Source of the DNA: Streptomyces sclerotialus
Lineage (GTDB): Bacteria; Actinomycetota; Actinomycetes; Streptomycetales; Streptomycetaceae
DNA length: 64,000 bases
Assembly (NCBI RefSeq): GCF_040907265.1
Contig: NZ_JBFOHP010000002.1
Span: forward strand, 5,084,001-5,148,000
Reading direction: 5' to 3'
The notes under the pieces were generated by a model that had not been told where the DNA came from, ran no database searches, and worked only from the letters and a program-made list of their open reading frames with translations. How positions within the stretch are numbered: position 1 is the stretch's first letter; the number at the start of each line of letters is the position of its first letter. Of the stretch, positions 1 through 64,000 are shown one piece after another. Made by a program: the position numbers and the translations under genes.

Positions 1-936
1 GACCAGCGACGGCTTCATGCGCTGGTACAGCACCTCGGCGAGCACCGGCGTGTCCACCACGGTCAGCTCGGCGCCCAGCCGCTCCGCCTCCTGCTCCAGC
101 AGCTGCGACCAGCGGGCCGGCGCGGTCGGGTGCGGCTTGAAGACCACCTGCCGGTGGCCCAGGTCCACGGCCCCGCGCAACATCTGGACGTGCAGCTCCT
201 CCTCTTCCTCGGGCGTGAGGATGGAGAGCGCGGAGAGGTACTGGCCCAGCAGCAGGGCACCGCCCTCGGCCGGCGTCGGCACCCCGGCCGCGCCCCGCCC
301 GAAGCCCTCCGCATCCTCGGCCAGCTCCGCCAGCACCGCGAGGAACGGCTCGGTCGGCACGGTCTCGGCGGGCACCCCGAACTCGGTGAGCAGCAGCGGC
401 TTCAGGCCGGGCACGAGGTCCAGGTGGAGCAGGCGCCGGATACGGGTGCCGACCAGCGGGTCGATCTTGCTGCGGGTCGGCCCGTAGCTCATCAGGCCGT
501 CCGCGTAGACCTCGACCGGCGCGCCCTGGAAGATCCGGCAGAGCGCCATGGCCGGATTGACCTGGATGGATTCGACGATCAGCTCCACGGGCGCGTCCCC
601 CAGCTCCCACAGGAGGCGGAGGTGGCGCTCCCACAGCGGCGCGTCGTCGGCGCGCGGGGACCAGCCGCCGGGGTGGAACGGGAAGATCGTCTCGTTCCAG
701 GACCGTACCTCGTCGAACCGCCCCCGCAGCCGTTCGAAGCCCGGCATCGTGTCCATCGCCGGGGTGGTCTCGGGGCAGGCGGCGTTGTTGGCGACCAGCA
801 GGATCCGCCGGCCGGCCGGCCCGAAACGGTCGGTGTCCAGGGCGGCCGCCAGGGTGGCCGTGCCGTACTGCGTGGACGCCAAGAAGATCTGCGTACGCGG
901 CCCGGCGGACCGCGCGGAGAATGCGGCGGCGGACAT
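1..936 (-). CDS. POLYST-like (polysialyltransferase family) glycosyltransferase, partial
   Basis: Only the first 312 codons are in the window; the 3' end lies beyond position 1. The reading begins MSAAAFSARSAGPRTQIFLA and has the two signatures of bacterial polysialyltransferase-like enzymes: an acidic-Gly motif (YADGLMSY, about residue 150) and a His-Pro motif (FKPHPT, about residue 275). Such enzymes transfer a nonulosonic acid from a CMP-sugar to a growing chain at the cytoplasmic membrane. The ATG overlaps the stop of the upstream glycosyltransferase gene (TGATG), so the two are probably translationally coupled. A CMP-sugar synthetase and a NeuB-type synthase lie divergently next door, supporting a sialic-acid or Kdn-type polymer. 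Acceptor and exact sugar cannot be read from sequence. Confidence 0.8.
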   Translation of the reverse strand, partial: MSAAAFSARSAGPRTQIFLASTQYGTATLAAALDTDRFGPAGRRILLVANNAACPETTPAMDTMPGFERLRGRFDEVRSWNETIFPFHPGGWSPRADDAPLWERHLRLLWELGDAPVELIVESIQVNPAMALCRIFQGAPVEVYADGLMSYGPTRSKIDPLVGTRIRRLLHLDLVPGLKPLLLTEFGVPAETVPTEPFLAVLAELAEDAEGFGRGAAGVPTPAEGGALLLGQYLSALSILTPEEEEELHVQMLRGAVDLGHRQVVFKPHPTAPARWSQLLEQEAERLGAELTVVDTPVLAEVLYQRMKPSLV

Positions 937-1913
937 CAGGCGGCCACCTCCGCCGGGACCGGCTTGCGGCGCAGCCGACGCAGCCGGGAAGCGCGCTGTA
1001 CATCCATGGAATCCAGAGCTTCCTTCAGAACGTCCTGCGGCATTCGCTTCAATGCCGCGGCACTCATCGAACGCAATTTACGGGCCACCTGCGGTTCGAA
1101 ACGTTCGATCGAACCGAGGTGGTGGGAAATGATGGCGCAATACGTCCGGACCGCCTTCGGCAGCAGCACGGCCGCGTCCCGGTCCTTCGCCGTCTCCTCG
1201 ACGACCTGGTCGAACGCCCGGATGAAGTCCAGCTGCCGGACGTCACCGATCTGGGTCAGCGACGAGGCCACCCCGCGGCGGTAGAACACGCCCAGCATGC
1301 CGAGCACCGCCATCGACTTCGCCTCGCGGTGCAGCCGCCAGATCCAGGGCCGGTCCTCCGCGGTGCGCAGCCCGTGCGGGAAGTGCAGCACCCCGTCGTC
1401 CAGCAGCCGCCGGTGGTACATCCCGGCCCAGGCGAACGCGTAATCCACCGACGTGGAGCGGTCGGCGGGCAGGATCAGGTCGCGCGGGTCCATGACCACG
1501 TCGCGCCGGCCGTGCGGCACGCGGTGCACGGAGCGTGCCCGCCCGGTGCACTGCACGTGGTCGGTACGCACGACATCGCAGCCCAGCTCCTCGATCGCGC
1601 CGAGGAGCTGCTGGTAATAGCCCGGCGCGAGCCAGTCGTCGCCGTCCAGGAAGGTGATGTATTCACCGCGGGCCGCGTCCAGGCCGGTGTTCCGGGCGGT
1701 GGCCAGGCCGCCGTTCTGCTCGTGCCGCAGTACGCGGGCGCCCGGCAGCTCGCGCTCGGCGCGCTCCAGAATCTGCGGCGTCCCGTCGCGCGAGCAGTCG
1801 TCGACGAGGAGGAATTCGAAGTCGTCCCGCGCGTTGGCCGCGAGACTTCTCAGGGTGTCGGGCGCGTATGTCTGCACGTTGTAGAACGGCACGATGACGG
1901 AGAGCTTAACCAC
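936..1913 (-). CDS. Family 2 glycosyltransferase
   Basis: A 325-residue GT-A fold glycosyltransferase. The N-terminus LSVIVPFYNV, the acidic LLVDDCSRDGT stretch and the metal-binding FLDGDDW motif (about residue 90) are those of GT2 enzymes, which use a nucleotide-sugar at the inner membrane face. No transmembrane segment is evident; the basic C-terminus (RRLRRKPV) could bind membrane. Start is GTG with no Shine-Dalgarno, but a TAACGT -10-like hexamer ends 7 nt before it, suggesting a leaderless message. It probably adds the second sugar of the nonulosonic-acid polymer made by the neighbouring genes (inference from context). Confidence 0.85.
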   Translation of the reverse strand: MVKLSVIVPFYNVQTYAPDTLRSLAANARDDFEFLLVDDCSRDGTPQILERAERELPGARVLRHEQNGGLATARNTGLDAARGEYITFLDGDDWLAPGYYQQLLGAIEELGCDVVRTDHVQCTGRARSVHRVPHGRRDVVMDPRDLILPADRSTSVDYAFAWAGMYHRRLLDDGVLHFPHGLRTAEDRPWIWRLHREAKSMAVLGMLGVFYRRGVASSLTQIGDVRQLDFIRAFDQVVEETAKDRDAAVLLPKAVRTYCAIISHHLGSIERFEPQVARKLRSMSAAALKRMPQDVLKEALDSMDVQRASRLRRLRRKPVPAEVAA

Positions 1914-2100
1914 TCACGTGACGTTAGGGGCGGCTCCGGCATTCGTCTTTGCGGTATGGGGGCGCTTGGGTGAACGAAGAATGGCGGAATGGTTAACCGC
2001 CCTTTCCGGCCTGCCGGTTCTCCGTTCGGCGATGTGCTGTTAACCCTTTGTTGCGCCTCAGTTGGCCCACGAATCGAAATGCCTTCCTAGCGTCTTCGAC
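1914..2100. promoter_or_regulatory. Divergent promoter region of the nonulosonic acid cluster
   Basis: A 187-bp gap between divergently transcribed glycosyltransferase genes, with no credible gene. It is more AT-rich than the flanking coding DNA. On the minus strand TAACGT (1926-1921) lies 7 nt from the GTG at 1913. On the plus strand TAGCGT (2088-2093) lies 7 nt from the GTG at 2101. Both arrangements fit leaderless transcription; no convincing -35 box was assigned. Confidence 0.5.
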
Positions 2101-3420
2101 GTGCCATCACGTACACCTTCCACGCCGCGGGTCGCGGTCCTCGCCGACTCGGACACCCGGTGGAAGTGGGGCGCCCTCACGGCGCACCGCCTCCAGCCCG
2201 GCTGCCGGCTCGACGGCTTCCTGCTCCGGGGCCGCGCCACGCCCACCGTCCGCCAGCTCGACGAGGTCGGGGCCCGGGCGGACGCGCTGCGCGAGATCCG
2301 CGGGGTCGACTTCGTGCGGTCCGTCGACCGTACCGCCTACGACGTGGTCCTGCTGTCCTGCGTGGGCGGCGCGGTGCAGGCGATGCTGCACGGCCTGGCC
2401 CGCGCCTGGGAGGGCCACGACCGCCGCCCGGCCGTCGTCACCGGCTACGTCGGCGTGGTCTACGAGAAGCTCGCCGACGGCCTGCTGCTGCGGCACGGCG
2501 CCGACGTGGTGCTCGCCAACTCCCGGCACGACGCGGACCGCTTCCGCGCGGTCTACCGGGGCGTGAACGCCGACGACCGCAGCGTCGTGGAGTGCGCGCT
2601 GCCCTTCCTCGGCGGCGCCGCGCACGACCGTACGGACGAGGTGCGCACCGTCGTCTTCGCCGTCCAGCCCTCCGTGCCGGACAACCGCAACGACCGTGCC
2701 TACCTGCTGCGCCGCGCCGTCGAGCACGCCCGCCGGCACCCGGCCCGCGAGGTGCTCATCAAGCTCCGCAGCAAGCCGGGCGAGCACACCACGCACATCG
2801 AGGAACTGCCGTACCAGAAGCTCGCGGCGAAGGTCCCCGGCGGACTGCCCGCCAACTGCCGCCTGGTCTACGGGAACATGGGCGAGGTCCTGGACCGCAC
2901 CGACCTGATGGTCACGGTCTCCTCGACCGCGGCCCTGGAGTCCCTGCACCGCGGCGTCCCCACCGCCGTCCTCACCGACCTCGGAATTCGCGAGGCCCTC
3001 GGCAACCACCACTTCCTCGGCTCCGGCTGCCTGGCCTCCTGGGACGAGCTGGACGCCGGGTACCTGCCCGAGCCCGACCCGGAGTGGGTCGCCGCGCAGG
3101 GCGTGTGCGCCGACGGGTCGTACGAGAAGGCGTTCGACGCGGCCCGCGCCCGCGTCACCGAGCTGTGCGACGCCGACGGGCTGCCGCCGCTCGCCCCGTA
3201 CTACACACCCCGCACGGCCCCCGGCTACCTGCCCGGCATCCTCGCCCGGCACGGCCTGGACCCCAAGGGCGACCCGCTGCCCGGTTATGAGGCCGAGCCG
3301 GCGGAGCCGACCGGACTGCGCCGGGTGGCCCGCGACACCGTCCGCGAGGCGGCCCGCGGCGCCTACCGGCACGGCGTCCAGCGCGTCGCCCCCGCCATCC
3401 GCCGCTGGGGACAGCTGTGA
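2101..3420 (+). CDS. DUF6716 putative glycosyltransferase
   Basis: A 439-residue soluble protein that I recognise as the DUF6716 putative glycosyltransferase family of actinobacteria. It starts VPSRTPSTPRVAVLADSDTR, a Rossmann-like first strand. The VTVSSTAALESLHRGVPTAV segment (about residues 275-295) resembles the donor-site loop of GT-B and polysialyltransferase-like enzymes (S-S-T followed by a small-residue turn). A TTG at 2062 would add 13 residues, but GTG 2101 has a TAGCGT hexamer 7 nt upstream and no Shine-Dalgarno, fitting a leaderless start. It is first in a four-gene plus-strand cluster and its TGA overlaps a GTG of the next frame. A role in assembling the polymer is inferred. Confidence 0.7.
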   Translation: MPSRTPSTPRVAVLADSDTRWKWGALTAHRLQPGCRLDGFLLRGRATPTVRQLDEVGARADALREIRGVDFVRSVDRTAYDVVLLSCVGGAVQAMLHGLARAWEGHDRRPAVVTGYVGVVYEKLADGLLLRHGADVVLANSRHDADRFRAVYRGVNADDRSVVECALPFLGGAAHDRTDEVRTVVFAVQPSVPDNRNDRAYLLRRAVEHARRHPAREVLIKLRSKPGEHTTHIEELPYQKLAAKVPGGLPANCRLVYGNMGEVLDRTDLMVTVSSTAALESLHRGVPTAVLTDLGIREALGNHHFLGSGCLASWDELDAGYLPEPDPEWVAAQGVCADGSYEKAFDAARARVTELCDADGLPPLAPYYTPRTAPGYLPGILARHGLDPKGDPLPGYEAEPAEPTGLRRVARDTVREAARGAYRHGVQRVAPAIRRWGQL

Positions 3421-3455
3421 CCTCCCCCTCGACCGGCCTCCGGAAGGAGCCTGAC

Positions 3456-4736
3456 ATGCCGCCGACCGACCGGCCCACTGTCATCGCCGTCATCCCCGCC
3501 AGAGGCGGCTCCAAGGGCGTGCCCGCCAAGAACCTCGCCGCCGTCGGCGGCGTGCCGCTGGTGGCCCGCGCGGTCCGCGAATGCCTCGCGGCCCGCCTGA
3601 TCACCGACGTCGTGGTCTCCACCGACGACGACGCGATCGCCGCCACCGCACACGGCGCGGGCGCGGTCGTCGTCCGCCGCCCCGGCGCCATCGCCGGCGA
3701 CACCGCCACCAGCGAGGCCGCCGTACTGCACGCCATGGACGCGTACGAGACCGAGCACGGCACCGCCGTCGACGCGGTCCTCCTCGTCCAGTGCACCAGC
3801 CCCTTCCTCGTCCGCGAGGACGTCGACGGGGTGGCCGCCGCGGTCGTCGAGCAGGGCGCCGACTCCGCGCTGACCGTCGCCCCCTTCCACGGCTTCGTGT
3901 GGCGCGACGCGGCCGACGACGCCTCCTCGGAAATCGGCGCGGGCCGCGAAACGCGGGCGGCGGACGGGCAGGACGCCCAGGTGGCCACCGTCGCCACCAC
4001 GACCGAGGGCGGCTACGGCGTCAACCACGACAAGTCCTTCCGGCCGCGCCGCCAGGACCGCCCCCAGGACCTCCTGGAGACCGGCGCCGCCTACGCCATG
4101 GACGCGGCCGGCTTCCGCACCGCGGGCCACCGCTTCTTCGGCCGTACCGAACTCGTGCGCACCGACCCGGCCCGCGTGCTGGAGGTCGACGACCCGCACG
4201 ACCTGGCACGCGCCCGCGCCCTCGCGCCGCTGCTGGACGCCCCGCGTCCCGGGGCACTCCCGACGCTGGACGACGTGGACGCGGTCGTACTCGACTTCGA
4301 CGGCACCCAGACCGATGACCGGGTGCTGATCGACGCCGACGGACGGGAGATCGTCGCCGTGCACCGCGGCGACGGCCTGGGCATCGGCGCCCTGCGCAAG
4401 TCCGGGCAGCTGAAGCTGCTCATCCTGTCCACGGAACAGAACCCGGTCGTCGCGGCGCGGGCCCGGAAGCTCCAGATCCCGGTCCTGCACGGCATCGACC
4501 GCAAGGACCTCGCTCTCAAGCAGTGGTGCGAGGACCAGGGCATCGCGCCCGAGCGCGTGCTCTACGTCGGCAACGACGCCAACGACCTCCCGTGCTTCGG
4601 CCTCGTCGGCTGGCCCGTGGCGGTCGCCGGCGCCCACGACGTGGTACGCGGCGCCGCCCGCGCCGTCACCTCGACTCCCGGGGGCAGCGGGGCGATCCGC
4701 GAGATCGCCTCCTGGCTCCTCGGCCCGTCTCTCTGA
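3456..4736 (+). CDS. neuA: CMP-nonulosonate cytidylyltransferase fused to HAD phosphatase
   Basis: A 426-residue two-domain enzyme. Residues 1-about 250 are a CMP-sialic/Kdn synthetase: the nucleotide-binding IPARGGSKGVPAKNL motif, LVQCTSPFL, and the RRQDRPQ and GAAYAMD substrate motifs. Residues about 270-426 are a KdsC-like HAD phosphatase with all four motifs present: DFDGT, LILST, a Lys in DRKDLALK, and VGNDANDLPC. The layout matches animal CMAS, but here both catalytic aspartates of DFD are kept, so the phosphatase may be active on a nonulosonate-9-phosphate. ATG 3456 is chosen because GGAAGGAG (3442-3449) sits 6 nt upstream; an in-frame GTG at 3417 overlapping the previous stop is possible. 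A poorly conserved insert (about residues 150-180) separates the cytidylyltransferase motifs. Confidence 0.88.
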   Translation: MPPTDRPTVIAVIPARGGSKGVPAKNLAAVGGVPLVARAVRECLAARLITDVVVSTDDDAIAATAHGAGAVVVRRPGAIAGDTATSEAAVLHAMDAYETEHGTAVDAVLLVQCTSPFLVREDVDGVAAAVVEQGADSALTVAPFHGFVWRDAADDASSEIGAGRETRAADGQDAQVATVATTTEGGYGVNHDKSFRPRRQDRPQDLLETGAAYAMDAAGFRTAGHRFFGRTELVRTDPARVLEVDDPHDLARARALAPLLDAPRPGALPTLDDVDAVVLDFDGTQTDDRVLIDADGREIVAVHRGDGLGIGALRKSGQLKLLILSTEQNPVVAARARKLQIPVLHGIDRKDLALKQWCEDQGIAPERVLYVGNDANDLPCFGLVGWPVAVAGAHDVVRGAARAVTSTPGGSGAIREIASWLLGPSL

Positions 4737-4816
4737 GGCATCCCGTCCCGGACACCTCCGGAACAACCGTCCCCCGTCTCTGCGAGAGACACCCGACAAC
4801 GAAGGAACTCTCCTCC

Positions 4817-5755
4817 ATGACCAGCAACAACCGCGTTCGTACCATCGGTGACCGCCTCGTTGGCCCCGGCCACCCCGTCTACGTCACCGGTGAAATCGGC
4901 ATCAACCACAACGGCGACCTGGAGAACGCGTTCGCGCTGATCGACGCCGCCGCGGACGCCGGCTGCGACGCCGTGAAGTTCCAGAAGCGCACCCCCGAGG
5001 TCTGCACCCCGCGCGACCAGTGGGAGATCGAGCGCGACACCCCCTGGGGCCGGATGACCTACATCGACTACCGCCACCGCGTGGAGTTCGACGAGGACGG
5101 TTACCGCGCCATCTCGGACTACTGCAAGAAGCGCAACATCCACTGGTTCGCCTCCCCGTGGGACGTCGAGTCCGTCGACTTCCTGGAGAAGTTCGAGGTC
5201 CCGGCCTACAAGGTCGCCTCCGCCTCGCTGACCGACGACGAGCTGCTGAAGGCCATGCGCGCCACCGGCCGTACGGTCATCCTCTCCACCGGCATGTCCA
5301 CCCCGAAGCAGATCCGCCACGCGGTCGAGGTCCTGGGCAGCGACAACATCCTGCTCTGCCACGCCACCAGCACCTACCCGGCCAAGGCCGAGGAGCTGAA
5401 CCTGCGGATGATCAACACCCTGCAGGACGAGTACCCGAACGTCCCGATCGGCTACTCCGGCCACGAGACCGGCCTGCAGACCACCCTCGCCGCCGTCGCC
5501 CTCGGCGCCACCTTCGTCGAGCGCCACATCACCCTCGACCGCGCCATGTGGGGCTCCGACCAGGCCGCCTCCGTCGAGCCGCAGGGCCTGACCCGCCTGG
5601 TCCGCGACATCCGCACCATCGAGGAGTCCCTCGGTGACGGCGTCAAGAAGGTCTACGAGAGCGAGCTCGGCCCGATGAAGAAGCTCCGCCGCGTCGCGGG
5701 CGTCGTCGCCGAGGCCGAGGCCGCCGAGGCCGACCGCGAGCCGGTCTCGGTCTGA
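4817..5755 (+). CDS. neuB: N-acetylneuraminate/Kdn synthase-type enzyme without SAF domain
   Basis: A 312-residue NeuB TIM-barrel: GEIGINHNGD, CDAVKFQKRTPE, FASPWD, YKVASASLTDD, ILSTGMST, LCHATSTYP, GYSGHETG and VERHITLDR are family motifs covering phosphoenolpyruvate, metal and sugar binding. It condenses phosphoenolpyruvate with a mannose- or N-acetylmannosamine-type sugar (possibly phosphorylated) to give a nine-carbon acid. Typical NeuB proteins are about 340-350 residues and end in a SAF (antifreeze-like) domain that reaches into the partner's active site; this one stops soon after the barrel with an Ala/Glu-rich tail. ATG is preceded by GAAGGAAC (4801-4808). It sits between the CMP-sugar synthetase and a polysialyltransferase-like gene. 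Confidence 0.9.
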   Translation: MTSNNRVRTIGDRLVGPGHPVYVTGEIGINHNGDLENAFALIDAAADAGCDAVKFQKRTPEVCTPRDQWEIERDTPWGRMTYIDYRHRVEFDEDGYRAISDYCKKRNIHWFASPWDVESVDFLEKFEVPAYKVASASLTDDELLKAMRATGRTVILSTGMSTPKQIRHAVEVLGSDNILLCHATSTYPAKAEELNLRMINTLQDEYPNVPIGYSGHETGLQTTLAAVALGATFVERHITLDRAMWGSDQAASVEPQGLTRLVRDIRTIEESLGDGVKKVYESELGPMKKLRRVAGVVAEAEAAEADREPVSV

Positions 5756-5775
5756 CCAGGAAGCGCGACGACACC

Positions 5776-6963
5776 GTGAGCGCAGCAGACGGGGCCCGGC
5801 GCCCTGTCCCCACGGCCGGGCGTGGGGGCCCGGCCACGGAGGCGACGGAACGCCCTGACTCCCGCAGGGCCGCCCGCCGCCGCGCAAGGGCGGCCCGGCG
5901 GACCTCGGACGCCGCCGGCACCACCCTCGCCTTCGTCGAGAGCCCGGTACAGCTGCTGAACGTCCTGGAATGGACGTACCTCCAGCAGACGCAGGCCGGA
6001 GCCGTCACCGTCGTCGTGCTCTCCCCGCACGACCCGATGACCCGCGGCCAGCTGCGCCGGATGGCGGAGCTGGCCCGGGACGAGGGCTGCACGGTCCGCT
6101 GGGAGGAGGCGCGCGGCGGCGCGACCGCCCCCCTGCGGACCATCGGGGGCCTGGCCCCGCTGCTGCGCCGCGCCCGCCGTATCGTCATCGGCGACCCGTT
6201 CTCGCGCTACGTCCAGCTCCTGCTGACGCTCGCCCGGGCGCGTGACCTCGTCGTCGTCGACGACGGCACCGCCACCATGGAGTTCATCTCCCAGCTCGCG
6301 CGCGGCGAGCAGCTGGTGCGCTGGCACCGCAGCGGCGGCAGCCGGAGCCCGCGCGACCTCGCCTTCGCGCCGTTCTCCGCCGCGGCGCGCCGCCGGCTGA
6401 CCCCCGTACCCGACAGTGACATCCGTACGGTGGGCGTCTTCTCCTCGATGCCCGTCGAACCCCCGCCGGGCGTCACCGTCACCGCCAACGAGTTCGCCTG
6501 GACCCGGGCCCGCTTCGGCCCGCCCAGACTCACCCGCGGCACCGACATCGTGGGCACCTCCCTGGTCGAGACCGGCGTCGTCGACCCGGACCACTACCTC
6601 GCCGCCGTCCGCGCCCTGGCCCGTACGCACGGCGCCACCCGCTACTTCGCGCACCGCAGGGAGAGCGCCGACAAGCTGCACGCGCTGGAGGCCGCCACCG
6701 GACTGGAGATCGTCCGGCCCGACCTGCCGCTGGAACTGATCGCCCGGCGCGGCCCCATAGGACGGACGATCCTCAGCTTCCCGTCCACCGTGGTGCACAC
6801 CCTGCCCCTCGCGCTGGCCGGTACCGGAGTGCGGGTCGCGGTCTGCGACGTGGACCCCGCCTGGCTCACCACCAAGGCCTCGCCGCGCGCCCAGGGCTTC
6901 CTCTCGGGTGTCACCGGAACCGCCCGTGACGTGCAGCGACTCACCTTCGCAGCAACCGGCTGA
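5776..6963 (+). CDS. Polysialyltransferase-like (GT52/POLYST-type) protein
   Basis: A 395-residue protein. After a basic, low-complexity N-terminus (about 45 residues) comes TLAFVESPVQLLNVLEW, the start seen in GT52 and polysialyltransferase-like enzymes, then the acidic-Gly motif VVDDGTATMEF (about residue 160) and a C-terminal FPSTVVHTLPLAL, the Ser/Thr loop of the CMP site. The usual His-Pro pair looks like His-Arg (YFAHRRES), so the match is not perfect. GTG start with AGGAAG (5758-5763) 12 nt upstream, 20 bp after neuB. Likely transfers the nonulosonic acid made by the three preceding genes onto a wall polymer (inference). Confidence 0.65.
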   Translation: MSAADGARRPVPTAGRGGPATEATERPDSRRAARRRARAARRTSDAAGTTLAFVESPVQLLNVLEWTYLQQTQAGAVTVVVLSPHDPMTRGQLRRMAELARDEGCTVRWEEARGGATAPLRTIGGLAPLLRRARRIVIGDPFSRYVQLLLTLARARDLVVVDDGTATMEFISQLARGEQLVRWHRSGGSRSPRDLAFAPFSAAARRRLTPVPDSDIRTVGVFSSMPVEPPPGVTVTANEFAWTRARFGPPRLTRGTDIVGTSLVETGVVDPDHYLAAVRALARTHGATRYFAHRRESADKLHALEAATGLEIVRPDLPLELIARRGPIGRTILSFPSTVVHTLPLALAGTGVRVAVCDVDPAWLTTKASPRAQGFLSGVTGTARDVQRLTFAATG

Positions 6964-7148
6964 CGGCTGCCGGGACGGGCTCGGCCGACAAGATCGGGGT
7001 TTGGGATTCGCCGGTACGTGAAACCCTTGGTCATACCCCCTTGATGACCTGTCCATGCGCCGGGCGGCCTAGATTGTCTTCCCCTAACGGGCTGAACTTT
7101 TGTTGATCGACGGACAGTTGCCCCGCCCGGCCCCGTAACCTTCAGCGG
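6964..7148 (+). promoter_or_regulatory. Promoter region before the M20 hydrolase gene
   Basis: A 185-bp gap with no gene. It holds an inverted repeat GGTCAT (7029-7034)/ATGACC (7044-7049) with a 9-nt spacer, a possible operator, and a TAACCT hexamer (7136-7141) placed 7 nt before the GTG at 7149, fitting a leaderless start. A second -10-like TAGATT lies at about 7070-7075. Confidence 0.4.
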
Positions 7149-8399
7149 GTGAACCAACTGATGTCCCGCGGACCCGAAGCCGATGCCAGCCCCGCACGGG
7201 GAACCCTGCCCGGAGCGCTCACCGAGGAGTTGCGCACCGAACTCATCGCCTTCCGGCGGGACTTGCACATGCACCCGGAGCTCGGCAACCAGGAGTTCCG
7301 TACCACGGCAGCGCTCAAGGCGCGCCTGGAGAAGGCCGGTCTGACTCCGCGCGTACTGGACACCGGTACCGGTCTGATCTGCGACATCGGCAGGGACCCT
7401 GGTACGACGCCGGACGCGGCGCGGCCCATGCTCGCGCTGCGGGCCGACATCGACGCGCTGCCCATCCCGGACACCAAGACCGTCGACTACCGCTCGACGG
7501 TGCCCGACCGTGCCCACGCCTGCGGCCACGACGTGCACACCACCGTCGTACTCGGCGCGGGGCTGGTGCTCGCCGACCTCGCGGCGCAGGGCCTGCTGCC
7601 GGGCCCGGTGCGGCTGCTGTTCCAGCCCGCCGAGGAGGTGCTGCCCGGCGGCGCCACCGACGCGATCGACTCCGGCGCGCTGGAGGGCGTCGGCCGGATC
7701 CTCGCCGTGCACTGCGACCCCAAGGTCGAGGTGGGCCGGATCGGGCTGCGGACCGGCGCGATCACCTCCGCCTGCGACCGGCTGGAGGTCGCGCTGGAGG
7801 GCCCCGGCGGCCACACGGCGCGGCCGCACCTCACCACCGACCTGGTCACCGCAGCGGCGCGGGTCGCGGTCGACGTACCCGCGCTGATCGCCCGCCGGGT
7901 CGACGCCCGGGCCGGCCTCGCCGTGACCTGGGGCCGCCTGGAGACCGGCCACGCGTGCAACGTCATCCCGCAGCGCGCCGAGCTCTCCGGCACGGTCCGC
8001 TGCCTGGACCTGGAGGCCTGGCGGCAGGCCCCGGACCTGGTGTACGCCGCGATCGACGAGGTCGCCACCCTGCACCGCGCCAAGTCCCAGATCACGTACG
8101 TACGCGGGGTGCCGCCGGTGGTCAACGAGCCGCTCACCACCCAGCTGCTGCAGAACGCCATGGCCGCCCGCCGCGGCCCGGAGGCGATCGAGGACACCGA
8201 GCAGTCCCTCGGCGGCGAGGACTTCTCCTGGTACCTGGAGAAGGTGCCCGGCGCGATGGCGCGGCTGGGGGTGAAGCCGGTCGGCGACCCGGTCGGACGC
8301 GACCTGCACCAGGGCGACTTCGACGTCGACGAGGAGGCCGTCCGGGTGGGCGTGGAGCTGTTCACAGCCGCCGCGTTGCTCGACCGCAACGCGCTGTAA
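7149..8399 (+). CDS. M20-family amidohydrolase/peptidase
   Basis: A 416-residue zinc-dependent M20D-type amidohydrolase (hippurate hydrolase or N-acyl-amino-acid hydrolase group). Metal-binding and catalytic motifs: FRRDLHMHPELGNQEF, LALRADIDALP, HACGHDVHTT, FQPAEEVLPGGA, a C-terminal GGEDFSWYLE and a dimerisation domain (about residues 200-320). It cleaves an acyl group from an amine; substrate unknown. The GTG has no Shine-Dalgarno; an in-frame ATG lies 12 nt downstream. It precedes the nucleoside transporter operon but does not belong to it, since a regulated promoter follows its stop. Confidence 0.85.
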   Translation: MNQLMSRGPEADASPARGTLPGALTEELRTELIAFRRDLHMHPELGNQEFRTTAALKARLEKAGLTPRVLDTGTGLICDIGRDPGTTPDAARPMLALRADIDALPIPDTKTVDYRSTVPDRAHACGHDVHTTVVLGAGLVLADLAAQGLLPGPVRLLFQPAEEVLPGGATDAIDSGALEGVGRILAVHCDPKVEVGRIGLRTGAITSACDRLEVALEGPGGHTARPHLTTDLVTAAARVAVDVPALIARRVDARAGLAVTWGRLETGHACNVIPQRAELSGTVRCLDLEAWRQAPDLVYAAIDEVATLHRAKSQITYVRGVPPVVNEPLTTQLLQNAMAARRGPEAIEDTEQSLGGEDFSWYLEKVPGAMARLGVKPVGDPVGRDLHQGDFDVDEEAVRVGVELFTAAALLDRNAL

Positions 8400-8463
8400 A
8401 CACAGCCGTCGGGCTCGCTTCGCGACGATCCGATAACGGCTTCCAAGCACCCCTTTATCTGGC

Positions 8464-8481
8464 ATCTACGCGCGTTACGAT
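8464..8481 (+). promoter_or_regulatory. Nucleoside-regulon operator before the BMP-ABC operon
   Basis: ATCTACGCGCGTTACG matches the palindrome found before deoA, add, deoC and the PNP gene in this window; the left half is perfect, the right half degenerate. Its right end overlaps TACGAT (8476-8481), a -10-like hexamer, with TTTATC 16 bp upstream as a weak -35. Binding here would block transcription of the transporter operon. Confidence 0.65.
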
Positions 8482-8531
8482 GCGGCGGAATCAGCGCCGT
8501 AGGAGGCGCTACGAGTCGAAGGGGACCCCTC

Positions 8532-9566
8532 GTGCGCCGGGTAACCAAGATCGCTTCCGCGGGTATAGCCTCCGCGGCCCTCGCTCTCTCGCTGACCGCA
8601 TGCGGTGAATCCTCCACGGAGGCCGCGGGCAAGGACAAGGGTGTCGGCCTCGCTTTCGATGTCGGCGGCCGGGACGACCACTCGTTCAACGAGGCGGCGG
8701 CCCGCGGCACCGACAAGGCCGAAAAGGAGCTGGGCGTGAAGTCCAAGCTCATGACCGCCAAGAACGGCGAGACGGAGGCCGACCGCGAGCAGCGGCTCAC
8801 CTCCCTCGCCGAGGCCGGCTTCAACCCCGTCATCGGCGTCGGCTTCAATTACGGCAACTCCGTCAACAAGGTCGCCAAGGAGTTCCCCAAGACCACCTTC
8901 GCGGTGGTGGACGCCACCTCCAGCGCCAAGAACGTCTACGGCATCAACTTCTCCGAGAACGAGGGCTCCTACCTCGCCGGCGTGGCCGCCGCGCTGAAGA
9001 CCGAGTCCAAGAAGGTCGGCTTCATCGGCGGCGTGAACAACGCGCTGATCCAGAAGTTCCAGGCCGGCTTCGAGAAGGGCGTCAAGGACACCGACCCCAA
9101 GGTCAAGGTCACGGCGCAGTACCTCTACGCCAACGACGACAAGGGCTTCAACGACCCGGCCGCCGCCAAGGGCAAGGCCAAGGGCATGCTCGACAACGGC
9201 AACGACGTCATCTACACCGCCGCCGGCCAGTCCGGCGCCGGTTCGATCGAGGTGGTCGCCGGCAAGAAGGGCGCCTGGGCCATCGGCGTGGACTCCGACC
9301 AGTACGCACAGCCCGGCCTGGCCAAGTACAAGGACCACATCCTCACCTCCGTCGTGAAGAACGTCGACGTGGCGGTCTACGACGTGATCAAGAGCGTCAA
9401 GGACGGCAAGCCGCTGTCCGGCACCGTCCACCTCACGCTCAAGCAGGACGGCGTCAAGCTCGCCACCTCCGGCGGTTACATCGACGACATCCAGGACGAG
9501 CTCGACGCGGCGAAGAAGAAGATCGTCGACGGGGACGTCAAGATCCCCGAGACGCCCGCCAAGTAA
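8532..9566 (+). CDS. BMP-family nucleoside-binding lipoprotein of ABC transporter
   Basis: A 344-residue PnrA/BMP-type periplasmic-fold lipoprotein. The signal peptide ends in the lipobox LTAC with Cys24 as lipid anchor. Family motifs: VGLAFDVGGRDDHSFNEAA near the N-terminus, GVGFNYGNSV, FAVVDATS, NVYGINFSENEGSYLAG and GFIGGVNN. It binds purine or pyrimidine nucleosides outside the membrane and delivers them to the permeases encoded just downstream. GTG start with GAAGGGGA (8518-8525) upstream. A hairpin after the stop probably reduces read-through, giving more binding protein than transporter. Confidence 0.92.
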   Translation: MRRVTKIASAGIASAALALSLTACGESSTEAAGKDKGVGLAFDVGGRDDHSFNEAAARGTDKAEKELGVKSKLMTAKNGETEADREQRLTSLAEAGFNPVIGVGFNYGNSVNKVAKEFPKTTFAVVDATSSAKNVYGINFSENEGSYLAGVAAALKTESKKVGFIGGVNNALIQKFQAGFEKGVKDTDPKVKVTAQYLYANDDKGFNDPAAAKGKAKGMLDNGNDVIYTAAGQSGAGSIEVVAGKKGAWAIGVDSDQYAQPGLAKYKDHILTSVVKNVDVAVYDVIKSVKDGKPLSGTVHLTLKQDGVKLATSGGYIDDIQDELDAAKKKIVDGDVKIPETPAK

Positions 9567-9577
9567 GAGCCGGTCAG

Positions 9578-9628
9578 AGGCTCCACGAGCCTGGTCCGAG
9601 GGCGGGGCCTCCCGGCCGCCCCGCCCTC
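9578..9628 (+). terminator. Intercistronic hairpins (attenuator) after the BMP gene
   Basis: Two stem-loops in the 94-bp gap: AGGCTC-CAC-GAGCCT (9578-9592), and a perfect 10-bp stem GAGGGCGGGG (9598-9607)/CCCCGCCCTC (9619-9628) with an 11-nt loop. No T-run follows, so partial termination or mRNA stabilisation of the binding-protein cistron is more likely than full termination. Confidence 0.6.
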
Positions 9629-9660
9629 CCTCTTCACCTTCTCCTCCAGGAGAGTGCGCC

Positions 9661-11259
9661 ATCACAGCGTCCAGCAGCCCCCCGGCGGGGCGGGCCCCCG
9701 CCGCGGCCCCCGCCGTCGAACTCCGCGGCATCACCAAGCGGTTCCCCGGCGTCGTCGCCAACCACGACATCGACATCACCGTCCGGCGCGGCTCCGTGCA
9801 CGCCCTGGTCGGCGAGAACGGCGCGGGCAAGTCCACCCTGATGAAGATCCTCTACGGCATGCAGAAGCCGGACGAGGGCACCATCGCCATCGACGGCGAG
9901 CAGGTGAGCTTCGCGACCCCCGCCGACGCCATCGCCCGCGGCATCGGCATGGTGCACCAGCACTTCATGCTCGCCGACAACCTCACCGTCCTGGAGAACA
10001 TCGTCCTGGGCGCCGAGAAGCTGCACGGCATCGGCGCGGCGGCCCGCGCGGCCGTCCTGGCGGTCTCCGACCGGTACGGCCTCAACGTACGCCCCGACGT
10101 GCTGGTCGAGGACCTGGGCGTCGCCGACCGGCAGCGCGTGGAGATCCTCAAGGTCCTCTACCGCGGCGCCCGTACGCTCATCCTCGACGAGCCGACGGCC
10201 GTGCTGGTCCCGCAGGAGGTCGACGCGCTCTTCGACAACCTGCGCGAGCTCAAGGCCGAGGGCCTGACCGTCCTCTTCATCTCGCACAAGCTGGGCGAGG
10301 TCCTCTCCGTCGCCGACGACATCACCGTCATCCGGCGCGGCACGACCGTCGCCTCCGTGGCGCCCGCGGAGACCACCCCCAAGCAGCTCGCCGAGCTGAT
10401 GGTCGGCAGCGAACTGCCCTCCCCGGAGACCCGCGAGTCCACCGTCACCGACACCCCCATGCTGACGGTCGACGGGCTGCACCTGAGCGCCACCGACCCC
10501 GACGGCGTCGTGCGCGCGGTCCTGGACGGCATCGGCTTCACCATCCACAAGGGCGAGGTCCTGGGCATCGCGGGCGTGGAGGGCAACGGCCAGGCCGAAC
10601 TGGTCGAGGCCATCATGGGCATGCGCGACCCGGACGGCGGCACCATCACCCTGGACGGCGCCGACATCAGCCACGCGCCCACCCGCAAGCGGCGCGAGGA
10701 CGGCATCGGGTACGTCCCCGAGGACCGGCACCGGCACGGCCTGCTGCTGGAGGCCCCGCTCTGGGAGAACCGCATCCTCGGCCACGTCACCGAGAAGCCC
10801 AACTCCAGGGGCCGGCTGCTGGACCTCAAGGCGGCCCGCGCCGACACCGAGCGGATCGTCACCGAGTACGACGTCCGCACCCCCGGCATCGAGGTCACCG
10901 CGGCCTCGCTCTCCGGCGGCAACCAGCAGAAGCTGATCGTCGGCCGCGAGATGAGCCACCACCCCAAGCTGCTGATCGCGGCGCACCCCACGCGCGGCGT
11001 GGACGTCGGCGCTCAGGCGCAGATCTGGGACCAGATCCGCGAGGCCCGCCGCGAGGGCCTGGCCGTACTGCTGATCTCCGCGGACCTGGACGAGCTGATC
11101 GGCCTGTCCGACACCCTGCGGGTGATGTACCGGGGCCGGCTGGTCGCGGACGCCGACCCCGCCACCGTCACCCCCGAGGAGTTGGGCTCGGCCATGACCG
11201 GCGCCGCCAGCGGCCACCTGGAGCACGTCGAGGACGGGGAAGGGGGTGACCGGGAGTGA
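9661..11259 (+). CDS. Nucleoside ABC transporter ATP-binding protein (apparent ATC start)
   Basis: A 532-residue tandem ATPase of the ribose/galactose (RbsA/YufO) type. Domain 1 has Walker A GENGAGKST and Walker B LILDEPTA. Domain 2 has a degenerate P-loop (GVEGNGQAE), the signature LSGGNQQK and LLIAAHPTRGVDVG. Normal family length is reached only if translation begins at ATC 9661, placed 8 nt after AGGAG (9648-9652) and reading ITASSSPPAGRAPAAA; no ATG, GTG, TTG or CTG is in frame before GTG 9796. Starting at 9796 would remove about 45 residues, including the first beta-strand and the FPGVVAN adenine-loop region. Its stop overlaps the next start (GTGA). Confidence 0.88.
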   Translation: MTASSSPPAGRAPAAAPAVELRGITKRFPGVVANHDIDITVRRGSVHALVGENGAGKSTLMKILYGMQKPDEGTIAIDGEQVSFATPADAIARGIGMVHQHFMLADNLTVLENIVLGAEKLHGIGAAARAAVLAVSDRYGLNVRPDVLVEDLGVADRQRVEILKVLYRGARTLILDEPTAVLVPQEVDALFDNLRELKAEGLTVLFISHKLGEVLSVADDITVIRRGTTVASVAPAETTPKQLAELMVGSELPSPETRESTVTDTPMLTVDGLHLSATDPDGVVRAVLDGIGFTIHKGEVLGIAGVEGNGQAELVEAIMGMRDPDGGTITLDGADISHAPTRKRREDGIGYVPEDRHRHGLLLEAPLWENRILGHVTEKPNSRGRLLDLKAARADTERIVTEYDVRTPGIEVTAASLSGGNQQKLIVGREMSHHPKLLIAAHPTRGVDVGAQAQIWDQIREARREGLAVLLISADLDELIGLSDTLRVMYRGRLVADADPATVTPEELGSAMTGAASGHLEHVEDGEGGDRE

Positions 11260-12362
11260 AGAAGATCGACCGTACGAAGCTGACCCTGGGCATCGCGGCG
11301 CCGCTCCTCGCCATCGTCGCGGCCCTGCTCATCACCTCGGTGATCATCCTGGCCACCGGCAAGGACCCGATCCACGCCTACACCGTGATGGTGGACTTCG
11401 GCTCCAAGAGCGACAGCCAGGTCTGGATCATCAACAAGGCGGTGCCGTACTACCTCTCCGCGCTGGCCGTGGCCATCGGCTTCCGGATGAACCTCTTCAA
11501 CATCGGCGTGGACGGCCAGTACCGCATCGCGGCCTTCTTCGCCGCGGTCGTCGGCGGCGCGCTCACCCTCCCCGGCTTCCTCCAGATCCCGCTGATCGTC
11601 ATCGTGGCGATGCTGGTCGGCTCGGTCTGGGCGGGCATCGCGGGCGTACTGAAGACCACCCGCGGGGTCAGCGAGGTCATCACGACCATCATGCTGAACT
11701 CCATCGCGGCCGCCGTCATCGGCTACTTCCTCCAGGAAGGCCGGCTCGCGGTGAAGGACGGCAACCTCTTCCACACCCCGGACCTGCCGGCCTCCAGCCA
11801 CTTCTTCACCATCCCGACCCAGCCGGACCCGCTCGACGGCTTCCTCGTCGTCGCGGCCGTCGCCGGCGTCGCGTACTGGTTCGTCCTCGGCCGCACCCGC
11901 TTCGGGTTCGACCTGCGGACCGTCGGCCGGTCGGAGTCCGCGGCCCAGGCGGGCGGCGTCAGCGTCAAGCGCATGGTCGTCACGTCCATGCTGCTGTCCG
12001 GCGCCGCCGCGGGCCTGATCGGCATGCCGACGCTGCTCGGCGTCTCGTACAACTACGGCACCGACTTCCCCGTCGGCATCGGCTTCACCGGCATCGCCAT
12101 CGCGCTGCTCGGCCGCAACCACCCCCTCGGCATGGCCGCCGGCGCGCTGCTGTGGGGCTTCCTGGAACGCACCGGCACCCAGCTGGAGTTCGAGGACTAC
12201 GAGCAGGAGATCGTCGGCGTGATGCAGGGCGTCATCGTCCTGTGCGTCGTCATCGCCTACGAGGTCGTACGCCGTTACGGCCTGCGGATCCAGCAGCGCA
12301 AGGTCGGCGAGGAACTCGCCGCGCAGGCCCGCAAGACCGACAAGGCGGAGGTGTCCGCGTGA
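11256..12362 (+). CDS. Nucleoside ABC transporter permease 1
   Basis: A 368-residue inner-membrane permease (BPD_transp_2 family) with about 8-10 hydrophobic segments. The conserved FNIGVDGQYRIAAF and GVSEVITTIMLNSIA motifs are those of the YufP-type subunit. It forms the membrane channel with the next gene product, driven by the preceding ATPase. The GTG overlaps the ATPase stop by 4 nt (GTGA), and its own stop overlaps the next GTG in the same way, so all three are translationally coupled. Confidence 0.9.
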   Translation: MKKIDRTKLTLGIAAPLLAIVAALLITSVIILATGKDPIHAYTVMVDFGSKSDSQVWIINKAVPYYLSALAVAIGFRMNLFNIGVDGQYRIAAFFAAVVGGALTLPGFLQIPLIVIVAMLVGSVWAGIAGVLKTTRGVSEVITTIMLNSIAAAVIGYFLQEGRLAVKDGNLFHTPDLPASSHFFTIPTQPDPLDGFLVVAAVAGVAYWFVLGRTRFGFDLRTVGRSESAAQAGGVSVKRMVVTSMLLSGAAAGLIGMPTLLGVSYNYGTDFPVGIGFTGIAIALLGRNHPLGMAAGALLWGFLERTGTQLEFEDYEQEIVGVMQGVIVLCVVIAYEVVRRYGLRIQQRKVGEELAAQARKTDKAEVSA

Positions 12363-13654
12363 GCCAGAACCTCACGGCCCCGGCCACGAAGGACCCCGGC
12401 GGCAACGGCGGCAGACTCGCCGCGGCGCGCGCGAAGCTGACCTACCCCAGGGTCCTGCTGATCATCGCGGGCTCCCTCGTCCTGCTCTCGCTCCTGCGCG
12501 TCGTCACCGGCGCCACCGACCTCACCGGCTCCGGCCAGTACACCGCGGCCCTCAACGCCGCCGTGCCGATCGGCCTCGCGGGCCTCGGCGGCCTGTGGGC
12601 GGAGCGCTCCGGCGTGATCAACATCGGCCTCGAAGGCATGATGATGCTCGGTGCGTTCTCGGCCGGCTGGGTCGGCTGGGAGTACGGGCCCTGGGCGGCG
12701 GCGCTGGCCGGCGTCATCGGCGGCGCGCTCGGCGGCCTCATCCACGCCGTCGCCACCGTCACCTTCGGCGTCGACCACATCATCTCCGGTGTCGCCGTCA
12801 ACATCATGGCGCTGGGCCTCACCCAGTTCCTGGCCAAGCTGTGGTTCGGCGCCGAGGGCAGCGCGGCGGCGCAGGCGGGCGGCAACGACAAGCAGTCCCC
12901 GCCGATGGACGACATGCCGACCTTCACGGTCCCCGGCCTCTCCGACTGGCTGCTGTCCCTCGAGAAGCACCACTGGTTCCTGGTCTCCGACCTGGCCGGC
13001 ATCCTCGGCTCGCTGGTCACCCACGTCTCCTGGCTGACCGTGGTCACCGCCGCCGTCTTCGCGCTCAGCTTCTTCGTCCTGTGGCGCTCGTCCTTCGGGC
13101 TGCGCCTGCGGTCCTGCGGCGAGAGCCCGGTCGCGGCCGAGTCGCTGGGCGTCAACGTCTACACGTACAAGTACGCGGCGGTGGTCGTCTCCGGCGCGCT
13201 GGCCGGCCTCGGCGGCGCGTTCCTCGCCATCTACGTGCACATCTACCAGGACGGCCAGACCGGCGGCCGCGGCTACATCGGCCTCGCCACCATGATCTTC
13301 GGCAACTGGCGGCCCGGCGGCGTCGCCATGGGCGCGGGCCTCTTCGGCTTCATGGACGCCTTCCAGCTCCGCGGCGGCGGCGAGACCGTGCACGCGCTGC
13401 TGCTCCTGCTCGCGGTGCTGCTGGTCGGCCTGGCGATCTGGAAGCTGCGCGGCGGCCACCGCGTCCAGGGCACCGCCAGCATCGTCGTCGCCGCCCTGCT
13501 CGCCCTCTGGTACGCCACGACCGACACGGTCCCGCTGGAAATCGTCTCCGTGGCGCCGTACATCGCTACGCTGCTGGTCCTGTCGCTGGCCGCCCAGCGG
13601 CTACGGGCACCGAAAGCCATCGGCAAGGCGTACCGAAGGGGTCAGGGCACGTGA
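12359..13654 (+). CDS. Nucleoside ABC transporter permease 2
   Basis: A 431-residue YufQ-type permease. After a soluble N-terminus of about 35 residues come multiple membrane segments, with GVINIGLEGMMMLGAFSAG and VDHIISGVAVNIMALGL as family motifs. Start is GTG overlapping the previous stop by 4 nt; a much longer upstream extension in this frame runs across permease 1 and is an artefact of high GC. It is followed 37 bp later by cytidine deaminase, coupling uptake to the first pyrimidine salvage step. Confidence 0.9.
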   Translation: MSQNLTAPATKDPGGNGGRLAAARAKLTYPRVLLIIAGSLVLLSLLRVVTGATDLTGSGQYTAALNAAVPIGLAGLGGLWAERSGVINIGLEGMMMLGAFSAGWVGWEYGPWAAALAGVIGGALGGLIHAVATVTFGVDHIISGVAVNIMALGLTQFLAKLWFGAEGSAAAQAGGNDKQSPPMDDMPTFTVPGLSDWLLSLEKHHWFLVSDLAGILGSLVTHVSWLTVVTAAVFALSFFVLWRSSFGLRLRSCGESPVAAESLGVNVYTYKYAAVVVSGALAGLGGAFLAIYVHIYQDGQTGGRGYIGLATMIFGNWRPGGVAMGAGLFGFMDAFQLRGGGETVHALLLLLAVLLVGLAIWKLRGGHRVQGTASIVVAALLALWYATTDTVPLEIVSVAPYIATLLVLSLAAQRLRAPKAIGKAYRRGQGT

Positions 13655-13691
13655 CGAACGAGGTCTGCGGAACCCGAGGGGGCCGGCGCAC

Positions 13692-14087
13692 GTGACCGAA
13701 GCTCCCGACTGGGAGAAGCTGCGCGAGCGGGCCCGGGACGCGATGTCCCGGGCCTACGCGCCCTACTCCGGCTACCCCGTCGGTGCGGCGGCCCTCGTGG
13801 ACGACGGCCGCACCGTCACCGGCTGCAACGTGGAGAACGCCTCCTACGGCCTCGGCCTGTGCGCCGAATGCGGCCTGGTCTCCGAGCTGTTCGCGACCGG
13901 CGGCGGCCGGCTCACCGCGTTCGCGTGCGTGGACCGGCACGGCAAGGTCCTGATCCCCTGCGGCCGCTGCCGCCAGCTCCTGTACGAACACGGCGGCCCC
14001 GACCTCCTCATCGACACGGAAGCCGGCATCCGCCCCCTGACCGCCCTCCTCCCGGACGCCTTCGGCCCGGAACACCTGTCCCGCTAG
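13692..14087 (+). CDS. cdd: Cytidine deaminase
   Basis: A 131-residue zinc enzyme converting cytidine and deoxycytidine to uridine and deoxyuridine. YAPYSGYPVGAA, the substrate motif GCNVENASYG, the catalytic CAECG (Cys-Ala-Glu; usual form is HAE/CAE) and the second zinc motif PCGRCRQ are all present, and the length is standard for the homotetrameric class. GTG start with GAGGGGG upstream. It is the last gene of the transporter operon; the deoA gene further on has its own operator. Confidence 0.95.
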   Translation: MTEAPDWEKLRERARDAMSRAYAPYSGYPVGAAALVDDGRTVTGCNVENASYGLGLCAECGLVSELFATGGGRLTAFACVDRHGKVLIPCGRCRQLLYEHGGPDLLIDTEAGIRPLTALLPDAFGPEHLSR

Positions 14088-14143
14088 ACGTGTCGTCCGG
14101 CGGCGCCCTGCAGCATCGGGCTGCGGGCTGCGGGGGCGGTGGC

Positions 14144-14641
14144 TCACCAGTACATGGGCTCGGGCTCCTCCCACTCGTCCAGCGGTGCCAGTTCGCCGCG
14201 CAGCCGCACGTCCCGCATCCGGACGACCAGCGCCTGCGTCTCGACGAGCCGCTGGTGGTACTCCGGGAGTTCACGTGGGGACGGGCGCACATCACACATG
14301 CTCAGCAGTTCCTGAGCCACCGCGTCCCCCGGCTCCCTCGTGGGCTCGGAGATCACGGCACGTCCCGATGCCACGATCTGCCAGCTCCATCCCTCGCCTC
14401 CCCGGGACATGTGCAGCCGGTCGTCCGCCCGCAGCGACTCGAGAAAGGGATAGTCGGCCCACAGCCCGATCCGCACGGTCCGGGTGGCGGGCTCCCAGTG
14501 GTACGTCCGGAGCCCCCGCGGATCGGTGCTGCCGGGGGTGTAGAGCCCTCCCCACCGCAACGGGGTGCCCAGCCACTTCGTCATTTCGCCGTCCGTCAGG
14601 GGCCGGGGCCCGTCGCCGTACTTCACCCGATCCGGCAGCAC
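14144..14641 (-). CDS. Hypothetical protein
   Basis: A 165-residue soluble protein that I cannot place with confidence. It is rich in Trp, Arg and Pro, ends EEPEPMYW, and a segment TYHWEPATRTVRIGLWADYP followed by EGWSWQIVASGRAVI vaguely recalls an FMN-binding split barrel, which is only a guess. It is well supported as a gene: GAAGGAGGA (14655-14647) lies 5 nt before a GTG, and codon bias is normal. It lies 30 bp downstream of the Cys-rich small gene on the same strand, so the two may form an operon. Confidence 0.65.
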   Translation of the reverse strand: MLPDRVKYGDGPRPLTDGEMTKWLGTPLRWGGLYTPGSTDPRGLRTYHWEPATRTVRIGLWADYPFLESLRADDRLHMSRGGEGWSWQIVASGRAVISEPTREPGDAVAQELLSMCDVRPSPRELPEYHQRLVETQALVVRMRDVRLRGELAPLDEWEEPEPMYW

Positions 14642-14671
14642 GCTGATCCTCCTTCGTTCCGGGCCGGGCTT

Positions 14672-14851
14672 TCAGTTCCCGACGTCGCGGTGCCACAGGT
14701 CGATGGTCGAGGCCTGTCCGCGGGAGCAGCCGCGCGGACAGGCGCGGCAACAGGAGGTCGCACAGCCGCAGGCACAGAGACGGCCGTGGTACATGCACAT
14801 CGCGCAGGTGGCGCAGCGGTCCTGGTAAGGACATGAGCAGGAGTGGTCCAT
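14672..14851 (-). CDS. Cys-rich 59-residue small protein
   Basis: A 60-codon frame starting MDHSCSCPYQDRC with GGAGAG about 10 nt upstream. It contains 12 cysteines among its first 42 residues (positions 5, 7, 13, 16, 19, 26, 28, 30, 34, 35, 38, 42), in CxC, CxxC and CC spacings, plus two histidines, then a short Cys-free tail. That composition suggests a small metal-binding or metallothionein-like protein, or a structural zinc or Fe-S protein; no signal peptide is seen. It is read in tandem with the hypothetical gene at 14144-14641 and away from deoA. Function unknown. Confidence 0.65.
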   Translation of the reverse strand: MDHSCSCPYQDRCATCAMCMYHGRLCACGCATSCCRACPRGCSRGQASTIDLWHRDVGN

Positions 14852-14922
14852 GGGGGCATTCTCTCCAACTGACGTTCGGCAGGCGCCCGTAATGCCCAGA
14901 CCGGGGTTGTCGCCTGAAGCCC

Positions 14923-14952
14923 TTCACGACCGTTCTTCTATGCGTGTAGAAC
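14923..14952 (+). promoter_or_regulatory. Nucleoside-regulon operator and promoter of deoA
   Basis: TTCTATGCGTGTAGAA (14936-14951) is a near-perfect palindrome of the regulon type, with C to T changes at the sixth and tenth positions. A plausible promoter overlaps it: TTCACG (14923-14928), an 18-bp spacer, then TAGAAC (14947-14952). The operator covers the spacer and the -10 box. Confidence 0.7.
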
Positions 14953-14979
14953 GGAGTCGTTCCCGTAGAAAGGAAGCCG

Positions 14980-16257
14980 ATGGACGCCATCTCCGTCATC
15001 CGCGCCAAGCGCGACCGCGCCGAACTGACCGACGACCAGATCGACTGGATCATCGACGCGTACACCCGCGGCGAGGTCGCACACGAGCAGATGTCGTCCC
15101 TGGCCATGGCGATCCTCCTCAACGGCATGAACCGCAAGGAGATCGCCCGCTGGACCGCCGCGATGATCGACAGCGGCGAGCGGATGGACTTCTCCTCCCT
15201 CACCCGGCCCACCGCCGACAAGCACTCCACCGGCGGCGTCGGCGACAAGATCACCCTGCCGCTGGCCCCCCTGGTCGCCGCGTGCGGCGCCGCCGTGCCC
15301 CAGCTCTCCGGCCGCGGCCTCGGCCACACCGGCGGCACCCTCGACAAGCTGGAGGCCATCCCCGGCTGGCGCGCCGACCTCTCCAACGACGAGATGCTGG
15401 CCATTCTCGGGGACGTCGGCTCCGTCATCTGCGCGGCGGGCGCGGGGCTCGCCCCCGCCGACAAGAAGCTCTACGCGCTCCGCGACGTGACGGGCACCGT
15501 CGAGTCGATCCCCCTGATCGCCTCCTCCATCATGTCCAAGAAGATCGCCGAGGGCACCGGCTCCCTCGTCCTGGACGTCAAGGTCGGCTCCGGCGCCTTC
15601 ATGAAGAACCTCGACGACGCCCGCGAACTCGCCGCCACCATGGTCGAGCTCGGCACCGACCACGGCGTACGCACCACGGCCCTGCTCACCGACATGGCCA
15701 CCCCCCTCGGCCTGACCGCGGGCAACGCCCTGGAGGTCCGCGAATCCGTCGAGGTGCTGGCCGGCGGCGGCCCCGCCGACGTGGTCGAGCTGACCCTCGC
15801 GCTGGCCCGCGAGATGCTCACCGCGGCCGGCCTCCCCGACGCCGACCCGGCCAAGGCGCTCGCCGACGGCTCCGCGATGGACCACTGGCGCCGCATGATC
15901 CAGGCCCAGGGCGGCGACCCCGACGCGCCCCTCCCCGTCGCCCGCGAGCAGCACATCGTGAACGCCGCCACGTCCGGCGTCCTCACCACCCTCGACGCGT
16001 ACGCCGTCGGCCTGGCCGCCTGGCGCCTGGGCGCGGGCCGCGCCCGCAAGGAGGACCCCGTACAGGCGGGCGCCGGCGTGGAACTGCATGCCAAGCCCGG
16101 TGACGAGGTGCGAGCGGGGGAGCCCCTGCTCACCCTGCACACCGACACCCCGGAGAAGTTCGCGTCCGCCATCGAGGCCCTGGACGGCGGCGTACTGATC
16201 GCCCCGTCCGGTACGGACTTCACCCCGGACCCGATCGTCCTGGACCGCATCGCGTAA
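14980..16257 (+). CDS. deoA: Thymidine phosphorylase (pyrimidine-nucleoside phosphorylase)
   Basis: A 425-residue homodimeric enzyme that cleaves thymidine/deoxyuridine (and perhaps uridine) with phosphate to base plus (deoxy)ribose-1-phosphate. The glycosyltransferase family 3 signature SGRGLGHTGGTLDKLE, the phosphate loop KHSTGGVGDK and the DVKVGSGAFMK motif are present; the C-terminal domain (about residues 340-425) is complete. ATG is preceded by GAAAGGAAG. Transcribed in the same direction as cdd but from its own operator-controlled promoter. Confidence 0.95.
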   Translation: MDAISVIRAKRDRAELTDDQIDWIIDAYTRGEVAHEQMSSLAMAILLNGMNRKEIARWTAAMIDSGERMDFSSLTRPTADKHSTGGVGDKITLPLAPLVAACGAAVPQLSGRGLGHTGGTLDKLEAIPGWRADLSNDEMLAILGDVGSVICAAGAGLAPADKKLYALRDVTGTVESIPLIASSIMSKKIAEGTGSLVLDVKVGSGAFMKNLDDARELAATMVELGTDHGVRTTALLTDMATPLGLTAGNALEVRESVEVLAGGGPADVVELTLALAREMLTAAGLPDADPAKALADGSAMDHWRRMIQAQGGDPDAPLPVAREQHIVNAATSGVLTTLDAYAVGLAAWRLGAGRARKEDPVQAGAGVELHAKPGDEVRAGEPLLTLHTDTPEKFASAIEALDGGVLIAPSGTDFTPDPIVLDRIA

Positions 16258-16273
16258 CCCCTCGGGGCGGACG

Positions 16274-16308
16274 GCGGCGGGCGTGCTCCGAGCGGGCGCG
16301 CCCGCCGC
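16274..16308 (+). terminator. Hairpin terminator after deoA
   Basis: Perfect 10-bp stem GCGGCGGGCG/CGCCCGCCGC with a 15-nt loop, starting 17 bp after the deoA stop. No T-run follows, as usual in Streptomyces. Confidence 0.6.
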
Positions 16309-16341
16309 GCGCTGCCGGCGCTCGGGTGTTCTGCTGGCCGC

Positions 16342-16581
16342 ATGGCCAAGAAGAACCAGAAGAAGAGTGAGTCCGGCCTCCGCAAGGGCGACAAGGTCAC
16401 CTGGAAGAGCCACGGCAGCGAGGCGGTCGGCGAGGTCGAGAAGAAGATCACCCAGCGCACCGAGGAGGGCGGCCGCACGGTCGACGCCTCCCCGGACGAC
16501 CCCCAGTACAAGGTCCGCAGCGAGAAGCCCGGCGGCTCGGCGGTGCACAAGCCCGGCGCCCTGAAGAAGAAGGGCAAGTGA
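16342..16581 (+). CDS. DUF2945 (HVA1-type) small protein
   Basis: A 79-residue, very basic, Lys-rich protein of the DUF2945 family: GLRKGDKVTWKSHGSEAVGEV is the typical SH3-like core and YKVRSEKPGGSAVHKPGAL the second half. Role unknown; the family is often encoded with DUF3140, as here. The stop overlaps the next GTG (GTGA), indicating translational coupling. Confidence 0.85.
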   Translation: MAKKNQKKSESGLRKGDKVTWKSHGSEAVGEVEKKITQRTEEGGRTVDASPDDPQYKVRSEKPGGSAVHKPGALKKKGK

Positions 16582-16934
16582 GCGCGGTGGCGAAGCAGGA
16601 CGACCGCGACGGCCACGACGCGACCTGGCGCGACTTCAAGGACGCGGTGAACATGTCCCCGTCCGAGCTGGACAAGTGGCTGAGGACGGACGAGTCCAAG
16701 GACGCGGGCCGGCACAAGGGCGGCGGCGAGTCCGTCGGCCACGAGTCCGGCCGGAAGATCGTCGGCATCCTCAGGACCGAGCGCGACGACCTCTCCGACG
16801 GCGACTACGCCCACATGCGCAAAGTCACCGGCTACGTCCACCGTCACATGGCCCAGCGCCCCAAGGGCGACGTCAAGGACTCCACTTGGCGCCACTCCCT
16901 GATGAACTGGGGGCACGACCCGCTGAAGAAGTAG
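16578..16934 (+). CDS. DUF3140 protein
   Basis: A 118-residue charged protein of the DUF3140 family. Recognisable features are the WRDFKDAVNMSPSELDKWL segment and a C-terminal MRKVTGYVHRHMAQRP followed by WRHSLMNWGHDP. It looks like a small helical, possibly nucleic-acid-binding protein; no enzyme motif is seen. It begins inside the DUF2945 stop codon, so the two are made together. Confidence 0.85.
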   Translation: MSAVAKQDDRDGHDATWRDFKDAVNMSPSELDKWLRTDESKDAGRHKGGGESVGHESGRKIVGILRTERDDLSDGDYAHMRKVTGYVHRHMAQRPKGDVKDSTWRHSLMNWGHDPLKK

Positions 16935-17058
16935 GCGCGTGAGCAGAAACGTGCCCCCTGACCTGCGGTTTCCTCGTACGGGTGAACGAGATCGGTGGAC
17001 CGGTTCGGGTCCTGTTCGGCACGCTGGGATCGGTGACGTACCGATAGAGGAGACCGCC

Positions 17059-17655
17059 ATGAGCGCACTCACCGTCGACCACGCGTCGGACAACGACCAC
17101 GAGTGGGACGACCTCGTCCGTATCTGGGAACAGGCGGACGTACCCGAGGGCTGGAAGGTGGAGATCATCGAGGGGATCGTCACCGTGTCGCCACCGCCCG
17201 ACAACGTCCACAACGTCATCGCCGAGAGGGTCCACCGTCGCCTGTACTCCGTGCTCCCCGAGGACTGGGGTGTCTATCAGACGGTTGGGGCGTCAGTTCC
17301 CTCACGGAAGGGCATCTGGATTCCGGATCTCGCTGTGATTCCGGACGACGATCTTCTTGGTGGGGAATCCAAGACATTCGTCCCAGCAGCTGCCGCCAAA
17401 CTGATCGTCGAAGTCACGTCACAGTCCAACGCGCGCAACGACCGGATCGCCAAGGCCGCAGGCTACGCCCGAGCCGGCGTCCCGCTCTATCTGCTCGTCG
17501 ACCGGTTCGCCCCCGCCGGTCCCACCATCACCCTCCACGGCGAGCCGTCGGACGACGTCTACCGTGTGCTGTGGGCCGGCAAGTTCGGCGACGAGGTGGA
17601 CCTTCCGGCTCCCTTCGGTCTCACCCTCGACACCGGAATCCTCCCCACCGACTGA
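17059..17655 (+). CDS. Uma2-family (DUF820) putative endonuclease
   Basis: A 198-residue protein with the PD-(D/E)XK-like core of the Uma2 family: EIIEGIVTVSPPP, WIPDLAVIPDDD, LIVEVTSQSNARND and AGVPLYLLVDR. The ATG at 17059 is chosen over an upstream extension because AGAGGAGA (17046-17053) lies 5 nt before it. The family is widespread and multi-copy in Streptomyces and cyanobacteria; biological substrate unknown. Codon use is slightly less GC-biased than its neighbours, which may reflect later arrival. It ends in a terminator shared with the convergent MFS gene. Confidence 0.85.
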   Translation: MSALTVDHASDNDHEWDDLVRIWEQADVPEGWKVEIIEGIVTVSPPPDNVHNVIAERVHRRLYSVLPEDWGVYQTVGASVPSRKGIWIPDLAVIPDDDLLGGESKTFVPAAAAKLIVEVTSQSNARNDRIAKAAGYARAGVPLYLLVDRFAPAGPTITLHGEPSDDVYRVLWAGKFGDEVDLPAPFGLTLDTGILPTD

Positions 17656-17672
17656 CGCCGCGCAAAGACGAA

Positions 17673-17709
17673 GGGGCCGACCCGCCAGGACAGGTGGCGG
17701 GGCGGCCCC
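17673..17709. terminator. Bidirectional terminator between Uma2 and MFS genes
   Basis: GGGGCCG-A-CCCGCC (17673-17686) pairs with GGCGGG-G-CGGCCCC (17696-17709): a 13-bp stem with a single A-G mismatch and a 9-nt loop, centred between convergent genes. Confidence 0.75.
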
Positions 17710-17728
17710 TCCGGGCTCTTGGGCCGCG

Positions 17729-19048
17729 TTACGCGGCCTTCTGCATCTGCAGGACGCGGCGCTCGGCGACCGCCTTGCGGGTGGCGTAGAGCGTGACCGA
17801 CGCCGCCGCGACCATGGCCAGCAGGCCGAGGGCGACCGTGGCGGCCCAGCCGCCGGCGTGGAAGGCCGCGGCGCCGAGCGCACCGCCGACGCTGGAGCCG
17901 ATGTAGTACGCGCTCTGGTACAGCGCCGACGCCTGCGCACGGGCCGTCTTCGCCGTACGGCTGACCGCCGAGGACGCCACCGCGTGGCCCGCGAAGAAGC
18001 CGGCGGTGATCAGGACCAGACCGAGGACCACCAGGATCAGCACGTCCGCCAGGGACAGCAGCAGACCCGCCGCCGTCGTGCCGACGGCCAGGTACAGCGC
18101 CCCGCGCCGCCCCGTCCGCCCGACCAGGCGCCCGGCCGCGGCCGAGGAGACCGTGCCGACGAGGTAGACCAGGAAGACCGAGCCCGCGATGCCCTGCGGG
18201 AGGGAGAACGGCGCGCCGACGAGGCGGTAGCCGATCACCGTGTAGACCGCGCCGAAGACCGTCATGAAGAGCGCGCCGATGGCGTACAGACGGCAGAGGA
18301 GGGGGTCGGAGAGGTGGCCGAGGATCGTCCGGCCGAGCGCCTTCGGGCCGACCGCCTTCGGTACGAAGTGCCGCGCCTTCGGCACCATCAGCCGGAAGAC
18401 CACCGCGCACACCACCGCCATCGCGCCGACCGCGCCGAGTGCCGCGCGCCAGCCCCAGGCCTGGGCGACCCAGCCGGTCACGATCCGGCCCGACATGCCG
18501 CCGATGCTGTTGCCCGCGACGAACAGCCCCACCGCGGCGACCAGCGCCTTGGCCCGTACCTCCTCGGCCAGGAAGGCCATCGCCGAGGCCGGTACACCGG
18601 CCAGCGCCACGCCCTGGATGCCGCGCAGGGCGATCAGTACGCCGAGCGAGGGCGCGAACGGCACCAGCATCGCCACCACGGCGGCGACGCTCAGCGACAC
18701 CGTCATCATCGTGCGGCGGCCGAACCGCTCCGAACAGGCGCTCAGCGGCAGTACCGCGAGGGCCAGGCCGAAGGTCGCCGCCGACACGGTCCAGCTCGCC
18801 TGGTCCGGCGTCACCCCGAGGTCGTCGGAGATGGCGGGCAGCAGCGCCTGCGTGGAGTAGAGGAGGGCGAAGGTCGAGATGCCGGACGCGAAGAGCGCAA
18901 AGCTCATCCGGCGGTAACCGGGGCCCCCGGGCCGCAGCTTGCCGGCCTCGGGGTCGGCAGCGGTCGCGGCGGAATCGACGGTGGTGGACGACTGGGCAGA
19001 GGCGTCCGCGCGGGTGGTGGCGGACGCCCTGGTATCAGCAGGAGGCAT
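17729..19048 (-). CDS. MFS transporter (YnfM-like)
   Basis: A 439-residue major facilitator with about 12 hydrophobic segments after a soluble N-terminal tail of about 45 residues. The DLGVTPDQASWTVSA loop and SERFGRRTMM (the loop 2-3 motif) are family features. Such pumps export small organic compounds; substrate unknown. It is divergent from a LysR regulator gene with 63 bp between starts, the usual layout for a LysR-controlled exporter. TACGTT lies 6 nt before the ATG on the minus strand, suggesting a leaderless start. Confidence 0.88.
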   Translation of the reverse strand: MPPADTRASATTRADASAQSSTTVDSAATAADPEAGKLRPGGPGYRRMSFALFASGISTFALLYSTQALLPAISDDLGVTPDQASWTVSAATFGLALAVLPLSACSERFGRRTMMTVSLSVAAVVAMLVPFAPSLGVLIALRGIQGVALAGVPASAMAFLAEEVRAKALVAAVGLFVAGNSIGGMSGRIVTGWVAQAWGWRAALGAVGAMAVVCAVVFRLMVPKARHFVPKAVGPKALGRTILGHLSDPLLCRLYAIGALFMTVFGAVYTVIGYRLVGAPFSLPQGIAGSVFLVYLVGTVSSAAAGRLVGRTGRRGALYLAVGTTAAGLLLSLADVLILVVLGLVLITAGFFAGHAVASSAVSRTAKTARAQASALYQSAYYIGSSVGGALGAAAFHAGGWAATVALGLLAMVAAASVTLYATRKAVAERRVLQMQKAA

Positions 19049-19070
19049 GGCCCGAACGTACGGCGATCAG

Positions 19071-19104
19071 GTTTCATGCGTCCAATGCATTGAAACGCCA
19101 TAAT
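19071..19104. promoter_or_regulatory. LysR/MFS divergent operator and promoter
   Basis: GTTTCA (19071-19076) and TGAAAC (19091-19096) form an inverted repeat around an AT-rich centre, a candidate LysR-type binding site. CATAAT (19099-19104) lies 7 nt before the LysR ATG and would act as its -10. Confidence 0.55.
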
Positions 19105-19111
19105 CGATGCC

Positions 19112-20077
19112 ATGCCGCATGACCACAGCTCACAGCGCCCACTGTTGCAGCTTCGCAACAGAAAAGACATCCCCGATTCGTCCTGGGCGCCGGCGCTGGC
19201 GCCCCGCCTCGCCCAGTTCGAGGCGGTGGCCCGGCACGAGCACGTGACCCGCGCCGCGTACGAACTGGGCATGCCGCAGCCGACCCTCAGCCGCGCCATC
19301 GTCCGCCTGGAGGAGGAGCTCGGTGTTGCGCTCTTCGCCCGGCACGGCCGCACCCTCTCGCTCAGCCCCGCGGGCCGCGCCTTCCTCGCCTCCGTCGAGC
19401 GCGCGCTCAGCGACATCGAACGGGCGGCGGAGTCCGTACGCGCCGACGCCGACCCGGCCGCCGGCAAGGTCGCCTTCGGCTTCCTGCACACCCTCGGCTC
19501 CGAGACCGTACCGGGCCTGCTGCGCACCTTCCGCGCCGACCACCCCAAGGTCCGCTTCCAGCTCGTGCAGACCTACGGCGAGGCGATGCTCGACCGGCTG
19601 CGCGCCGGCGACCTGGACCTCTGCCTGACCTCACCGGTCCCCGACGCGCCCGGGCTGGTCGCCCGCCGCCTGGACGAGCAGAAGCTGCGCCTGGTCGTAC
19701 CCGACGACCACCCGCTCGCCGGCCGTAAGCGCATTCGCCTCGCCGAGGCCGCCGACGAGCTGTTCGTCAGCCTGGAGGCGGGCTTCGGGCTGCGCCGCAT
19801 CACCGATGCCTTGTGCGCGGAGGCCGGCTTCACGCCGAAGGTCGCCTTCGAGGGCGAGGAGGCCGAGACGCTGCGCGGCCTGGTCGCCGCGGGCCTGGGC
19901 GTCGCCCTGCTGCCGCCTCCGCCCGTCCCGCGCCCGGGCGTCGTCGAACTCACCGTCACCGCCCCGCGCGCCGTCCGCGAGATCGGCGTCGCCTGGCTCG
20001 ACGGTCACGTGGACACGCCCCCCGTGGCCGCTTTCAAGAAGTTCCTGCTGAGCCGGCGGGGGCAGTTGCTGCATTGA
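19112..20077 (+). CDS. LysR-family transcriptional regulator
   Basis: A 321-residue LysR regulator. The winged-helix DNA-binding region (about residues 25-90) shows LAQFEAVARHEHVTRAAYEL followed by MPQPTLSRAIVRLEEELG; the rest is the periplasmic-binding-like effector domain. An N-terminal extension of about 25 residues before the HTH is unusual. It probably regulates the divergent MFS gene and itself through the inverted repeat between them; effector unknown. Confidence 0.9.
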   Translation: MPHDHSSQRPLLQLRNRKDIPDSSWAPALAPRLAQFEAVARHEHVTRAAYELGMPQPTLSRAIVRLEEELGVALFARHGRTLSLSPAGRAFLASVERALSDIERAAESVRADADPAAGKVAFGFLHTLGSETVPGLLRTFRADHPKVRFQLVQTYGEAMLDRLRAGDLDLCLTSPVPDAPGLVARRLDEQKLRLVVPDDHPLAGRKRIRLAEAADELFVSLEAGFGLRRITDALCAEAGFTPKVAFEGEEAETLRGLVAAGLGVALLPPPPVPRPGVVELTVTAPRAVREIGVAWLDGHVDTPPVAAFKKFLLSRRGQLLH

Positions 20078-20150
20078 GGGTGGGGGAGAGGGGGGCGGGG
20101 TGGGGGGAGGGCGTTCGCCTGTTTCCTGGCAGGGCCCCTCCCTCTCCCCG
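20078..20150 (+). other. G-rich run with complementary C-rich arm after the LysR gene
   Basis: Immediately after the stop come six G-runs of 3-6 (20078-20111) interrupted by single or triple bases, followed by CCCCTCCCTCTCCCC (about 20136-20150) that can pair with part of them. The run fits a G-quadruplex motif; either structure could end or stabilise the LysR transcript. The rest of the gap to 20255 shows further C-runs but no gene. Confidence 0.5.
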
Positions 20151-20255
20151 TGGGGCCAAGTCCCCCCGAGAGCCCGGTGACGGGTCCCCTCCCCCCACCT
20201 CCGCCACACTGCTCCCGAAGCTACCGCGCCCCACTGACAGTCCGGCCCGGGCGGC

Positions 20256-21038
20256 TCACCCCTGCAGGGTCGCCCCGAACCCCACCGCCAGGGGCATGCG
20301 GAGGCCCAGGGGCGGAGGTGCGGCCATGGCGTCCTGGACGGGGCGGGAGTAGCCGTGGTGGAAGAGGGAGCCGAGGACGAAGTCGGTGGTGAGGGAGCGG
20401 AGTTCGGCGCGGTGCTGGTGCAGGCCGTGGCCGTCGGAGTGGACCTCGAAGCGGCAGGTGTCGCGGTTGATCTTCTTGGCGCGTTCGGCGTAGCGGTAGG
20501 ACAGGTCGGGGTCCACCCGTTCGTCGTTGGTGCCGTGTACGAGCAGGACGCGCCTGCCGACCAGTTGTTTCACCGGATCGGGTGGGGTGGCGGCCGGGCC
20601 GGCCGGGAGCCAGGGGGCGATGCCCACCACGGAGTTGACCGCGGGGTGGCCGGCGGCGAGCAGGGCGGCCCGGGCGCCCGTACCCGTACCGATGAGGCAG
20701 ACCGGGACGTCACCGTAGCGGCGGACGACCTCGGCCACCGCCCACTCCGCGTCCCGCGCCGGGTGGGCCGCCTCGCCGTTCCAGCCGCGGCAGCGGAACC
20801 GCAGGACATGGGTGGTCAGCCCGTCCCCGCGGCCGGACCGCGCCAGCGCCGTCGCCAGTGAGCGCGCCGCGAGCGTGGCCACCGGCGAGGTGCGTCCGGT
20901 GCTCGTCTCGCAGCCTTCGGGCAGTAACAGGGCGACCGCGTTCACCGCGCCGCCTGCCGCCCCCGTACCCGCTCCCAGTCGTTTCCCCAGCCGGGCCGTG
21001 CGCCCGGACACCGATCGGCCATCCATGAGCAGAACCAT
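20256..21038 (-). CDS. Alpha/beta-hydrolase fold protein with altered nucleophile motif
   Basis: A 260-residue dienelactone-hydrolase-like alpha/beta fold. An acid ([10 protein letters not shown]) and a His ([10 protein letters not shown]) sit where the triad members should be, but the nucleophile elbow reads [12 protein letters not shown], i.e. G-T-G-T-G with Gly in place of the usual Ser, Cys or Asp. The elbow codons form a GGTACG tandem pair. It may therefore be a non-enzymatic or altered family member. No Shine-Dalgarno is clear at the ATG; a second in-frame ATG lies four codons on. It is convergent with LysR and divergent from add. Confidence 0.75.
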
Positions 21039-21211
21039 GGCAGACGGGGAGTCGGTGGCCCACCCCGTGTACGGGTCACTGTTCCGTATCGGTGGTGTGC
21101 GGCGGAGGGGATCGGTCCGCGGGCGCGGCCGGGGCCCGGACGCGGGTGCCGCGAGAGCCGCCTGAGGGGCCGCCGGTACGGAGGCCGGGAAGCGGCCGGA
21201 ACGCTAGTGCC

Positions 21212-21235
21212 TTCTACGCGCGTAGGGGCTACAGT
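21212..21235 (+). promoter_or_regulatory. Nucleoside-regulon operator and leaderless promoter of add
   Basis: TTCTACGCGCGTAGGG (21212-21227) carries the regulon core CTACGCGCGTAG perfectly. TACAGT (21230-21235) follows directly and ends 6 nt before the add ATG, so the operator occupies the spacer of a leaderless promoter. Confidence 0.75.
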
Positions 21236-21241
21236 GCGGAA

Positions 21242-22378
21242 ATGACGAGCGAGACCACCAACCTCCCGACCGCACAGCAGATCCGCCGCGCGCCGAAGGT
21301 GCTGCTCCACGATCACCTCGACGGCGGTCTGCGTCCCGCCACGATCGTCGACCTCGCCCGCGAGACCGGGTACGACGGCCTCCCCGAGACGGACCCGGAG
21401 AAGCTCGGCATCTGGTTCCGCGAGGCCGCCGACTCGGGCTCGCTGGAACGCTATCTGGAGACCTTCGCGCACACCTGCGCCGTCATGCAGACCCGCGACG
21501 CGCTGGCCAGGGTGGCCGCCGAGTGCGCCGAGGACCTGGCCGCCGACGGCGTCGTCTACGCCGAGGTCCGGTACGCGCCGGAGCAGCACCTGGAGAAGGG
21601 GCTCAGCCTCGAAGAGGTCGTCGAGGCGGTCAACGAGGGGTTCCGGGAGGGCGAGCGGCGGGCGCGCGCCCACGGCCACCGCATCCGCGTCGGTGCGCTG
21701 CTCACCGCGATGCGGCACGCGGCCCGCGCCCTGGAGATCGCCGAACTGGCCAACCGCTACCGCGACCTCGGCGTGGTCGGCTTCGACATCGCGGGCGCCG
21801 AGGCGGGCTACCCGCCCACCCGTCACCTGGACGCCTTCGAGTACCTCAAGCGCGAGAACAACCACTTCACGATCCACGCGGGCGAGGCGTTCGGGCTGCC
21901 GTCGATCTGGCAGGCGCTCCAGTGGTGCGGTGCCGACCGGCTCGGCCACGGCGTGCGGATCATCGACGACATCCGGGTCGACGACAGCGGCGAGGTGAAG
22001 CTCGGCCGGCTGGCGTCGTACGTACGGGACAAGCGCATCCCGCTCGAGATGTGCCCGACCTCGAACCTGCAGACCGGCGCGGCCAGTTCCTACGCCGAGC
22101 ACCCGATCGGGCTGCTGCGGCGGCTGCAGTTCCGTCTGACCGTCAACACCGACAACCGGCTCATGTCCGGGACGAGCATGTCGCGCGAGTTCGAGCACCT
22201 GGTGGAGACGTTCCGGTACACGTTCGACGACATGCAGTGGTTCACCGTCAATGGAATGAAGAGCGCCTTCCTTCCTTTTGATGAACGTCTGGCCATGATC
22301 AACGATGTGATCAAGCCCGGTTACGCCGAACTGAAGTCGGAATGGCTCTTCCCGAAGGGGCCCGCGGACTCGGTGTGA
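21242..22378 (+). CDS. add: Adenosine deaminase
   Basis: A 378-residue zinc TIM-barrel enzyme converting adenosine and deoxyadenosine to inosine and deoxyinosine. Metal and catalytic residues are visible: H23 and H25 in [16 protein letters not shown] (His and catalytic Glu), DRLGHG, and the metal Asp in TVNTDNR. The ATG is chosen because the longer frame upstream would read through the operator and promoter. Products feed the PNP encoded at 36002-36823, under the same operator type. Confidence 0.96.
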
Positions 22379-22531
22379 GCAGGGCATCCTGACGCTCGGT
22401 GAGGCGCTGGGGCGGAGAGCGCGGGGTGCCTGCCGCGGCGGCGAACCGGGCATGTGGGATGTTTGCGGCTTCGGCGATCATGTCTTTAGCGTCGGGTGCC
22501 GGACAAAACCCCGTCGCGAGGACAAAAGTTG

Positions 22532-22786
22532 ATGAAGCAGGGAACCGTCAAGATCATCGGTGCCGCGGCCCTCGGTGCCGCCATCGCTGCCACCGCGGCC
22601 GGCACGGCCACCGCCGCCCCCGCGGGCGAGCCGGTCACCGGTGCCACCAGCGGTGCGCTGCAGAGCGTCACCGGCAAGGCCGCGCCGTCTCCCGACGAAG
22701 GCGGTGCCCAGGTGAACAGCAAGGACAACCTCCTCGGCGGCCTGCCGGCCGGCGGCCTCACCAACAGCCTCCCCCTCGGCGGCTGA
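22532..22786 (+). CDS. Small secreted protein
   Basis: An 84-residue exported protein: signal peptide MKQGTVKIIGAAALGAAIA followed by a probable cleavage in ATATA-APAG, then a short Gly/Ser-rich mature chain of about 55 residues ending LTNSLPLGG. GAGGA (22518-22522) lies 9 nt before the ATG; a GTG 36 nt upstream is in frame but lacks a site. A promoter with TTGCGG and TAGCGT 18 bp apart lies at about 22462-22492. Function unknown; the secreted gene at 29325-29732 has similar composition. Confidence 0.7.
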   Translation: MKQGTVKIIGAAALGAAIAATAAGTATAAPAGEPVTGATSGALQSVTGKAAPSPDEGGAQVNSKDNLLGGLPAGGLTNSLPLGG

Positions 22787-22794
22787 GACGTCGC

Positions 22795-22847
22795 CACGCA
22801 CCGCGCCCCGGCCCGTACGCAGCGTACGGACCGGGGCGCGGTGCGTG
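22795..22847 (+). terminator. Strong hairpin terminator
   Basis: A 25-bp stem: 22795-22811 pairs perfectly with 22831-22847, then one C-A mismatch, then CCGTACGC (22813-22820) with GCGTACGG (22822-22829) and a single-base apex, so the tip must open slightly. It lies 9 bp after the secreted-protein stop and serves both strands. Confidence 0.8.
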
Positions 22848-22901
22848 CGGGCCCGCGGCAGGCGGCCGGCGCTGCCGGACCGGCCCGCCGCGGCGCGCGG
22901 C

Positions 22902-23105
22902 TCACCAGGCTTCGCTGTACTTCTTCTCGGCCGGCAGGAAGATCCACAGGGCCAGGTAGACCAGGAACTGGGGACCGGGCAGCAGACACGACAGCACGAA
23001 GATCACGCGCATCGTGGTCGGCGTCGTGCCGAAGCGCCGGGCCAGACCCGCGCAGACTCCGGCGATCATCCTGTTGTTGCGGGGGCGGACAAGTGCGGCG
23101 GCCAT
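22902..23105 (-). CDS. PspC-domain membrane protein
   Basis: A 67-residue PspC-domain protein: LVRPRNNRMIAGVCAGLARR, TTPTTMRVIFVLSCLLPG and FLVYLALWIFLPAE are the canonical segments, giving one or two membrane helices. PspC proteins sense or respond to envelope stress. ATG 23105 has GAGGAG about 7 nt upstream; a longer frame to 23162 lacks a site. A vanZ-like gene lies upstream on the same strand. Confidence 0.88.
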   Translation of the reverse strand: MAAALVRPRNNRMIAGVCAGLARRFGTTPTTMRVIFVLSCLLPGPQFLVYLALWIFLPAEKKYSEAW

Positions 23106-23163
23106 GGGGTCGACTCCTCGGTCGGTCTCCGGGGCGCTTCCGGTGCGACCCGATGACTCCACG

Positions 23164-23685
23164 CTAGGTCCGTGAGCCGGACAGCGCGTCGGCCTGCGGA
23201 GCGATGCCGACCCTGGAGATCGTCGGGGTCGGCCCCCGCCGGGGGTCCTCCCGACGGCGGAGCCGGGACCTGACCACGGGGACGACGGCCAGGTGCGCCA
23301 GTACTACTCCGAGGATGTTCAGCAGGACGACGTCCACGTCCGGCACCCGCCCCGGCACCGTGCCCTGCAGCAGCGCCACCACGAAAGCGATCATCGCGCC
23401 GGTGAAGACGGTACGGGTGAAGGAACCCAGCGCCGAGGCGGTCAGCCGGCCGCCGGCCATCGGCAGCAGCACCCCCAGCGGCGCCATCAGCAGCACCGGC
23501 CCGCCCAGGTGGTGCGCGGCCTCCCACGGCCCCAGCGCCAGCTCGGCACGGATCGTCTCCAGCAGCCGGAGATTGGCTTCGGGCACCCAGGGCACCGCCC
23601 GTGGGCGCAGTGTCAGCCAGTAGACGACCGACAGATGCGCCAGAAGAAGCACGAAGCCCGCGGCGCGCATACGGAAACCGGCCAT
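23164..23685 (-). CDS. VanZ-family membrane protein
   Basis: A 173-residue VanZ-like protein with about four hydrophobic helices: MRAAGFVLLLAHLSVVYWL, a GPVLLMAPLGVLLPM segment, TVFTGAMIAFVVALLQ and VDVVLLNILGVVLAHLAVVP, with the family Arg/Pro motif LTLRPR. VanZ homologues can affect glycopeptide tolerance, but most are uncharacterised. The ATG is followed upstream, 15 bp away, by the end of a MITE-like element, and the frame stays open through that element, so the true 5' end or promoter may have been replaced by the insertion. Confidence 0.8.
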   Translation of the reverse strand: MAGFRMRAAGFVLLLAHLSVVYWLTLRPRAVPWVPEANLRLLETIRAELALGPWEAAHHLGGPVLLMAPLGVLLPMAGGRLTASALGSFTRTVFTGAMIAFVVALLQGTVPGRVPDVDVVLLNILGVVLAHLAVVPVVRSRLRRREDPRRGPTPTISRVGIAPQADALSGSRT

Positions 23686-23700
23686 CCCGCCGGGGCCGAG

Positions 23701-23864
23701 AGAGCCTGTGTGTGAACCCCGGCCGGGCGCCCGCCGCCTGGCACGCACACTCGCGGCGTTGCCGAAACGCCCTGGTAGCTCCGCTACGAGGACTTTCCGG
23801 CGGCTTGCGATTGCACGCACCAGACGACGCGCGCTGATCCGGCCGGGATTCACACACAGGCTCT
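23701..23864. mobile_element. MITE-like element with 26-bp terminal inverted repeats
   Basis: A 164-bp element. The left end reads AGAGCCTGTGTGTGAACCCC and the right end is its inverse complement over 26 bp with one mismatch (C/T at position 17). The inside has no transposase and holds a small inverted repeat (GGTAGCTCCGCTACG, about 23773-23787). No clear target-site duplication is seen in the flanks. The size, long terminal repeats and lack of a gene fit a miniature inverted-repeat element mobilised in trans. Confidence 0.7.
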
Positions 23865-23945
23865 GACGCTGCACACCCGCCCAGACGCCACGACCGGTGG
23901 CGGCGGTTCCGTGCGGGCCGTCACAGCGGGCCGAGGGCGCCGGGC

Positions 23946-24590
23946 TCAGTCCTTGCCCGTCGTGCGGCCGGCGTCCGGCAGCGGGCTGCCCCAGGCGGCG
24001 TTGCGGGCGATGTCCGGGTGGCGGAGCACGGCGTCGGAGCAGTCGTAGTGGCGCGGTGCCGCGTCGTCCGGGCCGCCGAGCACCGCGGCCCGCTTCCCGT
24101 CCACCGGCATCCGCGTCCCGTACGTGCACACCAGCTGCGCGAGCGCGAACGAGGGCAGGTCCTCCGGGCGGATGTTCAGCCGCAGCGCGTCCTCGGGATC
24201 GTCCCCGCGCGGCCCGGACACCGTCAGGTCCTCCGGTACCGCCGTCTCGAAGCCCGCCTCCACCTCGCCGGGCGCCGGCTGCTGCCGCAGCTCGTTCAGG
24301 AGCGTACGGGCCATCTCCGGCCGGTCCTCGGCGGTGCCGCCCTTGGGCAGCGACACGGTCCGCTCCACCGGTACCAGCCCCGAGCTGCACACCAGGTAGA
24401 TCCTGACCGGGACCCCGACCGGCACCTCCGGCACCCCGGCCGCCTCCTGCGCCTTGCAGCTGACCCGCGAGGGCGCGCCGCCCGCGTCCACCGGCACCGA
24501 CGTGCCGCGGATGCCGCAGCCGGCCACCGTCAGGAGCAGTGCCAGGACCGCGCCGGCGCGCCGGGCCGGCCGCGTGAGGGCCCGCCTCAT
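23946..24590 (-). CDS. AfsQ-associated lipoprotein
   Basis: A 214-residue lipoprotein: signal peptide with lipobox VAGC (Cys25), then a mature domain with YLVCSSGLVPVERTVSLPKG and a Cys-containing C-terminal half (LVCTYGTRMPV, HYDCSDAVLRH). Its ATG overlaps the stop of the sensor kinase gene (ATGA), so it is the third gene of the afsQ operon. In Streptomyces a lipoprotein gene commonly follows afsQ2, and a role as accessory sensor outside the membrane is inferred. Confidence 0.85.
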   Translation of the reverse strand: MRRALTRPARRAGAVLALLLTVAGCGIRGTSVPVDAGGAPSRVSCKAQEAAGVPEVPVGVPVRIYLVCSSGLVPVERTVSLPKGGTAEDRPEMARTLLNELRQQPAPGEVEAGFETAVPEDLTVSGPRGDDPEDALRLNIRPEDLPSFALAQLVCTYGTRMPVDGKRAAVLGGPDDAAPRHYDCSDAVLRHPDIARNAAWGSPLPDAGRTTGKD

Positions 24591-26185
24591 CGCTCGTCCC
24601 CCGCGTCCGGGCCGTCGTCCGCGCCGTCCCGCTTCCGCTGCCCGTCGGCCGTCCCCGAGCCGGAGCCGCCGGCACCGTCCTCCGCGAGCCGCGAGGCGTC
24701 CCTGGGGAGTCGCAGCGTGAAGACCGCACCGCCCTCGTCGGAGTTGGCCGCCGTGATCTCGCCGCCGTGGATGTGCGCGTTCTCCAGGGCGATGGACAGG
24801 CCGAGGCCCGAGCCCTCCGAGCGGGGCCGGGAGGCGCTCGCCTTGTAGAAGCGGTCGAAGACGTGCGGCAGCACCTCCTCGGGAATGCCGGGCCCGTGGT
24901 CCCGTACGCGGATGAGCAGCCGGTCCCCGTCGTCGGAGGATTCCGTACGGACCGACACCCGCACCGGCGAGCCGCCGTGCTTGAGCGCGTTGCCGATGAG
25001 GTTCGCCAGGATCACGTCAAGGCGGCGCGGGTCCAGCCGCGCGACGATGCCGCGCTCGGCGTCCAGCTCCACGGCGTCCAGCCAGGCCCGTGCGTCGATG
25101 CACGCCGTGACCTGGTCCGCGACGTCCACGTCGTCCAGGACCAGCCGGGCCGTGCCCGCGTCGAATCGGGTGACCTCCATCAGGTTCTCCACCAGGTCGT
25201 TCAGCCGCCGGGTCTCGCTGACCACCAGCTGCACCGCGGGCGCGATCATCGGGTCGAGCGCGTCGGCCTCCTCCTCCAGGACCTCCGTCACGGCCGTGAT
25301 CGCGGTCAGCGGCGTCCGCAGCTCGTGCGACATGTCCGCGACGAAGCGCCGCGAGGACGCCTCCCGCGTGCTCAGCTCCTCCACCCGCTGCTGGAGCCGC
25401 TCGGCGGTCCGGTTGAACGTACGGGAGAGGTCGGCCAGCTCGTCCGTGCCGGTCACCCGCAGCCGGGTGTCCAGCTTCCCCTCACCCAGCTCGCGTGCCG
25501 CGGTGCCGAGCCGCTGCACGGGCCGCAGCACGGTCGTCGCCGCGGCCTGCGCCAGCAGCGCCGAGCCGACCAGCGCGAGCAGCGTCGCGACCCCCAGCGA
25601 CCAGGCGAGGGAGTTCAGGTCCTGCCGCTCGGTGGCCAGCGACTTCAGCATGTACCCGGTCGGGCCGCCGCCGTTCAGCTTCGCCCCGGCCACGAAGTAC
25701 GGGTCGTCCTCGATCTCCTGCCGCTGCCAGTACAGGTGGTACGGCGACTTGTTCGACGCGTCCACGGGGCGCCGCTGCTCCACGGCCTTCTGCAGCGTCT
25801 CCGGCACGGTCTTCAGGTTCAGGAGGTCCTGGTCGGTGGTGGCCGTGCAGGTCCTGCCCGCATCGTCCTTCGCGAGCAGCAGTACGTCGTAGTTCTGCGG
25901 TCCGGCACCCATCTGGCGCGCGGCGTCCCGCAGTTCCCCGCAGGCCGGGTGGAGCGGCAGCGACCGCGTACGCTCCGCCAGCTGGGTGCGGAAGTCCTTC
26001 AGCGCGGCGTTCTGCGTACGGTCCAGCACGGTGTTGCGGTTGAGCCAGTACGCGATGCCGGAGGCGGAGACCGCGGCGGTCAGCGCCACCAGCGCGAAGA
26101 CCACCACCAGGCGCAGCCGCAGGCTGGTCCAGCGCAGCAGGCCGGACGCGACCCCGCGCAGCCGGCCGGCGGCCGGTTCACTCAC
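24587..26185 (-). CDS. afsQ2: Sensor histidine kinase AfsQ2
   Basis: A 532-residue membrane kinase. Order: a first membrane helix (about residues 20-45), an extracytoplasmic domain of about 160 residues, a second helix, a HAMP domain (LRPVQRLGTAARELGEG), the HisKA box with phospho-acceptor His in FVADMSHELRTPLTAI, and a HATPase domain with NLIGNALKH, VRDHGPGIPEE and GSGLGLSIA. It phosphorylates AfsQ1. GTG start overlaps the AfsQ1 stop by 4 nt (GTGA). In S. coelicolor this system affects antibiotic production and nitrogen-related genes on glutamate-containing medium. Confidence 0.93.
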   Translation of the reverse strand: MSEPAAGRLRGVASGLLRWTSLRLRLVVVFALVALTAAVSASGIAYWLNRNTVLDRTQNAALKDFRTQLAERTRSLPLHPACGELRDAARQMGAGPQNYDVLLLAKDDAGRTCTATTDQDLLNLKTVPETLQKAVEQRRPVDASNKSPYHLYWQRQEIEDDPYFVAGAKLNGGGPTGYMLKSLATERQDLNSLAWSLGVATLLALVGSALLAQAAATTVLRPVQRLGTAARELGEGKLDTRLRVTGTDELADLSRTFNRTAERLQQRVEELSTREASSRRFVADMSHELRTPLTAITAVTEVLEEEADALDPMIAPAVQLVVSETRRLNDLVENLMEVTRFDAGTARLVLDDVDVADQVTACIDARAWLDAVELDAERGIVARLDPRRLDVILANLIGNALKHGGSPVRVSVRTESSDDGDRLLIRVRDHGPGIPEEVLPHVFDRFYKASASRPRSEGSGLGLSIALENAHIHGGEITAANSDEGGAVFTLRLPRDASRLAEDGAGGSGSGTADGQRKRDGADDGPDAGDER

Positions 26186-26868
26186 TGCGGGGTGTCCAGC
26201 CGGTAACCGACGCCGCGGACCGTACGGATCAGCGTCGGCGAGGACGGTACGTCCTCCACCTTGGCCCGCAGCCGCTGCACACACGCGTCCACCAGGCGCG
26301 AGTCACCGAGGTAGTCGTGCTCCCACACCAGGCGGAGCAGCTGCTGTCTGGACAGCGCCTGTCCGGGCCGGCGGCTCAGCTCCAGCAGCAACCGCAACTC
26401 GGTCGGGGTCAGTTGCAGATCCTCGCCGTTCTTGGTCACCGTCATCGCCGAACGGTCGATGACCAGTGACCCGAACGTCGCCGAGTCGCTCGACTCGCGT
26501 TCGCCGCGCCGCAGCACCGCCCTGATCCGGGCGTCCAGCACCCGCCCCTGCACCGGCTTGACGACGTAGTCGTCCGCGCCGGACTCCAGTCCGACGACCA
26601 CATCGATGTCGTCGTTACGCGCGGTCAGCAGGATGATGGGCAGTTGGTCCGTACGGCGGATCCGCCGGCACACCTCGAAACCGTCGATCCCCGGCAGCAT
26701 CACGTCCAGGACGATCAGGTCGGGGCGCTGCTCACGCAGCAGTTTCAGGCCGTCCTCGCCCGTCGCCGCGGTCACCACACGGTGACCCTGGCGGGACAGC
26801 GAGAGTTCGAGGGCCGTGCGGATGGCGTCGTCGTCCTCGATCAGCAACAGGAAAGGCACGTGCGCCAT
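26182..26868 (-). CDS. afsQ1: Response regulator AfsQ1
   Basis: A 228-residue OmpR-type regulator. Receiver domain: acidic IEDDDA, phospho-acceptor Asp55 in LIVLDVMLPG, Thr in ILLTARND and Lys in YVVKPV. C-terminal winged helix includes LTPTELRLLLELSRRPGQ and VDACVQRLRAKVE. Start taken as ATG 26868; a GTG three codons later (VPFLLLIEDD) would give the 225-residue form I recall for S. coelicolor. First gene of afsQ1-afsQ2-lipoprotein, divergent from sigQ with an AfsQ1-type box between them. Confidence 0.95.
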   Translation of the reverse strand: MAHVPFLLLIEDDDAIRTALELSLSRQGHRVVTAATGEDGLKLLREQRPDLIVLDVMLPGIDGFEVCRRIRRTDQLPIILLTARNDDIDVVVGLESGADDYVVKPVQGRVLDARIRAVLRRGERESSDSATFGSLVIDRSAMTVTKNGEDLQLTPTELRLLLELSRRPGQALSRQQLLRLVWEHDYLGDSRLVDACVQRLRAKVEDVPSSPTLIRTVRGVGYRLDTPQ

Positions 26869-26986
26869 TCTGGCGCATGGCGCGGCCGGACTTCGACCGG
26901 CGGCGTCCCGCGCCCCGCTCCGCACGCGCCCCACCTGCCCCGGCGTACGCCCGAAGGAGGGTGCGGTGAACCTCGCGCGGCTGCCT

Positions 26987-27002
26987 GTGACAGGGCTGTG
27001 AC
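26987..27002 (+). promoter_or_regulatory. AfsQ1 box between afsQ1 and sigQ
   Basis: GTGAC (26987-26991), six bases, GTGAC (26998-27002): an exact instance of the GTnAC-n6-GTnAC direct repeat known as the AfsQ1 recognition sequence, about 108 bp before sigQ and 119 bp before afsQ1. The remaining gap from 26869 to 27110 shows no gene. Confidence 0.8.
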
Positions 27003-27110
27003 AGTCGGCGGACAACGCGATGAAACTGCCGCGGCAGAGTTTCTGGCACCGGGTGAGAACGGCCCGGGACCGCAGATGAACGAGCCGGCTCAACCGACGG
27101 GGGGCGCGAG

Positions 27111-27905
27111 ATGAACACACTGCACAGCACCGCCAACAGCGCAGTAATCACGCGTCTTCACGATGTCGTACGAGCCGGGGAGAAGTCCGGTGCCGTGAGC
27201 GGGCGGGGGTGCGCTCGCGGCACCGGGCGTCAGCGCCAGGCCGCGTACTTCGTGACGCCGGTCGAGGCCGTTGACACCGTCGTGGGAACCGTGGCCCCGG
27301 TGGTCACGGACGGGGGAACCGACGGGGGACGCACGTACGGGGAGGCCACGGAGGAGCGGAGCGCCGCGCCGGCGGCGGTGGACAGCGAAGCCGAGTTCAC
27401 CGCCTACGTCCAGGAGCGCCGCGCCTCCCTGTACGCCACCGCCTACCACCTGACCGGCGACCGCCACGAGGCCGAGGACCTGCTGCAGAGCGCGCTGTTC
27501 TCGACCTACCGGGCGTGGGACCGGATCAGCGACAAGGGGGCGGTCGGTGGGTACCTGCGCCGCACGATGACCAACCTGCACATCAGTGCCTGGCGTCGGC
27601 GGAAGCTGAACGAGTACCCCACCGAGGAACTGCCGGAGACGGCCGGTGACCACGACGCGATGCGCGGCACCGAGCTGCGCGCCGTGCTGTGGCAGGCGCT
27701 GGCCAAGCTGCCCGAGACGCAGCGCACGATGCTCGTCCTGCGCTACTACGAGGGCCGGACGGACCCGGAGATCGCCGACATACTGAACATCAGCGTCGGC
27801 ACGGTGAAGTCGAGCATCTGGCGTTCGCTGCGGCGGCTGCGCGAGGACGACGTCCTCAGCTTCGGCCGCGACCAGGAGGAGTCCTTCGGCGAGCTGGTGG
27901 CCTGA
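27111..27905 (+). CDS. sigQ: ECF-type RNA polymerase sigma factor SigQ
   Basis: A 264-residue group 4 (SigE-like) sigma factor. A poorly conserved N-terminal extension of about 95 residues precedes region 2 (FTAYVQERRASLYATAYHLT, HEAEDLLQSALFSTYRAW) and region 4 (LAKLPETQRTMLVLRYYEG, ISVGTVKSSIWRSLRRLRE). The extension is much longer than in most ECF factors; the first ATG is used, but a later start cannot be excluded. It is divergent from afsQ1 and in S. coelicolor is controlled by it. Confidence 0.92.
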   Translation: MNTLHSTANSAVITRLHDVVRAGEKSGAVSGRGCARGTGRQRQAAYFVTPVEAVDTVVGTVAPVVTDGGTDGGRTYGEATEERSAAPAAVDSEAEFTAYVQERRASLYATAYHLTGDRHEAEDLLQSALFSTYRAWDRISDKGAVGGYLRRTMTNLHISAWRRRKLNEYPTEELPETAGDHDAMRGTELRAVLWQALAKLPETQRTMLVLRYYEGRTDPEIADILNISVGTVKSSIWRSLRRLREDDVLSFGRDQEESFGELVA

Positions 27906-27912
27906 GGGGCGG

Positions 27913-27983
27913 GGACACGGGGGAAGCGGTCCGGGGGCCGCACGTACGGGGGAGAACACGGGGGAAGGAAGACGGGGGAAGAA
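27913..27983 (+). repeat. Purine-rich direct repeats after sigQ
   Basis: The unit ACGGGGGA followed by AG-rich bases recurs: GACACGGGGGAAGCGG (from 27914), TACGGGGGAGAACACGGGGG (from 27945) and GACGGGGGAAGAAG (from 27971). The repeats lie between the sigQ stop and its terminator on a strand with almost no pyrimidines. Confidence 0.45.
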
Positions 27984-27984
27984 G

Positions 27985-28027
27985 AGAGCGGGAACCGGCA
28001 GGCGGGGGGTCTGCCGATTCCCGCTCT
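27985..28027. terminator. Bidirectional terminator between sigQ and osmC-like gene
   Basis: A 17-bp stem with one mismatch: AGAGCGGGAACCGGCAG (27985-28001) pairs with CTGCCGATTCCCGCTCT (28011-28027), 9-nt loop, followed by TTTC. It separates convergent genes. Confidence 0.85.
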
Positions 28028-28039
28028 TTCCGTGCGCCG

Positions 28040-28516
28040 TCAGCCGGTGGCCACCGTGATCACCGGCTCGTGCCGTACCGGGAAGTTCACCGAGTTCGCG
28101 ATGAAGCACTGGTCGTGCGCCTTGGTGTGCAGCCGCCGGGCCCGCTCGGGGTCCGAGCCCGCCGCGATCTCCACCCGCGGCCGCAGCACGACCTCGGTGA
28201 AGGCGCCGCCGCCCTTGCCGTCCTCGGTCATCGTGCCGCTCGCCCCGTCCGTGTACGAGGTCACCACCACGCCCGACAGTGAGCAGACGGCCAGGTACGT
28301 GAGCATGTGGCACTGGGCCAGCGAGGCGAGCAGCAGCTGTTCCGGATTCCAGCGGTCCCCGGTGCCGAGGAAGGCCGGGTCGGCGGTGCCCGGCAGCGGC
28401 GGCGGGCCGTCCGCCGTCACCTCGTGGTCCCGGCCGTACGTGCGGTATCCGTCGGTTCCGGCACCGGAGTTGCCGGTCCAGGTCACGCGGGCGAGGTAGG
28501 AGTGTTCCTTGGGCAC
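28040..28516 (-). CDS. OsmC-family peroxide-detoxifying protein
   Basis: A 158-residue OsmC/Ohr-type thiol peroxidase. The two redox cysteines are in LLLASLAQCHMLTYL and KAHDQCFIANSVN, and the N-terminal FxARVTWTGNSG segment is typical of the OsmC subgroup. GTG start with AGGAGG (28526-28521) 4 nt upstream rules out the longer frame. Cytoplasmic; reduces organic or lipid hydroperoxides. It lies just downstream of the kinase-like gene on the same strand. Confidence 0.9.
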   Translation of the reverse strand: MPKEHSYLARVTWTGNSGAGTDGYRTYGRDHEVTADGPPPLPGTADPAFLGTGDRWNPEQLLLASLAQCHMLTYLAVCSLSGVVVTSYTDGASGTMTEDGKGGGAFTEVVLRPRVEIAAGSDPERARRLHTKAHDQCFIANSVNFPVRHEPVITVATG

Positions 28517-28529
28517 GTGGCCTCCTGCG

Positions 28530-29168
28530 TCAGCTCCGTACGGGGGCGGTGACGTCCGCCCCCGCGGAGGATATCCGGGCCAGCGCCTCCGGCTTCGCAC
28601 AGGCGTACGCGCCCAGGGCGGTCTGCCGCGCCACCACCGACCGTTCGGCGCGCAGCAGTCGCAGGCCCCGGCGCACCAGGTACCCGGCGGGTTTACGGCC
28701 CTCACGCAGGTCACGCAGCAGCCGGCGACGGAACGTCGTGGTGGGCCGGCCGCGCAGGCACAGCGCGTCGGCCAGCACCCCCGCCGCCCGGCAGGCCTCG
28801 ACGATCTCGGCGGCGAAGATCCCTTCGGCGATGAACAGCGGCGCGCCCGCCAGCTCCAGCTTGTCCTCGCCGACCCGGGCGCTCCTGGCGATGTCGTAGA
28901 CGGGGACGGCCGCGCGGCCCGTACGGCACAGTTCCTCGATCGCGGTGAGCGCGGCGGCCGCGTCCCAGGACAGCGGCGAGTCCCAGTCGGCGCCCCCGCC
29001 GTCCGGAAGCTGCGGCAGGGAGGCGTCCGTGGCCTCCTTGTAGAAGTCGTCCAGGCGCAGCACGGGGAGGCCGGTGCGGGCGGCGAGGGAGGACTTCCCG
29101 GAGCCGGAGGGGCCGGTCAGCAGGATGACGCGGGCGGGCGGCGCACTGGGGAGAAGGCTCACGGGCAT
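28530..29168 (-). CDS. Uridine-kinase-like P-loop ATPase
   Basis: A 212-residue P-loop kinase: Walker A GPSGSGKSS near residue 18, an LRLDDFYK motif (acceptor-binding Asp), FIAEGIFAAEIVEACRAAG and an Arg-rich lid FRRRLLRDLREGRK. This set resembles uridine kinase/phosphoribulokinase proteins, which phosphorylate uridine or cytidine. It carries no regulon operator, so any link to the nucleoside genes nearby is unproven. Ends 13 bp before the OsmC start on the same strand. Confidence 0.75.
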   Translation of the reverse strand: MPVSLLPSAPPARVILLTGPSGSGKSSLAARTGLPVLRLDDFYKEATDASLPQLPDGGGADWDSPLSWDAAAALTAIEELCRTGRAAVPVYDIARSARVGEDKLELAGAPLFIAEGIFAAEIVEACRAAGVLADALCLRGRPTTTFRRRLLRDLREGRKPAGYLVRRGLRLLRAERSVVARQTALGAYACAKPEALARISSAGADVTAPVRS

Positions 29169-29324
29169 TCATTGTCGCGCATTCGTCCGTGTGAGCTACC
29201 CCGGCCGGACAAGGTGGATTGTGGACACACCCGTCAACTACTCTGCGCATCCGACCCATTACAGACGATCGCCTCACCGGTGGCGGTCGGTACCACCGTA
29301 AACGGACTCCACAGGCAGGTGCTC

Positions 29325-29732
29325 ATGGCCTCTCACGCACGTCTTCCCCAGCAGAGCCGTACGGCGCGCGGGCTGCTGCGCGCCGGGCTCGCGGTGTCCG
29401 TGACGGGCGCCGCGCTGGTCGCGGGTGCCTCCACCGCCGCCGCTGCCGGAGGGAAGTCGGAACCGGCGAGCGTGGAGGACGTCCAGGCGGCCGTGAACTC
29501 CGCGGTCGGCGCTCTGCACCAGACCACGGCCAGCGGCGTCGGCACGGTCAAGGACCTCCGTCTGAACCCTCTCGCGGGCACCGGGACCGACCCGCTGGAC
29601 AACGCCGTCGGCACCCAGATCGCCGACTTCAAGCCGTTCAGCACCGCGTCCCTGACCGCTCCGCTGTCCGACGGCGCGGCCCTGGGCCAGCTGCCCGTCG
29701 TGGGCCCGGTGACGCAGGCGCTGCCCGGATAG
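29325..29732 (+). CDS. Secreted small protein
   Basis: A 135-residue exported protein with a long twin-basic signal region (RTARGLLRAGLAVSVTGAAL, cleavage near STAAAA-GG) and a mature chain of about 90 residues without cysteine, containing LNPLAGTGTDPLDN and ending LGQLPVVGPVTQALPG. The C-terminal LPVVGP pattern is frequent among small secreted Streptomyces proteins of unknown role. AGGCAGG lies upstream of the ATG. Confidence 0.75.
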   Translation: MASHARLPQQSRTARGLLRAGLAVSVTGAALVAGASTAAAAGGKSEPASVEDVQAAVNSAVGALHQTTASGVGTVKDLRLNPLAGTGTDPLDNAVGTQIADFKPFSTASLTAPLSDGAALGQLPVVGPVTQALPG

Positions 29733-29750
29733 CGGCCGGACGTACGACAG

Positions 29751-29787
29751 GGGCGCCCGCGGCCGTGCGTACGGCTCGCGGGCGCCC
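29751..29787. terminator. Bidirectional terminator
   Basis: GGGCGCCCGCG (29751-29761) pairs with CGCGGGCGCCC (29777-29787); inside, GCCGT and ACGGC extend the stem to 16 bp with one bulged T and a GCGT loop. It separates the secreted-protein gene from the convergent aldehyde dehydrogenase gene. Confidence 0.85.
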
Positions 29788-29828
29788 TCCGGCGCGGTGC
29801 GGCGGGCTCGGACGCCCATCGGGTGGAC

Positions 29829-30695
29829 TCAGACGCCCATCGGGTGCCAGACCGTCTTGGTCTCCAGGTAGGCCAGCATGCGGTCGGTGCCGGGGTCGGC
29901 GGTCCAGTCCACAGCCTGTGGACGGTGGACGCGCTTGAGGTTGTCGGCGGCCGCCGTCTCCAGGGCGGTCGCCTCCTCCCGGTCACCGGCCACGCCCGCG
30001 AGGTCGATCGCGTTGACGTCCTGGTGCGCGGCCAGCGGCCCGGCGATCTCGGCCGTACGGCCCGACAGCACGTTCACCACGCCGCCGGGCAGGTCGGAGG
30101 TGGCCAGCACCTCGCCCAGCGACAGGGCAGGCAGCGGCGCCTTCTCGCTGGCCACCACCACGACGGTGTTACCGGTCACGATCGCCGGCGCGATCACCGA
30201 CACCAGCCCGAGGAACGAGGACTCCTGCGGCGCCAGGACGGCCACCACGCCGGTCGGCTCGGGCGTGGAGAGGTTGAAGAACGGGCCCGCGACCGGGTTC
30301 GCGCCGCCCGCGACCTGCGCGATCTTGTCGGACCATCCGGCGTACCAGACCCACCGGTCGATCGCCGCGTCCACCTGCGCCGCCGCCTTGGACTTCGACA
30401 GTCCCTCGGCGTCGGCCACCTCCGAGACGAACTGCTCCCGGCGGCCCTCCAGCATCTCGGCGATGCGGTACAGGATCTGGCCGCGGTTGTACGCGGTGGC
30501 ACCGGACCAGCCGCCGAACGCCTTGCGGGCGGCGACCACCGCGTCGCGCGCGTCCTTGCGGGAGGACAGCGGGGCGTTGGCGAGCCACTTGCCCTTTGCG
30601 TCGGTCACCTCGTACACCCGCCCGCTCTCGGACCGGGGGAACTTGCCCCCGACGTACAGCTTGTAGGTCTTGAAGACGCTCAGCCGATCAGACAT
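29829..30695 (-). CDS. Short aldehyde-dehydrogenase-family protein (no catalytic half)
   Basis: A 288-residue protein covering only the N-terminal NAD-binding part of the aldehyde dehydrogenase fold (YKLYVGGKFPRSESG, AYNRGQILYRIAEMLEGRRE, GVVAVLAPQESS, AIVTGNTVVVVASEKAPLPAL, LPGGVVNVLSGRTAE). The catalytic-Cys region and the canonical ELGGK motif are absent, so it is unlikely to be an active dehydrogenase alone. The full-length enzyme next to it overlaps it by 8 nt. The pair recalls the double-domain layout of animal ALDH16, and a heteromeric or regulatory role is inferred. Third gene of the deoC operon. Confidence 0.85.
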   Translation of the reverse strand: MSDRLSVFKTYKLYVGGKFPRSESGRVYEVTDAKGKWLANAPLSSRKDARDAVVAARKAFGGWSGATAYNRGQILYRIAEMLEGRREQFVSEVADAEGLSKSKAAAQVDAAIDRWVWYAGWSDKIAQVAGGANPVAGPFFNLSTPEPTGVVAVLAPQESSFLGLVSVIAPAIVTGNTVVVVASEKAPLPALSLGEVLATSDLPGGVVNVLSGRTAEIAGPLAAHQDVNAIDLAGVAGDREEATALETAAADNLKRVHRPQAVDWTADPGTDRMLAYLETKTVWHPMGV

Positions 30696-32118
30696 TCAGG
30701 TACGCCTCCAGACCGTGCCGGCCGCCCTCGCGGCCGAAGCCCGACTCCTTGTAGCCGCCGAACGGCGACGCCGGGTCGAACTTGTTGAACGTGTTGGACC
30801 AGACGACGCCCGCGCGCAGCTTGCCCGCCGTCCACAGGCTGCGGGAGCCCTTCTCGGTCCAGATGCCCGCCGACAGGCCGTACGGCGTGTTGTTCGCCTT
30901 GGCCACGGCCTCCTCGGGCGTACGGAACGTCAGCACGGACAGCACCGGGCCGAAGATCTCCTCGCGGGCGATGCGGTGCGCCTGCGTGACGCCGGTGAAC
31001 AGGGTCGGCGCGAACCAGTAGCCCTCGCCGGGCAGTTCGCAGGCCGGCGCCCAGCGCTCGGCGCCCTCGGCCTCGCCCGCGTCGGCCAGCGCCTTGATAC
31101 GGGCCAGCTGCTCGGCGGAGTTGATGGCGCCGATGTCGGTGTTCTTGTCCAGCGGGTCGCCGACGCGCAGGGACGCCATCCGGCGCTTGAGCGCGTCCAG
31201 CAGCTCGTCCTGGACCGACTCCTGCACCAGCAGCCGGGAGCCGGCGCAGCAGACGTGGCCCTGGTTGAAGAAGATGCCGTTGACGATGCCCTCGACGGCC
31301 TGGTCGAGCGGCGCGTCGTCGAAGACGATGTTCGCGGCCTTGCCGCCCAGCTCCAGGGTGAGCTTCTTGTCCGTGCCCGCGACCGTACGCGCGATGGCCT
31401 TGCCGACCTCGGTCGAGCCGGTGAAGGCGACCTTGTCGACGTCCGGGTGCGCGACCAGCTCGGCGCCGGTCGAGCCGTCGCCGGTCAGGATGTTGACGAC
31501 GCCCCTGGGCAGCCCGGCCTGGCGGCAGATGTCCGCGAAGAAGAGCGCGGAGAGCGGGGTGGTCTCGGCGGGCTTCAGGACGACGGTGTTGCCGCAGGCC
31601 AGCGCCGGGGCGATCTTCCACGCGAGCATCAGCAGGGGGAAGTTCCAGGGGATGACCTGGCCGGCGACGCCCAGCGGCTTCGGGTCGGTTCCGAGGCCCG
31701 CGTGGCCGAGCTTGTCGGCCCAGCCCGCGTAGTAGAAGAAGTGCGCGGCGACCAGTGGCAGGTCGGAGTCGCGGGACTCCTTGATCGGCTTGCCGTTGTC
31801 CAGCGACTCCAGCACCGCCAGCTCGCGCGAGCGCTCCTGGATGAGGCGGGCGATCCTGAAGAGGTACTTGGCGCGCTCGGCACCGGGCAGCGCCGACCAC
31901 TTCTCGAACGCCTTGCGCGCGGCCTTCACGGCGCGCTCGACGTCGGCGGCCCCGGCCTGCGCGACCTCGGAGAGGACCTCCTCGTTCGCCGGGGAGACGG
32001 TCTTGAAGACCTTGCCGTCGGCCGCGTCGGCGAACTCGCCGTCGATGAACAGCCCGTACGAGGGAGCGATGTCGACGACCGCGCGCGACTCCGGCGCGGG
32101 TGCGTATTCAAAAGCCAT
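30688..32118 (-). CDS. Aldehyde dehydrogenase of deoxyribose catabolism
   Basis: A 476-residue NAD-dependent aldehyde dehydrogenase with all catalytic elements: VIPWNFPLLML (Asn), VVLKPAETTPLSAL, FTGSTEVGK, general base Glu in LELGGKAANIV, nucleophile Cys in FFNQGHVCCAGSRLL and EEIFGPVLSV. In this operon it most likely oxidises acetaldehyde released by deoxyribose-phosphate aldolase to acetate (inference from context). ATG 32118 lies 2 bp after the deoC stop; a longer frame upstream through deoC is a GC artefact. Confidence 0.93.
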   Translation of the reverse strand: MAFEYAPAPESRAVVDIAPSYGLFIDGEFADAADGKVFKTVSPANEEVLSEVAQAGAADVERAVKAARKAFEKWSALPGAERAKYLFRIARLIQERSRELAVLESLDNGKPIKESRDSDLPLVAAHFFYYAGWADKLGHAGLGTDPKPLGVAGQVIPWNFPLLMLAWKIAPALACGNTVVLKPAETTPLSALFFADICRQAGLPRGVVNILTGDGSTGAELVAHPDVDKVAFTGSTEVGKAIARTVAGTDKKLTLELGGKAANIVFDDAPLDQAVEGIVNGIFFNQGHVCCAGSRLLVQESVQDELLDALKRRMASLRVGDPLDKNTDIGAINSAEQLARIKALADAGEAEGAERWAPACELPGEGYWFAPTLFTGVTQAHRIAREEIFGPVLSVLTFRTPEEAVAKANNTPYGLSAGIWTEKGSRSLWTAGKLRAGVVWSNTFNKFDPASPFGGYKESGFGREGGRHGLEAYLNV

Positions 32119-32120
32119 GG

Positions 32121-33116
32121 TCAGTCCACCGTCACGTAGTCGGGGCCGGAGTACCGGCCGCTGCTGAGCTTCTGGCGCTGCATCAGCAGGTCGTTGAGGA
32201 GGCTGGACGCGCCGAAGCGGAACCAGTCCGCGGTCAGCCACTCCTCGCCCAGCGTCTCGTTCACCATGACCAGGTACTTGATCGCGTCCTTGGACGTGCG
32301 GATGCCGCCGGCCGGCTTCACCCCGACCTGCACCCCGAGCCGGTCGTGGAAGTCGCGGACGGCCTCCAGCATCAGCAGGGTGACCGGGGGAGTGGCGTTG
32401 ACGCCGACCTTGCCGGTGGAGGTCTTGATGAAGTCGGCGCCCGCGAGCATCGCGAGCCAGGAGACGCGGCGGACGTTGTCGTAGGTCTGGAGTTCGCCGG
32501 TCTCGAAGATGACCTTGAGGTGCGCCGCGCTGCCGTCCTCGCGGACGCAGGCCTCCTTCACGGCCTTGATCTCCTCGAAGACCTCCAGGTACCGGCCGGC
32601 GAGGAACGCGCCCCGGTCGATCACCATGTCGATCTCGTCGGCGCCGGCCGCGACCGCGTCCCGGGTGTCGGCGAGCTTCACCGGCAGTGCCGCGCGGCCC
32701 GCGGGGAACGCGGTGGCCACGGAGGCGACATGGATGCCGGAGGCGCCGAGCGCCTCCTTGGCGGTCGCCACCATGTCCGGATACACGCAGATCGCGGCGA
32801 CCTTCGGCACCGTGCGGTCCGTGGGGTCGGGGTTGACGCCCTTGGCGCACAGGGCCCGGACCTTGCCCGGGGTGTCCGCTCCTTCGAGCGTCGTCAGGTC
32901 GATCATCGAGATGGCGAGGTCGATGGCGTACGCCTTCGCCGTGTTCTTGATCGAGCGGGTGCCGAGCGCGGCGGCGCGGGCTTGCAGCCCGACGGCGTCG
33001 ACGCCCGGGAGGCCGTGCAGGAAACGGCGGAGGGCCCGGTCGTCGGCGGTCACGTCCGCCATCGTCGCCAGACGCCCCGCGGCCTCTTTGCCGTATGCGG
33101 GAACAGTGGTGGGCAT
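32121..33116 (-). CDS. deoC: Deoxyribose-phosphate aldolase
   Basis: A 331-residue class I aldolase splitting 2-deoxyribose-5-phosphate to glyceraldehyde-3-phosphate and acetaldehyde. The Schiff-base Lys is in ADFIKTSTGKVG, with DEIDMVIDRGAFL and AVCVYPDM-type (AAICVYPDMV) motifs. It is of the longer, eukaryote-like DERA class, with an extra N-terminal region of about 75 residues. ATG 33116 is given; a GTG two codons upstream (33122) sits exactly 6 nt after a TATGCT -10, so a leaderless start there is equally possible. Upstream extension to 33158 would cross the operator. Confidence 0.93.
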   Translation of the reverse strand: MPTTVPAYGKEAAGRLATMADVTADDRALRRFLHGLPGVDAVGLQARAAALGTRSIKNTAKAYAIDLAISMIDLTTLEGADTPGKVRALCAKGVNPDPTDRTVPKVAAICVYPDMVATAKEALGASGIHVASVATAFPAGRAALPVKLADTRDAVAAGADEIDMVIDRGAFLAGRYLEVFEEIKAVKEACVREDGSAAHLKVIFETGELQTYDNVRRVSWLAMLAGADFIKTSTGKVGVNATPPVTLLMLEAVRDFHDRLGVQVGVKPAGGIRTSKDAIKYLVMVNETLGEEWLTADWFRFGASSLLNDLLMQRQKLSSGRYSGPDYVTVD

Positions 33117-33128
33117 GGTCACGAGGGG

Positions 33129-33149
33129 AGCATATCTACGCGCGTAGCG
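33129..33149 (-). promoter_or_regulatory. Nucleoside-regulon operator and -10 of the deoC operon
   Basis: ATCTACGCGCGTAGCG (33134-33149) with a perfect CTACGCGCGTAG core abuts TATGCT (minus strand, 33134-33129), the -10 box of deoC. Repressor binding would cover the spacer of this promoter. Confidence 0.75.
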
Positions 33150-33274
33150 GTGTGTCACCCCTCCAGATGCGGCCGGGGAATTCCGGGCGGAGCACCGGCC
33201 CCCCGGCCCGGCGGCCGGTCATCGATGCCGGACCGCAACGTCCGGATGCCGGACTCTCGGGCACAATCGCCGGT

Positions 33275-33892
33275 ATGACGAGCCCGGACAACTCCTCCAG
33301 CGGAACCGCGCCGACCTACGCGGACCGCACCTACCGGTCGCCCGCGGCCCTGGTCGGCGGCGTCCTGCTGCTCGCGCTCATCGCCTGGCTGGGCGTCGAC
33401 GCGCTGATCAACGGCACCCCGCGGACCCGCATGCTGGCGGCGGCCGGGCTGCTGACCGGCGTGCCGCTGGTGACCGCCTTCACCCTGCGCCCGGTGGTCC
33501 GCGCGAACGCGGAGCGGCTGACCGTGTGCAACCCCTTCCGCACCATCGTGCTGCCCTGGGGCGCGGTCGAGGACCTGCGCGCGTCCTTCTCCTGCGAGGT
33601 CTTCACGGGCGGCAGGAAGTACCAGCTGTGGGCGATCCCGGTCTCGCTGCGGCAGCGCAAGCGCGCCAACCGGATGTCGGCGAAGGCCGCGGGGGCCGCG
33701 GCGCGCGGCGAGGAACCGGCCGAGGTGCGGCGCGCCTCGGCCGATCAGTCCCTGGACGAGCTGCGTGAGCTGCGGGAGCGCAACGCGGGGCGCGCGGAAG
33801 CGCAGGGTGCCGTCGCCGTCCGCTGGTCCTACGAGATCCTCGTGCCGCTCGCGGTGGGCGTCGTCGCGCTGGTGCTCCTGCTCGCGCTGTAG
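33275..33892 (+). CDS. PH-domain membrane protein
   Basis: A 205-residue protein with two N-terminal membrane helices (PAALVGGVLLLALIAWLGVD and MLAAAGLLTGVPLVTAFTL), a bacterial PH-like domain (VRANAERLTVCNPFRTIVLP, WGAVEDLRASFSCEVFTGG), a charged Ala/Arg/Glu segment and a C-terminal helix ending VALVLLLAL. Function unknown. CACAAT (33262-33267) lies 7 nt before the ATG, suggesting a leaderless start. Confidence 0.82.
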   Translation: MTSPDNSSSGTAPTYADRTYRSPAALVGGVLLLALIAWLGVDALINGTPRTRMLAAAGLLTGVPLVTAFTLRPVVRANAERLTVCNPFRTIVLPWGAVEDLRASFSCEVFTGGRKYQLWAIPVSLRQRKRANRMSAKAAGAAARGEEPAEVRRASADQSLDELRELRERNAGRAEAQGAVAVRWSYEILVPLAVGVVALVLLLAL

Positions 33893-33997
33893 CGCAGGCA
33901 CGCGGTCGTGCCGGGGGAGCGACCACCGGCATCCGGGGCGGGCGGTGCGGCCCGGCGGCCGACCGCGGTGCCGTCGTGGCCGGCCGCGCAGTCCCCC

Positions 33998-34043
33998 GCG
34001 CCCCTGTAGGGGCGGGCCCGCAGGCCCGCGCCTACAGGGGCGC
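33998..34043. terminator. Bidirectional terminator
   Basis: A 20-bp stem with one G-G mismatch: GCGCCCCTGTAGG (33998-34010) with CCTACAGGGGCGC (34031-34043), extended by GCGGGCC/GGCCCGC around a CGCA loop. Lies between convergent genes. Confidence 0.9.
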
Positions 34044-34051
34044 CCCGAGGG

Positions 34052-35719
34052 TCAGAGACCCGCCGCGGCCGACAGGTCGGCCTTGATCGCGGCGAGCGCC
34101 GCGTCCGCCGTGCGGCGTGCCTCCGGGAGCGCGTCCCGCGAGGCGACCGGTACCACGGCCTCCAAGTAGCACTTCAGCTTCGGCTCCGTGCCGCTCGGGC
34201 GGACGACGACCCGGCCCGCTGTCACCTCGCCGGACCCGGACAGCGTGTACCGCAGGCCGTCGGTCGGCGGCAGCGACGCCGAGCCCTGCGACAGGTCCTC
34301 GGCCGAGGACACCGTGAGCCCGCCCAGCGCGGCCGGCGGCTGCGCGCGCAGCCGGCGCATCGCGTCGGAGATGACCGACAGGTCCTCGACGCGCACGGAG
34401 AGCTGGTCGGTGGCGTGCAGCCCGTGCTCGACCGCCAGGTCGTCCAGCAGGTCGGTCAGCGTCCGGCCGTCCCGCTTGAGGACGGCCGCGAGCTCGGTGA
34501 TCAGCAGCGCCGCCGTGATGCCGTCCTTGTCCCGCACCCCGGCCGGGTCCACCGCGTACCCCAGGGCCTCCTCGTACGCGTACCGCAGGCCGTCCACGCG
34601 GGCCAGCCACTTGAAGCCGGTCAGCGTCTCCGTGTACGGCAGACCGGCCGCGGCGGCGATCCGGGACAGCAGCGAGGAGGAGACGATCGTCGTGGCGACG
34701 GTGCCCCGTGCGCCCGAGCCGACCACGTGCGCGGCGAGCAGTGCGCCGACCTCGTCACCGCGCAGCATCCGCCAGCCCGCCGCCGTCTCCGGTGCCGGCA
34801 CGGCGACGGCGCAGCGGTCCGCGTCCGGGTCGTTGGCGACGACGATGTCGGGCTGCGCCGTCCGGGCCGTCTCGAAGGCCAGGTCCATCGCCCCGGGCTC
34901 CTCGGGGTTGGGGAACGCGACCGTCGGGAAGTCCGGGTCGGGCTCTGCCTGCTCGGCGACGACCACCGGCGCCGGGAACCCGGCCCGCTCGAACGCCGCG
35001 GTCAGGACGTCCCGGCCGACGCCGTGCATCGGCGTGTAGACGACGCGGGTGTCCCGCGGCGAGCCGGGCGTGAGGACCGCCTCCGTACGGGCCAGGTACG
35101 CCGCCAGGACGTCCTCGCCGAGTACGTCCCAGCCGCTCTCGGGGCGCGCCACCTCGGTCAGCGGGCCGACCGCGGCGATCCGGGACGCGATCTCGCCGTC
35201 GGCGGGCGGCACGATCTGCGAGCCGTCGCCGAGGTAGACCTTGTAGCCGTTGTCACGGGGCGGGTTGTGGCTGGCGGTGACCTCCACGCCGGCGACCGCG
35301 CCCAGGTGCCGGATCGCGAACGCGAGCACCGGGGTGGGCAGCGGGCGCGGCAGCAGCGCCGCCTTCAGGCCGGCGCCGGTCATGACGGCGGCGGTGTCCC
35401 GGGCGAAGTCGGCGCTCTTGTGGCGCGCGTCGTAGCCGATGACGACCAGGCCGCCGCCCTGGCCCTGGTCCTTGAGGTAGGCGGCCAGCCCGGCCGCGGC
35501 CCGGATGACGACGGCGCGGTTCATCCGCATCGGGCCCGCGCCCAGCTCGCCGCGGAGCCCCGCGGTGCCGAACTGCAGGGTGCCGGCGAACCGTTCGGCC
35601 AGCTCGTCGGTGTCCTCGGTCTCGATGAGCTTCGCCAGCTCTTCGCGGGTCTCCGGGTCGGGGTCCTCGGCCAGCCAGGCCTTCGCCCGGCCGGTCAGCT
35701 CCGCGGGGACGGTTGCCAC
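34052..35719 (-). CDS. PGM2-like phosphohexo/pentomutase
   Basis: A 555-residue alpha-D-phosphohexomutase. The phospho-Ser loop is TASHNPPRDNGYKVYLGDG, metal loop DPDADRCAV, sugar loop GDEVGALLA and phosphate-binding loop VRPSGTEPKLKCYLE. The DNGYKVY extension and GTLQFGTAGLRGELGAGPMRMN start are those of the PGM2 subgroup, which includes phosphopentomutases. Lying between the deoC operon and PNP, it may convert (deoxy)ribose-1-phosphate from PNP and DeoA to the 5-phosphate for DeoC; annotated phosphomannomutase activity is the alternative. GTG start with AGGAG about 7 nt upstream; no regulon operator precedes it. Confidence 0.85.
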   Translation of the reverse strand: MATVPAELTGRAKAWLAEDPDPETREELAKLIETEDTDELAERFAGTLQFGTAGLRGELGAGPMRMNRAVVIRAAAGLAAYLKDQGQGGGLVVIGYDARHKSADFARDTAAVMTGAGLKAALLPRPLPTPVLAFAIRHLGAVAGVEVTASHNPPRDNGYKVYLGDGSQIVPPADGEIASRIAAVGPLTEVARPESGWDVLGEDVLAAYLARTEAVLTPGSPRDTRVVYTPMHGVGRDVLTAAFERAGFPAPVVVAEQAEPDPDFPTVAFPNPEEPGAMDLAFETARTAQPDIVVANDPDADRCAVAVPAPETAAGWRMLRGDEVGALLAAHVVGSGARGTVATTIVSSSLLSRIAAAAGLPYTETLTGFKWLARVDGLRYAYEEALGYAVDPAGVRDKDGITAALLITELAAVLKRDGRTLTDLLDDLAVEHGLHATDQLSVRVEDLSVISDAMRRLRAQPPAALGGLTVSSAEDLSQGSASLPPTDGLRYTLSGSGEVTAGRVVVRPSGTEPKLKCYLEAVVPVASRDALPEARRTADAALAAIKADLSAAAGL

Positions 35720-36001
35720 GTGATGCTCCTGCCTGTGGGGTGCGTGAGGGGTGCCTGTAGGTGCGGTGCCGTGCGGTACGCGTACGGGACGGCGCTCGGG
35801 TGCCGGGGCACGGGAGGCCGCTGCGGTGCGGCAGCGGGCGGCCGCGGAGCCGCGCGTACGGTGCCGTACGGACGGGCCGGCGTACGCCGTGGTTCCCGCG
35901 CCCGCCCCGGCTCGTAACCCATACCCCGCGCCCGGCCCGGACGGCGGGAACCGGCCACCGGCCGGTTCCGTGCCGGGCCGCCGCGCGACGGACACCGGGG
36001 C

Positions 36002-36823
36002 TCAGATCTTGCTGAGCACCTGGCCGAGCAGGCTGCCCATGCGGGTCGCGGAGTCGCGGCCGGCCTGGAGCACCTCTTCGTGGTTGAGCGGCTCGCCGGT
36101 CATGCCCGCGGCGAGGTTGGTCACCAGGGACAGGCCGAGCACCTCGGCGCCCGCCTCACGTGCGGCGATGGCCTCCAGGACGGTGGACATGCCGACCAGG
36201 TCGGCACCGAGCGTGCGGATCATCCGGATCTCGGCGGGGGTCTCGTAGTGCGGCCCGGGGAACTGGGCGTAGACGCCCTCCTCCAGGGTCGGGTCGACCT
36301 CCTTGCACAGCGCGCGCAGCCGCGGCGAGTACAGGTCGGTCAGGTCGACGAAGTTCGCGCCGACGATCGGTGAGGTGGCGGTGAGGTTGAGGTGGTCGCT
36401 GATGAGGACCGGCTGGCCGGGACGCATGCCCTCGCGCAGGCCGCCGCAGCCGTTGGTGAGGACGACCGTCTTGCAGCCGGCGGCCACGGCGGTACGGACG
36501 CCGTGGGCGACGGCCGCCACTCCGCGGCCCTCGTAGTAATGCGTCCGGCCGAGGAAGACCAGTGCGCGCTTGTCGCCGAGGGCGTACGAGCGGATCTTGC
36601 CGCCGTGGCCCTCCACGGCCGGGGGCGGGAAGCCCGGCAGCTCGGTGACGAGGAATTCGTGCTCGGGCTCACCCAGCGCCTCGGCGGCCGGGGCCCAGCC
36701 CGAGCCCATGACCAGGGCAACGTCGTGGGTCTCGGCGCCGGTCAGCTCGCGCAGGCGGTCGGCGGCGTCGGTGGCGGCGGTACGCGGGTCGCTCGCCAGG
36801 TCCGGGGTAACAGATGCGTTCAC
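36002..36823 (-). CDS. Purine nucleoside phosphorylase
   Basis: A 273-residue trimeric-type [14 protein letters not shown] phosphate loop, [53 protein letters not shown] and NHEEVLQAG. It splits inosine, guanosine and deoxy forms with phosphate. Start taken as GTG 36823 ([12 protein letters not shown]): TACCCT (minus strand, 36836-36831) ends 7 nt before it, giving a leaderless promoter, whereas the longer frame to 36874 would translate the operator. Confidence 0.93.
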
Positions 36824-36830
36824 GCGGACG

Positions 36831-36862
36831 AGGGTAGCCGGTAATCGCCTACGCGCGTAGAT
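36831..36862 (-). promoter_or_regulatory. Nucleoside-regulon operator and promoter of the PNP gene
   Basis: GCCTACGCGCGTAGAT (36847-36862) has the perfect 12-bp core CTACGCGCGTAG. The -10 TACCCT lies 11 bp further down the minus strand, so the operator covers the -35 zone. Confidence 0.75.
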
Positions 36863-36950
36863 GTGGATCGTCACGGAGGTGCCACGGTCCGATTGGTCTT
36901 TTCCTACGAACCGGCCGGGGCGGGCCCGCGCGGCCGGCCCCGCCGGGCCT

Positions 36951-37388
36951 TCAGCAGGGCCGTTTCCGCAGCTCCATCACGTAGTCGTGGGGCGCGCCCG
37001 CCGACTCCGCCGCGTCCGCGATCTCACCGAGGTACCGGGCGGAGGGCAGCCCGCCCTCGTAGCCGTTCAGGACGTACAGCCAGGCCGCCTCGTCGCCGTC
37101 CAGCGTGTGCACCCGCACCCGCATCCGGCGGTATATGTCCATCCCGACGCCTTCCCAGCGGTCCATCGACTCCTCGTCCATCGGGGCGATGTCGTACAGC
37201 GCCACGAAGACCTGGGAGCGCGGGGCCTCCACGAGCGTGGCGAGCGCCCCCTCCCAGCCCATCTGCTCCCCGCCGAAGGTGAGCCGCCAGCCGTTCAGCC
37301 AGCCGGTGCCGCGCAGTGGTGAGTGGGGAGCGCGGCGGGACATCAGCCGCGCGTCGAGGTTGCCGGCGTAGGCGGCGTAGAGCGACAT
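36951..37388 (-). CDS. Gamma-glutamylcyclotransferase-family protein
   Basis: A 145-residue AIG2/GGCT-fold protein: [16 protein letters not shown] gives the YxGNL loop, [19 protein letters not shown] the strand region, and [11 protein letters not shown] the acidic region carrying a candidate catalytic Glu. The family removes gamma-glutamyl groups, but Streptomyces lacks glutathione, so the substrate is unclear. TACCCT lies 7 nt before the ATG (leaderless arrangement). Confidence 0.82.
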
Positions 37389-37615
37389 GGCTCTGAGGGT
37401 ACGGGAGGGCGGCCCGTGTCCCGGGGATCCGCCGGGGCCACGGCGCCCGGCCTGCACTCCTGTGGACGGCGGTCCGTACGGCGGCCCCCGCGCTGAACGC
37501 GGGAGGAGCGTGCGGGACAATGGAGTACGTACTGCATACCCCGGGGGGCGACCCCCGGACCCCCGGCCGGAACCGCGCTGGGCGGGCCGGAAACGAGAGC
37601 GCGAGGCGTAATCCC

Positions 37616-39052
37616 TTGACCCGGATCGTGATCATCGGTGGCGGACCTGGCGGCTACGAGGCGGCGCTGGTGGGCGCCCAGCTCGGCGCGGAGGTGACCG
37701 TCGTCGACTGCGACGGCCTCGGCGGCGCCTCGGTGCTCACCGACTGCGTGCCCTCGAAGACTCTCATCGCGACGGCCGAGGTGATGACCACCTTCGACTC
37801 GTCGTACGAGGAGCTCGGCATCATCGTCGAGGACGACACCCCGCACATCGACCGCCCCGCGCGCGTCGTCGGCGTGGACCTCGGCAAGGTCAACCGCCGT
37901 GTGAAGCGCCTCGCGCTCGCCCAGTCGCACGACATCACCGCCTCCGTCACCCGCGCCGGCGGCCGGGTCATGCGCGGCCGCGGCCGGCTGGAGCCGGGCC
38001 AGGCCGTGGACGGCTCCCGCCAGGTCACCGTCACCGCCGCCGACGGCAGCGAGGAGACGCTGACCGCCGACGCCGTACTGATCGCCACCGGCGCGCACCC
38101 CCGCGAGATCCCCGACGCCCAGCCCGACGGCGAGCGCATCCTGAACTGGACGCAGGTCTACGACCTGGACGAGCTCCCCGAGGAGCTCATCGTGGTCGGT
38201 TCCGGCGTCACCGGCGCCGAGTTCGCCGGCGCCTACCAGGCCCTCGGCTCCCGCGTCACCCTCGTCTCCTCCCGCGACCGCGTGCTCCCGGGGGAGGACC
38301 CGGACGCCGCCGCCGTCCTGGAGGACGTCTTCCGCCGCCGCGGGATGAACGTGATGTCCCGCTCCCGCGCCGCCTCCGCCAAGCGCGTCGGCGACCGCGT
38401 CGAGGTGACCCTCTCGGACGGCCGTACGATCTCCGGCACGCACTGCCTGATGGCCGTCGGCTCGATCCCCAACACCGCGGGCGTCGGCCTGGAAGAAGCC
38501 GGCGTCAAGCTCAAGGAGTCCGGCCACATCTGGACCGACAAGGTCTCCCGCACCTCGGCCCCCGGCGTGTACGCGGCGGGCGACTGCACCGGCGTCTTCG
38601 CGCTCGCCTCGGTCGCGGCCATGCAGGGCCGGATCGCGATGTACCACTTCCTCGGTGACGCGGTGGCCCCGCTGAACCTCAAGACCGTCTCCGCGAACGT
38701 CTTCACCGACCCGGAGATCGCCACTGTCGGTTACAGCCAGGCCGACGTCGACAACGGCAAGATCGACGCACGGGTCGTCAAACTGCCGCTGCTGCGCAAC
38801 CCGCGTGCGAAGATGCAGGGCATCCGGGACGGCTTCGTCAAGCTGTTCTGCCGCCCGGGTACGGGCATCGTCGTCGGCGGTGTGGTCGTATCACCGCGCG
38901 CGAGCGAACTGATTCATCCGATTTCGATCGCGGTGGACAACAACCTGACGGTGGAGCAGATCGCCAGCGCGTTCACGGTCTACCCCTCGCTCTCCGGCTC
39001 GATAGCCGAGGTCGCGCGGCAACTGCACACCCGGAAGTCCGCCGGGGAGTGA
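37616..39052 (+). CDS. lpdA: NAD(P)H-quinone dehydrogenase, LpdA type
   Basis: A 478-residue flavoprotein disulfide-reductase-fold enzyme: FAD motif IVIIGGGPGGYEAALVGAQL, NAD motif VVGSGVTGAEFAGAY, ATG/GD motif YAAGDCTGVFALASVA and a dimerisation domain. The active-site disulfide is not present: GGASVLTDCVPSKT has Ser where the first Cys belongs. That matches mycobacterial LpdA (Rv3303c), a quinone reductase rather than a lipoamide dehydrogenase. TTG 37616 begins exactly at the flavin strand; ATG 37520 would add 32 poorly conserved residues. Confidence 0.87.
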   Translation: MTRIVIIGGGPGGYEAALVGAQLGAEVTVVDCDGLGGASVLTDCVPSKTLIATAEVMTTFDSSYEELGIIVEDDTPHIDRPARVVGVDLGKVNRRVKRLALAQSHDITASVTRAGGRVMRGRGRLEPGQAVDGSRQVTVTAADGSEETLTADAVLIATGAHPREIPDAQPDGERILNWTQVYDLDELPEELIVVGSGVTGAEFAGAYQALGSRVTLVSSRDRVLPGEDPDAAAVLEDVFRRRGMNVMSRSRAASAKRVGDRVEVTLSDGRTISGTHCLMAVGSIPNTAGVGLEEAGVKLKESGHIWTDKVSRTSAPGVYAAGDCTGVFALASVAAMQGRIAMYHFLGDAVAPLNLKTVSANVFTDPEIATVGYSQADVDNGKIDARVVKLPLLRNPRAKMQGIRDGFVKLFCRPGTGIVVGGVVVSPRASELIHPISIAVDNNLTVEQIASAFTVYPSLSGSIAEVARQLHTRKSAGE

Positions 39053-39186
39053 TCCCGGCGGCGCGCCCGGGGCGGATTCGCACGAACGAACCCCCTATAT
39101 CACTCGCGGGTGTCGCACACGAACAACTTCCGAAAATTGGTGCAACCTGCTGAAAACAGACGGTCGTTGGCGTTACTGTCAGTTTC

Positions 39187-40170
39187 GTGTTCGCTGCAGA
39201 ACGTCGCCAATTGATCCTTGAAATGGTGCGAGCGAACGGAGCGGTTTCGCTCCGTGAGCTCGCCCGCGTCGTCCAGACCTCAGAAGTGACCGTACGGCGG
39301 GACGTGCGGGCACTGGAGGCCGAAGGACTGCTCGACCGCCGGCACGGCGGTGCGGTGCTGCCGGGTGGCTTCACCCGCGAATCCGGCTTCCCGCAGAAAT
39401 CCCATCTAGCAACGGCGGAGAAGACGGCCATCGCCGATCTCGCCGCGAGCTTCGTCGAGGAAGGCGAGGCCATCGTCGTCGGCGCGGGGACGACCACACA
39501 GGAGCTGGCCCGCCGGCTCGCCCGGGTCCCGGGCCTGACCGTCGTGACCAACTCCCTGCTGGTCGCCCAGGCCCTGGCGCACGCCAACCGCGTCGAGGTC
39601 GTCATGACCGGCGGCACGCTCCGGGGCTCCAACTACGCGCTGGTCGGCAGCGGCGCCGAGCAGTCCCTCCAGGGGCTGCGGGTGTCCCGTGCCTTCCTGT
39701 CGGGCAGCGGTCTGACCGCCGAGCGCGGTCTCTCCACCTCCAACATGCTCTCCGCCAGCGTCGACAGAGCGCTGGTGCAGGCCGCCGCGGAGGTGGTGGT
39801 CCTCGCCGACCACACCAAACTCGGTACGGACACCATGTTCCAGACCGTGCCGACCGACGTCATCACACGCCTGGTGACGGACGAACCGCCCGGCCACGAC
39901 GACCGCGCCGCGACCGAACTGCAGGCCCTGGCCGACCAGGGCGTACAGATCACGGTCTCCGGCGGGGCCGCGGCGGCGGCCGCCCAGGCCCAGGGGAGTA
40001 CGGAAGGCACCCCGGCGGCGGACCGCCGGGGGCCGAGAAGGGAGGTACCACTGCCGGGACAGCGGCGCAGCCATCCGACAGCCGGCGCCGGGCCGCAGCT
40101 GCGCTCGGCCGCACTCGCCCCCGACCCGCAGGCGGGCCGGGTCGCCGACCTGGCGCCACGACGGCGCTGA
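39187..40170 (+). CDS. DeoR/GlpR-family transcriptional regulator
   Basis: A 327-residue DeoR-type repressor. HTH: ERRQLILEMVRANGAVSLRE then VVQTSEVTVRRDVRALEAEGLLDRRHGG. The sugar-phosphate-sensing domain has the usual TTTQELARRL, VVTNSLLVAQAL, VVMTGGTLR, LVGSGAEQ and LADHTKLG. After about residue 250 comes a non-conserved Pro/Arg/Ala tail of about 75 residues. GTG start, no Shine-Dalgarno, TACTGT (39174-39179) 7 nt upstream. It lies 2.3 kb from the PNP gene and is one candidate regulator of the nucleoside regulon, but the evidence is only proximity and family. Confidence 0.88.
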   Translation: MFAAERRQLILEMVRANGAVSLRELARVVQTSEVTVRRDVRALEAEGLLDRRHGGAVLPGGFTRESGFPQKSHLATAEKTAIADLAASFVEEGEAIVVGAGTTTQELARRLARVPGLTVVTNSLLVAQALAHANRVEVVMTGGTLRGSNYALVGSGAEQSLQGLRVSRAFLSGSGLTAERGLSTSNMLSASVDRALVQAAAEVVVLADHTKLGTDTMFQTVPTDVITRLVTDEPPGHDDRAATELQALADQGVQITVSGGAAAAAAQAQGSTEGTPAADRRGPRREVPLPGQRRSHPTAGAGPQLRSAALAPDPQAGRVADLAPRRR

Positions 40171-40225
40171 ACGCTGAGGACCGCGGGGTCTCAGCCGTTC
40201 GGCACGTGCTTCCGTACGACGTCGC

Positions 40226-40816
40226 TCACCGGCCGGCCTTCAGGCCGGTCAGGGTGAGTGTCAGCAGCCGGTCGGCCAGCTCCGGGTCGTCCGGCGACTC
40301 CTCGGCGGCCAGCGCGATGCCGTTGGTCAGCTGCATCAGGTCACGGATGTCCACATCGGGACGTACGGCACCGGACCGCTGGGCCCGGGCGAGCAGTTCG
40401 CCGCCCGCCGCACGCATCGGCCGGCTGCATCTCGCCAGCCCGGAGCTCTCGTCGGCCGGCGCCGCCATCAGCGCGCGCGACAGGCCGCGGTAGGTGCTGG
40501 CGTGCGTGATGATCGCGCGCAGCCACTCCACCAGCGCGGCACAGGGCTGCGGGGCGTCCCCCAGTTCCCGCGCGCGGGCCAGCAGGGCGTCCACCTCACC
40601 CTGGAAGACGGCGCCCATCAGCGCGGTGCGGTTGGGGAAGTGACGGTAGAGGGTGCCGATGCCGACACCGGCACGGCGCGCGATGTCCTCCAGCGAGGTG
40701 TCCGTACCGCGCTCGGTGAAGGCCGTCCGGGCCTCCGCCAGCAGTCGCTCGTAGTTCCGGCGCGCGTCGGCACGCATGGGGCGTGCGGAATCGGTGTGCG
40801 CCGTCTCGGTCGCCAT
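40226..40816 (-). CDS. TetR-family transcriptional regulator
   Basis: A 196-residue TetR regulator. HTH: RNYERLLAEARTAFTERG, TSLEDIARRAGVGIGTLYRH, FPNRTALMGAVFQGEV; the C-terminal ligand domain is of the SbtR-like type. ATG with GGAAGGA (40828-40822) just upstream. It follows accA2 on the same strand after a strong terminator. Target unknown; its own operon or the neighbouring genes are possible. Confidence 0.88.
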   Translation of the reverse strand: MATETAHTDSARPMRADARRNYERLLAEARTAFTERGTDTSLEDIARRAGVGIGTLYRHFPNRTALMGAVFQGEVDALLARARELGDAPQPCAALVEWLRAIITHASTYRGLSRALMAAPADESSGLARCSRPMRAAGGELLARAQRSGAVRPDVDIRDLMQLTNGIALAAEESPDDPELADRLLTLTLTGLKAGR

Positions 40817-40919
40817 CGCCGTCCTTCCTGTACCTGCCCTTCCGTAGGCAGGGCTCACCTCAACGGTATCGGGTGGCCGCGGCGCCGTACCCGGGCCGTG
40901 GCCGAAGCCCGCACGACGC

Positions 40920-40950
40920 GAGGGGCGCCCGGCTCGGCCGGGCGCCCCTC
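40920..40950 (-). terminator. Terminator after the carboxylase alpha gene
   Basis: Perfect 14-bp stem GAGGGGCGCCCGGC/GCCGGGCGCCCCTC with a 3-nt loop, about 50 bp after the stop of the carboxylase alpha gene. Confidence 0.9.
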
Positions 40951-40999
40951 ACTCACGTACGTACGGTCGACGCCGTGCTCGGTCCTCGATCCCTCCGGA

Positions 41000-42772
41000 T
41001 CAGTCCTTGATCTCGCAGATCACGGCGCCGGAGGTGAGGGAGGCGCCGACCTCGGCGGTCAGGCCCTTGACGGTGCCGGAGCGGTGCGCGTTCAGCGGCT
41101 GCTCCATCTTCATGGCCTCCAGGACGACGACCAGGTCGCCCTCCTTGACCTCCTGGCCCTCCTCCACCGCGACCTTGACGATGGTGCCCTGCATCGGGGA
41201 GGCGAGGGTGTCGCCGGAGGCGGCGGAGCCGGACTTCTTGGCGGCCTTGCGCTTGGGCTTGGCGCCGGCGGCGAGGCCGGTACGGGCCAGCGACATGCCG
41301 AGCGAGGAGGGCAGGGAGACCTCCAGGCGCTTGCCGCCGACCTCGACGACGACGGTCTCGCGGCCGCTCTCTTCCTCGGCCTCGTCCGCGCCCGGCGCCG
41401 CGAACGGCTTGATGTCGTTGACGAACTCGGTCTCGATCCAGCGGGTGTGGACCTGGAACGGGTCGGTGGAGCCGGTCAGCTCCGGCGCGAAGGCCGGGTC
41501 CTTCACGACCGTGCGGTGGAAGGGGAGGGCGGTGGCCATGCCCTCGACGGTGAACTCGTTCAGCGCGCGGGCGGCACGCTGCAGCGCCTGCTGCCGGGTG
41601 GCGCCGGTGACGATGAGCTTGGCCAGCAGGGAGTCCCAGGCCGGGCCGATCACGCTGCCGGACTCCACGCCGGCGTCCAGGCGGACGCCCGGGCCGGCCG
41701 GGGCCTCGAACTTCGTCACCGTGCCGGGGGCGGGCAGGAAGTTGCGGCCCGGGTCCTCGCCGTTGATGCGGAATTCGAAGGAGTGGCCGCGCACCGGCGG
41801 GTCGTCGTAGCCCAGTTCCTCGCCGTCGGCGATGCGGAACATCTCCCGCACCAGGTCCAGCCCGGTGACCTCCTCGGTGACCGGGTGCTCGACCTGCAGG
41901 CGGGTGTTGACCTCCAGGAAGGAGATGGTGCCGTCCTGGCCGACCAGGAACTCACAGGTGCCGGCGCCCTCGTAGCCGGCCTCCTTCAGGATCGCCTTGG
42001 AGGCGCGGTAGAGCTCGGCGTTCTGCTCGGCGGTCAGGAACGGCGCGGGGGCCTCCTCCACCAGCTTCTGGTGGCGGCGCTGCAGGGAGCAGTCGCGGGT
42101 GGAGACCACGACCACGTTGCCGTGCTTGTCGGCCAGGCACTGGGTCTCCACATGCCGCGGGCGGTCCAGGTAGCGCTCCACGAAGCACTCCCCGCGGCCG
42201 AAGGCGGCCACCGCCTCGCGGACGGCGGAGTCGTACAGCTCGGGGACCTCCTCCAGGGTGCGGGCGACCTTCAGGCCGCGGCCGCCGCCGCCGAAGGCGG
42301 CCTTGATGGCGATGGGCAGGCCGTGTTCCTCGGCGAAGGCCACGACCTCCTCGGCGCCGGAGACCGGGTCCTTGGTGCCGGCCACCAGCGGGGCGCCGGC
42401 GCGCTGGGCGATGTGCCGGGCGGCGACCTTGTCGCCCAGGTCGCGGATGGCCTGCGGCGGCGGGCCGATCCAGATCAGTCCCGCGTCCAGCACCGCCTGG
42501 GCGAACTCGGCGTTCTCGGAGAGGAAGCCGTAGCCGGGGTGGACGGCGTCCGCGCCGGAATCGGCCGCGGCCTGCAGGACCTTGGCGATGTCCAGGTAGC
42601 TGGTGGCAGGAGTGTCACCGCCCAGGGCGTATGCCTCATCCGCCGCGCGGACGTGCAGAGCGTCCCGGTCCGGGTCGGCGTAGACGGCTACGCTCCCGAT
42701 CCCGGCGTCCTGGCATGCACGGGCGACGCGGACAGCGATTTCGCCACGGTTGGCGATGAGCACCTTGCGCAC
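41000..42772 (-). CDS. accA2: Acyl-CoA carboxylase alpha chain (biotin carboxylase + BCCP)
   Basis: A 590-residue biotinylated subunit. N-terminal biotin carboxylase ([23 protein letters not shown]-grasp loop [28 protein letters not shown]), a linker rich in Lys/Ala, then a biotin carrier domain with the biotinyl-Lys in [12 protein letters not shown]. It carboxylates biotin for the beta subunits that make malonyl- and methylmalonyl-CoA, precursors of fatty acids and polyketides. GTG start with GAGGAGGGA upstream. Partners pccB and pccE and the biotin ligase birA are encoded 6-9 kb away. Confidence 0.95.
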
Positions 42773-43170
42773 GATGGCTCCCTCCTCGAAACAAGCTGAG
42801 TTTAGGGACTGACGACACCATGTGCCGAGTCGGCCCCGGGGGTGAGCTTCCCCACAAGGCGCGTGCGTCCGGCGCGAGCCACGCGCCGAAGTCCCCTGCA
42901 TTCCCAGGGTATGCCCGGAAGTTCGGAGGCACGATCGAGGATCGGTGTGGGCAAGCTCTCGATGCGCTCGACTCCCGAACGGCACCGTTTCTTTGTGGGG
43001 ACCCTACTAATGGCGGGAAGAAACTTTGCCGGGTGGGTGTCGGGTGTGACGCACGGGAACGCCGCCCGCTGCACGCCCCTTGTCCTGGCTATTACCCGTT
43101 AGTAGCGTGCACCCGTCTTCTGTACTGGCGGTAACAGGCGCGGAAACGCGCCGGACAACAGCGGAAGTGG
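42773..43170. promoter_or_regulatory. Divergent regulatory gap between carboxylase alpha and membrane protein genes
   Basis: About 400 bp without a convincing gene. CTACTAA (43006-43012) and TTAGTAG (43099-43105) are inverted copies 86 bp apart, each reading as a -10-like TAGTAG in divergent directions. TTCCCAGGG...CCCGGAA (about 42901-42920) is a possible operator. Parts of the gap are clearly less GC-rich than coding DNA. Confidence 0.45.
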
Positions 43171-43647
43171 GTGGGCGCGGTGGCGGCACGCAGACCCGTG
43201 GCCGGGGTGACGGCGGCGGTACTGGTCCTGGAAGCGGCCGGGATCGCGCTGCTCAACTGGATCCTGAGCGTCTTCGTCGACCGGCAGAAGATGTCGCTGG
43301 CCGGGCTGGACACCCACGCCATGGCGGCCGGGGCCTGGGCCGGCGGCCTCGCCATCGGCCTCTACCTGCTGCTCTGCGCCTTCTTCGCGCTGCGCTGCGC
43401 GGTCCGCGACCGGGCACCCGGCGGCTTCGCCCGTACCGTCCTCATCAGCTGCGCCGTGGTCCACGGCCTGGTCGGCGCGTTCGCCGTCGGGCTGGTCGGC
43501 TGGGCCGCCTTCGCCGGCGCCATGGCCGTCCTGGGCCTGCTGATCTTCACTCTGCTGGCCTACGCCCCGGCGCCGGAGGCCCCGGAGCCGTCCGGCGCTG
43601 ACGGCGCTCCGGGAGCCCCGGGCGCCGAGCCGTCCCCGGCGGCGTAG
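43171..43647 (+). CDS. Small integral membrane protein
   Basis: A 158-residue protein with four hydrophobic segments (VAGVTAAVLVLEAAGIALL; AGAWAGGLAIGLYLLLCAFF; VLISCAVVHGLVGAFAVGLV; FAGAMAVLGLLIFTLLAY) and an Ala/Pro/Glu-rich tail. No family recognised. Two in-frame GTG codons (43171 and 43180) could be the start; neither has a strong Shine-Dalgarno. Confidence 0.72.
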   Translation: MGAVAARRPVAGVTAAVLVLEAAGIALLNWILSVFVDRQKMSLAGLDTHAMAAGAWAGGLAIGLYLLLCAFFALRCAVRDRAPGGFARTVLISCAVVHGLVGAFAVGLVGWAAFAGAMAVLGLLIFTLLAYAPAPEAPEPSGADGAPGAPGAEPSPAA

Positions 43648-43720
43648 CCCGCCCGAGCCTCCCGCGGCGTAGCCCGCCCGGGCCGCGCCCGGCTCCGCTG
43701 CCTCACGTCCGGAGGGCTGC

Positions 43721-44326
43721 TCACGCCCAGAGGTCGGTGATCTCTACTCCCACGTCGGCCAGCAGGCGGCGCAGAAGCGGCAGGGACAGGCCGATGACGT
43801 TGCCCGGGTCGCCGTCGATGCCGTCGATGAACGGTGCCGAGCGCCCGTCGAGCGTGAACGCGCCCGCGACGTACAGCGGTTCGCCGCTCGCCACGTACGC
43901 CGCGATCTCCGCGTCGGACGGCTCGCCGAAGCGGACCGTGGTGGCGGCGGTCGCCGACACCCGGCGGCCGCTTCCGGTGTCGATGACGCAGTGCCCGGTA
44001 CGCAGCACGCCGGACCGGCCGCGCATCGCCTTCCAGCGCGCGGTGGCGTCCTCGGCGTCGGCCGGCTTGCCCAGCGCCCGCCCGTCCAGGTCGAGTACGG
44101 AGTCGCAGCCGACGACCAGCGCGCCGGCGGTCCCGTCGCGGCGGGCCACGGCGTCCGCCTTGGCCTCGGCCAGTACGCGGGCCAGTTCGCCCGGGGAGTC
44201 GGCGGTGATCGCGTCCTCGTCCACGCCGCTGACGACGACGTCGGGGGCCAGGCCGGCCTGGCGCAGCAGGCCGAGGCGGGCGGGGGACTGGGAGGCGAGT
44301 ACGAGGCGGCGGGGCTTTTCGGTCAT
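43721..44326 (-). CDS. maf: Maf-family nucleotide pyrophosphatase
   Basis: A 201-residue Maf/YhdE protein: [40 protein letters not shown] and [28 protein letters not shown]. Members hydrolyse non-canonical or TTP/UTP-type nucleotides and are tied to division arrest. ATG 44326 is chosen over ATG 44335; a TACCAT hexamer ends 7 nt before it. It is divergent from hmgA. Confidence 0.9.
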
Positions 44327-44514
44327 GCGCGTCATGGTAGGCGGCGGGCGAGCCGCCTCCGCAGCCCGCGCCCCCGGCGGCCGGGCCCCGGCCGTGGGCC
44401 TATTGACAGGCGTTCGGCCTCCGGCCACAGTGCAGTGGCTCGTCCGGATAGCAGAGAGCAGTGTCCGTTATTTGAACACCGTGCCCGCGAGGGGACGAGG
44501 AGGCACGCGATCCC

Positions 44515-45729
44515 ATGCCGTACTACCGCCGTACCGGCGACGTCCCGGCCAAGCGGCACACCCAGCACCGCCGTCCCGACGGAGGGCTGTACTACGAGGA
44601 GCTGATGGGGGAGGAGGGCTTCTCCTCGGACTCCTCGCTGCTCTACCACCGGGCGATCCCCTCGGCGATCACCGGCAGCCGCCCCTGGGAGCTGCCCGGC
44701 CTCACCACCGTCCCCAACCACCCCCTCAAGCCCCGGCACCTGAAGCTGCCCGCGCTCTTCGCGGGCGCCGATCCGGCCGCCACCGACGCGGTCACCGGGC
44801 GCCGCCTGCTGCTCGGCAACGAGGACGTACGGATCGGTTACGTGGTGGCGGGCGCGGTCTCGCCGCTGTACCGCAACGGCGTCGGCGACGAGTGCGTGTA
44901 CGTGGAGAGCGGCACGGCCCGCCTGGAGACGGTCTTCGGCGTGCTGGAAGCCCGGCCCGGCGACCACCTCGTGATCCCGCGGGCCACCACGCACCGCTGG
45001 GTCCCGACGGGGGACGCGCCGCTGCGCGCGTACTGCGTCGAGGCGAACAGCCACATCGCGCCGCCGAGCCGCTATCTGTCCCGGTACGGGCAGCTGCTGG
45101 AGCACGCCCCGTACTGCGAGCGGGATCTGCGCGGACCGGACGGGCCGCTGCTCGCCGAGCCGGAGGGGGAGGTGGACGTACTGGTCAAACACCGCGGGCC
45201 GGGGCCCGGCGGGCTGGCCGGAACCGTGCTGACCTACCCCACGCACCCGTTCGACGTGGTGGGCTGGGACGGCTGTCTGTACCCGTACGCCGTCAGCATC
45301 CACGAGTTCGAACCGCTCACCGGGCGGGTGCACCAGCCGCCGCCCGTCCACCAGGTCTTCGAAGGGCACAACTTCGTGATCTGCAACTTCGTGCCGCGCA
45401 AGGTCGACTATCACCCGCTGTCGGTGCCGGTGCCGTACTACCACTCCAACGTCGACTCCGACGAGGTGATGTTCTACTGCGGCGGCGACTACGAGGCCCG
45501 CAAGGGCTCCGGCATCGGGCAGGGTTCGGTGTCGCTGCACCCGGGCGGGCACGCGCACGGCCCGCAGCCCGGCGCGTACGAGCGCAGCATCGGAGCGGAC
45601 TTCTTCGACGAGCTGGCCGTCATGGTCGACACCTTCCGGCCGCTCGGACTGGGGGAAGGCGGCACGGCGTGCGAGGACGAGGGGTATGCCTGGACGTGGG
45701 CAGGCGGCCACGGACCTCAGGAGGCGTGA
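44515..45729 (+). CDS. hmgA: Homogentisate 1,2-dioxygenase
   Basis: A 404-residue cupin-type iron dioxygenase that opens the ring of homogentisate to maleylacetoacetate in tyrosine and phenylalanine breakdown. Recognisable are the N-terminal YYRRTGDVPAKRHTQHR, the RIGYVVAG and PGDHLVIPRATTHRW cupin strands, and the catalytic-domain iron ligands in PPVHQVFEGHNF, SNVDSDEVMFY and LHPGGHAHGPQ. ATG follows GACGAGGAGGCACGCG-type purine sequence. First of three tightly spaced genes. Confidence 0.93.
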   Translation: MPYYRRTGDVPAKRHTQHRRPDGGLYYEELMGEEGFSSDSSLLYHRAIPSAITGSRPWELPGLTTVPNHPLKPRHLKLPALFAGADPAATDAVTGRRLLLGNEDVRIGYVVAGAVSPLYRNGVGDECVYVESGTARLETVFGVLEARPGDHLVIPRATTHRWVPTGDAPLRAYCVEANSHIAPPSRYLSRYGQLLEHAPYCERDLRGPDGPLLAEPEGEVDVLVKHRGPGPGGLAGTVLTYPTHPFDVVGWDGCLYPYAVSIHEFEPLTGRVHQPPPVHQVFEGHNFVICNFVPRKVDYHPLSVPVPYYHSNVDSDEVMFYCGGDYEARKGSGIGQGSVSLHPGGHAHGPQPGAYERSIGADFFDELAVMVDTFRPLGLGEGGTACEDEGYAWTWAGGHGPQEA

Positions 45730-45732
45730 GCG

Positions 45733-46629
45733 ATGACCATATCCGCGTTGTACCAACGGCTCGTGGACGATGCCGGGCTGTTCCCGCCCGAGCAGCTGGA
45801 GATGGCGGCGGCCGTCGGCCGGCACCGGGCGGACGCCGCCGCTGGTGATCCGGTGCTCAGCCACCGGTTCCTCTGCCCGGCCGGGCGGCTGCCGGAGCTG
45901 TCGGCGGCGCTGGACGCGGCCGACCGGTTCCGGCTGGGGCTGATCAGCCCGCTGGAGTGGGACCCGCTGGTGGAAGCGCACCGCCGGATCGCCGCCGACG
46001 GCCGGCTGCGGCTGGTCGCCCTGGAAGGCCCGCTGCCGGCGGGGCCCGACCTGGTCACGGCCGTCCGGCAGGCGGCGGACGCGCTGAAGAACCTGCCGTA
46101 CGGCCCGCCGCCGGGCTTCCCGCAGCATGTCGAGATCCCGCTCACCGAGGGGTGGGAGGCCGCGCTGGACGAGCTGACGGCGGCCGGGCTCGCCGCGAAG
46201 GTGCGCTGCGGCGGCGTACGTGCCGAGCTCTTCCCGTCGGTCGAGCAGCTGGCGGCGTTCGTGTGCGCGTGCGTGCGCCGCGGGCTGCCGTTCAAGGCGA
46301 CCGCCGGGCTGCACCACGCCGTGCGGTACCGCGACGCGGTCACCGGCTTCACCCACCACGGGTTCCTGAACCTGCTGCTGGCGGTGTGCCGGGCGGCGGA
46401 CGGCGCCGCGGCCGACGGCGTCGAGGCGGTCCTGCGGTCCACCGATCCCGTCGCGCTGGCCGCGGAGGCCCGCGCGGTGACCCCGGCGCTCATCGCGCGT
46501 ACCCGCACGGTGTTCACCGGGTACGGCTCGTGCAGTACGAGCGAGCCACTGGAAGACCTGCGGGCGCTGGGCCTGACCGGCCCCCGCCCGTCCCCGAAGA
46601 CCTCCACCGACAGGGAGCTGGACGCATGA
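45733..46629 (+). CDS. Hypothetical protein of the homogentisate operon
   Basis: A 298-residue soluble protein I do not recognise. Its start is 3 nt after the hmgA stop and its TGA overlaps the fahA ATG (ATGA), so it is made with the other two enzymes. Alternating hydrophobic strands and helices (VEIPLTEGWEAALDEL, LAAKVRCGGVRAELFPS, LPFKATAGLHHAVRYRD) look like a TIM-barrel-type enzyme; the LHHAVRY and HHGFLNL His clusters could be catalytic. The pathway needs an isomerase between the hmgA and fahA steps, and no glutathione-S-transferase-type isomerase is present here, so this is a candidate for that activity (inference). Confidence 0.75.
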   Translation: MTISALYQRLVDDAGLFPPEQLEMAAAVGRHRADAAAGDPVLSHRFLCPAGRLPELSAALDAADRFRLGLISPLEWDPLVEAHRRIAADGRLRLVALEGPLPAGPDLVTAVRQAADALKNLPYGPPPGFPQHVEIPLTEGWEAALDELTAAGLAAKVRCGGVRAELFPSVEQLAAFVCACVRRGLPFKATAGLHHAVRYRDAVTGFTHHGFLNLLLAVCRAADGAAADGVEAVLRSTDPVALAAEARAVTPALIARTRTVFTGYGSCSTSEPLEDLRALGLTGPRPSPKTSTDRELDA

Positions 46630-47879
46630 CGACCCGATCCTGGGTGCCCGTACCGGAGCACTCCGACTTCCCCGTGCAGAACCTGCCGTACGGGATCTTC
46701 TCCCGCGCGGGCGAGCCGCCGCGCGCGGGCGTGGCGATCGGCGAACACGTGCTGGACCTGTCGCGGCTCGGCGCGGACGCCGGGCTGCCGTACGCGGAGG
46801 ACTTCGCCGCACCGGCCCTGAACCCGTTCATGGCGCGCGGCCGGGACGCCTGGCGCGCGGTGCGGGCCCGCCTCACCGAGCTGCTGACCGACGAGCGGTA
46901 CCGCGCGGCCGTCGGACCGCACCTGGTCCCGCGTGCGGAGGTGACGCTGCACCTGCCGTTCGAGGTCGCCGACTACGTGGACTTCTACGCGTCCGAGCAC
47001 CACGCGTCCAACCTCGGCCGGGTGTTCCGCCCGAACCAGCCGCCGCTGATGCCGAACTGGAAGCACCTGCCGGTCGGTTACCACGGGCGGGCCGGGACGG
47101 TCGTGGTCTCCGGCACGCCGGTCGTGCGGCCGTGCGGGCAGCGCAAGGCGCCGGACGCCGAGGCGCCCGGCTTCGGCCCGTCCGTACGGCTGGACATCGA
47201 GGCCGAGGTGGGCTTCGTCGTGGGCGCGCCGTCGGAGCTGGGCAGCCCGGTCGCCCCCGCGGACTTCGCCGACCACGTCTTCGGGGTGGTGCTGGTCAAC
47301 GACTGGAGCGCACGGGACATCCAGGCGTGGGAGTACGTGCCGCTCGGCCCCTTCCTGGGCAAGTCCTTCGCGACGTCCGTCTCGCCGTGGGTGGTGCCGC
47401 TGGACGCGCTCGAGGAGGCGCGGGTCGCGCCGCCGGCGCAGGACCCCGAGCCGCTGCCGTACCTGCGCGAGGACGAGCCGTGGGGACTGGACCTGGCGAT
47501 GGAGGTGGAGTGCAACGGCACGGTGCTGTCCCGGCCGCCGTTCCGCACCATGTACTGGACGGCGGCGCAGATGCTCGCCCATATGACGGTCAACGGGGCG
47601 AGCCTGCGCACCGGTGACTTCTACGCCTCGGGCACGGTCTCCGGCCCGGAGCCGGACCAGCGCGGCTCGTTCCTCGAACTGGGCTGGAACGGCACCGAAC
47701 CGGTCAAGCTCGCCGACGGCTCCACCCGCGCCTACCTCGCCGACGGCGACACCGTCACGCTGCGCGCGACAGCGCCCGCCCGGGACGGCGTGCGCATCGG
47801 ATTCGGCGAGGTCAGCGGCACGGTCGAGCCGGCGCGCGAGGCGGCGGGCTCAGCCGGACCAGCCGAGCAGCAGCAGTAA
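46626..47879 (+). CDS. fahA: Fumarylacetoacetase
   Basis: A 417-residue FAH enzyme cleaving fumarylacetoacetate to fumarate and acetoacetate. The N-terminal SH3-like part is followed by the catalytic domain with DFYASEHHASNLG (catalytic His), IEAEVGFVVG (metal acids), VVLVNDWSARDIQAWEYVPLG, GPFLGKSFATS and MYWTAAQMLAHMTVNG. ATG overlaps the previous stop. The last 30 nt overlap a small convergent gene, and its TAA stop is the complement of a TTA codon in that gene. Confidence 0.94.
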   Translation: MTTRSWVPVPEHSDFPVQNLPYGIFSRAGEPPRAGVAIGEHVLDLSRLGADAGLPYAEDFAAPALNPFMARGRDAWRAVRARLTELLTDERYRAAVGPHLVPRAEVTLHLPFEVADYVDFYASEHHASNLGRVFRPNQPPLMPNWKHLPVGYHGRAGTVVVSGTPVVRPCGQRKAPDAEAPGFGPSVRLDIEAEVGFVVGAPSELGSPVAPADFADHVFGVVLVNDWSARDIQAWEYVPLGPFLGKSFATSVSPWVVPLDALEEARVAPPAQDPEPLPYLREDEPWGLDLAMEVECNGTVLSRPPFRTMYWTAAQMLAHMTVNGASLRTGDFYASGTVSGPEPDQRGSFLELGWNGTEPVKLADGSTRAYLADGDTVTLRATAPARDGVRIGFGEVSGTVEPAREAAGSAGPAEQQQ

Positions 47880-47981
47880 CAGGACGGCGGCGACCGCCAG
47901 CACGATGCCGGCCCGACGGAGCATGGCTTCTGCTTTGCGCAGCTCCTCGGAAGGATCGTCGGACGGGTCGGACCACAGCAT
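47850..47981 (-). CDS. 43-residue single-span membrane protein with a TTA codon
   Basis: A 44-codon frame starting MLWSDPSDDPSEELRKAEAM, followed by a membrane helix (RAGIVLAVAAVLLLLLLG) and a WSG end. GGAAG lies just before the ATG. One Leu in the helix is encoded by TTA, the codon read by the bldA tRNA and rare in Streptomyces. The last 30 nt overlap fahA on the opposite strand. It follows the carboxylase epsilon gene and a long palindrome. Such short helix-only proteins are commonly missed; function unknown. Confidence 0.6.
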   Translation of the reverse strand: MLWSDPSDDPSEELRKAEAMLRRAGIVLAVAAVLLLLLLGWSG

Positions 47982-48001
47982 GCTTCCGATCCTGCGCCTC
48001 T

Positions 48002-48047
48002 CGTCGCGGCGGCGCCTGAGTACGCGTACTCAGGCGCCGCCGCGACG
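48002..48047. terminator. 46-bp perfect palindrome, probable terminator
   Basis: Every base from 48002 to 48047 is self-complementary about the centre 48024/48025 (two 23-nt arms, central CGCG with no designed loop). As RNA it would form a 21-bp-class hairpin after the carboxylase epsilon gene, which ends 9 bp away, and could act on both strands. No T-run follows. Confidence 0.75.
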
Positions 48048-48055
48048 TCGACCGG

Positions 48056-48265
48056 TCAGCGTGGCCAGAAGCTGGTCCGCCAGGCGCGCGGGCCCGGATG
48101 CGGAATCCGCCGCGGGACGCGGGACGCCGGGTCGGACCACTCCTCGCCCCGTGCCGGGCCGCCGCCCGGCTCGGCGGCAGCGGCGGCCGCCGCGCGTGCC
48201 TGCACCACCGCGACCGCGGCGGCCAGTTCCTCGGGTGTCGGGTTGCCCCGTACGACCTTGATCAC
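48056..48265 (-). CDS. pccE: Acyl-CoA carboxylase epsilon subunit
   Basis: A 69-residue epsilon subunit: IKVVRGNPTPEELAAAVAVV is the conserved helix; the rest is an Ala-rich stretch and a Pro/Arg/Trp tail (DPASRVPRR, WRTSFWPR). Epsilon subunits, found in actinobacteria, bind and activate the alpha-beta complex. GTG start with GAGGAGG about 6 nt upstream; 36 bp after pccB. Confidence 0.9.
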   Translation of the reverse strand: MIKVVRGNPTPEELAAAVAVVQARAAAAAAAEPGGGPARGEEWSDPASRVPRRIPHPGPRAWRTSFWPR

Positions 48266-48301
48266 CGTCAGCCTCCTCGGGTCCGTCGGGACGTGCGTGT
48301 C

Positions 48302-49909
48302 CTACAGCGGGATGTTGCCGTGCTTCTTCGGGGGCAGCTGCTCGCGCTTGTTGCGCAGCGTGCGCAGGCCGCGGACGATGTGCCGGCGGGTCTCGGACGG
48401 CATGATCACCGCGTCCACGTAGCCACGCTCGGCCGCTGCGTAGGGGTTGAGGAGGGTGTCCTCGTACTCGGCGATCAGCTCCTGGCGCTTCGCCTCCTGC
48501 TCCGCCGGGTCCTCGATCGCGGCGAGGGTGCGGCGGTACAGGATGTTCACCGCGCCCTGCGCGCCCATGACGGCGATCTGGGCGGTGGGCCAGGCGAGGT
48601 TGAGGTCGGCGCCCAGGTGCTTGGAGCCCATGACGTCGTACGCGCCGCCGAACGCCTTGCGGGTGATGACCGTGATCAGCGGGACGGTCGCCTCGGCGTA
48701 CGCGTAGATCAGCTTGGCGCCGCGCCGGATGATGCCGTCCCACTCCTGGTCCGTGCCCGGCAGGAAGCCGGGCACGTCCACGAAGGTGAGGACGGGGATG
48801 TTGTAGGCGTCGCAGGTGCGCACGAAGCGCGCGGCCTTCTCGGACGCCTTGATGTCCAGGGTGCCCGCGAACTGCATCGGCTGGTTGGCGACGATGCCCA
48901 CCGAGTGGCCCTCGACGCGGCCGTAGCCGGTGACCATGTTCGGCGCGTACAGCGCCTGGACCTCCAGGAACTCGCCGTCGTCCAGCACGTGCTCGATGAC
49001 GGAGAGCATGTCGTACGGCTGGTTCGCCGAGTCCGGGATCAGCGTGTCCAGCTCGCGGTCGTGGTCGCTGGTCTCCAGGTCCGCCTCCTCGGGGAAGGAC
49101 GGCGGCTCGGAGAGGTTGTTGGACGGCAGGTAGGACAGCAGCGCCTTGATGTACTCGACGGCGTCCTTCTCGTCGCCCGCCATGTGGTGGGCGACGCCGG
49201 AGGTGGCGTTGTGGGTGCGGGCGCCGCCCAGCTCCTCGAAGCCCACGTCCTCGCCGGTGACGGTCTTGATGACGTCGGGCCCGGTGATGAACATGTGCGA
49301 GGTCTGGTCGACCATGACCGTGAAGTCGGTGATGGCCGGGGAGTAGACCGCGCCGCCCGCGCACGGGCCCACGATCAGGGAGATCTGCGGGATGACGCCG
49401 GAGGCGTGGGTGTTGCGGCGGAAGATCTCGCCGTACGCGCCGAGCGAGACCACGCCCTCCTGGATGCGCGCGCCGCCGGAGTCGTTGATGCCGATGACCG
49501 GGCAGCCGTTCTTCAGCGCGAAGTCCATCACCTTGACGATCTTCTCGCCGAAGACGCCGCCCAGCGCCCCGCCGAAGACCGTGAAGTCCTGCGAGAAGAC
49601 CGCGACCGGGCGGCCGTCGACGGTGCCGTAGCCGGTGACCACGCCGTCGCCGTAGGGGCGGTTCTCCGCCATTCCGAAGTCGGTCGAGCGGTGCCGCGCG
49701 AACTCGTCCAGCTCGACGAAGGACCCTTCGTCCAGCAGCAGGTCGATCCGCTCACGGGCGGTCAACTTGCCCTTGGCGTGCTGCTTTTCCACGGCGCGCG
49801 CCGAACCGGCGTGCGTGGCCTCTTCGATACGTCGCTGAAGATCCGCCAGCTTGCCCGCTGTGGTGTGGCTGGCTGAATTGTCAAACGAGGGTGCTTCCGG
49901 CTCGGACAT
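48302..49909 (-). CDS. pccB: Propionyl-CoA carboxylase beta chain
   Basis: A 535-residue carboxyltransferase: [59 protein letters not shown], and the C-terminal [21 protein letters not shown]. The Asp in AYDVMGS is at the position that favours propionyl-CoA over acetyl-CoA in the S. coelicolor enzyme. With the biotinylated alpha chain it makes methylmalonyl-CoA. Operon with pccE; divergent from birA. Confidence 0.94.
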
Positions 49910-50070
49910 CGGGATGCGGCTCCTGCTCGTCCTGGACTGGTGCTCGTACGGGGGACCGATTCGCTACGGGGGAGTTGCCTACCGATTCGTAGCGTATCCG
50001 CGGCGCTGCTCAGCGGCACTGCGTCGTTGACCACACTCCGCGGGCTCCGGAGCCTCCTAGGCTGGGCACC

Positions 50071-50961
50071 ATGACGCCTCAACCTCCCGGAAACCCCGAC
50101 AACTCAGACATGGACCGCGGCGGCCGGTGGAACGACCTCGACCGTCCCCCGCTGAACGCGGCGGCGCTGCGCAAGGCCCTCGTCCGGCCCGGCTCCCTGT
50201 GGACCTCCCTGGAAGTGGTCCAGGCCACCGGCTCCACCAACACCGACCTGGCGGCCCGCGCGGCCAAGGGCGAGGCGGCGGCGGGCAGCGTGCTCGTCGC
50301 GGAGGAGCAGTGGGCGGCCCGCGGCCGGCTGGACCGCACGTGGTCGGCGCCGCCCCGCTCCGGCCTCTTCTTCTCCGTGTACCTGGAGCCCGACGTGCCC
50401 TCGGCGCGCTGGGGCTGGCTGCCGCTGCTGGCCGGGGTGGCCACCGCCACCGCGCTCGCCCGCACGGCCGGCGTCGACACGGCACTGAAGTGGCCCAACG
50501 ACCTCCTCCTCACCGTGGACGGCGAGGAGCGCAAGGCGGGCGGCATCCTCGCCGAGGCGGCCGGTGACGGCGTCGTCATCGGCATCGGGCTGAACGTCTC
50601 GCTGCGCGCCGAGGAGCTGCCGGTGCCCGGCGCCGGCTCGCTCGCCCTGGCCGGGGCGCAGGGCACCGACCGCGATCCGCTGCTGCGGGCCGTACTGCGC
50701 TCGCTGGAGAAGTGGTACGGCGACTGGCGGGCCGCCGACGGGGACGCCGCGGACAGCGGGCTGCAGGAGGCGTACGCGGCGGGCTGCGCGACGCTCGGCC
50801 GTACCGTCCGCGCGCTGCTCCCCGGCGACCAGGAGATCCGGGGCGAGGCGGTGGCCGTGGACGGCGACGGACGGCTGGTTCTGGCCACCGGGGACGGCGT
50901 GCAGCGCCCGGTCTCGGCGGGTGACATCGTCCATCTGCGGCCGGCCGCGGAAGCGGGCTGA
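50071..50961 (+). CDS. birA: Biotin-[acyl-CoA carboxylase] ligase
   Basis: A 296-residue biotin protein ligase without the N-terminal DNA-binding domain of E. coli BirA. Motifs: QATGSTNTDLAARA, the AMP/biotin loop AARGRLDRTWSAPP, LKWPNDLLLTVDG, KAGGILAEA and VIGIGLNVS, then a C-terminal SH3-like domain. It activates biotin and attaches it to the carrier domain of the carboxylase alpha chain. TAGGCT (50058-50063) ends 7 nt before the ATG, suggesting a leaderless message. Confidence 0.93.
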   Translation: MTPQPPGNPDNSDMDRGGRWNDLDRPPLNAAALRKALVRPGSLWTSLEVVQATGSTNTDLAARAAKGEAAAGSVLVAEEQWAARGRLDRTWSAPPRSGLFFSVYLEPDVPSARWGWLPLLAGVATATALARTAGVDTALKWPNDLLLTVDGEERKAGGILAEAAGDGVVIGIGLNVSLRAEELPVPGAGSLALAGAQGTDRDPLLRAVLRSLEKWYGDWRAADGDAADSGLQEAYAAGCATLGRTVRALLPGDQEIRGEAVAVDGDGRLVLATGDGVQRPVSAGDIVHLRPAAEAG

Positions 50962-51032
50962 GAGAGGCCGGACGCCGGGCCGGCCGGGTGTGGCGGCCCC
51001 GGGCCGGGGCCACTGGAGACGGTGGGTGGCTC

Positions 51033-51078
51033 TTGACGACATTCCACACATGCGAATGGTGCGTTATGTGTGGAATGT
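51033..51078 (+). promoter_or_regulatory. Long inverted repeat and -35 before the adenylate cyclase gene
   Basis: ACATTCCACACAT (51039-51051) and ATGTGTGGAATGT (51066-51078) are a perfect 13-bp inverted repeat with a 14-nt spacer. TTGACG (51033-51038) abuts the left arm and could be the -35 box, so the repeat covers the promoter. The spacer and arms are unusually AT-rich for this genome. Confidence 0.65.
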
Positions 51079-51191
51079 GAGAGTGAGCCAGAGCACACCT
51101 GCCGTATCGTTGACGCGATCGGTCCGGCAGCGGGCCGCGGGCGAACAGTGATCGGAAGGGCAGTGCGCAGGGATCGGAAGAGGAGGGCGCG

Positions 51192-52328
51192 GTGACCCTC
51201 GACGACTCGGGCGCATCGCCGCGCGACGCGGAAGCGGTGCCGCGTGACGCCGACGCCGCCGACGGCCCCGACGGGGAGTCCGGCGACGACACCATCGCCC
51301 TCCGCCTGGAACAGCTGATCCTCGGCTCCGAGCGGCGCTACACACCGTTCCAGGCGGCCCGCAGTGCCGGGGTCTCCATGGATCTGGCGTCCCGCTTCTG
51401 GCGGGCCATGGGCTTCGCGGACATCGGCCAGGTCAAGGCGCTCACCGAGGCCGACGTGCTGGCGCTGCGCCGGCTCTCCGGGCTCGTGGAGGCCGGGCTG
51501 CTGAGCGAGGCGATGGCGGTGCAGGTGGCCCGCTCGACCGGACAGACCACCGCCCGGCTCGCCGACTGGCAGATCGACTCCTTCCTGGAGGGGCTCACCG
51601 AACCGCAGGACTCCGGCCTGACCCGTACGGAGATCACCTACCCGCTGGTCGAACTGCTCCTGCCCGAGCTGGAGGAGTTCCTGGTCTACGTCTGGCGCCG
51701 GCAGCTCGCCGCCGCGACCGGCCGGGTCGTCCAGGCCCAGGACGACGCCGAGATGGTCGACCGGCGGCTCGCCGTCGGCTTCGCCGACCTGGTCGGCTTC
51801 ACCCGCCTCACCCGCCGCCTGGAGGAGGAGGAACTGGGCGAGCTGGTCGAGGCGTTCGAGACCACGGCCGCCGACCTGGTCGCCGCGCACGGCGGCCGGC
51901 TCATCAAGACCCTCGGCGACGAGGTGCTGTACTCCGCCGACGACGCGGGCACCGCCGCCGAGATCGGGCTGCGCCTCATCGAGACCATGGCCAACGACGA
52001 GACCATGCCCGAGCTGCGGGTCGGCATCGCCTTCGGCACGGTCACGACCCGCATGGGCGACGTCTTCGGCACGACGGTGAACCTCGCCAGCCGGCTCACC
52101 TCCATAGCGCCCAAGGACACCGTCCTGGTCGACGAGGCGTTCGCCGAGGAGCTGAGCCGGTCCGGCGACGCGCCGGTCTCCGAGGCCGAGGCGGCAGCGG
52201 CGGAGAAGGAGGGCGACGGCCCGGTCCCCGCGTACCGCTTCGCGCTCCAGCCGATGTGGCAGCGCCCGGTCCGCGGCCTGGGCGTGGTCGAACCCTGGCT
52301 GCTGACGCGGCGTCCGCCGAAGTCCTGA
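51192..52328 (+). CDS. cya: Class III adenylate cyclase
   Basis: A 378-residue soluble cyclase. An N-terminal regulatory domain (about residues 35-190; TPFQAARSAGVSMDLASRFW, ALRRLSGLVEAGLLSEAMA) resembles the autoinhibitory pH-sensing domain of mycobacterial Rv1264. The catalytic domain has the metal Asp in AVGFADLVGFTRLT, GGRLIKTLGDEVLY and the transition-state Asn/Arg in TTVNLASRL. It makes cAMP, required for normal germination in S. coelicolor. GTG start with GGAAGAGGAGGG upstream. The Asp/Ala-rich first 30 residues look disordered. Confidence 0.92.
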   Translation: MTLDDSGASPRDAEAVPRDADAADGPDGESGDDTIALRLEQLILGSERRYTPFQAARSAGVSMDLASRFWRAMGFADIGQVKALTEADVLALRRLSGLVEAGLLSEAMAVQVARSTGQTTARLADWQIDSFLEGLTEPQDSGLTRTEITYPLVELLLPELEEFLVYVWRRQLAAATGRVVQAQDDAEMVDRRLAVGFADLVGFTRLTRRLEEEELGELVEAFETTAADLVAAHGGRLIKTLGDEVLYSADDAGTAAEIGLRLIETMANDETMPELRVGIAFGTVTTRMGDVFGTTVNLASRLTSIAPKDTVLVDEAFAEELSRSGDAPVSEAEAAAAEKEGDGPVPAYRFALQPMWQRPVRGLGVVEPWLLTRRPPKS

Positions 52329-52354
52329 CGGCGGCCGCCCTTGCCCTCCCGGCT

Positions 52355-52378
52355 ACGATCGCACCCGTAAGCGATCGT
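52355..52378 (+). promoter_or_regulatory. Inverted repeat before the enoyl-CoA hydratase gene
   Basis: ACGATCGC (52355-52362), eight bases, GCGATCGT (52371-52378): a perfect 8-bp inverted repeat. TACGAT (52354-52359) overlaps the left arm as a possible -10. It lies 22 bp before the ATG, consistent with an operator, for example of TetR type. Confidence 0.5.
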
Positions 52379-52399
52379 TAACCGGGAGGGACGGTACCC

Positions 52400-53206
52400 A
52401 TGGCCGACCAGGACGAGCAGCGGTACGGCGAGTACGTAGTGGTCCGGCGCCACGGCGAGAACGTCGCCGAGCTGGCCATGGACCGCCCCAAGGCGATGAA
52501 CGCCGTCTCCACGGACATGGCCAAGGCCCTCACCGCCGCCTGCGAAGCCCTCGCCGCGGACCGGTCCGTCAGGACCACCGTGCTCACCTCCACCCACGAC
52601 CGGGCCTTCTGCGTCGGCGCCGACCTCAAGGAGCGCAACTCCTTCAGCGACGCCGACCTGATGCGCCAGCGCCCGTACACCCGCGCCGCCTACACCGGCG
52701 TGCTGGAGCTGCCGATGCCCACCATCGCGGCGGTGCACGGCTTCGCGCTCGGCGGCGGCTTCGAGCTGGCGCTCTCCTGCGACCTGATCGTGGCCGACCC
52801 CACCGCCGTCGTCGGCCTCCCCGAGGTCTCCGTCGGCGTGATCCCCGGCGGCGGAGGTACGCAGCTGCTGCCGCGCCGGGTGGGCGCGGCCCGCGCGGCC
52901 GAGCTGGTCTTCACCGCGCGCCGCGTGGAGGCCGCCGAGGCCGCCGAACTGGGCCTGGTCGACCAGCTCGTCGGCGCGGGCGAGGACCGTACGGAGGCGC
53001 TGGCGCTGGCCGCGCGGATCGCCCGCAACTCGCCCGTCGGGCTGCGCGCCGCCAAGCGCGCCATGCGTCTGGGGCACGGCCTGGACCTGCGGGCCGGGCT
53101 GGACCTGGAGGACGGCGCCTGGCGCAGCGTCGCGTTCTCCGGCGACCGGGCCGAGGGCGTGGCCGCCTTCAACGAGAAGCGGACCCCGGACTGGCCGGGG
53201 GAGTGA
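52400..53206 (+). CDS. Enoyl-CoA hydratase/isomerase family protein
   Basis: A 268-residue crotonase-fold enzyme: MDRPKAMNAVSTDMAKAL, RAFCVGADLKER (oxyanion hole), HGFALGGGFELALSCDLI, GLPEVSVGVIPGGGGTQLLPR with the catalytic Glu. Complete and of standard length, so likely an active short-chain enoyl-CoA hydratase; exact substrate unknown. ATG with GGGAGGGA about 10 nt upstream. Confidence 0.9.
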   Translation: MADQDEQRYGEYVVVRRHGENVAELAMDRPKAMNAVSTDMAKALTAACEALAADRSVRTTVLTSTHDRAFCVGADLKERNSFSDADLMRQRPYTRAAYTGVLELPMPTIAAVHGFALGGGFELALSCDLIVADPTAVVGLPEVSVGVIPGGGGTQLLPRRVGAARAAELVFTARRVEAAEAAELGLVDQLVGAGEDRTEALALAARIARNSPVGLRAAKRAMRLGHGLDLRAGLDLEDGAWRSVAFSGDRAEGVAAFNEKRTPDWPGE

Positions 53207-53355
53207 CGACCGGCCGGGGAGGACGGCGGGGCCGCTCCGGCCCCGGCCCCGTCTCCCGGCGTCCCCCCGTTTCCGTCATCCGTCCATAAGGGGCGGACCA
53301 TGGCAAACCTTCCTAGTCTGTAAGGTCAGGATGCGCCGACGGTTACGGAGTGTGA

Positions 53356-54537
53356 GTGCCGGTGACGGGCGAGGCGGCGGTCGGAGGCGGGTACGGGTGC
53401 GACGCCCGGCTGCGGGCCGTCGTGGCGCTCGCCCAGGCCATGGCCGCTGCCCACCACCCCGAGGAGTCGGCCAGGGCCGCCGCGTACGGCGCGTGCCAGG
53501 CGCTGGGCGGCTCCTTCGCCGCGGTCTCCGTGTGGGAGCGCCAGCTCGGCCGGCTCCGGGTGCTGGTCAACGTCGGTGACCTGGCCGAGGGTGAGCAGGA
53601 GTACCCGGACGACGAGTCCTACCCGGTGCACGAGTTCCCCGAGATCGTCGGCTTCCTGCACGAGCGGTGGGCGGGCGGCGGTGAGCCCGAGGCCTGGGTG
53701 GAGACCGCCGACGGGCCGCACGAGGAGGGCTCGTACTGTCATCGGAGGGTGGCCGCGCTGCGCCGCCGCGGCCGGGGCAGCTGTGTGGTGGCGCCGGTCG
53801 TGCTGCACGGCCGGGCCTGGGGCGAGCTGTACGTGGCCCGGCCGCGGGACGCGCCGGTCTTCGGCCGGGACGACGCGGACTTCGCGACCGTGCTGGCCGC
53901 GGTGGCCGCGGCCGGCATCGCCCAGACCGAGCGGCTGGCCGAGGTCCGCAGGCTCGCCTTCACCGACGCGCTGACCGGGCTGGCGAACCGGCGCGCGGTC
54001 GACATGCGGCTGGACGAGGCGCTGGAGCGGCACCGTGCCGAGGGGACGGTCGTCAGCCTGGTGATCTGCGACCTCAACGGGCTGAAGCGGGTGAACGACA
54101 CCCGGGGGCACACGGCGGGCGACCACCTGCTGGAACGGTTCGGCTCCGTGCTGTCCCTGTGCGGCGCGATACTGCCGGACGCCCTGGCGGCCCGCCTCGG
54201 CGGCGACGAGTTCTGTCTGCTGGCGGCCGGGCCGCCGGCCGACGACGTGGTGCGGGTCGCGGCGGAACTGTGCCGCCGCGCGAGCGCGTTGGACCTCGGT
54301 GAGGGCGTGGCGGTCGGCGTCGCCTCGACCGGTGACCCGGTCGGCCCGGTGCGGTCGGCGCGCCGCCTCTTCCGGCTCGCGGACGCCGCGCAGTACCGGG
54401 CCAAGGCCGCCCGCGCGCCGGGCCCGGTGGTGGCGGGGCGGGACGGCGGCGCGGACGATCCGGTCGTCCGCCTGGCCGACGCGGCGGAGCAGGGTCCGGC
54501 GGTCCCGAACGGGGAGCGCCGCCGCTTCCGCCGCTGA
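53356..54537 (+). CDS. GAF-GGDEF diguanylate cyclase
   Basis: A 393-residue soluble protein: a GAF-type sensory domain (about residues 15-190) and a GGDEF domain (about residues 200-350) with FTDALTGLANRRAVD, SLVICDLNGLKRVND and the active motif RLGGDEFCLL, ending in a disordered Arg-rich tail. It should make cyclic-di-GMP, which controls Streptomyces development through BldD. No RxxD product-inhibition site precedes the motif. I recall S. coelicolor cdgE at the matching position. GTG 53356 has GGAG 5 nt upstream. Confidence 0.88.
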   Translation: MPVTGEAAVGGGYGCDARLRAVVALAQAMAAAHHPEESARAAAYGACQALGGSFAAVSVWERQLGRLRVLVNVGDLAEGEQEYPDDESYPVHEFPEIVGFLHERWAGGGEPEAWVETADGPHEEGSYCHRRVAALRRRGRGSCVVAPVVLHGRAWGELYVARPRDAPVFGRDDADFATVLAAVAAAGIAQTERLAEVRRLAFTDALTGLANRRAVDMRLDEALERHRAEGTVVSLVICDLNGLKRVNDTRGHTAGDHLLERFGSVLSLCGAILPDALAARLGGDEFCLLAAGPPADDVVRVAAELCRRASALDLGEGVAVGVASTGDPVGPVRSARRLFRLADAAQYRAKAARAPGPVVAGRDGGADDPVVRLADAAEQGPAVPNGERRRFRR

Positions 54538-54626
54538 GCACGTGACCGGGACCGGGACCGGCGTGAGGGGGCCGGGCCGCCGCCCCGTGCGTCCCAGGGG
54601 GTAAGGGGTGTTCCCGTACCCCGCTG

Positions 54627-54655
54627 ATGACATCTGTGCTTTCACTCTCTAGGGT
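54627..54655 (+). promoter_or_regulatory. Leaderless promoter of hutH
   Basis: ATGACA (54627-54632), 17-bp spacer, TAGGGT (54650-54655), then 8 nt to the hutH ATG. The spacing is ideal and no Shine-Dalgarno precedes the start. Confidence 0.65.
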
Positions 54656-54663
54656 GCCTGAAT

Positions 54664-56226
54664 ATGGATATGCACACCGTGGTGCTGGGGACGACCGGCA
54701 CGACCGCCCAGGACGTCATCGACGTGGCCCGCGGCGCCGCCCGCGTCGAGGTGTCCGCCGAGGCGCTCGCGGCCGTCGCCGCCTCCCGCGCCTTCATCGA
54801 CGACCTCGCCGCCAAGCCGGACCCGGTCTACGGCGTCTCCACCGGCTTCGGCGCGCTCGCCGTCCGGCACATCAGCCCCGAGCTGCGCGCCCAGCTCCAG
54901 CGCAACATCGTCCGCTCGCACGCGGCCGGGATGGGCCCGCGCGTCGAGCGCGAGGTGGTCCGCGCGCTGATGTTCCTGCGCCTGAAGACCCTCGCCTCGG
55001 GGCATACGGGTGTACGCCCCCTGGTCGTGGAGACCATGGCGGAGATCCTCAACGCCGGCATCACCCCGGTCGTCCACGAATACGGCTCGCTCGGCTGCTC
55101 CGGCGACCTCGCGCCGCTCTCGCACTGCGCGCTGACCCTCATGGGAGAAGGCGAGGCCGAGGGCCCCGACGGCGTCGTACGGCCCTCCGGCGAGCTGCTC
55201 GCGGCCCACGGCATCGCGCCCGTCGAACTGCGCGAGAAGGAGGGCCTGGCCCTCCTGAACGGCACCGACGGCATGCTCGGCATGCTCGTGATGGCCTGCG
55301 CCGACCTGGCCCGCCTCTTCACCTCCGCCGACATCACCGCGGCCCTCTCCCTGGAGGCGCTGCTCGGCACGGACAAGGTCCTCGCGCCCGAGCTGCACGC
55401 CATCCGCCCGCACCCGGGCCAGGCCGCCGCGGCCGCCAACATGCTGAAGGTACTGGACGGCTCCGGGCTCACCGGACACCACCAGACCGGGTTTGATGGA
55501 CAAGAGGGCGCCCCGCGCGTCCAGGACGCGTACTCCGTGCGCTGTGCCCCGCAGGTCGCGGGCGCGGGCCGGGACACCCTGGCGCACGCCCGCCTCGTCG
55601 CCGAGCGCGAGCTGGCCGCCGCCGTGGACAACCCCGTCGTCCTGGAGGACGGCCGGGTGGAGTCCAACGGCAACTTCCACGGCGCCCCGGTCGCGTACGT
55701 CCTGGACTTCCTCGCCATCGCCGCCGCCGACCTCGGCTCGGTCGCCGAGCGCCGCACCGACCGGCTGCTGGACAAGAACCGCTCCCACGGCCTGCCCGCC
55801 TTCCTGGCCGATGACCCGGGCGTGGACTCCGGGCTGATGATCGCCCAGTACACGCAGGCCGCGCTGGTCAGCGAGATGAAGCGGCTCGCGGCGCCGGCCT
55901 CGGTGGACTCCATCCCGTCCTCCGCCATGCAGGAGGACCACGTCTCGATGGGCTGGTCGGCGGCGCGCAAGCTGCGGACCGCGATCGACAACCTCACCCG
56001 GGTCGTCGCCGTCGAGCTGTACGCCGCGACCCGCGCGGTGGAGATGCGCGACGGGCTGACCCCGTCCTCCGCCACCCGCGCGGTACTGGCGGCCGTACGG
56101 GCCGAAGGCGTCCCGGGCCCGGGGGAGGACCGTTTCCTCGCGCCCGACCTGGCGGCGGCGTACGAGTTCGTACGGAGCGGCAGGCTGGTGGCCGCCGTGG
56201 AGTCCGTCACCGGCGCGCTGGACTGA
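54664..56226 (+). CDS. hutH: Histidine ammonia-lyase
   Basis: A 520-residue enzyme making urocanate and ammonia from histidine. The cofactor (MIO) triad reads Cys-Ser-Gly in GSLGCSGDLAPLSH, rather than Ala-Ser-Gly; the Cys form is what I recall for other Streptomyces HutH. Other motifs: VYGVSTGFGALA (catalytic Tyr), NGTDGMLGML, RVQDAYSVRCAPQV, VESNGNFHG, IPSSAMQEDHVSMGW. A short insertion (TGFDGQEG, about residues 277-284) lies between HHQ and APRVQD; its codons include TTT, GGA and CAA, unlike the rest of the gene. Confidence 0.95.
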   Translation: MDMHTVVLGTTGTTAQDVIDVARGAARVEVSAEALAAVAASRAFIDDLAAKPDPVYGVSTGFGALAVRHISPELRAQLQRNIVRSHAAGMGPRVEREVVRALMFLRLKTLASGHTGVRPLVVETMAEILNAGITPVVHEYGSLGCSGDLAPLSHCALTLMGEGEAEGPDGVVRPSGELLAAHGIAPVELREKEGLALLNGTDGMLGMLVMACADLARLFTSADITAALSLEALLGTDKVLAPELHAIRPHPGQAAAAANMLKVLDGSGLTGHHQTGFDGQEGAPRVQDAYSVRCAPQVAGAGRDTLAHARLVAERELAAAVDNPVVLEDGRVESNGNFHGAPVAYVLDFLAIAAADLGSVAERRTDRLLDKNRSHGLPAFLADDPGVDSGLMIAQYTQAALVSEMKRLAAPASVDSIPSSAMQEDHVSMGWSAARKLRTAIDNLTRVVAVELYAATRAVEMRDGLTPSSATRAVLAAVRAEGVPGPGEDRFLAPDLAAAYEFVRSGRLVAAVESVTGALD

Positions 56227-56244
56227 GCCGAGGGGGCGAGAAGG

Positions 56245-56268
56245 CCGGGGGCGACGGGCCGCCCCCGG
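56245..56268. terminator. Bidirectional terminator after hutH
   Basis: CCGGGGGCG/CGCCCCCGG, a perfect 9-bp stem with a 6-nt loop between convergent genes. Confidence 0.75.
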
Positions 56269-56304
56269 TGCCGTCAGGGCCCGGTCCCTCCGGGGCGCGG
56301 GCCC

Positions 56305-56679
56305 TCAGGCCGTCTCGGCGCGGGAGCGGCGCACGGCGACGGTGACCAGGGCGGCCCCGACGCCGAGGAAGGCCGTGCCGCCGACGGCGTACGGGGTCGT
56401 GTCGATCGAGCCGGAGTCGGCGAGCCGGACCTCGTCGGAGCCCTGTGCGCCGTCCGTACCGGCGGTGCTCCGCGTGCCTGGGACGACCTGCGACCGCTCG
56501 CCGTCAGCGGTCGCCGTTCCCGCCGCTCTGGCCTGCACCTTCTGGCCGACCGCCGGGGCGGCGGCGGAGTGCTGGGCGGCGTGGTGCTCGACGGTGGCGT
56601 TCGCCGACGGGACGAAACACAGTGCGATCAGCACCGAGCCGGCCGCAGCTGCAGTCACCAGTGGTCGGCGTGCGGTCAC
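56305..56679 (-). CDS. Secreted protein with sortase-like C-terminal signal
   Basis: A 124-residue exported protein: signal peptide VTARRPLVTAAAAGSVLIAL with likely cleavage near SANA-TV, a low-complexity Ala/Thr/Gly mature region, then LADSGS, a hydrophobic helix (VGGTAFLGVGAALVTVAV) and a basic RRSR tail. This order is that of a sortase sorting signal; class E sortases of Streptomyces use LAxTG, so LADSG would be a variant. GTG 56679 is preferred, with AAGGGGGA 6 nt upstream; GTG 56697 is the alternative. Confidence 0.72.
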   Translation of the reverse strand: MTARRPLVTAAAAGSVLIALCFVPSANATVEHHAAQHSAAAPAVGQKVQARAAGTATADGERSQVVPGTRSTAGTDGAQGSDEVRLADSGSIDTTPYAVGGTAFLGVGAALVTVAVRRSRAETA

Positions 56680-56785
56680 GGAACGATCCCCCTTCACGGC
56701 TCGGCGCGTTGGCCGTTACGCAGATGTTAGTAACAGCCGCGGGTCGCGGGGAAGCCAGGGCCCCGAGGTGCTTACGCTCCGTGGC

Positions 56786-57112
56786 ATGAGCAACGGTGAC
56801 ACAGCACGGTTTGTCCGCCTGCGCGTCGAACTGGTCATGGAGGTCACGGACCCCGACCTGCTGACCGGCGCGGCCCTCGACGGCATCAGCGGCGAAGAGC
56901 ACATGACCGACCAGGAGCGCAGCTACGCGCGGGAAGCGGTGCGGGCCGAGCCGGCCGAGGCCGTCGCGCATCTCATCGACCCCTTCGACCTGGTCAACGA
57001 CGTCCCCGGCGTCGAACTCAGCCAGGCGTCGTGGAGCAGCGAGGAAACCGAGTACGACCCTGATTCCGAGGAGTGGGACCTGGGCGACACGGGGGACGAC
57101 GAAGACGTCTGA
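56786..57112 (+). CDS. Small acidic hypothetical protein
   Basis: A 108-residue, strongly acidic cytoplasmic protein (RFVRLRVELVMEVTDPDLLT; tail SEEWDLGDTGDDEDV). No family recognised with certainty. TACGCT (56773-56778) ends 7 nt before the ATG and there is no Shine-Dalgarno, suggesting a leaderless message. Codon bias is normal, so it is likely real. Confidence 0.72.
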   Translation: MSNGDTARFVRLRVELVMEVTDPDLLTGAALDGISGEEHMTDQERSYAREAVRAEPAEAVAHLIDPFDLVNDVPGVELSQASWSSEETEYDPDSEEWDLGDTGDDEDV

Positions 57113-57299
57113 CGTCCGCGTCAACCGGCCCTCGACGGCCACGTCCGTCGCTGCGGAACCTGGGGTGTCCTTTCCCACACTTTCCCGTGCATGGAACGGC
57201 AAAAAGGGAACAGGCGTTCATCATGGGAGCGACTGGGACCAAGTGTGCCCAGATGGCTCGGGGAGGACCTCAGGTTTCGTAGCAATGGAGAACTGACTG

Positions 57300-58571
57300 A
57301 TGACGGACAGCAAGCGCCGCAAGGGCTTCATAGCCACCGCAGCGCTGCTCGGCGGGGCGCTGACGCTCGCGGCCTGCGGCGGCGGTGGTGACAACGCGAG
57401 CGGCGACAGCGGCGGCTCGGGGCCTCCCGGGAAGCACCAGAAACAGGAGCAGGTCGACCGGGCGGCGGCCGAGGACGCCTCGGACGCCACGATCAAGATC
57501 TCTCCGAAGAGCGGTGCCGCCAACGCGGGCATCAACAACGACACCGAGGTCACCGTCGCCCACGGCAAGCTCACCGACGTGACGATGACCTCCGTCGCCA
57601 CCAAGGAGAAGGTGGCCGGCACGCTCTCGGCGGACGGCAAGTCCTGGAAGCCGCAGTCCCAGCTGAAGCGCTCCACGCAGTACAAGATCACTGCGCACGC
57701 CGAGGACTCCAAGGGCCGCAAGGCGGTCGAGAACTCCACGTTCACCACCGTCTCGCCCACCAACAGCTTCATAGCCAACTTCACGCCCGAGGACGGCTCG
57801 ACCGTCGGCGTCGGCATGCCGGTCTCCCTCAACTTCGACAAGCCGGTCAAGAACAAGGCCGCCATCGAGTCGAAGATCAAGGTCGCGGCGAGCAGCAACC
57901 AGAAGGTCGTCGGCCACTGGTTCAGCGACACCCGCCTGGACTTCCGCCCGCAGGAGTACTGGAAGGCCGGTACGAAGGTCACCATGGACCTCGACCTGGA
58001 CGGCGCCGAGGCCTCGCCCGGCGTGCAGGGCATCCAGGACAAGACCGTCAGCTTCGACGTGGGCCGCTCCCAGGTCAGTACGGTCGACGCCAAGACCCAC
58101 CAGATGACCGTGGTGCGCGACGGCAGGACCGTGAAGCAGATCCCGATCTCGGCGGGCGGCAAGGAGAACCCGACCTACAACGGTCAGCTGGTGATCTCCG
58201 AGAAGTTCGAGCAGACCCGCATGGACGGCTCGACGGTCGGCTTCAAGAAGAAGGACGGCAAGGGCGAGTACGACATCCCCGACGTCCCGCACGCCATGCG
58301 GCTGTCGGACTCCGGCACGTTCATCCACGGCAACTACTGGGGCAAGGGCATCTTCGGCAAGGCCAACACCAGCCACGGCTGCATCGGCCTGGAGGACGCC
58401 AAGGGCGCCAAGAACGACAAGACCGACGGAGCCTGGTTCTACGACCACTCCCTCCTCGGTGACGTGGTCGTCATGAAGAACTCCCCGGACAAGACCATCC
58501 AGCCCGACAACGGCCTGAACGGCTGGAACATGGACTGGACCCAGTGGCAGGCCGGCAGCGCCCTCCAGTGA
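57300..58571 (+). CDS. L,D-transpeptidase lipoprotein
   Basis: A 423-residue lipoprotein: lipobox LAAC (Cys26), a Gly/Ser linker, two Ig-like domains (about residues 65-260; IKISPKSGAANAGINNDTEV, FTPEDGSTVGVGMPVSLNFD) and a YkuD catalytic domain with FIHGNYWGK and the nucleophile Cys in NTSHGCIGLED, closed by a Trp-rich end. This is the LdtMt2 layout; it forms 3-3 cross-links in peptidoglycan outside the membrane. ATG is preceded by GGAGAAC. Upstream DNA has CTTTCCC repeats (57169-57185) that may be regulatory. Confidence 0.92.
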   Translation: MTDSKRRKGFIATAALLGGALTLAACGGGGDNASGDSGGSGPPGKHQKQEQVDRAAAEDASDATIKISPKSGAANAGINNDTEVTVAHGKLTDVTMTSVATKEKVAGTLSADGKSWKPQSQLKRSTQYKITAHAEDSKGRKAVENSTFTTVSPTNSFIANFTPEDGSTVGVGMPVSLNFDKPVKNKAAIESKIKVAASSNQKVVGHWFSDTRLDFRPQEYWKAGTKVTMDLDLDGAEASPGVQGIQDKTVSFDVGRSQVSTVDAKTHQMTVVRDGRTVKQIPISAGGKENPTYNGQLVISEKFEQTRMDGSTVGFKKKDGKGEYDIPDVPHAMRLSDSGTFIHGNYWGKGIFGKANTSHGCIGLEDAKGAKNDKTDGAWFYDHSLLGDVVVMKNSPDKTIQPDNGLNGWNMDWTQWQAGSALQ

Positions 58572-58658
58572 CGCGCACGGCCCGAGAACCCTGAGTCCGG
58601 GCCCGTGTGTCCGCACGGGCTCCGGCAGCTGATGACCTGACGGCTTCCCCGGCCGCAC

Positions 58659-58698
58659 GCGGGCGGCACCCCGGACCCCGGTCCGGAGTGCCGCCCGC
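58659..58698 (+). terminator. Terminator after the L,D-transpeptidase gene
   Basis: A 19-bp stem with one C-A mismatch and a 2-nt apex (58659-58677 with 58680-58698). A smaller hairpin, GCCCGTG/CACGGGC (58601-58620), lies closer to the stop. Confidence 0.8.
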
Positions 58699-58740
58699 CG
58701 TCGTTTCGGGCCGCGCCGTACGCGTACGTACAGTGACCCG

Positions 58741-60036
58741 GTGGCTGACAAGGGCAAGGGGCGCGGCGGGCGCCGGGAGAACGGGCCGGCGGACGGGACC
58801 GCGGAGACCGTGGCACGCGTACTGGGCACGGTCCGGTACGCCGCCGACGGACGGCCCGCCGAGGACGCCGTCGAGACCGGCGCCTCGGCGCTGAGCGCGG
58901 ACCCGGCGGGCCCCGAGGCCGTGAGCCGGGCGCTGCTGGCCGCCGCCGCGGCGGCCGTGCGCGCCTGCTGGGAGGGCGGCTGGCACCCCGCCGACCTGGT
59001 ACGCCTCGCACGGCGCGCGGGCGTCCCCGCCGAGCCGGCCGCCGACCTGATCGCCGCCGAGCTCCGCCGCTACCCCGCCGACGGCCTCCCGCCCCGCTGG
59101 GCCGGCCAGCTGCGCGAGGCGGGCGCCGAGGCCTGGTGGCCGGACGACGGCGGCTACCTGGACGCGCTCGCCCGGCGCCGCCGCACCACCCGCTTCGAGA
59201 CGCTCTGCGACGTCCTCGAAGTGCTGCGCTTCCTCGGCCGGCTGCCCCGGATCACGCCGACCGGCCCGCTCCCCGGGGAACCGGGCGCCCGGGCGGCCGG
59301 TACGCCTGCAGGCACAGGTACGGGCGGAGGCGCCGGTACGGGCGCGCCCGCCGCGGAGCCGCGCGTCCTCGGCCGCATCCGCGGCCTGCTCGCCAAGGCC
59401 GAGTCCACCGCCTTCCCCGAGGAGGCCGAGGCGCTCTCCGCGAAGGCCCAGGAACTGATGGCCCGGCACAGCGTCTCCGAAGCGCTGCTCGCGGGCGCCT
59501 CGCCCGCCGGCGGCCCCGGCACCCTGCGCATCGGCATGGAGGGCCCGTACGAGAGCACCAAGGCGCTGCTGCTGGACGCGGTGGCCGTCGCCAACCGCTG
59601 CCAGGCCGTCTGGTCCCCGGAGGCCGCCTTCACCACCCTCGTCGGCTTCCCGCCCGACCTGGACGCCGCCGAACTGCTCTACACCTCCCTCCTGGTGCAG
59701 GCCACCACGGCCATGAACCGGGCCGCCGACGCGCGGCACACCCGTGGCAGGTCCCGCCGCACCAAGGACTTCCGCCAGTCCTTCCTCGCCGGGTACGCGG
59801 CGCGCATCCGCGACCGTCTCACCGACGCGGCCGGGCACGCCACCGCCGAGGCCGCCGAGGAGACGCCGGACCTGCTGCCGGTGCTGGCCGCCCGGGACCT
59901 CGCGGTCCAGGAACGCACCGGCGCGCTCTTCCCCGAGACCACGGCCGTACGGATGCGGGGCGTACGGGACGCGGAAGGCCTCCACCAGGGCATGGCAGCC
60001 GCGGACCGCGCCCGGCTGGACTCCGGCGGCCGGTAG
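58741..60036 (+). CDS. DUF2786 protein
   Basis: A 431-residue protein. The DUF2786 core is at about residues 200-245 (VLGRIRGLLAKAESTAFPEE and AEALSAKAQELMARHSV); before it is an Ala-rich helical region and a Gly/Thr-rich linker. No enzymatic motif is evident; a possible metalloprotease-like or DNA-related role is not supported. GTG start without Shine-Dalgarno, TACAGT (58729-58734) ending 6 nt upstream. Confidence 0.85.
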   Translation: MADKGKGRGGRRENGPADGTAETVARVLGTVRYAADGRPAEDAVETGASALSADPAGPEAVSRALLAAAAAAVRACWEGGWHPADLVRLARRAGVPAEPAADLIAAELRRYPADGLPPRWAGQLREAGAEAWWPDDGGYLDALARRRRTTRFETLCDVLEVLRFLGRLPRITPTGPLPGEPGARAAGTPAGTGTGGGAGTGAPAAEPRVLGRIRGLLAKAESTAFPEEAEALSAKAQELMARHSVSEALLAGASPAGGPGTLRIGMEGPYESTKALLLDAVAVANRCQAVWSPEAAFTTLVGFPPDLDAAELLYTSLLVQATTAMNRAADARHTRGRSRRTKDFRQSFLAGYAARIRDRLTDAAGHATAEAAEETPDLLPVLAARDLAVQERTGALFPETTAVRMRGVRDAEGLHQGMAAADRARLDSGGR

Positions 60037-60150
60037 CGCCGTAGCCGTACGGCTGGCACCCCGATCGTCCCAACTGCCTCACTGGTAACGTCACTTACCG
60101 ATGGCCCGGTACGCGTGTACGTACCGGCACCGGCCGCGAGGGGAGCGGAC

Positions 60151-60975
60151 ATGGCGGACGGCGACGGACACGTGGAGACGGCGTCCCGGATCAACACCGG
60201 GGTCGCGCACAACGCACGGGTCTGGAACCACTGGCTCGGCGGCAAGGACAACTACGCCGTCGACCGCCAGGTCGGCGACCATGTCACCGGCCTGTACCCG
60301 AGCATCGGCGACGTGGCCCGCGCCGACCGTGCCTTCCTCGGCCGGGCCGTGCGCCACCTCGCCGGCGAGGCCGGCATCCGCCAGTTCCTCGACATCGGGA
60401 CCGGCCTGCCCACCGCGGACAACACCCACGAGGTCGCCCAGCGCGTCGCGCCCGACTCCCGCGTGGTCTACGTCGACAACGACCCCATCGTCCTCGCGCA
60501 CGCCCGCGCGCTGCTCACCAGCGCGCCCGGCGGCGCCACCGACTACGTCGACGCGGACGCGCAGGACCCGGACTCGATCCTCCACGCGGCCGCCCGCACC
60601 CTGGACTTCAGCCGGCCCGTCGCGGTCATGTTCCTCGGCATCCTCAACTTCGTCGTCGACACCGAGCGGGCGCAGCACACCGTGGACCGGCTGCTCGCCG
60701 CCGTACCGTCCGGCAGCCACCTCGTCCTCACCCACCCCACCCTCGAACTGGGCGGCGAGGGCAACGCCGAGGCCATGCGCTTCTGGAACGAGCACGCCAC
60801 CCCGCCGATCACCGCCCGCACCGGCGAGCGCATCGCCCGTTTCGCCGAGGGCCTGGAACTGCTCCCGCCCGGCCTGGTCTCCTGCACCCGCTGGCGGCCG
60901 GACCCGGCCTCCGCCGGCGGCCCGGCCGAGCCCCCGGAGGTCGCCCAGTACGCCCTGGTGGCCCGCAAGCCGTGA
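60151..60975 (+). CDS. SAM-dependent methyltransferase (DUF574 family)
   Basis: A 274-residue methyltransferase of the DUF574/PF04672 family, expanded in Streptomyces. RINTGVAHNARVWNHWLGGK DNYAVDR is its hallmark N-terminal block; FLDIGTGLPTADNTHE the SAM motif I; VVYVDNDPIVLAHARALL motif II; AVMFLGILNFV follows. Substrates unknown. ATG 60151 is chosen for GAGGGGAG 5 nt upstream; a GTG 36 nt earlier is possible. GGTAA/TTACC (60084-60099) is a small inverted repeat upstream. Confidence 0.88.
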   Translation: MADGDGHVETASRINTGVAHNARVWNHWLGGKDNYAVDRQVGDHVTGLYPSIGDVARADRAFLGRAVRHLAGEAGIRQFLDIGTGLPTADNTHEVAQRVAPDSRVVYVDNDPIVLAHARALLTSAPGGATDYVDADAQDPDSILHAAARTLDFSRPVAVMFLGILNFVVDTERAQHTVDRLLAAVPSGSHLVLTHPTLELGGEGNAEAMRFWNEHATPPITARTGERIARFAEGLELLPPGLVSCTRWRPDPASAGGPAEPPEVAQYALVARKP

Positions 60976-61046
60976 CGTGTGCACGGTATTCGTACGCGTT
61001 AGCGAGGCGTTAGCGGATCACCAGCGCCCACGGGCAGGGTGCCGGT

Positions 61047-61268
61047 ATGCCGATCACCGCACGCGCCGCTGTTCCCCGTCGCGCCGTCCTGGCCTCGGTG
61101 CTGGCCGCGGCGGCGGTGTCCCTGACCGCCTGCCGGGACGACGGCACGGGCGTCCGCCCCATCCCCGACTCCTCCTCGCCGCCGGACTACGCCCCGTCCC
61201 CGCACGCGTCCACTCCGCCTACGCCACGACCGCCCACCCCACCGCCCGCGGAGCTCCCTCATCCATGA
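61047..61268 (+). CDS. Small proline-rich lipoprotein
   Basis: A 73-residue frame with a signal peptide RRAVLASVLAAAAVSLTAC (lipobox LTAC, Cys29) and a mature part that is almost only Pro, Ser, Thr and charged residues (SSSPPDYAPSPHASTPPTPR). The twin Arg may indicate Tat export. No strong Shine-Dalgarno, and the proline-rich tail could be a GC artefact; the lipobox makes it plausible. Confidence 0.55.
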   Translation: MPITARAAVPRRAVLASVLAAAAVSLTACRDDGTGVRPIPDSSSPPDYAPSPHASTPPTPRPPTPPPAELPHP

Positions 61269-61401
61269 GGCATCGATGAGGCATCCATGAGGACGCGTAC
61301 GGACGCACTCGCCTGGGCACACAAAGGGGGCGCACCCGACAAGTGATCAGCCGGCGCGGCCGTGGCAGTTCCGGGTCCCGCCGGCGCGGAGAGGAGCAGC
61401 G

Positions 61402-62079
61402 GTGGCCAGGACGCTCGTGGTGGTCGGTGCCGGGCCGGGGCGGGGAATGGGGGTGGCCCGCGCGTTCGGCCGCCATGGCTTCCGGGTCGGACTCATCGCC
61501 CGTACGAAAGACCGGCTCGACACCCAGGTCGCCGAGCTGGCCGGGCTGGACATCGCGGCGGCCGCGTTCCCCGCCGACATCCGGGACCGGGACGCGCTGG
61601 CCGCGGCCCTCGCCCAGGCGACCGAGACGCTCGGCCCGCCCGACGTACTGGACTACGGCCCGGGCCCCTCCGGCCCGGTCACCCACGCCGCGCAGACCAC
61701 CGCCGCCGCGGCGGCCGCCCAGTTCGACCTCTACGTCCTGGGCGCGATCACCGCCGTCGGCCAGGTACTCCCCGACATGCTCGCCCGCGCCTCCGGCACC
61801 CTCCTGCTCACCACGGGCCCCGCGGCACACACCCCCACCCCGACCCACGCCAACGAGGCCCTGGCCATGGCCGCCCTCCACCACTACGCCCGCTCACTCC
61901 ACACCGAACTGACCCCGCACGGCATCCACGTGGGCGCGGTCACCATGACGTCCCCGCCGCCCACTCCAGCAGCGGCCGACGCACTCGGCGACAGCTACTA
62001 CTCCCTGTACGCACACGGCACCCCCGCCGAGGCAGTGATCGGCCCCACGGGCGCCACCACCACCCGGCCGCCGGCCTGA
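61402..62079 (+). CDS. Degenerate short-chain dehydrogenase/reductase
   Basis: A 225-residue SDR-fold protein with an intact dinucleotide motif (TLVVVGAGPGRGMGVARAFG) but without the catalytic Tyr-x-x-x-Lys: the aligned segment reads THANEALAMAALHHYARSL, giving Asn and Ala at those places. Also LDYGPGPSGP replaces the usual NNAG. It may bind NAD(P)H without normal reductase activity. GTG start with GAGAGGAGC upstream. Its last 82 nt overlap the convergent Shedu-type gene. Confidence 0.8.
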   Translation: MARTLVVVGAGPGRGMGVARAFGRHGFRVGLIARTKDRLDTQVAELAGLDIAAAAFPADIRDRDALAAALAQATETLGPPDVLDYGPGPSGPVTHAAQTTAAAAAAQFDLYVLGAITAVGQVLPDMLARASGTLLLTTGPAAHTPTPTHANEALAMAALHHYARSLHTELTPHGIHVGAVTMTSPPPTPAAADALGDSYYSLYAHGTPAEAVIGPTGATTTRPPA

Positions 62080-63299
62080 GCCGGCTCAGTGCCTGTCTCC
62101 ACCTCCAGCGCCCGTTCCGCGTTGTCGACCAACTCCTTGTAGGTGACGACCTCGACGCGGTTCAGGTGGGTGTTGAGCGTGCGCAGAGCTTCGTTGATCT
62201 CTTCTTCGGCCGCTTCGGGTTGCAGGGCCGGATGGCCGATCAGGACGAGAGCGCTTGCCCGGCGAGTTTCGATGCCCAGTTCGTCGCGAATGCGGAGTCT
62301 GTGTTCGTCCAGGCCGACCAGATAGTTCACCGCTTGGCTCACGGCATCGTGCACCTCAGCCGTAGGGACCCAACACCCGCGATGCCTCTTGACGAGGGAG
62401 CCACGGAGGCCCATGGCACGCTTCAACTCGACGACGTGAAGGGCCCCGTCGCCTCGTATGAGGGGGATGTCGACCTCGTCACCCGGTACCAGTCTGCGCT
62501 GCACCGCTTGGCCCACGAACTGGCCCCCGAAAATCCAATGCTGCCCTGCCAAGGCGTGTTGCAGGTCGTGTTCGCTCGCTGCGGGGTCCTCTGCCGCTTT
62601 GCGGAGAGCTTTCAGGTCCCGTCGGCGGCGCTGGATCTCCGCGGCGCGGAGGAGCAGCTGCCCCTCCTTGTCCGCGGCCAGGACCGCGAGCGCGTCGGGA
62701 TTCAGAACGATGCGGCGGGCGGTCTCCTCGGGGACCTCCACGTCGATCCGCTCCCGGAAGACCTGTTCCAACCATGCGGCGACCTCGGCCATGCCGCGAA
62801 GGATCCGGTACCGGCTCGGACGTTCCCCGGACGGTTGCATGAAGCGCGCGTCCTGGCCGACGGCCCGAACATGGGCCAGTACCTCGCCCACCGTTGCGCC
62901 GGGGTTGTCCTCGAAGTGTTTCTCTCCGAGCTGTGTGAAGAACTCCAGGCTGGCAGAGAGCGTCCGTGCCAAGTAGTCCTGTGCATGGCTCACCGGCTCC
63001 GTCGACCGCCGGAAACGCTCGTACCGCTCTTCGAAGTCCGGCTGGAAAATGCGGCCTTCCGCGTAGTCCAGCGAGTCCTGTAACAGGCGTACGGCCTGCC
63101 ACTCCTCCGTGGCCGCTGCCACCGAACGTGCGCGTTCCAGTAAGGTCACGAGCGCTCGGCCGCCCCTGCGGTGACGGCTCTTACCGCCGTGCATGTGCTG
63201 GAAGACGGCTTCGAGCGCTTTCCTGACGACCTCACTCTCGGCGCGGTCCAAGACGTGTTCCAGCTGCAGCTGGAGCGATAAGTCAGATCTGACGTCCAT
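61998..63299 (-). CDS. Shedu-type (DUF4263) immune nuclease family protein
   Basis: A 433-residue protein. The C-terminal half is DUF4263: [34 protein letters not shown] then [10 protein letters not shown], the D...ExK core of a PD-(D/E)XK nuclease, [20 protein letters not shown], and [16 protein letters not shown]. The N-terminal half (about 200 residues) is a variable helical sensor region. DUF4263 proteins (SduA) are the sole component of the Shedu anti-phage system. ATG 63299 has CACAAT 7 nt upstream. GC content is lower than neighbours, a sign of transfer. The C-terminal tail of about 25 residues is read from the antisense of the SDR gene. Confidence 0.85.
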
Positions 63300-63342
63300 G
63301 CGGGGGATTGTGATACCCGGCACTGACAGTGGTGCTCAGGGG

Positions 63343-64000
63343 TCAGCCGTCGGCCGGGGCCACTCCCACCGGGCAGCTCACGCCCGTGCCGCCGATGCCG
63401 CAGTAGCCTGCGGGGTTCTTGTCGAGGTACTGCTGGTGGTAGGCCTCGGCCGGGTAGAAGGGGCGGGTGGCGGCGGGGAGGATCTCGGTGGTGATGGTGC
63501 CGTGGCCGGCGGCCGACAGGACCTTCTGGTAGGCGTCGCGGGAGGCCTCGGCCGCCGTGGCCTGCTCCGCGGAGTGGGTGTAGACCGCCGAGCGGTACTG
63601 GGTGCCGACGTCGTTGCCCTGGCGGAAGCCCTGGGTGGGGTCGTGGGACTCCCAGAAGATCTTGAGCAGGGCGGCGTAGGAGACCTTCGAGGGGTCGAAG
63701 ACGACGCGGACCGCCTCGGTGTGGCCGGTGTGGCCGCTGCAGACCTCTTCGTACGTGGGGTTCGGGGTGTGGCCGCCCTGGTAGCCGACGAGGGTGGTCC
63801 AGACGCCTTCGGTCTGCCAGAACTTGCGCTCGGCGCCCCAGAAGCAGCCCAGGCCGAAGTCGGCCACCTCGAACCCTTCCGGGTACGGGCCGAGCAGCGC
63901 GTTGCCGAGGACGGTGTGGCGGTCGGGGACCGTGAACTCCGGCTCGGGGCGGCCCTTCAGCGCCTCCTCGGCGGAGGGGAGGTGGTTCTTGAAGCGGGAG
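63343..64000 (-). CDS. msrA: Peptide methionine-S-sulfoxide reductase, 5' end outside window
   Basis: At least 219 codons; the start codon is beyond position 64000. The catalytic Cys is in [15 protein letters not shown], followed by [45 protein letters not shown] and a resolving-Cys tail [11 protein letters not shown]. It reduces methionine-S-sulfoxide in damaged proteins with electrons from thioredoxin. The N-terminal [20 protein letters not shown] is the usual Streptomyces/enterobacterial-type extension. Confidence 0.95.

Follow-up and report, generated by a model that had tools for sequence, protein, structure and literature searches.

A palindrome conserved at nucleoside and purine gene promoters of Streptomyces is probably the operator of a LacI-family repressor of the SCO4158 type

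Five promoters of nucleoside genes within a 64,000-nucleotide stretch of the Streptomyces sclerotialus genome, which we call the window, carry similar short palindromes, raising the question of which regulator recognizes them and how far its regulon extends. The first-pass annotation had placed near-identical copies at 8464, 14936, 21212, 33134 and 36847. We found all five at these positions and, as had also been stated, no full copies in the rest of the window. The 12-bp core CTACGCGCGTAG has exact copies in the promoters at 21214 (add), 33136 (deoC) and 36849 (PNP), and a search of the window with the 16-mer TTCTACGCGCGTAGAA at up to 3 mismatches recovered four of the five sites where 0.10 would be expected; none of 100 shuffles reached four. 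The site at 8464 is weaker, with a right half that departs from the palindrome.

The predicted operators were assigned no strand. That of the bmp-ABC-cdd operon (8464..8479, ATCTACGCGCGTTACG) has an asymmetric core at 8466-8477, CTACGCGCGTTA, whose right half appears by eye to continue into a -10-like TACGAT. The operon comprises bmp, encoding a BMP/PnrA-type nucleoside-binding lipoprotein (8532..9566, + strand; Pfam PF02608), ABC ATPase and permease genes in the bmp-cdd interval (9796..13695, +; reading frames with approximate bounds) and cdd, encoding cytidine deaminase (13692..14087, +; PF00383). The ABC ATPase has a Walker-type sequence when inspected by eye, and its true start is probably upstream of the called one. 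Pattern search placed the deoA operator at 14936..14951 (TTCTATGCGTGTAGAA); deoA encodes a pyrimidine nucleoside phosphorylase (14980..16257, +; PF00591, PF07831 and PF02885). The add operator (21212..21227, TTCTACGCGCGTAGGG; core 21214-21225) is centred at -22 relative to the ATG at 21242 of the adenosine deaminase gene (21242..22378, +; PF00962), and directly 3′ of it starts TACAGT (21230..21235, +), read from the sequence as the predicted -10 of a leaderless promoter. The deoC operator (33134..33149) has its core CTACGCGCGTAG at 33136-33147; the product of deoC, deoxyribose-phosphate aldolase (32121..33158, - strand), passes the NCBIfam model TIGR00126 (174.1 bits, cut-off 117.3). The aldehyde dehydrogenase reading frame 3′ of deoC (30688..32850, -), which is too long at its 5′ end, has TIGR01804 as its best NCBIfam match (E 1.8e-145), under the cut-off of that model. 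In the PNP operator (36847..36862) the same core (36849-36860) spans -37 to -26 relative to the GTG at 36823 of the purine nucleoside phosphorylase gene (36002..36823, -; PF01048), and TACCCT (36831..36836, -) is predicted from column conservation in 80 loci to be the -10 of a leaderless promoter.

All 80 Streptomyces PNP loci have the exact core 5′ of the gene; its first base is at -37 or -36 in 79 of them and at -125 in one. When these loci are aligned on the core, its flanking bases are invariant, giving TCTACGCGCGTAGG, and the -10 columns T/A/C/C/C/T are kept at 1.00/1.00/0.97/0.80/1.00/1.00. A second exact core lies 3′ of PNP in 63 of the 80 loci, several of the remaining loci being incomplete. 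At add, 18/18 genomes have the site with at most one mismatch, 13 of them with its centre at -22. The variant CTACGCGCGTTA precedes 13/13 bmp genes (48-62% identity), with centres from -56 to -112, and the survey at ≤1 mismatch placed a site at the deoC start or close to it in 6 genomes. Conservation at deoA is patchy: of 15 other genomes, just 4 have an upstream site with ≤2 mismatches. The exact core occurs in 149 of 150 genomes of the family; the single genome without it, G362, has one-mismatch sites at add and deoC. A regulon for nucleoside import and breakdown, defined by the predicted operator, is thus supported by conservation across species.

As drawn from five promoters this coherent regulon was nevertheless too small, and the operator is not confined to them: many further promoters carry sites in other genomes. 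Sites with at most one mismatch recur there at purS and an NCS2 permease gene (8 genomes each), at genes for secreted nucleases and nucleotidases, namely a 5′-nucleotidase and a 3′-nucleotidase-like gene (5 genomes each) and HNH-type and ExeM-like nucleases (4 genomes each), and at a carbon-nitrogen hydrolase gene, while a second adenosine deaminase gene has exact sites in some species. Judged by these predicted sites, the regulon looks larger than first described and extends to purine synthesis through purS, to a purine-type permease and to secreted nucleases and nucleotidases. Recurrent targets without an obvious role in nucleic-acid metabolism are an M23 peptidase gene (3 genomes) and a GH25 protein gene divergent from a MarR gene (2 genomes).

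The likely reading, in our view, is that the SCO4158 orthologue, a LacI-family repressor, uses this palindrome as its operator to control nucleic-acid scavenging and purine supply. This protein is the best candidate on three grounds: the geometry of the site, the co-distribution of protein and site and, in another family, a homologue that shares its recognition helix and lies between two sites. The candidate gene lies directly 3′ of glnR at G000:C2:4788867-4789889, with GlnR (PF21695) as its upstream neighbour, about 0.3 Mb from the window and thus beyond anything that the first-pass annotation could have seen. We identify the protein as the SCO4158 orthologue by synteny, S. coelicolor SCO4158 being described as a LacI regulator 3′ of glnR in the accessible part of PMC9739823. 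It combines a LacI HTH (56.5 bits, above the cut-off) with a periplasmic-binding-like effector domain, the combination that marks membership of the LacI family, and matches the CcpA, RbsR and PurR structures over most of its length, relatives that do not single out a ligand. The operator, CTACGC/GCGTAG, has LacI-type geometry, an even palindrome with a central CG, which is given for 1173 of 1303 LacI-family regulators in the accessible part of PMC4052901.

The candidate is encoded in 61/61 sampled genomes of the family, and G362, in which the exact core is missing, encodes a homologue of 69% identity. A class-level sample, 296 genomes in all, was searched for the exact 13-mer. All 31 members of the window's genus have both the LacI protein and the exact site, and the 13-mer occurred in 5 of the other 265 (G133, G242, G212, G148 and G158). 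The recognition helix AGTSTAVVSYV is identical in 35/35 homologues read, including that of S. sclerotialus, and is found in none of 29 other LacI proteins listed from the same genome. A LacI survey of this genome gave 32 matches, 31 above the cut-off and 30 with loci, and among these 30 only L197 has the core (≤2 mismatches) beside its start. The candidate gene is 8-9 kb from the 5′-nucleotidase site. A half-site, GCGTAGACT, is located a few bases 5′ of its start codon in 30 of 34 upstream regions; it is 2-3 mismatches from the core and overlaps the likely -10, so that it could be a -10 element only. It is absent in G362, G357, G354 and G133, in the last perhaps due to a misplaced LacI start. 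Autoregulatory sites are reported for 72% of LacI-family cases in the accessible part of PMC4052901.

G133, which belongs to another family, has just two exact sites in its genome, and between them sits the one LacI homologue that it encodes at E≤1e-50. This homologue has LacI and Peripla_BP domains and the same recognition helix, with 44% identity overall. The first site lies 5′ of genes for QueD-like, PfkB, radical SAM and IMPDH-domain proteins, the LacI gene is followed by an adenosine deaminase-domain gene, and the second site is inside a predicted reading frame; the locus is a 7-deazapurine-like nucleoside gene cluster. That both sites fall within 17.1 kb has a probability of about 4e-5 under uniform placement, a value computed post hoc. 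Among 15 genomes outside the family with LacI homologues of 41-44% identity, scored at up to 7 candidates per genome, the exact site was found only in G133. No site with ≤1 mismatch was present within stretches of up to 20 kb around the proteins of G132, G399 and G405, in which the helix is identical or nearly so, and the G132 genome has no exact 13-mer. Seventeen stretches around outside or paralogous LacI homologues gave one 1-mismatch site (L377) and no pattern, and the protein neighbouring the exact 13-mer of G158 showed no nucleoside link.

In the accessible parts of the literature naming SCO4158 we found neither the operator nor target genes; they deal with abundance under phosphate limitation, list an ArgR-box match near the gene and table it among carbon-catabolite-affected regulators. 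A 2012 paper cited there by its title is reportedly concerned with antibiotic pigments. An alternative proposal, in the accessible part of PMC9739823, is that SCO4158 might regulate glnR. No paper on the operator was recognizable among the open-licence PMC papers listed by our searches; the supplementary tables of PMC4052901 might list a Streptomyces nucleoside regulog.

It is possible, but in our view unlikely, that the operator is bound by some other regulator conserved in the family, one of a different type, and that the LacI link is coincidental. Our regulator survey of S. sclerotialus covered LacI-family genes only, the candidate's own autoregulatory site is weak, and 1-mismatch sites precede genes for a GntR (L211) and a MarR regulator (L253 and L309). 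However, the GntR-associated site did not recur in a second genome and the MarR-associated site is limited to two, and the even palindrome with its central CG, the family-wide identical helix and the pairing in G133 speak against a non-LacI regulator.

The DeoR/GlpR-family protein encoded at 39187..40170 (+; PF08220 and PF00455) had been named as one candidate regulator, and we do not favour it, since its distribution does not follow that of the site. Its gene is 2.3 kb from the PNP site, DeoR-family regulators of nucleoside genes are known from other bacteria, the protein was found in 7/7 family genomes tried, and a 42% match to it exists in G148, which is among the outside five that carry the exact 13-mer. 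Co-occurrence across genomes nevertheless failed: G172 and G310 encode 67-71% identical relatives yet lack the exact 13-mer, and they also lack a LacI homologue at E≤1e-50, whereas G133, with the site at a nucleoside-type cluster, has no match to this protein at E≤1e-40. Furthermore, the region 5′ of the gene has no core at ≤2 mismatches, and the protein reaches 72.3 bits against the NCBIfam model for E. coli-type DeoR, whose cut-off is 244. The S. coelicolor counterpart of the protein is SCO4920. PMC3224704, in its accessible part, mentions bldN and cvn9 genes in describing the expression network module around SCO4920 and nowhere uses the word nucleoside. Taken together, we judge binding of the operator by this DeoR-type protein to be improbable.

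Counts in the S. sclerotialus genome (8,276,155 bases) do not exceed those of a reversed-pattern control. The exact core has 3 copies, all in the window at add, deoC and PNP, against 4 for the control, and with at most one mismatch there are 20 against 30 per strand; the significance of the site therefore comes from position and conservation, not from count. About half of the 12 one-mismatch places examined in this genome have no nucleic-acid link or lie inside reading frames. These counts, and promoters in which the right half GTAG continues by eye into the -10 hexamer, are what could be said for a promoter element or a chance sequence of GC-rich DNA, a reading with hardly any credibility given the exact core in all 80 PNP loci and genome-wide at only three promoters, targets that form one pathway, 162 matches against 30 control matches in 7 genomes (≤1 mismatch), and site centres that vary from about -110 to +16 relative to start codons and so exclude a fixed promoter element. 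We also compared the site with the BldD box and other known Streptomyces boxes and set these aside.

From the sites, their conservation, their targets, the co-distribution and the G133 pairing, we infer binding, repression and effector as follows. A dimer of the SCO4158-type repressor would bind T-CTAC-GCGC-GTAG-A, with TCTACGCGCGTAGA as the predicted target sequence. Its sites abut or overlap predicted promoters, leaderless or with a short leader, at the -35, spacer, -10 or start codon, so that bound repressor should exclude RNA polymerase. The proposed regulon would comprise secreted nucleases, 5′- and 3′-nucleotidases, nucleobase permeases and BMP-ABC nucleoside import on the side of uptake, and cdd, deoA, add, PNP, deoC and purSQ(L) on the side of metabolism. 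By analogy with E. coli PurR, a purine base or nucleoside may act as corepressor, in which case synthesis, scavenging and import would all be turned on at once by purine shortage; alternatively, a nucleoside could act as inducer, by analogy with CytR.

The SCO4158-type protein differs from the regulators that it brings to mind. CytR of E. coli, a LacI-family regulator of nucleoside transport and catabolism, acts together with CRP, and the candidate is not its orthologue by the NCBIfam equivalog model (157.9 bits, cut-off 436). PurR of Enterobacteriales, Pasteurellales and Vibrionales likewise is a LacI-family protein, controlling purine genes in many scattered operons; its operator differs from the Streptomyces palindrome, the candidate scores 172.4 bits on its equivalog model (cut-off 501), and the predicted SCO4158-type regulon has secreted nucleases, nucleotidases and deoxynucleoside catabolism in addition. 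The PurR regulon of B. subtilis joins purine synthesis and purine base transport under a protein of unrelated fold, and we know of no secreted nucleases in it. According to the accessible part of PMC4052901, PurR orthologues are confined to the three orders named above, and UriR of Corynebacterium is an actinobacterial LacI-family regulator of nucleoside genes that acts locally. The UriR regulon is local whereas the predicted SCO4158-type regulon is dispersed, and the candidate reaches 119.5 bits on the UriR equivalog (cut-off 550).

Streptomyces colonies recycle their own dead hyphae. By joining secreted nucleases and nucleotidases to nucleoside import, purSQL and the breakdown of purines and deoxyribose, the regulon may couple the DNA and RNA released by dying mycelium to purine supply. 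We suggest, at somewhat less than even confidence, that the SCO4158-type repressor is a family-wide switch for nucleic-acid recycling in Streptomyces and relatives, and that repressor and operator have also been captured by a 7-deazapurine-like cluster of another family. If so, a function, an operator and a set of targets could be assigned to a little-studied regulator present in 61/61 sampled genomes of the family, and the production of a 7-deazapurine-like compound in another family would be tied to purine status, with a handle on nucleoside-type gene clusters that share repressor and operator. The use of DNA and RNA from outside the cell would then be linked with nucleoside breakdown and purine synthesis in one circuit.

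The five palindromes lie in the window where the first-pass annotation placed them. The 12-bp core CTACGCGCGTAG is exact before add (21214), deoC (33136) and PNP (36849), while the deoA (14938) and bmp (8466) sites each differ from it at 2 positions; no further exact copy was found in the whole 8.28 Mb genome. A 16-mer search allowing up to 3 mismatches recovered four of the five sites in the window, against 0.10 expected. In the whole genome, the exact core occurs 3 times compared with 4 for the reversed control pattern, and with one mismatch 20 times per strand compared with 30, so that neither count exceeds the control. Judged from these searches, the number of sites alone is no proof; position and conservation carry the case. 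A perfect palindrome CTGCGCGCGCAG at 34340-34351, within a phosphomutase-like frame (34052-35995), is also 2 mismatches from the core and probably reflects chance. The cdd-deoA gap (14088-14979) spans about 0.9 kb in the window versus the roughly 0.1-0.2 kb that start-to-start distances suggest for relatives, and this wide gap may explain the separate deoA operator in the window.

The PNP proteins of named Streptomyces relatives are up to 98-99% identical to that of the window, and an exact core is present upstream of PNP in all 80 Streptomyces loci retained, starting at -37 or -36 in 79 of them and at -125 in one. In an alignment of these loci anchored at the core, the neighbouring T and G were likewise invariant and the -10 element TACCCT was 80-100% conserved per column. 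A second exact core was present 3.4-10.7 kb downstream of PNP, in the direction of deoC, in 63 of the 80, some of the remaining loci being incomplete stretches. The extended 13-mer pattern TCTACGCGCGTAG was found in 61/61 genomes of the genus, with copies, among the matches listed, mostly within tens of kilobases of one another, and the exact core in 149/150 genomes of the family, here understood as Streptomycetaceae. In a class-wide sample, 36 of 296 genomes had the 13-mer: 31/31 of the window's genus and 5/265 others. Promoters were compared in 20 fetched stretches. Sites with at most 1 mismatch accompany add in all 18 stretches having this gene, and CTACGCGCGTTA goes with each of the 13 bmp genes that are 48-62% identical; one more bmp gene, at 30% identity, shows different near-sites. 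Preceding the ABC ATPase gene, a site with at most 1 mismatch was seen in 11/14 cases, and the bmp-ATPase gap of the window has none at up to 3 mismatches. A deoA site within 2 mismatches was seen in 4/15.

We consider it likely that the operator is the site of a LacI-family repressor of the SCO4158 type. Its even palindrome and central CG match the layout that operators of LacI-family regulators usually show (PMC4052901). The genome encodes 32 LacI matches, 31 of them exceeding the cut-off, and among 30 LacI loci only L197 has the core (up to 2 mismatches) beside its start; the promoter of this LacI gene itself carries a half-site only. The L197 gene is directly downstream of a GlnR gene (PF21695), the location described for the LacI regulator SCO4158 in another paper (PMC9739823), and we equate the two from gene order, not from an alignment to S. 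coelicolor. This type of LacI protein was found in 61/61 sampled family genomes and also in the compared genome G362. All 35 homologues read, our own protein among them, share one recognition helix, AGTSTAVVSYV, which none of the 29 further LacI proteins displayed from our genome has. Homologues with the same or nearly the same helix occur in genomes G132, G399 and G405 with no site found nearby. An earlier in-silico prediction of such a regulon may exist; the literature covered was open-licence PMC papers.

The DeoR-type protein of the window (39187), which had been named as a candidate, is a highly improbable regulator of these sites. Genomes G172 and G310 encode relatives of 67-71% identity, yet have no exact 13-mer, and G133, which bears exact sites, has no DeoR-type match at E<=1e-40. 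Because genome G148 pairs one exact 13-mer with a weak DeoR-type match (42%), we rated this protein slightly higher, and the LacI protein slightly lower.

G133, which belongs to another family, is as far as genome comparison goes the most telling case for the LacI protein. Its 5.4 Mb contain two exact 13-mers. A single LacI homologue reaches E<=1e-50 in this genome; it has the same helix, though 44% identical overall, and sits between the two sites. A limit to the case is that among 15 outside genomes having homologues of 41-44% identity (at most 7 candidates scored per genome), G133 is the only one with an exact site. One site is upstream of genes for a QueD-like protein (a match under its NCBIfam cut-off), a PfkB kinase, a radical SAM protein and an IMPDH-domain protein; the second is within a predicted reading frame, and downstream of the LacI gene are a P450 and an adenosine deaminase-domain protein. 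Together these genes (L338:530-19750 and L339:1161-3697) resemble a 7-deazapurine nucleoside cluster, a putative assignment.

The conserved sites support the nucleoside regulon proposed in the first-pass annotation, but not its restriction to five promoters, as purS, NCS2 permeases, nucleases and nucleotidases recur. Fourteen family loci with exact sites apparently outside the cluster were picked among the matches listed. In 9 of them a second adenosine deaminase has the site over its opening codons (L141-L144, L146-L148, L151 and L152; the protein starts MTATRV or MTTTRV), and in 1 the site is upstream of purS. In the remaining 4 the neighbours, named by eye, are two secreted proteins related to each other, an S8-type peptidase and a HAD-type hydrolase. 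Secreted proteins with exact sites occur in three genomes (L149, L153 and L324), with DDGHAEEAGNADWIIS in L149 and L153.

With up to 1 mismatch, the 13-mer matched 83 forward and 79 reverse places in 7 genomes of 5 genera, where the reversed pattern matched 14 and 16; this tally includes cluster sites, and palindromes score on both strands for pattern and control alike. Extra-cluster places were taken from six of the seven (without G364), our own genome and four further genomes, and their flanking genes were clustered and then re-counted with reference proteins, the counts giving recurrence among pattern-matched places rather than the share of orthologues bearing a site. Sites flank purS and an NCS2 permease in 8 genomes each; a secreted 5′-nucleotidase, a 3′-nucleotidase-like gene and a carbon-nitrogen hydrolase in 5 each; an HNH/GmrSD-type secreted nuclease in 5 (4 clear, the 45% identical match in G362 being doubtful); an ExeM/NucH-like nuclease in 4; an M23 peptidase in 3; and a HAD acid phosphatase and an NCS1 permease in 2 each. 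Half of the 12 one-mismatch places read in our own genome belong to purS, NCS2, 5′-nucleotidase, 3′-nucleotidase-like, HNH-type nuclease and acid phosphatase genes. The other six lie at unrelated genes or within frames, with rpoB and a peptide transporter among the neighbours.

Recurrent targets without a link to nucleic acids are the M23 peptidase and a GH25 hydrolase with MarR. For the former, three genomes (L264, L283 and L298) conserve a TATACGCGCGTAGG site near -73; the latter, secreted and divergent from a MarR-type gene, shares a GTACGCGCGTAG site with it in two (L253:856-2474 and L309:877-2413; the MarR family search covered the L253 protein only). Two genomes have TCTACGCGCGTGG sites at genes for secreted proteins with a PLD domain (L314:1813-2856 and L326:2003-3013), possibly further nucleases. 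Two operators precede the 3′-nucleotidase-like gene in genomes G012 and G378, spaced about 14 bp apart, and in G378 the ExeM-like gene likewise has two, separated by 24 bp (loci L260, L315 and L321); such close pairing suggests that binding may be cooperative.

At PNP, the operator occupies -37 to -26 and TACCCT -13 to -8, ahead of a GTG that is predicted to be the transcript start as well as the start codon. At add, the operator is centred at -22 and TACAGT lies at -12 to -7, and the sites over first codons are centred at +12 (second adenosine deaminase) and +16 (HNH-type nuclease). Positions so scattered around promoters fit a polymerase-blocking repressor and fit an activator poorly. LacI binding and regulation of these targets are predictions from sequence, under which the repressor on its operator would block polymerase. 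Because purS would share this control with the scavenging genes, we propose a purine corepressor.
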